Origin: Caldifarciminota bacterium
Lineage (GTDB): Bacteria; Hydrothermota; Hydrothermia; LBFQ01; DSFT01
Direction of reading: 5' to 3'
Length of the DNA: 28,537 nucleotides
Assembly (NCBI GenBank): GCA_025060695.1
Contig: JANXBH010000018.1
Location: forward strand, 1-28,537
Shown here: piece after piece, positions 1 to 28,537 of the stretch
Position numbering within the stretch: the stretch's first letter is position 1
Layout: each line of letters begins with the position of its first letter
Position numbers and translations under genes: made by a program
The notes under the pieces: generated by a model
Told to the model about the DNA's origin: nothing
The model's database searches: none
The model's input: only the letters and a program-made list of their open reading frames with translations

Positions 1-1116
1 CTTGCGATTGAAAACTATAGGAAAATAGAAGAGAAAGCTTCAAAAATCTTAAAACTACATCAAAAATCAAGTTTTGTGGATGATGCACTATATATGCTTG
101 CTGTAAGTTATTCAAGAATTGGAGAGTATACAAAAGCGGAACAAAGTTTTAAGGAATTTTTTGCCGTCTTTCCTAATAGTAAACTAACAAATAGAGCAAA
201 GTCGGAATATGGTATTATGTTATATAACTTAGGAAAATTTTCTGATGCAATGGATTATTTAACTAAGACTAATGATAAAACCTCTGACTTTTACCTAATG
301 CTAATATACTACAAGTTTGGAAACTATGGAAAAGCAATGGAAATAGCAAATAAAATTAGCAATGATAAGAAATTTAAGGAAAATCTTGAATTTAAAACTA
401 CTCTTGCTTATATTTACGTACAAACGAACAAAATTGATAGTGCTGAAAGAATTATAGATGAAATTTCAAAACTTGGAAATATTCATGATAGCACAAGAAT
501 AAGACTATATACTGAGTTATCGGATGCATATTTAAAAAACAAAAACTACGAAAAGGCAATTAGTTCCATAAATAAAATTACATATAAAGATAGCACAAGC
601 TTAGCATTTTCCATAAAACTTAGAACTGCAAGGATTTTCCTACTAAAAGGAGATACAAGCAAGGCAATGGATATTTTTGAGTACCTCTCAAATATTTCAT
701 TTGATAGCACTAAGTTTTGGAGCTACTACTATCTTGCGAATATATACGAAAATAAGAATGAATTTGAAAGGGCATTGGAGTTTTACGAAAAAGCATACAG
801 CGGGGGAATAAAAGTTGCAAATGAAAGAAAGGAAATTATACTAAAACTAAAAGCAATGAAGGACGAAAAGGACCATAGAAAACTCTATAAACTTGCTGAA
901 ACATTTTACATAGAATTAAACAAACCCCAATTAGCACTTGAAATTTTAGATAAAATAATAAATGAAACAAGTGATAAAAAATTAAAAGAAAAAGCATTAC
1001 TATTTGCCATATATATATCTTCAAAGTCATTATATGACAAGGAAAAAGCAAGTAATTACTACAGTAAATTGGAAAATCAGGAATACTTAGATATTGCAAA
1101 GAAATGGATAGAATAA
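1..1116 (+). CDS. TPR-repeat protein, 5' end outside the window
   Basis: The frame is open from base 1 with no stop, so the gene begins upstream of the window; the GTG at 76 is an internal valine codon. The 371 visible residues are tandem helical pairs of TPR type, for example the segment with AVSYSRIGEYTKAEQSF and later FERALEFYEKAYSGG. The pattern of small and aromatic residues repeats about every 34-36 residues to the C-terminus. No enzymatic motif is visible. TPR arrays of this kind mediate protein-protein contacts, and the N-terminal visible repeats resemble BamD/YbgF-type TPRs. Whether it is periplasmic cannot be judged without the N-terminus. It ends at TAA 1114-1116, just before the TolB-like gene. 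Confidence 0.85.
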   Translation, partial: LAIENYRKIEEKASKILKLHQKSSFVDDALYMLAVSYSRIGEYTKAEQSFKEFFAVFPNSKLTNRAKSEYGIMLYNLGKFSDAMDYLTKTNDKTSDFYLMLIYYKFGNYGKAMEIANKISNDKKFKENLEFKTTLAYIYVQTNKIDSAERIIDEISKLGNIHDSTRIRLYTELSDAYLKNKNYEKAISSINKITYKDSTSLAFSIKLRTARIFLLKGDTSKAMDIFEYLSNISFDSTKFWSYYYLANIYENKNEFERALEFYEKAYSGGIKVANERKEIILKLKAMKDEKDHRKLYKLAETFYIELNKPQLALEILDKIINETSDKKLKEKALLFAIYISSKSLYDKEKASNYYSKLENQEYLDIAKKWIE

Positions 1117-1117
1117 A

Positions 1118-1134
1118 TTAGAAAAATTTTCTAA
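1118..1134. repeat. Perfect AT-rich inverted repeat upstream of the TolB-like gene
   Basis: TTAGAAAA-A-TTTTCTAA is a perfect 8-bp inverted repeat around one central base. It lies between the TPR stop codon and the TAAAAT box at 1138, where an operator could sit. It could also act as a weak terminator for the TPR gene, although the stem has only one G-C pair per arm. Confidence 0.45.
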
Positions 1135-1137
1135 CTA

Positions 1138-1143
1138 TAAAAT
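1138..1143 (+). promoter_or_regulatory. TAAAAT -10-like box for the TolB-like gene
   Basis: TAAAAT is followed by seven bases and then the TTG codon at 1151. Seven is the commonest spacing in this window, which favours 1151 over the in-frame TTG at 1145. The inferred mRNA is leaderless. Confidence 0.55.
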
Positions 1144-1150
1144 TTTGGAC

Positions 1151-2347
1151 TTGATATTCTTCCTTATAAATCAGCTAATATTTAAAGGTGAAGAAAAATT
1201 CCTTGCTAATGTAAGGCAGTTGACATTCTCAGGAGAAAATGGAGAAGCATATTTTTCAAAAGATAATAACCTTATAGTATTTCAATCAAAAGGAGAAGGT
1301 GGAATTTATGTAATACTTGATGGAAAGTATATAAACCAAATTCAAATGAATTTAAATGAAATAAAAGCGTACGAATATGCCTTGAGAAATATTGGAAATA
1401 ATAAATATATGGTATTTGTCAAGGGAATATACGATACTATTGGATTGTTTAAAAATGTAAAATATGAAAGGTTTTTTATTAAATACTACTATGAATGCGA
1501 CCAGATATTTATAATGGATACGAATGGATTTATATTAAAGAAAGTATCAGTTGGTGGAGCGAATACTTGTGGATGGTTTTTAAATGACACTTTAGTTCTA
1601 TTTTCAAGTACTATAAAGAATGGAAAGGAATGCCCCAAAAATCTATATGCACAAGAGTATATAAAAAAAGGAATTTATGTATGGAGACTATTTAACTACG
1701 ATTTGTATGTATATAATTTAAAAAGTGATAGCTCATATCCTATATTTATAGATAACTACTACAAAGCGGAAGGTGAAGCGAATTTTAACGATACAATAGT
1801 ATTTACGTACTCAAAAGACAACGAATTGGATATATACCTTTTTAGTTTAAAAAACAGAAGTATAATTAAAAGGATTACTAATTTTGTAGGGTACGATGGG
1901 GGTGGAATGTTTTCACAAGATGGAAGATATATAGTATTTAGGGCATACCACTTAAAGGATAGTGCGGAAATTAAAGAATATAAGGAACTTTTAAGAAAGA
2001 ATTTAGTTAGACCAGAGGGTGTAGAAATTTATATATATGATTTAGTAAAGGATAGTTTTTGGCAAGTTACTAAATCAATAAAGGGTGTTTCAAATTTTGC
2101 TCCTTACTTTCACCCATCTGGAAAGTTTATAGTATTCTCGTCAAACTTACACGCCCCAAATACATTCAATTTTGAATTATATAAAATAGATATTGACGGA
2201 AAGAATTTAGAAAGAATTACATATTCTAATGGATTTAATTCATTTCCTATGTTCAGTAATGATGGAAAGAAGATTATATGGACTTCAAATAGAAATGGAA
2301 AAACAAGAAGAGATTTTAACATTTTTATTGCAGACTTTATTCAATAA
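1151..2347 (+). CDS. TolB-like PD40 beta-propeller protein, probably exported
   Basis: The protein has several PD40/WD40-like blades. The N-terminal NVRQLTFSGENGEAYFS is the classic opening blade of TolB-like PD40 proteins. Later blades include YDGGGMFSQDGRYIVF, FAPYFHPSGKFIVFSS and FPMFSNDGKKIIWTSN. Such propellers normally sit in the periplasm or extracellularly and bind partners; no enzyme motif is seen. A start at TTG 1151 gives 398 residues beginning MIFFLINQLIFK, a very short hydrophobic lead before the conserved part. TTG 1145 would add only two residues and lies one base from the -10-like box. The 3' end overlaps mnmA by 11 bp. The family assignment is strong, the specific role is unknown, and the start is moderately certain. 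Confidence 0.8.
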   Translation: MIFFLINQLIFKGEEKFLANVRQLTFSGENGEAYFSKDNNLIVFQSKGEGGIYVILDGKYINQIQMNLNEIKAYEYALRNIGNNKYMVFVKGIYDTIGLFKNVKYERFFIKYYYECDQIFIMDTNGFILKKVSVGGANTCGWFLNDTLVLFSSTIKNGKECPKNLYAQEYIKKGIYVWRLFNYDLYVYNLKSDSSYPIFIDNYYKAEGEANFNDTIVFTYSKDNELDIYLFSLKNRSIIKRITNFVGYDGGGMFSQDGRYIVFRAYHLKDSAEIKEYKELLRKNLVRPEGVEIYIYDLVKDSFWQVTKSIKGVSNFAPYFHPSGKFIVFSSNLHAPNTFNFELYKIDIDGKNLERITYSNGFNSFPMFSNDGKKIIWTSNRNGKTRRDFNIFIADFIQ

Positions 2348-3374
2348 TACCTGCTCCAACTAAATAGTCATCTATATATATAGCACCAACTTGTCCTCTT
2401 GCAGGTGAAAACTGTGGTTTTTCAAACTCAATTTCAACGTAGTTATTAAAAACCTTAATTCTTGCATCTGCAGGCTCATGAAGATTTCTTATTTTCACTT
2501 TTGCTATAAAATCACTTTCTAATTCTACAAAGAAATTTAAATTAACTAATTTTATAAATGAAGTATATGCATCCTCTTCAAATCCTAAAACTACGGTATT
2601 AGTTTCAGGAACTACATCTACTACATATGCTCTTTTCCCAAGTGCAATGTTTAAGTGTCTCCTTTGACCTATAGTATAAAGTGCATATCCCTTATGCTTT
2701 CCAACTATATTTCCATATTTGTCAATAAAATATCCCTCTTTTGGAATATAATTTCCCTTTTCAATAAGAAATTCTCTATAATCACTATCAACAAAACATA
2801 TATCCATAGAATCTACTCTCCTTGCATTAATCAAACCAATATCACTCGCCATTTTCCTAATCTCCTCCTTAGTATAGTCTCCTATTGGTAAAATCAAATT
2901 ATTTACAATTTCCCTTGTAAGATAGCTCAAAAAATATGACTGGTCCTTGCTTTTGTCCTTTGCTCTTGCAATTACTCTTTCACCTCTAAAAGTCCCAATT
3001 CTTGCATAATGTCCAGTTGCAAGCTTAGCATTTATACTTTTTGCATACTCAAAAAGTGCACCCATTTTATAGTCTCTATTACAAAAAACACATACATTTG
3101 GTACTCTTCCAGATAAATATTCGCTTATAAACATTCTTACTATGTTTTCTTTAAAAGCCTTTGAATAGTTTAAGAACTTAAATGGTATATTAAATTTTTT
3201 TGCAACTTTGTATGCAAGCCTTAGTGCATCAATTGAACAACAAGTCCTTGGATTCTTACTTTCATCATATAAAATCACATTCACTCCAATTACTTCATAA
3301 CCCATATTTTTTAGCAAATATATAGCTACTGAACTATCTACACCTCCCGATAGTCCCAAAACCACTCTATTCAT
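2337..3374 (-). CDS. mnmA: tRNA-specific 2-thiouridylase MnmA
   Basis: MnmA places sulfur on C2 of the wobble uridine of tRNA-Lys, -Glu and -Gln, using ATP and a persulfide relay. The 345-residue protein has the N-terminal PP-loop SGGVDSS (residues 9-15), the catalytic cysteine region VPNVCVFCN (Cys95, Cys98) followed by ATGHYAR, and the second catalytic cysteine in MDICFV (Cys193). YTIGQRRHLNIALG and the C-terminal beta-barrel ending SPARGQVGAIY are also typical. Length and motif order fit the family. The start is ATG 3374, seven bases after a TAAAAT box. It has its own box although it lies 17 bp behind the acyltransferase gene, so it may be transcribed separately. It overlaps the TolB-like gene tail to tail. 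Confidence 0.96.
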   Translation of the reverse strand: MNRVVLGLSGGVDSSVAIYLLKNMGYEVIGVNVILYDESKNPRTCCSIDALRLAYKVAKKFNIPFKFLNYSKAFKENIVRMFISEYLSGRVPNVCVFCNRDYKMGALFEYAKSINAKLATGHYARIGTFRGERVIARAKDKSKDQSYFLSYLTREIVNNLILPIGDYTKEEIRKMASDIGLINARRVDSMDICFVDSDYREFLIEKGNYIPKEGYFIDKYGNIVGKHKGYALYTIGQRRHLNIALGKRAYVVDVVPETNTVVLGFEEDAYTSFIKLVNLNFFVELESDFIAKVKIRNLHEPADARIKVFNNYVEIEFEKPQFSPARGQVGAIYIDDYLVGAGIIE

Positions 3375-3381
3375 ATATTAA

Positions 3382-3387
3382 ATTTTA
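3382..3387 (-). promoter_or_regulatory. TAAAAT box for mnmA
   Basis: On the minus strand GAACTTTAAAATTTAATAT runs directly into the mnmA ATG, with seven bases between TAAAAT and the start. It occupies almost the whole 17-bp gap behind the acyltransferase gene and leaves no room for a Shine-Dalgarno leader. Confidence 0.55.
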
Positions 3388-3391
3388 AAGT

Positions 3392-4243
3392 TCAATCCCA
3401 ATTAAAATCAAATGAAAACCAATGACTTGGATATTTTCTTAAAGTCCTTTCAAGATTTCTTAAGTAAAAATCCAACATTTTTTCAAAAGTCATATTTTCT
3501 TCATAATACACATCCTGAACTATTCCAAGGTATTTACCATTTCCTCTTATAACGTATGCAAAAACCATAGGAATTTTAAACTTCTCATTTATTTTAAAAA
3601 TACCAGCTGGTATTTTTCTTTTATGGTTAAACAAACTACACTCTATATAAGAAGTGCCCACAAGTCTATCTGGTGTTACTATTAATATCCCTTCACCACT
3701 ATTTAAAAATCTTATAATTTCCATAATTTCATTCATTAGAACAAGCCTTGCACCCTTACTTGACCTAAGCTCGTTTAAAAGCTTTAACCATCTTGGATCA
3801 ATCATCTCAATAATAACCATAACATTGTATCCAAGACAACTTATTAAATTTAATGCATATTCCCAATTTCCAATATGACCACTTAGAAGTATAACTTTCT
3901 TCTTTATTTTGTATACATTTTCAAAAACTTCAATATTTTCCAGACTTAGTTTTTCCAGAATTTGACTACAGCTTTTATATTTTACTTTTATAAAATCTGC
4001 AAAGTTTAGCATGTAGTTTTCAAACGTCTTAAAAACCATTTTATTATCAAAATCATTCAAAATTATCCTTAAATTATTTTTTATAGCATCCTTCCTTTTT
4101 TTATCAATAAAAAACCAAAATATAGCAATTAATTTAAAAACTAACCTTAGCAAGGAGTCTGGAATAAATCTTGAAATTACTATGAAAATCGCTAATGAAT
4201 ATAGTTTTAAATCATCAAGAAATCTATAAATTGCATTTAGCAT
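3392..4243 (-). CDS. LpxL/HtrB-like lysophospholipid acyltransferase
   Basis: This 283-residue protein matches the LpxL/HtrB lipid A acyltransferase superfamily. Its catalytic block is SGHIGNWEYA (His123 and Glu128 of the H-X4-E motif). It has a hydrophobic N-terminal segment (about residues 15-46), a conserved middle region (GEGILIVTPDRL), and the end FSFDFNWD. Members acylate lipid A precursors or related lipids at the inner membrane, which points to an outer-membrane-bearing cell, but the acceptor cannot be told from sequence. The start ATG 4243 abuts the stop codon of the S15 hydrolase gene with no gap and no Shine-Dalgarno site. Expression by coupling to that gene is therefore likely, although the two functions are not obviously linked. 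Confidence 0.85.
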   Translation of the reverse strand: MLNAIYRFLDDLKLYSLAIFIVISRFIPDSLLRLVFKLIAIFWFFIDKKRKDAIKNNLRIILNDFDNKMVFKTFENYMLNFADFIKVKYKSCSQILEKLSLENIEVFENVYKIKKKVILLSGHIGNWEYALNLISCLGYNVMVIIEMIDPRWLKLLNELRSSKGARLVLMNEIMEIIRFLNSGEGILIVTPDRLVGTSYIECSLFNHKRKIPAGIFKINEKFKIPMVFAYVIRGNGKYLGIVQDVYYEENMTFEKMLDFYLRNLERTLRKYPSHWFSFDFNWD

Positions 4244-6016
4244 TTAAAACATTACCATCAATTTAGCAAATTTCTTTCCAAGCTTTATAAAATAAATACC
4301 TTTTTTAAGATTTCTATTTAAAATTTTCCTTCCATTCATATCATAAACATAGTCCAGCAATTTACCACCACACAAAAATGAACCGTTTTTAAATAAACAA
4401 TCAATTTTTTCTTTTTCAGAAATTTCAGGAAAAACTAACATATCGTTTACTGGAAGAGAAATAAATGATGGATATATCTGCCCTGTAAAAACTTTATTTA
4501 GTGCAATAAGTTTGTTTGGGTCGTTTCTTCTAAATGGTCCTCCATTATTTGGATTTGGTTCGTATGATGGAAATTTTGATGAGGTGATATATAGCCTTAT
4601 TCTATGATTTTCCTTAAATACATATGCTGTATTTCTTAGTTTTATAGTAAATTGATAAATCTGATTAGGATTTAGTAAATCTTCCCTATCTACTCCATTT
4701 CTATTCCTCGCCCTTAATACTCCCTCAGTTATAAGTACACTTTTTCCATCCGGAAATACATCAGCAAGCATTACAATAAAGTCAGTATCTAATTTATCTG
4801 AACTTGCATATATATTTAAAAATGGCTGTCCAACAACTACTAAAGGATGAGTTAGTATGCTTGATGTATATATAATTACATCGTTTCTATTATGTAATGG
4901 ACTTAAGTCTCTTGGACCAAAAAGAATACTATCTACGTTAAATATACCAAAAAAGTCAAAACCTCCAATTGTAGGGACAGGATTATTGGGGTCATAGTAA
5001 TAGTAAAAACTATCCTTTAGATAATTTGGTAAGAAAAGTTTCAATGAATCTTTTACTAAAAACCAATTTTGATAGATTGTTTTACTTGGCGGAAAACTAT
5101 CAGCCTCTATCCACTTATTTTCACCCATTAGGTAAAACTTCACTCTCTTTACGTTACTCCAATCACCAACTTTCCTTGTCCAATATAAAAACCAGTAAAA
5201 ATGCAGTAAAGGCAAGTCTACTTTTGAGTTTTCTGGAAATATAAAATCACCAACAGTATCTCTATTTAACTTATGAGACCAAGGACCTATTAATATATAT
5301 TGATTATTCTTTGCTCTATAGTTCCCATATTTTCTAATATAGTTAAATGCATTTATTGCGCCTTCTGTAAACGCATCGAACCACCCTGTAATATGTAGCA
5401 TAGGAACATTAAAGTAGCTCAGTCTACTATATCCATTTATCCACGCCCAAGGAGTATTTTCTGAGTATATAGCATATTTTTCAATAGTATCAAGCCACAT
5501 AGTAGCACTTACTAAATTTAACCAATTTTCTACTATAAATTTTCTAAACACACCGTTATAAAATACTTCATGATATAGTGAAAAGCCTGAAATTGAAGGA
5601 GTTGCACAAGTTAAATTAAACCCTGTACCTGCAAGAAAATATTGAGTAAATCCTAAAGCAGAACCTCCAAATGTGCAAATTGTATCATTTGACCAGTGTT
5701 GATTAGTAATCCACGTGGCAATTTCTTTTCCATCCTGATTAGGTCCCCAACCATCGTTTAAAAATGGGCTTTTAATACCCCCACTTCCCCAATAACCCCT
5801 AAGTGTATTTACAACATATGCAAAGTTATTATTAACTATAAATGCTATGCCTAAGCTATCAAGAAAACCAAGCGTATCATATGGAGTTCTTACTAATAAT
5901 GTAGGAAATTTTTTATTTATAGTATCAGATGGAAGCCAAACATAAACCTTTAGTAATGTCCCATCATTCATTATAACATCAGTTTTATAGTGTATCCAAA
6001 AAACAAAATAATACAT
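4244..6016 (-). CDS. CocE/NonD family (peptidase S15-like) hydrolase with T9SS-like tail
   Basis: This is an alpha/beta hydrolase of the X-Pro dipeptidyl-peptidase/cocaine esterase family, 590 residues. The nucleophile lies in FGGSALG (Ser119), the acid in TGWFDAF (Asp214) and the base in GPWSH (His248), in the CocE order. A C-terminal beta-sandwich (about 360-520) fits the S15 C-terminal domain. After residue 535 a short domain ending with MNGRKI and KKGIYFIKLG resembles a type IX secretion sorting domain, so export to the surface or medium is inferred. The N-terminus MYYFVFWIHYK is hydrophobic but lacks a normal signal peptide. An in-frame TAA in the 11-bp gap behind truB prevents a longer N-terminus. 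The substrate (peptide or ester) is not determinable. Confidence 0.88.
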   Translation of the reverse strand: MYYFVFWIHYKTDVIMNDGTLLKVYVWLPSDTINKKFPTLLVRTPYDTLGFLDSLGIAFIVNNNFAYVVNTLRGYWGSGGIKSPFLNDGWGPNQDGKEIATWITNQHWSNDTICTFGGSALGFTQYFLAGTGFNLTCATPSISGFSLYHEVFYNGVFRKFIVENWLNLVSATMWLDTIEKYAIYSENTPWAWINGYSRLSYFNVPMLHITGWFDAFTEGAINAFNYIRKYGNYRAKNNQYILIGPWSHKLNRDTVGDFIFPENSKVDLPLLHFYWFLYWTRKVGDWSNVKRVKFYLMGENKWIEADSFPPSKTIYQNWFLVKDSLKLFLPNYLKDSFYYYYDPNNPVPTIGGFDFFGIFNVDSILFGPRDLSPLHNRNDVIIYTSSILTHPLVVVGQPFLNIYASSDKLDTDFIVMLADVFPDGKSVLITEGVLRARNRNGVDREDLLNPNQIYQFTIKLRNTAYVFKENHRIRLYITSSKFPSYEPNPNNGGPFRRNDPNKLIALNKVFTGQIYPSFISLPVNDMLVFPEISEKEKIDCLFKNGSFLCGGKLLDYVYDMNGRKILNRNLKKGIYFIKLGKKFAKLMVMF

Positions 6017-6024
6017 ATTTTAAA

Positions 6025-6030
6025 ATTTTA
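6025..6030 (-). promoter_or_regulatory. TAAAAT box of the S15 hydrolase gene, sharing the truB stop codon
   Basis: On the minus strand CTATAAAATTTTAAAATATG places TAAAAT eight bases before the hydrolase ATG. The first three bases of the box are the TAA stop codon of truB. Confidence 0.45.
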
Positions 6031-6861
6031 TAGCACTTTCAATGGTTTTAGTAGTTCGTTCTCTATCTTGCCAACTCCTATAAAATTTCCATCACAATAT
6101 ACTCTGTAAATACCTTCTTTATATTTATACCTTGTAATTTGTCCACTTTTAAATTTAAAGCAGTCAATTATTTCTATTTTTTCAAAAAAATAAAGTGCTT
6201 CATCTATACTTATAACTTTAAATTCACTGTCGTTTAAGCTGTGTGCATTTTCTAATTTAAAACTTCCAATTGCTATTCTTTTCAGTTCTAATACATAACC
6301 ATAGGTATTTAGTTTCTCTGCTAAGTCCCTTGCAAAACTCCTTACATAAAATCCACTACTAACTCTAAGAAAAATATCTGCTTCATTATTCACTTCGTAT
6401 ACACTTAAAACTTTTAGTTCGTATATTTTTACCGTTTTTGGTTTAATTTCAAAATCAATTCCTTCTCTTGAAAGCTCATATGCCCTTTTACCATGTATCC
6501 TTTTTGCTGAAAATTTAGGTGGAATTTGCTCATATTCCCTTGGAAAGTCCTCTATCACTTTTTGAAAAACACTAATATTCAACTTAAAACTACTATCTAC
6601 GTTTATTATATCCCCTTCAACATCAAGCGTATTAGTTTCTATTCCAAATTTTATTTTTGCAATATATGTCTTTTCAAGCCCTATTAGAAATTCTATAAAT
6701 TTCGTAGCTTTGTTTATACCAATTACCAATAAACCTTCCGCAAATGGGTCTAATGTACCTGAGTGCCCTATTTTTTTAAAACCCAAAATCTTCTTCAATA
6801 CTCTTATAACATCGTAAGAAGTATATCCTTTAGGTTTGTTTATCAAAATAAAACCATTCAT
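6028..6861 (-). CDS. truB: tRNA pseudouridine-55 synthase TruB
   Basis: TruB makes pseudouridine 55 in the T-loop of tRNAs. The 277-residue protein opens with GFILINKPKGYTSYDVI and has the catalytic-aspartate motif GHSGTLDPFAEGLL (Asp38). It also has the KRIHGKRAYELSREG segment and the SSGFYVRSFARDL motif, all in family order. A short C-terminal region (about 215-277) could be a small PUA-like extension. The start is ATG 6861, seven bases after a minus-strand TAAAAT box in the 30-bp region shared with gcvPB. Its stop codon forms part of the next gene's box. With mnmA it is the second tRNA-modification gene in this stretch, but the two appear to be separate transcription units. Confidence 0.96.
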   Translation of the reverse strand: MNGFILINKPKGYTSYDVIRVLKKILGFKKIGHSGTLDPFAEGLLVIGINKATKFIEFLIGLEKTYIAKIKFGIETNTLDVEGDIINVDSSFKLNISVFQKVIEDFPREYEQIPPKFSAKRIHGKRAYELSREGIDFEIKPKTVKIYELKVLSVYEVNNEADIFLRVSSGFYVRSFARDLAEKLNTYGYVLELKRIAIGSFKLENAHSLNDSEFKVISIDEALYFFEKIEIIDCFKFKSGQITRYKYKEGIYRVYCDGNFIGVGKIENELLKPLKVL

Positions 6862-6891
6862 TTTTTAAATTTTAAACTTTAAAATTTAAAT
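6862..6891. promoter_or_regulatory. 30-bp divergent region with two TAAAAT boxes (truB / gcvPB)
   Basis: The whole spacer is A/T except one base and is nearly palindromic. The minus-strand TAAAAT (6869-6874) ends seven bases before the truB ATG; the plus-strand TAAAAT (6880-6885) ends six bases before the gcvPB ATG. Only five bases separate the two boxes, so any -35 contacts must fall inside the opposite coding sequence. Confidence 0.55.
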
Positions 6892-8358
6892 ATGGAAAAA
6901 CTTTCAATTGAACTTTCGAACGATTCAATTGGTTTTTCTTTAAATAAATTAGATGTTCCTGAGTTTAACATAGAAGATAAAATACCTTCAAAGCTTTTAA
7001 GAAAATCCAAACTTAATCTACCACAATTATCTGAAAATGAAACTTTTAGACATTTTCTAAGATTATCCCAACTAAACTATAACATTGATAAAAATATTTA
7101 TCCCTTAGGTTCTTGTACTATGAAATATAATCCTAAGATAAATGAAGAGCTTGCAAGACATCCAAAATTTATAAATTTACACCCACATACACCAGACGAA
7201 TTTTCACAAGGAGCACTTTCAATAATATATGAGCTTTCTGAGCTACTTAAAGAAATCTCAGGTATGGATGCAGTAAGTCTTCAACCTTCAGCAGGTTCAC
7301 AAGGAGAACTTACAGGTATATTAATTATATCAAAATATCATAATTCTAAAGGAGAAAAAAGAAAAATCGTTTTAATACCAGATTCAGCACATGGAACGAA
7401 CCCAGCGACCGCTACCTTGGCAGGTTTAAATTCAGTTGAAATTAAAACAGTAGAAACAGGAGGAATACTTAAAGCAAAAAGTATAAAAAATGAGATAGAT
7501 AAGTATGGTGAAAATATTGCAGGTTTAATGATAACTAATCCAAATACCTTAGGAATTTTTGAAGAGGAAATATATGAAATATCTAATTTATTGCATAAAA
7601 TTGATGCGCAAGTTTATATGGACGGAGCTAATATGAATGCACTTGTAGGAAATTTAAAACCTTCTAAATTTGGTATCGATGTAATGCATTTTAATTTACA
7701 TAAAACATTTTCTACACCACACGGTGGAGGTGGTCCTGGAAGTGGTGCGGTTGCAGTTAAAAAACACTTGGCAAAATTTTTACCAAATCCAAGAGTAAAA
7801 AAAATAGATGGAAAATACAAATTAGTATATGAAGACCAGGAATATAGTATAGGAAGAATACATAGCTTTTATGGAAACTTTGGTATGCACATTAGAGCAT
7901 TAGTTTATATTAGAATGCTTTCAAGTGAAGGTTTGAAATTTATTTCATATCTTTCAGTATTGAATGCAAACTACTTAAGAAAGAGATTAGAAGAAATTGG
8001 ATATAAGGTGGGATTTGAAAAACCAAGTATGCATGAATTCGTATTAACATTAAAGGATATAAAAAATAAATATGGTATAAAGGCTTTAGACGTTGCAAAA
8101 AGAATACTTGATTATGGTTTTCATCCACCTACAATTTACTTTCCTCTAATAGTAGAAGAAGCATTTATGATAGAACCTACAGATAGTGAAAGTAAATCAT
8201 CTTTAGATAGCTATATTAAAGCTTATGAAAATATAATGAAAGAAATAAAAGAAGAACCAAGTTTATTAATAAATGCACCTGTTAATACTCCAATTGGAAG
8301 ACTTGATGAAGCAAAAGCAGCAAAAGAGCTAAAAGTTAAGTGGCAAGATATAGATTAA
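6892..8358 (+). CDS. gcvPB: Glycine dehydrogenase (decarboxylating) subunit 2, GcvPB
   Basis: This is the PLP-binding half of the split glycine-cleavage P-protein, which decarboxylates glycine and passes the aminomethyl group to the H-protein lipoyl arm. It is 488 residues long, as usual for the B subunit. Key features are YPLGSCTMKYNPK, SLQPSAGSQGEL, PDSAHGTNPATA, and the PLP lysine in FNLHKTFSTPHGGGGPG (Lys271). The C-terminus has the HPPTIYFPL region. The partner gcvPA and the T- and H-protein genes, often adjacent in other genomes, are not in this window. The start ATG 6892 lies six bases behind a TAAAAT box. The 3' end overlaps the next, convergent gene by 30 bp. Confidence 0.96.
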   Translation: MEKLSIELSNDSIGFSLNKLDVPEFNIEDKIPSKLLRKSKLNLPQLSENETFRHFLRLSQLNYNIDKNIYPLGSCTMKYNPKINEELARHPKFINLHPHTPDEFSQGALSIIYELSELLKEISGMDAVSLQPSAGSQGELTGILIISKYHNSKGEKRKIVLIPDSAHGTNPATATLAGLNSVEIKTVETGGILKAKSIKNEIDKYGENIAGLMITNPNTLGIFEEEIYEISNLLHKIDAQVYMDGANMNALVGNLKPSKFGIDVMHFNLHKTFSTPHGGGGPGSGAVAVKKHLAKFLPNPRVKKIDGKYKLVYEDQEYSIGRIHSFYGNFGMHIRALVYIRMLSSEGLKFISYLSVLNANYLRKRLEEIGYKVGFEKPSMHEFVLTLKDIKNKYGIKALDVAKRILDYGFHPPTIYFPLIVEEAFMIEPTDSESKSSLDSYIKAYENIMKEIKEEPSLLINAPVNTPIGRLDEAKAAKELKVKWQDID

Positions 8359-9555
8359 ATTCTTAGAAAGTGCAAGAAGCTTATTATTGAAAACAAGAAT
8401 TTCTTTAATGTCTTTAACATTACTATAAGTATAAAATCTCTTTTCTTTCATAGAAAATCTATAAACTCCACTATTGCTTGCAATATAAATAAAGTTTCCA
8501 TATATAAGACAATCATTTACATTACCAAGTGAAAAACTATATGCTACTTCACTATTGTTTAAACTTCTTATACCATATCTACTACACAAGAAACTATCTA
8601 CAACACTTATATACCAATCAGATGGCTGTTTTATATAGGCTAAACTATCATCCTTAAGGTAAATATCATATACTCTTCCATCGTATAACCTTGTAAAACC
8701 ATCATCAAATTCATATACACCATCTATAGATACAATATAGAACTTATTTTTTAGAAACCTTATTTTTTGAAAGTCTATTGCTTTCATTGTTTTAAAAACT
8801 TCATCATCTTCGTCTATTCTATATATGTTATTTTTGCAAAATACAAATCTATCTATAATCCTTGCAATATCAGTACAAATGTCAATTTTAATAAAATTAA
8901 CCTGATTAAATTCGCTGTCCAACACATCTATACCTTTTTCTCCAAGTATATATAGCTTATTTTCTCTAATAGTAAATGACTTAAATATTTTATTGAAAGT
9001 GCCTATGCTTATTGAATCTTTTAATGTAAGTGAATTTTTATAGTAAATCCTAAGACCTAAACCTTCAGAGCCTACAAGGTTATAGTCTAAATACTCAAAA
9101 GACTTAGTAAAATTTACAAAACCTTTTTTTACATTATAAATACCATTTTGACTAAAATTTAAACTATGTGAAGACCAATACACATTTGAATAAAAGGTGT
9201 CCTCCTCAAAACCTGCATCATTTAGCACTTTTCTATAGCTTTCATAGTCCAAAACTAACTTATAGTCATCAGTTATACCAAATCTTTTCGGAATTTCTAT
9301 GTTTGATTTAACTAAATATGGACTTTGATGAAAATTCCAATTAAAACCAATTTTGTATATGCTATTGTTTGAGATGTAATATATCCAATTACCCATGTGT
9401 GCAATAAAATTTACTTTTGAAAATGTGATATATTGATATATAACCTTGTAATTGTTTGCATCTAATACTAAAATCCCAGTTTCACTTCCAAGTGAAATTT
9501 TAAAATCCTTTACAAAAATTGAATAAATATAAGTAAAAGGAGCAATTGCTATCAA
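8329..9555 (-). CDS. Unrecognised, probably exported beta-strand-rich protein
   Basis: I do not recognise a family. The 408 residues are rich in short beta-strand-like segments with recurring patterns, such as NSIYKIGF, NGIYNVKK, NKLYILGEKGIDVLD, DGVYEFDDG and SGVYRFSMKEKRFYTYSNV. This looks like a beta-propeller or similar fold with poorly conserved blades. The N-terminus MIAIAPFTYIYS is hydrophobic without early basic residues, like other probable exported proteins here. The start codon is TTG 9555, six bases after a TAAAAT box lying across the 3' end of the preceding FemAB-like gene. An enzymatic role is not apparent. The gene is real by its length, its place in a tightly packed series and the box at its start. 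Confidence 0.75.
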   Translation of the reverse strand: MIAIAPFTYIYSIFVKDFKISLGSETGILVLDANNYKVIYQYITFSKVNFIAHMGNWIYYISNNSIYKIGFNWNFHQSPYLVKSNIEIPKRFGITDDYKLVLDYESYRKVLNDAGFEEDTFYSNVYWSSHSLNFSQNGIYNVKKGFVNFTKSFEYLDYNLVGSEGLGLRIYYKNSLTLKDSISIGTFNKIFKSFTIRENKLYILGEKGIDVLDSEFNQVNFIKIDICTDIARIIDRFVFCKNNIYRIDEDDEVFKTMKAIDFQKIRFLKNKFYIVSIDGVYEFDDGFTRLYDGRVYDIYLKDDSLAYIKQPSDWYISVVDSFLCSRYGIRSLNNSEVAYSFSLGNVNDCLIYGNFIYIASNSGVYRFSMKEKRFYTYSNVKDIKEILVFNNKLLALSKNLIYILPLNF

Positions 9556-9557
9556 AT

Positions 9558-10325
9558 TTAAATTTTAAAGTAAACGTTATATCTGTATTTTATAGTTCCA
9601 AAGGAAGATTTGATATAGCCTACGGAAGATGTGGTTTCCAAGCCAAAGTCTAAAAATTCTATCTTATTTTCAATTGCCCATTTAGCTGATATATAAAATA
9701 GAAATTCACCAATAGAAAAGCTCTCAAATTCGTAATATCCAGATAACCAAAGCAAGGCATAATTTTTTAATTTTAAAATGAGTATACCACCAAGATAGGT
9801 ATTTCCTAAAACAACATTCAAAAGACGAAGATAATCTTTTAATAGAAGAATGTTTTCTTTCTTGTAAATTTTATGATATCTTGAATATAAATTAGCATAG
9901 CTTATATAGAACTTATCAAATAATTCAAATCCTTCAACAACCTCTATACCAAGTTTCTTTTGCTTATTTATTAACTTTTTTATACTTCTGTATCTGCTTT
10001 TTTTCATGTTTTTATGTAAATCTTCAAGACTTTCAGGAATTTGCAAAATATAAGTAAAAACCTCCTTTTTATTAAGAAAACTTACATCTATCTTATTTTC
10101 AAAGTCATAAATAAATAGCCTAAGGAACTTTTTTGAAATTAATTTCAAAAACTGATTATCTACGCTATCTATAAATCCCCCATAGAATCCATATGGTAAG
10201 GAATACGCCCTTTTTATTATTAAACCTTTTGAAATTATTGGCAAAGGATAAATAGTGTAAATTTTACCTTTTGAAAAAATTGATAGTTTTCTTATAAAAC
10301 TTTCATCGTAAAAAGGATTTTTCAA
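9558..10325 (-). CDS. FemAB/BioF2-like GNAT-fold acyltransferase
   Basis: The 255-residue protein matches the FemAB-like/acetyltransferase_6 superfamily. It has the characteristic basic helix KKSRYRSIKKLINKQKKLG (about residues 108-126), a middle helical region, and the terminal block of a GNAT core. That block is ILILKLKNYALLWLSGYY, then a helix (FLFYISAKWAIENK) and LDFGLETTSSVGYIKSSFG. Relatives move aminoacyl or acyl groups onto cell-wall or polysaccharide precursors; the substrate here is unknown. The start is TTG 10325, sharing TTGA with the stop of the upstream beta-barrel-like gene, so translation is probably coupled. The final codons (TTT AAA ATT TAA) overlap the promoter box of the next gene. 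Confidence 0.75.
   Translation of the reverse strand: MKNPFYDESFIRKLSIFSKGKIYTIYPLPIISKGLIIKRAYSLPYGFYGGFIDSVDNQFLKLISKKFLRLFIYDFENKIDVSFLNKKEVFTYILQIPESLEDLHKNMKKSRYRSIKKLINKQKKLGIEVVEGFELFDKFYISYANLYSRYHKIYKKENILLLKDYLRLLNVVLGNTYLGGILILKLKNYALLWLSGYYEFESFSIGEFLFYISAKWAIENKIEFLDFGLETTSSVGYIKSSFGTIKYRYNVYFKI
9562..9567 (-). promoter_or_regulatory. TAAAAT box inside the 3' end of the FemAB-like gene
   Basis: On the minus strand ACTTTAAAATTTAAATTTG carries TAAAAT six bases before the TTG start at 9555. The box encodes part of the last residues (FKI) of the upstream protein. Confidence 0.5.
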
Positions 10326-10717
10326 AGTCTAAACATAACTATAAGACCACCAAATACATATAAAGTTGTTTTAGGTACTAGTCCAAATGCAGGAGTTATT
10401 TGAAAGCCTAAGTCTATGGGAGCTTCTGTAAACGAAAATAGTAATGTGAATGGAATTCTAATACCTACAAGAACATCAGTTTCATCCTTAGTTTTCTCTG
10501 CAGTTAAGTAGCCTCCAACTCCTATATAGAACTTAAGCGGTTGAAGCTCCCTTGTAGGGATATTAAAGTCTTTATCAATACTTACATAGAAGTTTTCAGT
10601 TTGTATATTCCAACCAGCCATAATTCTTATATCTTGTTCTAATCTTAAATTTAGGGCTGTCGGTAGTCCTATATGAGCACCAATAGAATGAAGTTGGGAA
10701 AGAATTATATAAATCAT
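10322..10717 (-). CDS. Small outer-membrane beta-barrel-like protein
   Basis: About 131 residues of alternating hydrophobic and polar strands fit a small outer-membrane barrel. Examples are FYIGVGGYLTAEK, TDVLVGIRIPFTLLFSFTEAPIDL and the closing TLYVFGGLIVMFRL. The FSFTEAPIDLGFQITPAFGLVP stretch recalls small barrel families of the DUF3996 type, which is a resemblance only. The frame is open up to 10777, but ATG 10717 is preferred because it lies seven bases behind a TAAAAT box and avoids overlap with hutI. Its N-terminus MIYIILSQLHS is a short hydrophobic lead. The longer reading would give a more basic N-terminal region and cannot be fully excluded. It is the first gene of a two-gene unit with the FemAB-like gene. 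Confidence 0.65.
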   Translation of the reverse strand: MIYIILSQLHSIGAHIGLPTALNLRLEQDIRIMAGWNIQTENFYVSIDKDFNIPTRELQPLKFYIGVGGYLTAEKTKDETDVLVGIRIPFTLLFSFTEAPIDLGFQITPAFGLVPKTTLYVFGGLIVMFRL

Positions 10718-10755
10718 AGTCAAAATTTTAAGGTAAAAAACTTTAAAATTTACAC
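10718..10755. promoter_or_regulatory. 38-bp divergent region with two TAAAAT boxes (barrel gene / hutI)
   Basis: The minus-strand TAAAAT (10725-10730) is seven bases from the ATG at 10717. The plus-strand TAAAAT (10744-10749) is six bases from the hutI TTG at 10756. Thirteen bases separate the boxes. Confidence 0.5.
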
Positions 10756-11952
10756 TTGAAAGTCTTAAGAAAAGCAAAACAAATATTTACAAGTGCAAAT
10801 CCATTAATTATAGAAAATGGTTCTATTGTCTTTGATAAAGATATCATATGGATAGGAAAGGATGAGGATTTACCGAGTGAATATCTAAAAGAAGCAATCA
10901 GAGTATTTGATGTTTCAAATAAGGTAATACTTCCCGGCTTCGTAGATGCACATACGCATTTGGTGTTTTATGGAAATAGGGTTTTTGAATTTATTTTAAG
11001 ATTAAAAGGAATGGACTATTTAAAAATTAGGGAAATAGGTGGAGGTATATTAAAGAGTGTAAGAGATACAAAAAGTGCAACTAAGCAAGAAATTTTAAAA
11101 TATGTAAAGAAGTTCATTTATAAGTTTATAGAATATGGGACAACTACTATTGAAGCAAAGAGTGGATATGGTTTAGACTTGGAAACTGAAATAAAAATTC
11201 TTGAAACTATAAATGAATTGAATCAAAAACCATTAACTATAGTCCCTACATTTTTAGCACATGATATTCCTGAAAATAAGAAGAAGGAAGAATATGTAAT
11301 AGAACTTATAGAATATTTAAAAGTTATAAAAGAGATGGAATTAGCAAAATTTGTAGATATATTTTGTGAAAAGGGTGTATTTGAAATAGACGAAAGTAGA
11401 AAGTTTTTAGAAAGTGCAAGGAATTTAGAATTTAAATTAAAGATGCATACTGATGAGTTTTATAATATTGGTGGTTCAAGACTTGGGGTAGAATTAGGAG
11501 CGACTTCAATTGACCATTTAAATGAAATTAAAGAGGAAGATATAGAGATAATTTCAAAGAGTAATGTTGTTTGTGTTTTGCTTCCTTCTACAAGTTTTCT
11601 TTTAAGAAAAGAGAAATATCCTCCTGCAAGAAAACTTATAGATAATAACTGTATAGTTGCCCTTGGAACTGACTTTAATCCAGGAACTTCATTTACACAA
11701 AATATGCAGTTTGTAATTTTACTCTCTGTAATATTATTAAAGATGACTATTGAAGAAGCAATAATTTCTTCTACTATAAATTCTGCAAAAGCTATAGGAA
11801 TGGAAGATAAAGTAGGCAGTCTTGAAGTTGGAAAGTATGCAGATATTTTAGTTTTTGATTTTGAAGACTATAACTTCTTAGTATACAATAGTGCTATAAA
11901 CAATTTAAAATACGTCTTTAAAAACGGTAAATTGCTCTTTTCTAAAAGCTAA
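10756..11952 (+). CDS. hutI: Imidazolonepropionase HutI
   Basis: HutI hydrolyses 4-imidazolone-5-propionate to N-formimino-L-glutamate in histidine degradation. The 398-residue amidohydrolase has the metal-binding GFVDAHTHLVF (His66, His68), the family-specific KSGYGLD, metal and substrate residues in FLAHDIP and HTDEFYNIGG, and LGTDFNPGTSF near the C-terminal side of the barrel. A terminal small beta domain (GSLEVGKYADILVFD) completes the usual composite fold. The start codon is TTG 10756, six bases after a TAAAAT box. No hutH, hutU or formiminotransferase gene lies nearby, so the rest of the pathway must be elsewhere. Its end overlaps the DUF5683-like gene by 11 bp tail to tail. Confidence 0.95.
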   Translation: MKVLRKAKQIFTSANPLIIENGSIVFDKDIIWIGKDEDLPSEYLKEAIRVFDVSNKVILPGFVDAHTHLVFYGNRVFEFILRLKGMDYLKIREIGGGILKSVRDTKSATKQEILKYVKKFIYKFIEYGTTTIEAKSGYGLDLETEIKILETINELNQKPLTIVPTFLAHDIPENKKKEEYVIELIEYLKVIKEMELAKFVDIFCEKGVFEIDESRKFLESARNLEFKLKMHTDEFYNIGGSRLGVELGATSIDHLNEIKEEDIEIISKSNVVCVLLPSTSFLLRKEKYPPARKLIDNNCIVALGTDFNPGTSFTQNMQFVILLSVILLKMTIEEAIISSTINSAKAIGMEDKVGSLEVGKYADILVFDFEDYNFLVYNSAINNLKYVFKNGKLLFSKS

Positions 11953-12499
11953 ATTTAATAAAAAATTCAGCTCCATCCATTTTTGGATAAAAGCCCATTT
12001 CTATTTCTTTTCTTGGATAAAATAGAAATGAATGAACTGCTGATACTATGTGATTAGCTAATATAGTAAATCCTAATATATCTCTAAATGACTTTATAGA
12101 GCGATATCTTGAACGAAGAGACTGATAGTGAAAGTAAGATTCAATATCTTTCCATTTCCAAGTTGCATCTATATTATTTTCCTCTATGAACTTTGCCTGA
12201 GCATCTAAGTTATCTGGATATCTTCTCCTTGCCTCATCGTATAGCCATATTAGGAAAAATTCTTTACTATAAAAGTCCTCCAAAAGAGTATATATGCGAC
12301 TATTACTATAGTTATTAGAATTAGAATAGTTATATGCCCAAACCTTATAGTTGCTTTCACTTATATTTAATTCTTTCGTTTTTAAAACGTAGCTTAATAC
12401 TAATACTACTTCAGAAGAGAACATAAGAAAAGCACTTTTTTTGTCAAAATCAAGCTGAGACCAACCAGGAATAAGAAGCGACTTTAAAAAGGGTATCAT
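11942..12499 (-). CDS. DUF5683-like membrane protein
   Basis: The 185-residue protein starts with PFLKSLLIPGWSQLDFDKKSA followed by a hydrophobic segment (about residues 24-40). This PGWxQ-plus-helix arrangement is typical of the DUF5683-type domain in Bacteroidota-like and related genomes. The middle is hydrophilic with many Asn, Ser and Tyr (NYSNSNNYSNSR), and a second hydrophobic stretch lies near SFRDILGFTILANHIVSAVHSFLF. The function of the family is unknown. ATG 12499 shares ATGA with the stop codon of the GlmL-like gene, so coupled translation is likely. The 3' end overlaps hutI. Confidence 0.6.
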   Translation of the reverse strand: MIPFLKSLLIPGWSQLDFDKKSAFLMFSSEVVLVLSYVLKTKELNISESNYKVWAYNYSNSNNYSNSRIYTLLEDFYSKEFFLIWLYDEARRRYPDNLDAQAKFIEENNIDATWKWKDIESYFHYQSLRSRYRSIKSFRDILGFTILANHIVSAVHSFLFYPRKEIEMGFYPKMDGAEFFIKFSF

Positions 12500-14259
12500 T
12501 TCATAATTTCTTTTAATTTCCTTTCATCGTATGCATTCATTGATAAAAACCAGTCTAAAAGTTTCTCCCTCAATACTTTTAAAGGTCTTCCTCTTCCATC
12601 AAAAACTAAACCCACTACTCCACCTTCTACCTCAGCTACTACTTTCTTATTTGGTCCTTCTCCTACATCAAAATTACTATATGGAACTAATACAACCTTT
12701 GCTTTTTTACCAAGAGGTAGTGGAAAGAGTTTAATCTCCCCAAATTTAAGTTCCATAGTTTCTACTTTATTATCAAAATGGATTTCTGCTTTTAGTATGA
12801 CTTTACCTTCTTTTTCTATTCCCTTTGGAGAGATTGAAGTTCCAAGTCTTATAAGGCAATCTCTATCAAAAACTTCAAAAGCTGCTTGCTCATTTATTGT
12901 AGATAAAACTCCTAAGTGTGGCATCATGAAAATACTATCTACCGCCATTTTTGTAATACCTTCTGGTTGAAATGCATCAAGCATCATTAAAAACGATTGT
13001 GCTCTTCTTGGTGTATGTGAAAGCACACCACCTGAACCTATTATAAGATTTAAAGTCATCATATTTACTAATGTTCTCTCAATCTGCTGCTGTATAGCTC
13101 TGGTAATATCTCCTCTTACTTGAATACCTTTTAGTTCAGAAGCAAAAAGCTTATGTTGTTCAAGTGCAAGTCTAAGTGCTTCTCTTGCTATTGCTTGCTC
13201 TACTATCAAGTCTTCTAATGTCATAGGAATTGTTGTAGGTCTAATCATCTTGTTTCTTATTCTATTTCTTAATTCATATTCGTCAATGTTAAAAGGAATC
13301 CATCTAAGTATATTTTCAATACCCGTTTCTACCATTACATTTGCAATAGAATAACTCATTCCAAGGTTTGCGGATACAGTTCTATTAAATTTACCCTTAA
13401 ATACACTAAATACGTCAGTTGTTGCACCTCCAATATCAACACCAAGAACCTCTATATTATTTTCCCTTGCAACTTTTTCAATAAGCATGCCGACTGCACC
13501 CGGAGTTGGCATTATAGGTGCATCTACTAATGACATAAGTTTATTGTACCCCGGTGCTTGTTGCATTACGTGCTCTAAGAATAAATCATGAATTTTTTCT
13601 CTTGCAGGTCCGAGATTTTCCACTTCCAACTGTGGTCTAATATTTTCTACTACATATAGTTCCACTTTATCTTCTAAAATTTTCTTAATTTCAGGTACTG
13701 CCTTGCTATTTCCTGCATATATCAGAGGCATCTTATAAGAAATACCAAACCTTGGTCTTGGTTCAGCTGCAACTATAAGTTGTGCTAATTCTACTACATG
13801 CTTTACTGTCCCTCCTTCAGTCCCACCCGCAAGTAGTATCATATCAGGTCTTAATTTTCTAATTAGTTCTATTCTTTGATAAGGTAATCTTCCATCATTT
13901 ATAGCTATTACTTCCATTACAATTGCACCTGCGCCAAGTGCAGCCCTTGCCGCACTTTCAGCAGTCATATCCTTTACAACACCCATTACTAACATCTGAA
14001 GCCCACCACCAGCAGAAGAAGTAGATACATATGCATCTATATTTTTAAGCTTACCATTACTAATAAATTCGTTATTAGTAAGTTCTTCAAGTTCATTTAC
14101 TGCATTCATCACACCAATAGTTACATCTTCAAATGGTTTTTCAACAGTTGTAGGTGCTTCACCTCTTGCAATTAATCTATATCCATCTTCTCTTTTTTCT
14201 ATAAGTATTGCTTTAGTAGTTGTGCTTCCACAGTCAGTTGCTATTATCCTTTTGTGCAT
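12496..14259 (-). CDS. GlmL/MutL-family ASKHA protein (B12-mutase accessory-type)
   Basis: This 587-residue protein belongs to the GlmL (MutL) family. It has an N-terminal phosphate motif ATDCGSTTTKAILIE (about residues 7-21), a second ASKHA phosphate motif GVDIGGATTDVFSVF (273-287), and conserved ILLAGGTEGG (141-150) and IGSGGVLSHTPR. GlmL genes lie next to glutamate mutase (glmS/glmE) or ornithine aminomutase genes in clostridia, and a role in cobalamin-enzyme assembly or reactivation has been proposed. No B12-dependent mutase lies in this window, so the actual partner is unknown. The start ATG 14259 is preceded by TAAACT at seven bases and by GGAGA placed too close for a normal Shine-Dalgarno site. 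It heads a two-gene unit with the DUF5683-like gene. Confidence 0.85.
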   Translation of the reverse strand: MHKRIIATDCGSTTTKAILIEKREDGYRLIARGEAPTTVEKPFEDVTIGVMNAVNELEELTNNEFISNGKLKNIDAYVSTSSAGGGLQMLVMGVVKDMTAESAARAALGAGAIVMEVIAINDGRLPYQRIELIRKLRPDMILLAGGTEGGTVKHVVELAQLIVAAEPRPRFGISYKMPLIYAGNSKAVPEIKKILEDKVELYVVENIRPQLEVENLGPAREKIHDLFLEHVMQQAPGYNKLMSLVDAPIMPTPGAVGMLIEKVARENNIEVLGVDIGGATTDVFSVFKGKFNRTVSANLGMSYSIANVMVETGIENILRWIPFNIDEYELRNRIRNKMIRPTTIPMTLEDLIVEQAIAREALRLALEQHKLFASELKGIQVRGDITRAIQQQIERTLVNMMTLNLIIGSGGVLSHTPRRAQSFLMMLDAFQPEGITKMAVDSIFMMPHLGVLSTINEQAAFEVFDRDCLIRLGTSISPKGIEKEGKVILKAEIHFDNKVETMELKFGEIKLFPLPLGKKAKVVLVPYSNFDVGEGPNKKVVAEVEGGVVGLVFDGRGRPLKVLREKLLDWFLSMNAYDERKLKEIMK

Positions 14260-14266
14260 TCTCCAA

Positions 14267-14272
14267 AGTTTA
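14267..14272 (-). promoter_or_regulatory. TAAACT box for the GlmL-like gene
   Basis: On the minus strand CAACTTTAAACTTTGGAGA leads into ATG 14259. TAAACT is a one-base variant of the common box and has the usual seven-base spacing. Confidence 0.4.
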
Positions 14273-14288
14273 AAGTTGACATAAAAAA

Positions 14289-14453
14289 TTAAACTTTAAC
14301 TGACTTTAATATCGTAATTCCCATCATTATATTAAGTACAATTAAAGCAATGAAAAGTACTATATAAACAAAAAAGAATGGCACATAAAAAAAAGCATAA
14401 CATATAATAAGAGCAATCAGCAGCTTTTTTAACTTTGGAATATTATATATCAA
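14289..14453 (-). CDS. Small two-helix membrane protein, 54 residues
   Basis: TTG 14453 opens a frame to TAA at 14289. The product begins MIYNIPKLKKLLIALIICYA, continues with FFYVPFFVYIVLFIALIVLN and ends MMGITILKSVKV. A basic patch (KLKK) precedes a hydrophobic stretch long enough for one long or two short membrane helices, and the tail is basic. TTG shares TTGA with the TGA stop of the upstream membrane-protein gene, the same overlap seen at 10322 and 17202, which supports translation by coupling. I recognise no family. It is below the size usually reported by gene callers. The hydrophobic composition and overlap make it likely but not certain. Confidence 0.6.
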   Translation of the reverse strand: MIYNIPKLKKLLIALIICYAFFYVPFFFVYIVLFIALIVLNIMMGITILKSVKV

Positions 14454-14722
14454 AGTAAAACCAGTAAAAAAGTTAAAAAACCTATAAGGAAAAGAGTGTA
14501 GTCATTCATAGAATGCGAAGATATTGAACCAGTTTTATAATGCAGCGAAAAGGAAAGAGCCAAAATTGTTAAAGAGAATATAACTAAGAAAACTCCTAAT
14601 ATTCCTGTAATGATAAATAATAAATTCTTTTTTTCCTTCCAAATTGAAAAAAATGCAAATGGCATAATAATATATCCAACAAAAACAGGAGACAAGATGA
14701 AGGACCAGCCCAGAAGCCTCAT
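14450..14722 (-). CDS. Small multi-pass membrane protein, unknown
   Basis: The product is about 90 residues, MRLLGWSFILSPVFVGYIIM onward, with roughly three hydrophobic segments: SFILSPVFVGYIIMPFAFF, LLFIITGILGVFLVIFSLTI and TLFLIGFLTFLLVLL. These are separated by a charged loop (WKEKKN) and a Ser/His-rich loop. The frame is open to an ATG at 14770, but that would overlap the upstream gene by 44 bp. ATG 14722, four bases after the upstream TAA, is preferred. No family is recognised. It sits between the 'asparagine synthetase B'-like gene and the 54-residue membrane protein, with no separate promoter, so the three probably form one transcript. Confidence 0.6.
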   Translation of the reverse strand: MRLLGWSFILSPVFVGYIIMPFAFFSIWKEKKNLLFIITGILGVFLVIFSLTILALSFSLHYKTGSISSHSMNDYTLFLIGFLTFLLVLL

Positions 14723-14726
14723 AATA

Positions 14727-15944
14727 TTAAGTTTTAAGAGGTTTTCTTTTCGTAGAAGGTAGTAAAACATTATTTAGTATAAGCCTATATCCAGGTGAGT
14801 TTGGATATTTTGAAAGTTCAGTAGGTGGTTCTCCAACAAAATGCTGATAGTCCTCAGGATCATGACCTCCAAGAAACGAAAAGAAACCCTTTCCATATGC
14901 ACCATATATGTATTTAACTTCATCAGTCCCTGGGACATCCGCCAAAACTATCACATTATCCTTTATCTTATCTCTTCTAAAACCAGTATCCTGTCCAAGA
15001 AACTCCCTTATTACAGAAGTGTGGTTTTGAACAAGTATGGTAGGTATTATATCAAATTTTGCAGAAAACTCAAAAAGTTCAAAATAGCTATCTGGTCCTC
15101 TAATTGCAGTTTCCCTTGTAATGTCTACATCTGAGTGCTCATAAATATATGGATCACTTATTACTTTAAAATCCTTAAATGCAAATGTTTGAGAATAATC
15201 CAACTTTTCATTGTAATTTGGCTCTGGTGGTGTATTATCAAATGGAACATCAGCTATATCAACAAGTTGACTTGCTAAGGAAATATCTAAGGTAATAGGA
15301 GCAGCACACATTGCAAAAAGAAACTTTCCACTTGCAACAAAATCTCTTATTTTCCTTGCAACTGCCTTTTTTAGCTCAGGAATATTTTTAAATCCAAGCC
15401 GTTTTGCTGCACTTAAATTAATCTCTTGCATATCTATATACCAGTCAGCAAACTGATAACTTGCCCAAAACTTACCAAGCATACCTGTAAAATCATCATG
15501 ATGTAAATGTAGCCAATCGTATTCCATTACCTTACCATTTAATATTTCTTCGTCCCAAATCCTATCATATGGTATTTCCGCATAAGAAAGTGCAAGTTCA
15601 ACTGCATCATCCCAAGGTCTATTGTATGGTGGAGCATATACTGCAACTTTTGGGGCTCTAACTAATTCTACTATTTCCATATTCCTCTTTTCAACTACTG
15701 AATATATCTCTGCAACATCAGAATGACTTAAATTCTCAACATAAACTCCCATTTTGCTTGCTTTAATGAGAATATCCTTATTAAACTCCATCATGAAACT
15801 ACCACCTCTATAATTTAATACCCACCAAGTTTTATATCCATTCTTTACGGACCAATACGCAAGACCATATGCTTTCAGATGATTAGTTTGTCTATCATCC
15901 ATAGGAACTAAAATTCTTTCAAAAGATAGAATAATAATAATCAT
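14727..15944 (-). CDS. Conserved protein of the family often labelled 'asparagine synthetase B'
   Basis: The 405-residue protein matches, as I recall it, a family in Bacteroidota, Ignavibacteria and relatives that databases often call asparagine synthetase B. I see no N-terminal Ntn glutaminase cysteine and no ATP-pyrophosphatase motif, so that name is unsupported. Conserved blocks are ILVPMDDRQTNHLKAYGLAY, NYRGGSF, PPYNRPWDDAVELALSYAEI, EYDWLHLHHDDFTG, GKFLFAMCAAP, FFSFLGGHDPEDYQHFVG and the ending NSPGYRLILNNVLLPSTKR. FLFAMCAA and GGHDPEDYQH suggest a glutamine-amidotransferase-like or related Rossmann fold, which is inference. Relatives have a normal signal peptide before ILVPMDD; here only MIIIILSFE precedes it. 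ATG 15944 is seven bases behind a TAAAAT box. It heads a unit with two small membrane proteins. Confidence 0.75.
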   Translation of the reverse strand: MIIIILSFERILVPMDDRQTNHLKAYGLAYWSVKNGYKTWWVLNYRGGSFMMEFNKDILIKASKMGVYVENLSHSDVAEIYSVVEKRNMEIVELVRAPKVAVYAPPYNRPWDDAVELALSYAEIPYDRIWDEEILNGKVMEYDWLHLHHDDFTGMLGKFWASYQFADWYIDMQEINLSAAKRLGFKNIPELKKAVARKIRDFVASGKFLFAMCAAPITLDISLASQLVDIADVPFDNTPPEPNYNEKLDYSQTFAFKDFKVISDPYIYEHSDVDITRETAIRGPDSYFELFEFSAKFDIIPTILVQNHTSVIREFLGQDTGFRRDKIKDNVIVLADVPGTDEVKYIYGAYGKGFFSFLGGHDPEDYQHFVGEPPTELSKYPNSPGYRLILNNVLLPSTKRKPLKT

Positions 15945-15981
15945 ATAGTAAATTTTAAAGTTTTGCTTTAAAATTTTAAGA
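15945..15981. promoter_or_regulatory. 37-bp divergent region with two TAAAAT boxes ('asnB-like' / clpX)
   Basis: The minus-strand TAAAAT (15952-15957) and plus-strand TAAAAT (15969-15974) both lie seven bases from their start codons. Each sits in CTTTAAAATTT, forming an inverted repeat around GTTTTG. Eleven bases separate the boxes. Confidence 0.55.
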
Positions 15982-17205
15982 ATGAATAGAAAAAGAAATA
16001 TAAAATGTTCATTTTGTGGTAGGAGTGAGGAAGAAGTAGGAAGACTAATTGGTGGAAGTTATGCATATATATGTAGAGACTGTGTAGAACTTGCACATGA
16101 GATTTTAAATAATGAAGAAATCGAAAGAGAAGAATTAATATATAATTTACCGAAACCTGAAGAGATTAAAGCTTTTTTAGATGAATACATAGTGGGTCAA
16201 GAAAAAGCTAAAAAAATTATCTCAGTTGCAGTATACAATCATTATAAAAGAATTAAGTATAGAGGAAAATTTAGAGATGTTGAAATCGAAAAGTCAAATA
16301 TACTTATGATTGGTCCAACAGGGGTAGGAAAAACGCTAATGGCAAAAACACTATCTAGGTTGCTAAAAGTCCCATTTGCTATATATGATGCAACACCATT
16401 AACTGAGGCTGGATATGTTGGAGAGGACGTAGAAAATATTATTTTGAGACTTGTCCAAAATGCTAACTATGATATAGAGCTTGCACAAATTGGTATAGTA
16501 TACTTAGATGAGTTTGATAAACTTTCAAGGAAAAGTGAAAATCCATCAATTACAAGGGATGTAGGTGGAGAAGGAGTTCAACAGGCACTATTGAAGATAG
16601 TAGAGGGTACAATTGCAAATGTTCCACCAAAAGGAGGAAGAAAACATCCAGAACAAAACTATATTCAAGTAGATACTACTAACATTCTATTTTTGATGGG
16701 AGGTGCATTTGATGGTCTCACAGAAATAATAAAATCAAGATTAGGCAAAAAGCAAATTGGATTTATGAGCAATTTAAATAAACTACCAGATAGTGAGATA
16801 CTCCATTTTGTTCAACCTGAGGATTTAATAAAATATGGCATAATACCAGAGATGGTAGGTAGACTGCCTGTAGTAGCGGTATTTGACCCATTGGATATTC
16901 CAGCATTAGAAAAGATACTTACACAACCTAAAAATGCACTTATTAAACAATATCAAAAACTTTTTGAAATGGAAGGTATTGAATTGATATTTACTGAAGA
17001 TAGTATAAAGAGGATTGCTGAAATTGCATATAGTAAGAAGGTTGGAGCAAGAGGTCTAAGGGCAATTTTAGAAGAAGTGTTAATGGAATGGATGTTTAAA
17101 ATTCCAAGTATAAAGGGAGTTAGAAGAGTTATCATAAACAAAGATGTTATAGACAAGCACAAAGAACCTATAATAGAAATAGAAGACATAAGATTAAAAG
17201 CTTGA
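15982..17205 (+). CDS. clpX: ATP-dependent Clp protease ATP-binding subunit ClpX
   Basis: ClpX unfolds proteins and feeds them to ClpP. The 407-residue protein has the N-terminal zinc-binding domain (Cys9, Cys12, Cys31, Cys34), Walker A GPTGVGKT (111-118), pore loop GYVG (144-147), Walker [10 protein letters not shown] (172-180), the GGRKHPEQ loop (218-225) and the sensor-2 GARGLRAI motif. Length and order are normal. clpP is not adjacent, although clpP-clpX pairing is common elsewhere. The start ATG 15982 is seven bases behind a TAAAAT box. The stop TGA is shared in a TTGA overlap with the hflX start codon, so the two are probably co-translated. Confidence 0.97.
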
Positions 17206-18443
17206 AAGCTATATTAATATCTACTGTAAAGAGTAGTAAAGAAAGATGGAAAGGTTTGGATAGACTTGAAGAGCTTGCAGAGCTTGCAATGTCTTCAGAA
17301 TTTGAAGTTTTTGAAAAATTACTACAAATAAAAGAAAGACCTGATCCCGCATATCTTATTGGAAAAGGTAAAGTAAAGGAAATTAGTGAGTTATGTAAAA
17401 AATACAACATAGACGCAGTTATTTTTGATAGTGAGCTTAGTCCAATACAAAAGAGAAACTTAGAAAAGGCTATAAACAAAAAAGTAATTGATAGAACTGA
17501 GCTAATTATAGAAATCTTTAGAAGAAGGGCAAGAACATCCGAAGCAAAAATACAAGTGGAAATAGCATATTGGGAATATCAGCTAACTCACTTGGTAGGT
17601 TTAGGTAAAGAAATATCGCTCTCAAGACTTGCAGGTATGCCAGGGACAAGAGGACCGGGAGAACAACTATTAGAAAATGAAAGAAGAAGAATAAAAGAAA
17701 GAATAAGACACTTAAACAAAAAGCTAAAAGACATTGAAAGAACGAAAGAAATACAGAAAGAAAGCAGAAGGGACTTTATTAAAATTTCACTTGTAGGATA
17801 CACTAATGTAGGAAAATCAACACTTATGAACTTACTTACACATTCTAATGTTTATGTGGACGATAAGTTATTTGCAACATTAGACGCTACTACAAGAGAG
17901 CTAAAAATTGATGGAATACCATATAAAGTAGTTATTTCAGATACAGTTGGATTTATTAGAGACTTACCACCAAATTTAATTGCATCTTTTAAAGCAACAC
18001 TATCAGTTATTGAAGATGCGGACTTAATACTTCATGTAATAGACATATCTCACCCTAATGTAAATGAGCATATAAGAGTAGTTGAAAAAATACTTTTAGA
18101 GATGGGGCTTTCAGAAAGGTCTAAAATAATGGTATTTAATAAAATTGATTTAATTTTGGACAAAAATCAAATACTAAGATTTAGAGAAAAGTATACAGAT
18201 AGCGTATTTATTTCTGCAAAACTAAAAATAGGAATTGAGAAATTAATAGAAAAGATTAAGGAAGTTTTACTAAGACAATTTGTAGAGTTTGAGATTATTA
18301 CAGAAAACTATAACCTATATTCAAAATTAAAAAAGCTTGCACTAATTCAAGAAGAAGAAATAGAAAATGGTAAGATAAAATTAAAAGGCATAATACACAG
18401 GAGATTTTATAGCTATGTTGATAGTTCTAATATTAGATATTAA
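17202..18443 (+). CDS. hflX: GTPase HflX
   Basis: HflX is a ribosome-associated GTPase that can split stalled or hibernating ribosomes. The 413-residue protein has the N-terminal HflX domain with [13 protein letters not shown] and [14 protein letters not shown] (about 141-154). A coiled-coil linker ([19 protein letters not shown]) follows. The G domain has G1 GYTNVGKS (199-206), G2 ATLDATTR, G3 [10 protein letters not shown] (247-256) and G4 FNKIDL. The usual GETQLE after the GTRGP loop reads GEQLLE here, a small variation. The start is TTG 17202, overlapping the clpX stop as TTGA. Its end overlaps the downstream TPR gene by 29 bp, so clpX-hflX-TPR forms one unit that links protein quality control and ribosome rescue. 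Confidence 0.95.
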
Positions 18444-19590
18444 GGAAATTGAAAACTATTTGAAAAAGAAACAACTGCAACTTGCAATAGAAGAAATAAA
18501 GAGCCTAAAAACTGAGTATGAATTTATGAAAGCATACTACTTATTTTTGAAATATGAGCAAGATGAAATGGTCGTTATAGAAACTGCAAGAAAGACATTA
18601 AGAAATGAAAACTTTATGATAAATGAAGCATTTGAATATTACTACAAAAATGATAATGTAGAAAAGGCAATATATGAACTTTCAAAATCAAACGATGAAA
18701 ACTATATTTACTATCAAACATTAAGGCTATATAGTAGTTTCGGGACAAGGATTTACAGGGAGTTAGATAAATATAAATTTAAAGAAAATTTTAGAAAAGC
18801 AATTTATAGATTTTTTTTAACAGACGGAAAACTTGAAATGGCACTAAAATATGCATTAAGTTATCAAGAAACCCTAACGATAGCAAATAGTTATTATGAA
18901 GAAGAAAATTATGAAAAAGTTATTGAACTTTTAAAAAATAAAAGGGATAATTTTTCAAAAAGACTATATGGTCTTTCACTATATAAAACAGGAAACTATG
19001 AAAGTGCAAGTAAAATACTGGAAAACATTGAGCCAGAAACAGCCGCAATTTGTTATGTAAAAACTGGTAATTATGAAAAAGCATTGAAACTAACAAAAGA
19101 TACAAATATTATTATAATTTCACTATTTGAGCTAAAGAGATACAATGAACTTATTAAGTTTTGCAAAGACAATTTTTATAAATATTGCTTTCTATCATAT
19201 CTATATACACAAACACCAGAAAGCTTAATAAATTATTTCAATAGAACATTTAAAAAGGCAAAAAATATAGATAGCGATATTGCACTATATATTGAAATTC
19301 TAAATACATACAAAAAAGACGACGCACTCGGATTTTTCTATATTATAAAAGGTGAAGAAAGAAGCCTCAATGACAAAAACTTAGAAAATCTTGCACACGC
19401 AATTTATTATGAAAGAAAAAATAACATGAAAAAGTCAAAGGAATATTTAGAAAAAATTTCAGAAAGTAGTTGGATTAGACCATTTGCTATATACAAACTA
19501 TACTTGATAACAAAGAATATAAACTACAAACAACAAATTATGGAAAATTATCCAAGTTCAGTATATGCTGAGATTATAAGAGACAAGTAA
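18415..19590 (+). CDS. TPR-repeat protein downstream of hflX
   Basis: The 391 residues consist of helical TPR-like repeats, with recurring pieces such as NYEKVIELLKNKR, KTGNYESASKILENIEPETA and KTGNYEKALKLTKD. There are longer degenerate repeats at both ends and no catalytic motif. The N-terminus [12 protein letters not shown] resembles the very short hydrophobic leads on probable exported proteins here, so a periplasmic location is possible but not shown. ATG 18415 lies inside the last 29 bp of hflX. A weak AGGAG at 18399-18403 is 11 bases upstream, somewhat far for a Shine-Dalgarno site. Translation probably depends on coupling to hflX. The specific role is unknown. Confidence 0.75.
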   Translation: MLIVLILDIKEIENYLKKKQLQLAIEEIKSLKTEYEFMKAYYLFLKYEQDEMVVIETARKTLRNENFMINEAFEYYYKNDNVEKAIYELSKSNDENYIYYQTLRLYSSFGTRIYRELDKYKFKENFRKAIYRFFLTDGKLEMALKYALSYQETLTIANSYYEEENYEKVIELLKNKRDNFSKRLYGLSLYKTGNYESASKILENIEPETAAICYVKTGNYEKALKLTKDTNIIIISLFELKRYNELIKFCKDNFYKYCFLSYLYTQTPESLINYFNRTFKKAKNIDSDIALYIEILNTYKKDDALGFFYIIKGEERSLNDKNLENLAHAIYYERKNNMKKSKEYLEKISESSWIRPFAIYKLYLITKNINYKQQIMENYPSSVYAEIIRDK

Positions 19591-19603
19591 TAGTTTTAAG
19601 CTT

Positions 19604-19609
19604 TAAAAT
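19604..19609 (+). promoter_or_regulatory. TAAAAT box for the T9SS-tailed protein gene
   Basis: AAGCTTTAAAATTTAACT runs into ATG 19616 with six bases between box and start. An in-frame TAA just upstream excludes a longer N-terminus. Confidence 0.55.
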
Positions 19610-19615
19610 TTAACT

Positions 19616-20569
19616 ATGATTGTCACTATTTCTTTACCTTATATAACAAGTTGGGATATTTTATCAAAAATAAGCTTAGACTATGTGAAGAAAGGTTCAC
19701 ATGTCCAGTCAGTCGGTCCAGAATACCTAGGTGGTGTATTAGGAAATTGGTATCTATATAACCTATCAGGTTCTATTTATGGTAACGGAATATCAAGAGA
19801 TAGTATATCTGTAGTAGTTCAGCTAAATCCTAACGATCTACCCTATTGTCCTTCCCAAACTCCAACTGTTGCAATAAGATTAGAACACATACAAGCAAAT
19901 CAGAATAGAATTGACACCACTTTTCAATATGTAAGACCATACGACTCACTTGCAGTATATGGAGGAATAGGTGTATATAGAATAAATAGAAACACTTGGG
20001 AAAGCTTAGATACTTGTGTTATAAAACCTAATATCGCTATACCTATTGAAAGTTTTGACGGAGATCAAATACCAGATACTGTATGGTATAGACCTTCACC
20101 AGGTTCTCTATTATCAAAAAATGCAGATACTGTATATAGTAGAGCAGAGATAAGGTATAAAATCAGAATAACTAATACTAATCAATATCCAATAGACTCC
20201 ATATTAGTTTTTGATAGATACAAGTTTAGATTTCGTGAAAATAAGGGATTTTGGTTAATAAGTCTTGATACAAGTTATGCAATGCTTTATACACAATTTG
20301 GTCCTATTCCACAAACCCAGACAAACTTACTTAGAAAAGAACTTCAAAATTCCAGTGTTAATCTATTAGAAAATATAAGTGGTAAGTTCAAAATAGTAAA
20401 CAGCAAAATATACTTTGATAGAAACTACGATGGTATGATATACATATACAAACCAAACGGCACATTAGAAAGGTCTTTCTATTTTAAAGGAAATATTTTA
20501 GACCTATCTAAGCTAAAAGGTTTATATATCATTAAAATAAGAGAACAATATATCAAATTTTTAAATTAG
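19616..20569 (+). CDS. Exported protein with T9SS-like C-terminal sorting domain
   Basis: The first roughly 240 residues match no family I recognise. They contain polar beta-rich stretches such as LPYCPSQTPTVAIRLEHIQ and SFDGDQIPDTVWYRPSPGS. From about residue 255 the sequence FKIVNSKIYFDRNYDGMIY, then KPNGTLE, then LSKLKGLYIIKI fits the strand pattern of type A sorting domains (a conserved 'G-x-Y-x-x-x' near the end). Secretion through an outer-membrane T9SS-type route is inferred. The N-terminus MIVTISLPYITS is short and hydrophobic with no basic n-region; an in-frame stop upstream fixes the start. It lies just before a subtilase with a similar tail and is separated from it by an intrinsic terminator. 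Confidence 0.75.
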   Translation: MIVTISLPYITSWDILSKISLDYVKKGSHVQSVGPEYLGGVLGNWYLYNLSGSIYGNGISRDSISVVVQLNPNDLPYCPSQTPTVAIRLEHIQANQNRIDTTFQYVRPYDSLAVYGGIGVYRINRNTWESLDTCVIKPNIAIPIESFDGDQIPDTVWYRPSPGSLLSKNADTVYSRAEIRYKIRITNTNQYPIDSILVFDRYKFRFRENKGFWLISLDTSYAMLYTQFGPIPQTQTNLLRKELQNSSVNLLENISGKFKIVNSKIYFDRNYDGMIYIYKPNGTLERSFYFKGNILDLSKLKGLYIIKIREQYIKFLN

Positions 20570-20597
20570 CGGGAGCTTTTCCCGCTTTTATAATTTT
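20568..20597 (+). terminator. Intrinsic terminator
   Basis: AGCGGGA-GCTTT-TCCCGCT forms a perfect 7-bp stem with a 5-base loop (20568-20586), followed by TTTATAATTTT. The stem starts inside the TAG stop codon of the upstream gene. It is the only GC-rich hairpin-plus-T-run I found in the window. Confidence 0.85.
20589..20594 (+). promoter_or_regulatory. TATAAT box upstream of the subtilase gene
   Basis: A perfect TATAAT lies in the T-rich tail of the terminator, 11 bases before ATG 20606. The spacing is longer than for other genes here, which would give a leader of about four bases. It could be a chance match in the T-run. Confidence 0.35.
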
Positions 20598-20605
20598 GTA
20601 GATTA

Positions 20606-23212
20606 ATGCTTTTAGTTTTATTTAAAATAATTGACAATGAATTAGAAGAAAAACTTAGAACTTTACATAAAGACAGCTTTATAGATATTCTAATTGTCTT
20701 AAAAGAACAGAAATTACTATCAAATATAAAAAATCCGAAGTTCAATGTAGAATATCTCAAAGCTAATCACCTAAGTAGTCAAGGTCCAGTTATGAATTTT
20801 TTAAAATCGTTGGATATAAAGAATTTAAAGCAATTTTGGGTAATAAATGCAATTTATGCAAAGATTAAAGTTTCTAATGTAGAAAGTCTTAAAAGTAGAG
20901 GCGAAATTGAAAGAATCTATTATGCAAGAGATAATTTTTTTATAGTCTCTGATATAAAAGAAGGAAATAGAATTTTATTAGATACTCCTACATATGGTAT
21001 TAAACTAATAAAGGCGGATAGTGTATGGATTAAATACAATATAAAAGGCAGAGGTGTAATATTAGGCAGTATAGACACAGGAGTTGACACAAGTCATCCT
21101 GCGCTAAAGGGAAAAATTTTAAGCTATTGGCTTGATGCAGTAAATTATCAAAAATATCCATACGATGACCATAATCATGGAACTCATACCATTGGAACTA
21201 TGGTAGCGGATTCAAATGTGGGAGTAGCACCAGAGGCAAAAGTTATAGCCTGTAAGGCATTTAATAAATATGGAAGAGGTAGTGCATTTTCAATTTTAGA
21301 CTGTATTCAGTTTTTTACTGAACTTAAAGCGGAGTATGGACTGGATATTAGAATTATTAATAACTCTTGGGGAACACTTGGAAATAATACTTGGCTTTGG
21401 AATGCTATATGGAATGGATGGCGTGCAAATGGAATAATTCCTATATTCTCTGCAGGAAATTCAGGTCCAAATTTAAATACTATATTAAGCCCTGCGGACT
21501 ATCCACATGTAATTGCGGTAGGAGCGGTAGATTGGAATGATACCGCTACAACTTTTTCAAGTAGGGGACCTGCACCAAGTAGTCCACCATATAACGATAA
21601 TTCGTTTTGGTCAAGAATTGACTGGAATTATATAAAACCTGATATTATGGCACCAGGAAGAATGGTCTATTCTACTATTAGAAATGGTAGTTATGCATAT
21701 GGAAATGGAACATCCATGGCATCACCGCACGTTGCAGGGGCAATTGCTCTAATGCTTGAAAAAAACCCAAATTTAGAATACTATCAAATTTATCAAATAT
21801 TAACTGATATAGCAAATGACAAAAATTGTAATCAAGCAGATTGGCCAAATAACCACTGTGGTTGGGGAAGGATAAATGTTCTAAAAGCTATAGAGAATAT
21901 AAACCAAGGAAATAGCCCATTTTTAGTATATATAGATAGGTTTATATACGATAAAAATCAAAATGGAAAAATTGAAGATTTTGAAACTGTTTATGTAGAT
22001 ATAAAAATTAGAAATAGTGGTTATGATACATTGAAGAATGTATATGCAAAGCTTTATACAAACTCAAATTTAGTTAATATATTAGATGATTCCATATTTT
22101 TCGGAGATTTAGCCCCTCAGACTGAAATAAATGCATTCTCAAGAAGCGACAGCTTCAAGTTCATGGCAAATAATATAGATGATGGAGATAGTGTAGTATT
22201 TACGATAAATATAGTGAACAAAAACTACAAGTTTAAAATTTTTCTTGGAGAAATTCCTATAGGTACTGCAACAATTGATACCACTATATCAAGTTTTTCA
22301 TTTTCAAGTAATGGAGAATTTAAAGAATTTAAATTCCCTAAAGATAGTGCAAATTTATTAACTTTTGGTTCTATTGCATTTGGAAATTCAGTTAATTATT
22401 TAAAGGACAATTTCTACAATTCAAGAGACTTATATAGCACTTGGGGTATATATAGAAGTTATTATTTTCCGGGAGAATGCTATAGTTTTGTTTCAACAGA
22501 TGGAAACATAGAAGTTAAGGGTATATTTTATGGACTTGAAAATGATAGCATCACACATTTAAAGTATAGGATAAAGAATATCTCAAATAACCTAATAAAC
22601 AATTTACTATTTGGACTATTTGTAGATTTTGATATAAAGTCGCCAAGTAATGACTTTGGTTGGTCTATAAAGTGCTCTCCAAGTTATGGAGGAATAGTTT
22701 TTAAGTCAGATGACTATAACTACTACATAGGTCTTTTTCTTTCTAATGGAGTTTACAAAACATCAAGAATTTTTCCAAATAATATTCAGTTTTCTAAAGC
22801 TAATAAGTTTATGATATTAGATGGAATACTTGGAGATAGTATAAATTTAAGTCCAAATAACTACTCTATATCAGTATCTGCAGGACCATACTTTATAAAC
22901 CCAAACGATAGCATAATGTTAGATTTTATACTTCTTGCGTCATTAGATACAATAAAGTGCAAATTTACCAATTTAGTTCAAAATGAAATATTCAAGTTTG
23001 ACTACAAAAATCGTAATATAATTTTAAATCTTGAAAAAGAAACGGATTTTGAATATATTATATATAAACTGGATGGGAGAATAGTTAATAGCTATAGTGC
23101 AAAATTAAAAAAAGGTAGTTATAGCTTTAAACTAAATGCGAAAAAGGGAATTTACATTTTAGACATGAAACTATTTGGAAAAAGACAAAGACTAAAGATT
23201 ATTTTATTTTAA
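20606..23212 (+). CDS. Secreted subtilisin-like serine protease (S8) with T9SS-like tail
   Basis: The 868-residue protein contains an N-terminal inhibitor-I9-like propeptide (about 10-110). A subtilase domain follows, with catalytic Asp157 (GSIDTGVDTSHP), His191 (DHNHGTHTIGTM), the oxyanion Asn region NNSWG and Ser370 (GNGTSMASPHVAG). A long beta-rich C-terminal region (about 410-790) follows, starting with a calcium-loop-like DKNQNGKIEDFE, and the last about 70 residues resemble a T9SS sorting domain (YKLDGRIVNS, then KKGIYILDMKL). All catalytic residues are present, so an active extracellular protease is likely. The N-terminus MLLVLFKIID is short and hydrophobic. No strong Shine-Dalgarno site or standard-spaced box is seen. 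Its 3' end overlaps glmM by 14 bp tail to tail. Confidence 0.93.
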   Translation: MLLVLFKIIDNELEEKLRTLHKDSFIDILIVLKEQKLLSNIKNPKFNVEYLKANHLSSQGPVMNFLKSLDIKNLKQFWVINAIYAKIKVSNVESLKSRGEIERIYYARDNFFIVSDIKEGNRILLDTPTYGIKLIKADSVWIKYNIKGRGVILGSIDTGVDTSHPALKGKILSYWLDAVNYQKYPYDDHNHGTHTIGTMVADSNVGVAPEAKVIACKAFNKYGRGSAFSILDCIQFFTELKAEYGLDIRIINNSWGTLGNNTWLWNAIWNGWRANGIIPIFSAGNSGPNLNTILSPADYPHVIAVGAVDWNDTATTFSSRGPAPSSPPYNDNSFWSRIDWNYIKPDIMAPGRMVYSTIRNGSYAYGNGTSMASPHVAGAIALMLEKNPNLEYYQIYQILTDIANDKNCNQADWPNNHCGWGRINVLKAIENINQGNSPFLVYIDRFIYDKNQNGKIEDFETVYVDIKIRNSGYDTLKNVYAKLYTNSNLVNILDDSIFFGDLAPQTEINAFSRSDSFKFMANNIDDGDSVVFTINIVNKNYKFKIFLGEIPIGTATIDTTISSFSFSSNGEFKEFKFPKDSANLLTFGSIAFGNSVNYLKDNFYNSRDLYSTWGIYRSYYFPGECYSFVSTDGNIEVKGIFYGLENDSITHLKYRIKNISNNLINNLLFGLFVDFDIKSPSNDFGWSIKCSPSYGGIVFKSDDYNYYIGLFLSNGVYKTSRIFPNNIQFSKANKFMILDGILGDSINLSPNNYSISVSAGPYFINPNDSIMLDFILLASLDTIKCKFTNLVQNEIFKFDYKNRNIILNLEKETDFEYIIYKLDGRIVNSYSAKLKKGSYSFKLNAKKGIYILDMKLFGKRQRLKIILF

Positions 23213-24494
23213 ACTTTATAAATTCAAGAAGGTAGTCATAAAAATTCTTGTCTAAACTTTCCGCATATATTCTAATAATTGGCTCAGTATTTGAAGGTCT
23301 TATATGTATCCAACTATTGTTTTTTCTTAGATACAATCCATCTTCAAGGTTCTTTTCAAAATCTTTAAACTCCCCTAAAAATAAAGACTTTAGCTTCTCA
23401 AATTCAACATTCTCTACCTTTTCCTTTATATTGTAAGTTTTTGGTAAATTATTTAAAATTTTTATAAGTCTTCCTTCTATATAACTATTTAAAATTAGTC
23501 CAAGAGATAAAAGACCATCTCTTGTTTTATTAAATTTTGGATAAATTATTCCACCATTTCCCTCACCACCTGCTATACCATTAATCTCAATTATCTTTCT
23601 TAAAACATTAGCCTCTCCAACCTTTGAACGAATTACATTCACTCCATACTCCCTTGCAATAAACTCAACTAAAATAGTAGTAGAATAATTAACTACAATA
23701 TCTCCTTTTTCCCTTTCTAAAATTTCTGAAATTCCTACGACTAAAGTTAGTTCTTCAGACAGTATTCCATAATTCTTCACACCAAAAACTAACCTATCAC
23801 CATCAGGGTCAGTTGCAAATACTAAGTCGCATTTATCCAAAAGTCCTTCTAATGACTTTAAATATTCTGGTCTTGGTTCTGGATTTCTTGTAAAAATTCC
23901 AGAATCCTCACAATTTATCTTTATTATATTCCTTATTCCAAACTTTTCAAGAAGCTCAGGAAAAACCTTATAGGTTGCACCATTTACACAATCAATGCCA
24001 ATTTTCATATTACTATTAACTAACTTAAAACCTACAAAATCCACTATACTATCTAAATGCAACTTGTATGCATTCTCTGAATATACTACTTCACCAATAC
24101 ATGAAGAAAACTTCATTTTTCCTAAATAGCTTTTTAAAACTTCAAGCTCATCTTCAAATAGAAATCTATCCCCTATGGCTAATTTCAATGCATTGTACTC
24201 ACTTGGATTATGACTTGCAGTTATAATTATACCTCCATCTAAGCTTAGCGATTTTATAATATATAACGTAGTAGGTGTGGGGCAAACAGAGAGTGTATAT
24301 ACATTTTTACACGTAGATAGTGCTGTATTTAAAACTATTGGATATAGAACTTTTCCTGATAGCCTTGTATCTCTTGAAATTACTAAATTTTTGCCCTCAA
24401 GAAAATTACAAAATGCATTAGTCCAAACTAAAGCACTATATGGATTAATCTCATCAGGATAAATTCCCCTTATACCTGATACTGATATTTTCAA
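23199..24494 (-). CDS. glmM: Phosphoglucosamine mutase / phosphohexomutase
   Basis: This alpha-D-phosphohexomutase most likely interconverts glucosamine-6-phosphate and glucosamine-1-phosphate for UDP-GlcNAc synthesis; a phosphomannomutase/phosphoglucomutase role is the alternative. The 431 residues include SGIRGIYP at the start, the phosphoserine loop TASHNPSEYNALK (Ser94), the metal site DPDGDRL (Asp229, Asp231, Asp233), sugar-binding GEGNGG, and the phosphate-binding RPSNTEPIIRIYAE at the C-terminus. The start is TTG 24494, seven bases behind a TAAAAT box that contains the stop codon of the flippase gene. Position beside flippase, methyltransferase and GNAT genes suits a role in envelope glycan supply. 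Confidence 0.88.
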   Translation of the reverse strand: MKISVSGIRGIYPDEINPYSALVWTNAFCNFLEGKNLVISRDTRLSGKVLYPIVLNTALSTCKNVYTLSVCPTPTTLYIIKSLSLDGGIIITASHNPSEYNALKLAIGDRFLFEDELEVLKSYLGKMKFSSCIGEVVYSENAYKLHLDSIVDFVGFKLVNSNMKIGIDCVNGATYKVFPELLEKFGIRNIIKINCEDSGIFTRNPEPRPEYLKSLEGLLDKCDLVFATDPDGDRLVFGVKNYGILSEELTLVVGISEILEREKGDIVVNYSTTILVEFIAREYGVNVIRSKVGEANVLRKIIEINGIAGGEGNGGIIYPKFNKTRDGLLSLGLILNSYIEGRLIKILNNLPKTYNIKEKVENVEFEKLKSLFLGEFKDFEKNLEDGLYLRKNNSWIHIRPSNTEPIIRIYAESLDKNFYDYLLEFIKFKIK

Positions 24495-24501
24495 GAAATA
24501 A

Positions 24502-24507
24502 ATTTTA
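24502..24507 (-). promoter_or_regulatory. TAAAAT box for glmM, sharing the flippase stop codon
   Basis: On the minus strand GAAACTTTAAAATTTATTTC leads to TTG 24494 with seven bases of spacing. The TAA of the box is the stop codon of the flippase gene (24505-24507). Confidence 0.5.
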
Positions 24508-25827
24508 AAGTTTCAATATGGCAAAAACAAATGTAAACACTAAAACTATTAAAAACACTATATAATCAAGGGGCTTATAAATATCACCTCTCACAAAAAT
24601 TCTAAATATTACTATTCTTGATATGAAAAGCACAATTATAGAAAGAAGATATGATATTGCTGTTCCTTCTTTTGCATACATGTTGGTAAATATAAATAAG
24701 AAAGCAAGAGTGGATATTGAGTAAATAGCATAACTAACAAGATTTAAGTCAGTTCTTCCCTTTGCTTCAAGATAAATCTCAAATGGAGAAGAAAATGTCC
24801 CAATTAAAACCTGAAAAGAAAGAAGTATTAACACACCATATCCTAATACATAGTCTTTTCCCAATAGCAAAAGTACCCATTCTCCAAAAAATATAAAGAA
24901 TAACAAAGAAATATAAACTAAAACAGCATTTAAAATGGCATATTTTCTTAGAATCCTTATTGCTATAATTTCTTTTTTTTGAGAAATTAAGAAACTAATT
25001 TTTGGAATAAGAACTGAACTAAATGCTAAATTTAAATTCCATAGAATAGAGGTAATAAAATTTGCACCTCTATATATACCTGCATTTATGCTATCTTTTA
25101 TACTACCAAGAATAATTACACCAATATTATCAGAGAGATAGCTAAGTCCATATCTAAAAAATCCGGGGAGCGAGAATTTAAACCATTCTTTAAACTCAAA
25201 AGAAGACTTATATTTTATAAATTTTAGTTCATTCTTTGAATACAAAAGTAAATGAAAAAAATTTACAATTGACTTAAATACAAGTGATAGCACTATTCCA
25301 ATTTCTTTAAATGGTAAAAATAACCACCAGACAATTAAAGTAAATAATCTAACTATATTGGAAATAACATTGTTTGATAGCGAGACAAGTTTAAATTTCT
25401 CAAATCCAGTAAGATAAGAAGATAAATATGTTGCAAAAATAGAAAAAGGAATAGAAAGTGAATAAAAAAACAGAAATTTTGCATAGTCATTTGACTTTAA
25501 AACATTAATACTAAGAGCTTTTGAAAATAAGAAAAATACTAAAAAAAGAATTAAACCTATGATAAAGGCATATATCAGAGATAGCTTTAAAATACCACTT
25601 ATATATTCAAAACTATTATTTCCTCTATAATACGCTGTAAATCTTCTAAGTGCCCCTGTTAAAAAACCACCCAAAATTACGACAAACAAATTAATAAAAC
25701 TAACTGCAACGGAATAACTTCCAAAATCCTTAACCGAAACCATTTTAATAACAAGAATACCACTAATGAAATTCAGTATCTGAGAAACAATACTACTTGA
25801 AAATACAAAAGCAATATTTTTTAGCAT
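24505..25827 (-). CDS. Polysaccharide (Wzx/MATE-like) flippase
   Basis: The 440-residue, very hydrophobic protein has about 12-14 membrane segments and the layout of the polysaccharide-biosynthesis/MVF superfamily. The N-terminal part reads SSIVSQILNFISGILVIKM, then VSVKDFGSYSVAVSFINL, the typical 'x-D-F-G-x-Y' signature. GGFLTGALRRFTAYYRG follows. The second half has SINAGIYRGANFITS, another common flippase segment. It probably flips lipid-linked glycans across the inner membrane. ATG 25827 lies three bases after the methyltransferase stop codon with no Shine-Dalgarno site, so the pair is probably co-translated. No glycosyltransferase gene is in the window, so the cargo is unknown. Confidence 0.85.
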   Translation of the reverse strand: MLKNIAFVFSSSIVSQILNFISGILVIKMVSVKDFGSYSVAVSFINLFVVILGGFLTGALRRFTAYYRGNNSFEYISGILKLSLIYAFIIGLILFLVFFLFSKALSINVLKSNDYAKFLFFYSLSIPFSIFATYLSSYLTGFEKFKLVSLSNNVISNIVRLFTLIVWWLFLPFKEIGIVLSLVFKSIVNFFHLLLYSKNELKFIKYKSSFEFKEWFKFSLPGFFRYGLSYLSDNIGVIILGSIKDSINAGIYRGANFITSILWNLNLAFSSVLIPKISFLISQKKEIIAIRILRKYAILNAVLVYISLLFFIFFGEWVLLLLGKDYVLGYGVLILLSFQVLIGTFSSPFEIYLEAKGRTDLNLVSYAIYSISTLAFLFIFTNMYAKEGTAISYLLSIIVLFISRIVIFRIFVRGDIYKPLDYIVFLIVLVFTFVFAILKL

Positions 25828-25830
25828 AAA

Positions 25831-26523
25831 TCAAACTTTTTTAAATAAACCGACTAAATATTTACCTTTACTATAACCAAAATTAAATAACTGATAGTCA
25901 ATAAACTTATAAATAGGTTTTAAAAATGAAAACCTTCCAATTCCTCTTGGCTTAATATTTAAAATTGTCCCAACTTTTACTAATTCTAAATTTGATTCCT
26001 TTGAGAGTTTTTCATAGTCCTCAATAGTAAAAGCCCATCTATGTAATATATTTCCATTTTCAATAACTGGAAAGTATCTTTTGTTTATTTTTCCATATAG
26101 TCTATAATTAGTTGAAAGAAAATAACCGCCTTTTTTTAATATTCTTGAAATTTCCATAAATGCCATTTTAATATAGTCCCAATCTAAAAGATGTTGAATT
26201 ACCTGAAAAGAAAATATAAAATCAAAAGTTTCATCCTTTATAGGAATTTTATGAACTGATGCTTGAAATACCTTAAAGCCATCAATTTTGCAAATTCTTA
26301 AGCCTTCAAATGAATAATCAAAACCAAATACATTATAGTCTCTTAAGTTAATTAGTTTTAACCCCACACCACAACCCGCATCAAGAATAAACCTTGGCTT
26401 TATTTTCTTTATAATGTTTTTTAAATAAAAATTTTCTAATTCATTTGGCCATAGCCATATATTAGGAAGATTTTTCCCATATTCCTTATATGTTCTATCG
26501 TAAATATTTTTTACCCCTTCCAT
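25831..26523 (-). CDS. SAM-dependent class I methyltransferase
   Basis: The 230-residue protein has motif I ILDAGCGVGLKL (about residues 46-57), a motif II-like acidic residue in FGFDYSFEG, VHKIPIKDETFDFIFSFQVIQHL with motif IV-like contacts, and RILKKGGYFL. This is the Methyltransf_11 pattern of small-molecule or sugar/lipid methyltransferases. The substrate is unknown; location before a flippase and behind a GNAT-like gene suggests a cell-surface glycan or lipid. ATG 26523 is seven bases behind a TAAAAT box that overlaps the stop codon of the upstream gene. Confidence 0.85.
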   Translation of the reverse strand: MEGVKNIYDRTYKEYGKNLPNIWLWPNELENFYLKNIIKKIKPRFILDAGCGVGLKLINLRDYNVFGFDYSFEGLRICKIDGFKVFQASVHKIPIKDETFDFIFSFQVIQHLLDWDYIKMAFMEISRILKKGGYFLSTNYRLYGKINKRYFPVIENGNILHRWAFTIEDYEKLSKESNLELVKVGTILNIKPRGIGRFSFLKPIYKFIDYQLFNFGYSKGKYLVGLFKKV

Positions 26524-26530
26524 TTTGCAA

Positions 26531-26536
26531 ATTTTA
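26531..26536 (-). promoter_or_regulatory. TAAAAT box for the methyltransferase, sharing the upstream stop codon
   Basis: On the minus strand ATTACTTTAAAATTTGCAAA leads to ATG 26523 with seven bases of spacing. TAA of the box is the stop codon (26534-26536) of the GNAT-like gene. Confidence 0.5.
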
Positions 26537-27412
26537 AAGTAATGAAAAGAATTTCTTTATCAAATTAGGATGTTCAAATTCATATCTATACAACTTATAA
26601 AAATCCTTAGTCCATATGGTCTTGTATTCACTCTCCCCTTTCATAAAATTAAATTCGTGATAGTTTTTTTCTATATAGTATAATAGCATAAACCACACTG
26701 ACATTTTATTAGGAGAAAAGTAGTAAAAATCCTCCTTAAAACCTGAAGCCCACCAAAAGGCTTTTTTATTATAGTTTATAACCAAGTTTATAGCTATAAT
26801 ATCATTATTTGCTTTCAATACAAAGGTATCTAATATCCCAAGATTTTCAAAATTCTCAAAAACATTAAACATTGCCCTTTGATATAAACTATCAATCCAA
26901 GTTGTTTCTATATGTCTTGAAGTTATAAAATTCACAAGTAAATTAAAATATGGTTTAAAACTCTCCATTTTTGAAAACTCATAATTTAGTTTTTTTAGTC
27001 TGTTAATAGAATTTTTTATATTCCTTCTCCACTTATAACTTAAACTCCTTAGGATTTTCTCTGGACTATCTAACTCTAACAAGTTTATATAGTATACCTT
27101 TGAAAATTCTACAACTTTTGGTTTAGTCTCTGAACTATCTAATATTTGCTTAATCCTTGAAAATTCCAATATATTCTTAAAAACTGCTTTATAGTAAATT
27201 TCCCTTTTTAACATTTTTTCAATTTCATCCTTACTAATTTCTAAGTCCCACCAGTCAACAAGGTCATCAATTGCATAATGTAGTCTTTTAATCCTTCCAA
27301 CTTTTCTTATAATAAAACCATTTCCTAAGTCCTTAAAGCTATACTTGGACTTAACATAATTAAAGAATATATCAAATATCTCTTTACTGCATAGTAAAAA
27401 AGACTCCTTCAT
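26534..27412 (-). CDS. Second GNAT/FemAB-like (acetyltransferase_6) protein
   Basis: The 292-residue protein carries the CelD/FemAB-type signature. A basic helix YKWRRNIKNSINRLKKLN (about 126-143) is followed by helices, then GILDTFVLKANNDIIAINLVI, FWWASGFKEDFYYFSPNK (about 218-235), a helix WFMLLYYIEK and FNFMKGESEYKTIWTKDF. Such proteins transfer acyl or aminoacyl groups to sugars or peptides of the envelope; the substrate is unknown. It is distinct from the paralogue at 9558-10325. ATG 27412 lies inside the 3' end of mtnA with a 29-bp overlap and no Shine-Dalgarno site, so coupled translation is likely. Confidence 0.78.
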   Translation of the reverse strand: MKESFLLCSKEIFDIFFNYVKSKYSFKDLGNGFIIRKVGRIKRLHYAIDDLVDWWDLEISKDEIEKMLKREIYYKAVFKNILEFSRIKQILDSSETKPKVVEFSKVYYINLLELDSPEKILRSLSYKWRRNIKNSINRLKKLNYEFSKMESFKPYFNLLVNFITSRHIETTWIDSLYQRAMFNVFENFENLGILDTFVLKANNDIIAINLVINYNKKAFWWASGFKEDFYYFSPNKMSVWFMLLYYIEKNYHEFNFMKGESEYKTIWTKDFYKLYRYEFEHPNLIKKFFSLL

Positions 27413-28352
27413 CTGTAATATATCCTGTTATTAAGCTTTTTGGAGTGATATCAAATGCATAATTAAGAACATCCACACTATCTATGGTTATATTGACATC
27501 TTTAATTTTTATAACTTCATCTTTACCTCTTATTTCAATTTTTATATCCTCTATTTTTGAAAAGTTATCCATTGTTGAACTTGGAAATGCAGTATAAAAT
27601 GGTATATTAAAATAATTTGACAAAATTGCTATATTTAAAGTTCCTATTTTATTTATTAAAGTTCCATCTTTCAATACTCTATCCGCACCAACTATTACTA
27701 AATCTATATAACCTTTTGACATTAAAAATGCAATAGAATTGTCAGTTATTAGTTTATACGGAATTTTGAGTTTTTCTAATTCATATACTGTTAGTCTTGA
27801 ACCTTGTAAATATGGTCTTGTTTCTGGAACAATTACTTCTTTAACTAAACCTTTTTCGTATGCCATGTATATTATACCCAGAGCCGTCCCAATTCCTGTT
27901 GTAGCTAAAAATCCAGTATTGCAATATGTTAAGACATTACTCTTTTTTTTAAATACTTCAATACCATTTTTTGCAATTTTTAAGTTCATCTCTTTTTCCC
28001 TATTGTCTAATTCTATTACGAAATTATACAATTCCTCCTTATAGTTTTTTGATAATAGTAAAATCTTTTCTATTTCACTAAGAACATTAAATAAATTTAC
28101 TGCGGTCGGTCTAGTGCTTTTTAAAATTTCTACTGATTTAATAGTTTCTTCCTTTTCTTTATTATTTAAAACCTCAATTAAAATTGCATATGCACTTGCA
28201 ATTGCAATAAGTGGAGCACCCCTTATAGCCATATCCCTTATTAAACTTGCCATCTTAATAGCATTTTCTACTTCTATATAAACTTCTTCAAATGGTAATT
28301 TTCTTTGGTCTAAGATATAAAGTCTATTGTTTTGAAAAATTAAGGGTTTTAT
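27384..28352 (-). CDS. mtnA: Methylthioribose-1-phosphate isomerase MtnA, probable ATA start
   Basis: MtnA converts 5-methylthioribose-1-phosphate to methylthioribulose-1-phosphate in methionine salvage; a related ribose-1,5-bisphosphate isomerase or eIF2B-like role is less likely. Motifs are MAIRGAPLIAIA, TRPTAVNLFNVL, the catalytic cysteine in LTYCNTGFLATTGIGTALG (Cys144), PETRPYLQGSRLT, the catalytic aspartate in VGADRV (Asp224) and NKIGTLNIA. Homologues have an N-terminal LxDQRKLP block before MAxxIRDMxIRGAP. Here KPLIFQNNRLYILDQRKLP is encoded upstream of ATG 28253, in frame, without any ATG, GTG or TTG before the next stop. ATA 28352, eight bases behind a TAAAAT box, is the best start and gives 322 residues. 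No other methionine-salvage gene is nearby. Confidence 0.85.
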   Translation of the reverse strand: MKPLIFQNNRLYILDQRKLPFEEVYIEVENAIKMASLIRDMAIRGAPLIAIASAYAILIEVLNNKEKEETIKSVEILKSTRPTAVNLFNVLSEIEKILLLSKNYKEELYNFVIELDNREKEMNLKIAKNGIEVFKKKSNVLTYCNTGFLATTGIGTALGIIYMAYEKGLVKEVIVPETRPYLQGSRLTVYELEKLKIPYKLITDNSIAFLMSKGYIDLVIVGADRVLKDGTLINKIGTLNIAILSNYFNIPFYTAFPSSTMDNFSKIEDIKIEIRGKDEVIKIKDVNITIDSVDVLNYAFDITPKSLITGYITDEGVFFTMQ

Positions 28353-28360
28353 TATATAAA

Positions 28361-28366
28361 ATTTTA
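28361..28366 (-). promoter_or_regulatory. TAAAAT box for mtnA
   Basis: On the minus strand CCATTAAAATTTTATATA precedes ATA 28352, giving eight bases of spacing. This supports an initiation site near 28352 rather than at the internal ATG 28253. Confidence 0.4.
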
Positions 28367-28458
28367 ATGGATATGTTTTAGATGTTTAAGGATAACAGAG
28401 AGAAAACAACAAAATACACAAAGCTTTAAAATTTTAAAACAAATGCAAGTTTTATTCT

Positions 28459-28488
28459 TAAAATTTAATATTTATCTTACATGGGAGG
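28459..28488 (+). promoter_or_regulatory. TAAAAT box and strong Shine-Dalgarno site of the right-edge gene
   Basis: TAAAAT at 28459-28464 lies 30 bases before ATG 28495, leaving room for a real leader of about 24 bases. GGGAGG at 28483-28488 is six bases from the start codon. This gene therefore has a conventional ribosome-binding site, unlike the others here. The upstream gap (28353-28458) also holds another CTTTAAAATTT at 28424-28434 with no gene at matching spacing. Confidence 0.65.
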
Positions 28489-28494
28489 TTAACC

Positions 28495-28537
28495 ATGAAG
28501 TTTGGAAGAACTCTTGTACCTTTGATTTTTAAAGATG
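28495..28537 (+). CDS. Start of an unidentified gene, cut by the window end
   Basis: ATG 28495 follows a strong Shine-Dalgarno site and opens a frame to the window edge, encoding MKFGRTLVPLIFKD. Too little is visible to name it. The unusually good ribosome-binding site suggests high or regulated expression. Confidence 0.6.
   Translation, partial: MKFGRTLVPLIFKD

Follow-up and report, generated by a model that had tools for sequence, protein, structure and literature searches.

Known leaderless systems and the box of the window

TA-led leaderless genes have been found in 207 of 953 bacterial genomes, with the form TAtAAT in low-GC groups, and in Actinobacteria and Deinococcus-Thermus more than 20% of genes are of this kind (Zheng et al., PMC3160421). 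According to the GeneMarkS-2 results quoted in PMC9581028, 21.6% of bacterial species show leaderless transcription. In Deinococcus, a -10 motif lying 6-7 bp before ORFs was shown by mutation to be a promoter (PMC12340547).

The genes described here resemble those of Deinococcus-Thermus (PMC12340547; TA-led genes of PMC3160421) in having no Shine-Dalgarno sequence (SD) but a -10-like box that lies 6-7 bp upstream of the ORF. There, promoter activity was demonstrated by mutation, the layout concerns nearly one third of D. radiodurans genes, and the GC-rich genomes carry a motif of 6 nt, TANNNT. The element described here, in contrast, spans ~13 bp, (A/G)CTTTAAAATTTT, comes from another lineage with a genome of 29% GC, and is conserved at tRNA and rRNA genes too. 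Like the leaderless genes of Actinobacteria and other bacteria (PMC3160421; PMC9581028), the putatively leaderless genes are mixed with SD-led ones in one genome, but promoter core, GC content and lineage differ, and apparent AUA, AUU and CUG starts occur. Low-GC bacteria such as Lactococcus (PMC3160421) have extended -10 promoters, with a TG ahead of TATAAT; these share with our box a longer -10 block that replaces the -35, whereas ours has no TG, is flanked by CTT on the upstream and TTT on the downstream side of the hexamer, and reads TAAAAT instead of TATAAT. The leaderless principle is of a known style; for the box variant and for this lineage we found no previous account. In a literature search we found no description of the long TAAAAT box, of its use at tRNA genes or of its change between sister families, an absence that is no proof.

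The window is the whole stretch of 28,537 nt of a Caldifarciminota bacterium, contig C9 of a genome of 1.50 Mb (77 contigs, 94.9% complete, 28.9% GC) that was analysed almost whole for the genome-wide counts. Genes were called with a home-made dicodon ORF finder, taking the leftmost ATG, GTG or TTG and making no use of the box; 1,311 genes were predicted, 1,300 of them usable. The TTG and GTG starts of boxed genes are those chosen by the gene finder, without protein evidence.

A preliminary description of the window had listed fifteen starts preceded by a TAAAAT-type box. The box was recovered at each of them with the spacings given there (nine at 7 nt, four at 6 and two at 8). The form ACTTTAAAATTTA (PWM 16.5 bits) recurs on the minus strand at 3379-3391 (7 nt before ATG 3374), 9559-9571 (6 nt before TTG 9555), 15949-15961 (7 nt before ATG 15944) and 24499-24511 (7 nt before TTG 24494), and on the plus strand at 6876-6888 (6 nt before ATG 6892) and 10740-10752 (6 nt before TTG 10756). 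Also on the plus strand are ACTATAAAATTTT at 1134-1146 (7 nt before TTG 1151; 14.5 bits), the consensus box GCTTTAAAATTTT at 15965-15977 (7 nt before ATG 15982 of the ClpX gene; 18.8 bits) and GCTTTAAAATTTA at 19600-19612 (6 nt before ATG 19616; 17.2 bits). The minus strand carries GCTATAAAATTTT at 6022-6034 (8 nt before ATG 6016; 15.2 bits), AGTTTAAAATTTA at 6866-6878 (7 nt before ATG 6861; 12.7 bits), which overlaps the divergent box of 6892, ACCTTAAAATTTT at 10722-10734 (7 nt before ATG 10717; 16.9 bits) and ACTTTAAAATTTG at 26528-26540 (7 nt before ATG 26523; 15.6 bits). The box of ATG 14259, ACTTTAAACTTTG at 14264-14276 (-) (7 nt; 13.2 bits), differs in having TAAACT. Spacing is alike for ATG and TTG starts, as had been proposed, except that the start at 28352 is neither: CCATTAAAATTTT at 28358-28370 (-) (12.3 bits) lies 8 nt before an ATA opening the mtnA frame.

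Another consensus box GCTTTAAAATTTT, read by eye at 28423-28435 (+), lies ~62 nt before ATG 28495, which has its own SD (GGGAGG) and illustrates the leadered alternative; this gene runs past the window end. Divergent pairs with back-to-back or overlapping boxes are seen at 6866-6888, 10722-10752 and 15949-15977, their start codons ~30-40 nt apart. Window genes devoid of a box are mainly those close behind a co-directional gene.

The box across the genome and in relatives

TAAAAT ends 6-10 nt upstream of the leftmost start in 349 of the 1,300 genes, compared to 21.7 ± 4.6 (maximum 32) in 40 runs with dinucleotide-shuffled upstream sequence. The peak expected from the preliminary description is thus real, although its range of 6-8 nt was slightly too narrow. 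Among sites of at least 13 bits, ATG is found 61, 88, 35, 59, 30 and 15 times at 6, 7, 8, 9, 10 and 11 nt, respectively; spacings thus run from 6 to 11 nt and peak at 7 and 9. There are 575 such sites, 389 of them 4-12 nt upstream of an in-frame start codon, against 78 in all in an order-3 Markov genome.

Aligned on the box, the consensus reads (A/G)-C-T-T-TAAAAT-T-T-T and sums to 15.7 bits over its columns; its core, long and strongly conserved, can also be written (A/G)CTTTAAAATTT. The bases preceding the hexamer are conserved at 88% (C), 81% (T) and 92% (T), the hexamer at 92-100% and the following T's at 99%, 92% and 62%. T-12, A-11 and T-7 of the hexamer are conserved at 99-100%, as in a sigma-70 -10 element, and the tRNA 5′ ends limit the distance of the hexamer from the putative +1. 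CTT stands where the TG of an extended -10 would be expected. A -35 at fixed distance was searched for and is absent from protein genes, in keeping with the preliminary description: the classical arrangement, TTGACA 15-19 nt upstream of the -10, is not found there (at least 5/6 match in 5.4% of mRNA boxes versus 4.5% shuffled), and no base is conserved farther upstream of the box. The tRNA boxes may have a weak -35 tendency (11% versus 4.5%, n=27). Thirty-six strong boxes classed as 'intergenic other' lie 5-11 nt before the starts of unpredicted frames, many of 67-121 codons, and small genes were likely missed at these places.

Box and SD are distributed differently according to gene context. 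The PWM box is present 5-11 nt upstream of 64% of divergent genes versus 0.2% in shuffles, and TA[AT]AAT at this distance precedes 60% of divergent versus 4% of overlapping co-directional genes. When the PWM is used and starts are corrected, divergent genes fall into four classes: box at the start (73%), box followed by a leader (12%), SD only (3%) and no signal (12%). Among overlapping co-directional genes, 6% are boxed. The box had been called near-universal; this is true of the first genes of transcripts (the 73% of divergent genes) but not of all genes, ~30% of which have TA[AT]AAT at 5-11 nt. SD sequences are found at 8% of divergent genes, 24% of overlapping co-directional genes and 39% of genes at gaps of 0-14 nt. 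Box and SD occur together at 1 of the 1,300 genes, and strong-SD genes have no box at 5-11 nt, some SD genes carrying it farther upstream. Boxed genes lack an SD although the anti-SD is intact in the canonical 16S 3′ tail, GGATCACCTCCTTT. As for TA-led leaderless genes, the -10-like signal is found ~6-10 bp before the start and is concentrated at the first genes of transcripts. Of 479 overlapping operon genes, 69% have neither box nor SD, which is consistent with coupled translation.

The box also precedes genes for stable RNAs. It was found within 110 nt upstream of 36 of the 44 tRNA genes, compared to 2.4% of random stretches: directly upstream in 32 cases, 7-21 nt from the mature 5′ end, and before the first tRNA of the cluster in four. 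Several of the eight tRNA genes left are later cluster members or lie downstream of the 16S gene. The rRNA operon has a box upstream of 16S. As a separate observation, no RNase P RNA (RF00010) was detected in the genome, but it encodes a HARP-type, protein-only RNase P that matches TIGR03875 with 123.9 bits (cut-off 95.3; G000:C22:7718-8149 (-), L278), from profile position 39 and with a reported in-frame TGA, seemingly at the translation edge.

Two genomes of the same family (G033 and G034, ~50-55% GC at the loci read) keep (C/G)CTTTAAAATTT(T) at most tRNA genes. In the sister family f2 (G036, G042), most tRNA boxes read TTATAATAT or TATAATAT, also apparently without -35 (loci L249, L252, L254, L255, L259, L261, L264, L268, L271, L273 and L276). 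Counts of TAAAATN{6,10}ATG were 342 versus 41 for the backwards control in G033 and 345 versus 40 in G034. Those of TATAATN{6,10}ATG were 167 versus 6 (G037), 173 versus 9 (G041), 81 versus 7 (G019) and 53 versus 6 (G055), with ratios of ~1.0-1.2 in distant families such as f34 and f36. These excesses indicate that the -10-adjacent layout is widespread in the phylum, the long TAAAAT form belonging to the same family. Exact CTTTAAAATTT was rejected as a phylum marker, being enriched in the family only; the ratios understate the signal, since TTTAAAATTTC, the backwards control, is a variant of the box too.

Transcription start, sigma factor and competing readings

The box, its position and context, its presence at tRNA and rRNA genes, the lack of a -35 and the conservation in relatives are, with high confidence, explained overall by a single-block housekeeping core promoter, with start codons placed at or near +1 to give leaderless or near-leaderless mRNA. 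In this model, (A/G)CTTTAAAATTTT would be an extended -10 element of the sigma-A type, TAAAAT replacing TATAAT, recognised by the primary sigma factor and working without a -35. Transcription would begin ~6-8 nt after TAAAAT. In most protein genes that come first in their transcript, +1 would then coincide with the start codon or adjoin it at spacing 6-8 and precede it by 2-4 nt at spacing 9-11, and the ribosome would start such an mRNA from its 5′ end. Operon-internal genes would use an SD or neither signal, and a minority of leadered genes would have the box farther upstream, some with an SD.

The tRNA genes set a limit on +1: as the closest box lies 7 nt from a mature 5′ end, transcription must begin at most 8 nt downstream of TAAAAT. 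For a +1 at the customary 6-8 nt, spacing 6-7 would place it on the start codon or at most 2 nt away. The sequence following the box at spacing 9-10 and at tRNAs, A-purine-pyrimidine-T, suggests that +1 is at position 6-7 and that leaders measure 2-4 nt. A T precedes the start codon at boxed genes, but it is common at SD genes too (51%) and is therefore only suggestive, not proof, of a pyrimidine-purine +1. Given the spread of spacings over 6-11 nt, short leaders or a flexible +1 are required for some of the genes. Could nearly all genes instead have uniform leaders of 2-5 nt, with few mRNAs strictly leaderless? A-purine-pyrimidine-T at tRNAs and at spacing 9-10 is compatible with this, +1 being at 6-7, but the peaks at 6-7 nt leave room for only 0-2 nt if +1 is at 6-8, and we consider such uniform leaders unlikely. 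The evidence is best read as leaderless to near-leaderless mRNA (0-4 nt), most mRNAs probably beginning on or within ~4 bases of the start codon. The leaderless transcription proposed in the preliminary description is in this way supported by the geometry, except that genes with spacing 9-11 probably have 2-4 nt leaders.

The genome encodes a primary sigma factor (a 542-codon frame resembling RpoD/SigA) and two more sigma factors, a 292-codon frame at C1:37189 and an ECF-like one at C22:4896. The existence of the latter two, and a motif unusual for a primary sigma, would suit recognition of the box by an alternative factor. However, a box used by tRNA and rRNA genes and by the majority of first genes has a housekeeping role, and the sister family has a classical TATAAT at the same place, which makes this improbable compared to recognition by the primary sigma. 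In sigma region 2.4, the residue equivalent to E. coli T440, which has a role at -12, is I in this genome and M in the same genus, whereas the remaining relatives read have T or S (L215 and L218 of the own genus compared to L219-L238). A change at this position as the cause of the box is ruled out, since T is retained in G033 and G034, whose box is the same.

A rival reading makes the box a signal for translation initiation, present in mRNAs transcribed from promoters farther upstream and acting as a non-SD ribosome-binding site of the kind proposed for Bacteroidetes. In its favour are the AT-rich composition, a spacing of 6-10 nt resembling that of SD, and the fact that the box substitutes for SD instead of adding to it. 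Such a signal would be expected at translated genes and not at tRNA genes. Because the same box precedes tRNA and rRNA genes, as sigma-70 -10 elements also do, it is a promoter, as the preliminary description had held, and not a ribosome-binding site. Moreover, operon-internal genes almost always lack the box, although they too have to be translated, the 16S 3′ terminus is canonical and shows no complementarity to the box, and some SD genes carry it farther upstream; the probability of a translation signal is very low. Two further candidates were rejected: an altered anti-SD, the 16S ending canonically, and an archaeal-type TATA box ~25 bp from +1, which is impossible as +1 would land inside tRNAs. 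An artefact of AT-rich background (28.9% GC) and of leftmost-start choice, with the box TAA acting as in-frame stop at spacings 6 and 9 and so biasing leftmost starts, has a negligible chance, given the excess at 7, 8 and 10 as well, the dinucleotide null, the 13-bp consensus including a conserved C and the same box in genomes of 50% GC.

Apparent non-AUG starts and significance

At four boxed genes there is no ATG, GTG or TTG at the right place, 6-8 nt after the box. The gene for S-methyl-5-thioribose-1-phosphate isomerase, mtnA (27384-28352 (-)), has an apparent AUA start at spacing 8 and no in-frame ATG, GTG or TTG at the box; its ATA-started frame matches TIGR00512 from residue 3 to profile position 2. 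Outside the window, murJ (C3 (-), i=5876) has an apparent ATT start at spacing 6, with an NCBIfam match from residue 3 to profile position 2-3. For lepB (C66 (+), i=39393), with an apparent CTG start at spacing 7, the NCBIfam match runs from residue 15 to profile position 6. The fourth, an MFS-type transporter gene recognised by eye only (C13 (+), i=8753), has an apparent ATA start at spacing 6. These genes appear to start at AUA, AUU or CUG, a sequencing error being possible in single cases. It is conceivable, though we would rather bet against it, that promoter position and not the codon fixes the translation start: the ribosome would take the mRNA 5′ end, AUA, AUU, CUG or UUG nearby would serve, and the 13-bp block without -35 would be a general gene-start signal. 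The apparent AUA, AUU and CUG starts offer a test of whether the 5′ end alone defines the start.

Box type differs between the sister families (TATAAT versus TAAAAT) while the distance to the gene is unchanged, a natural case of genome-wide rewriting of a promoter code. With such a box, promoters and start codons become readable from sequence throughout an uncultivated lineage, which corrects annotation and predicts RNA starts.
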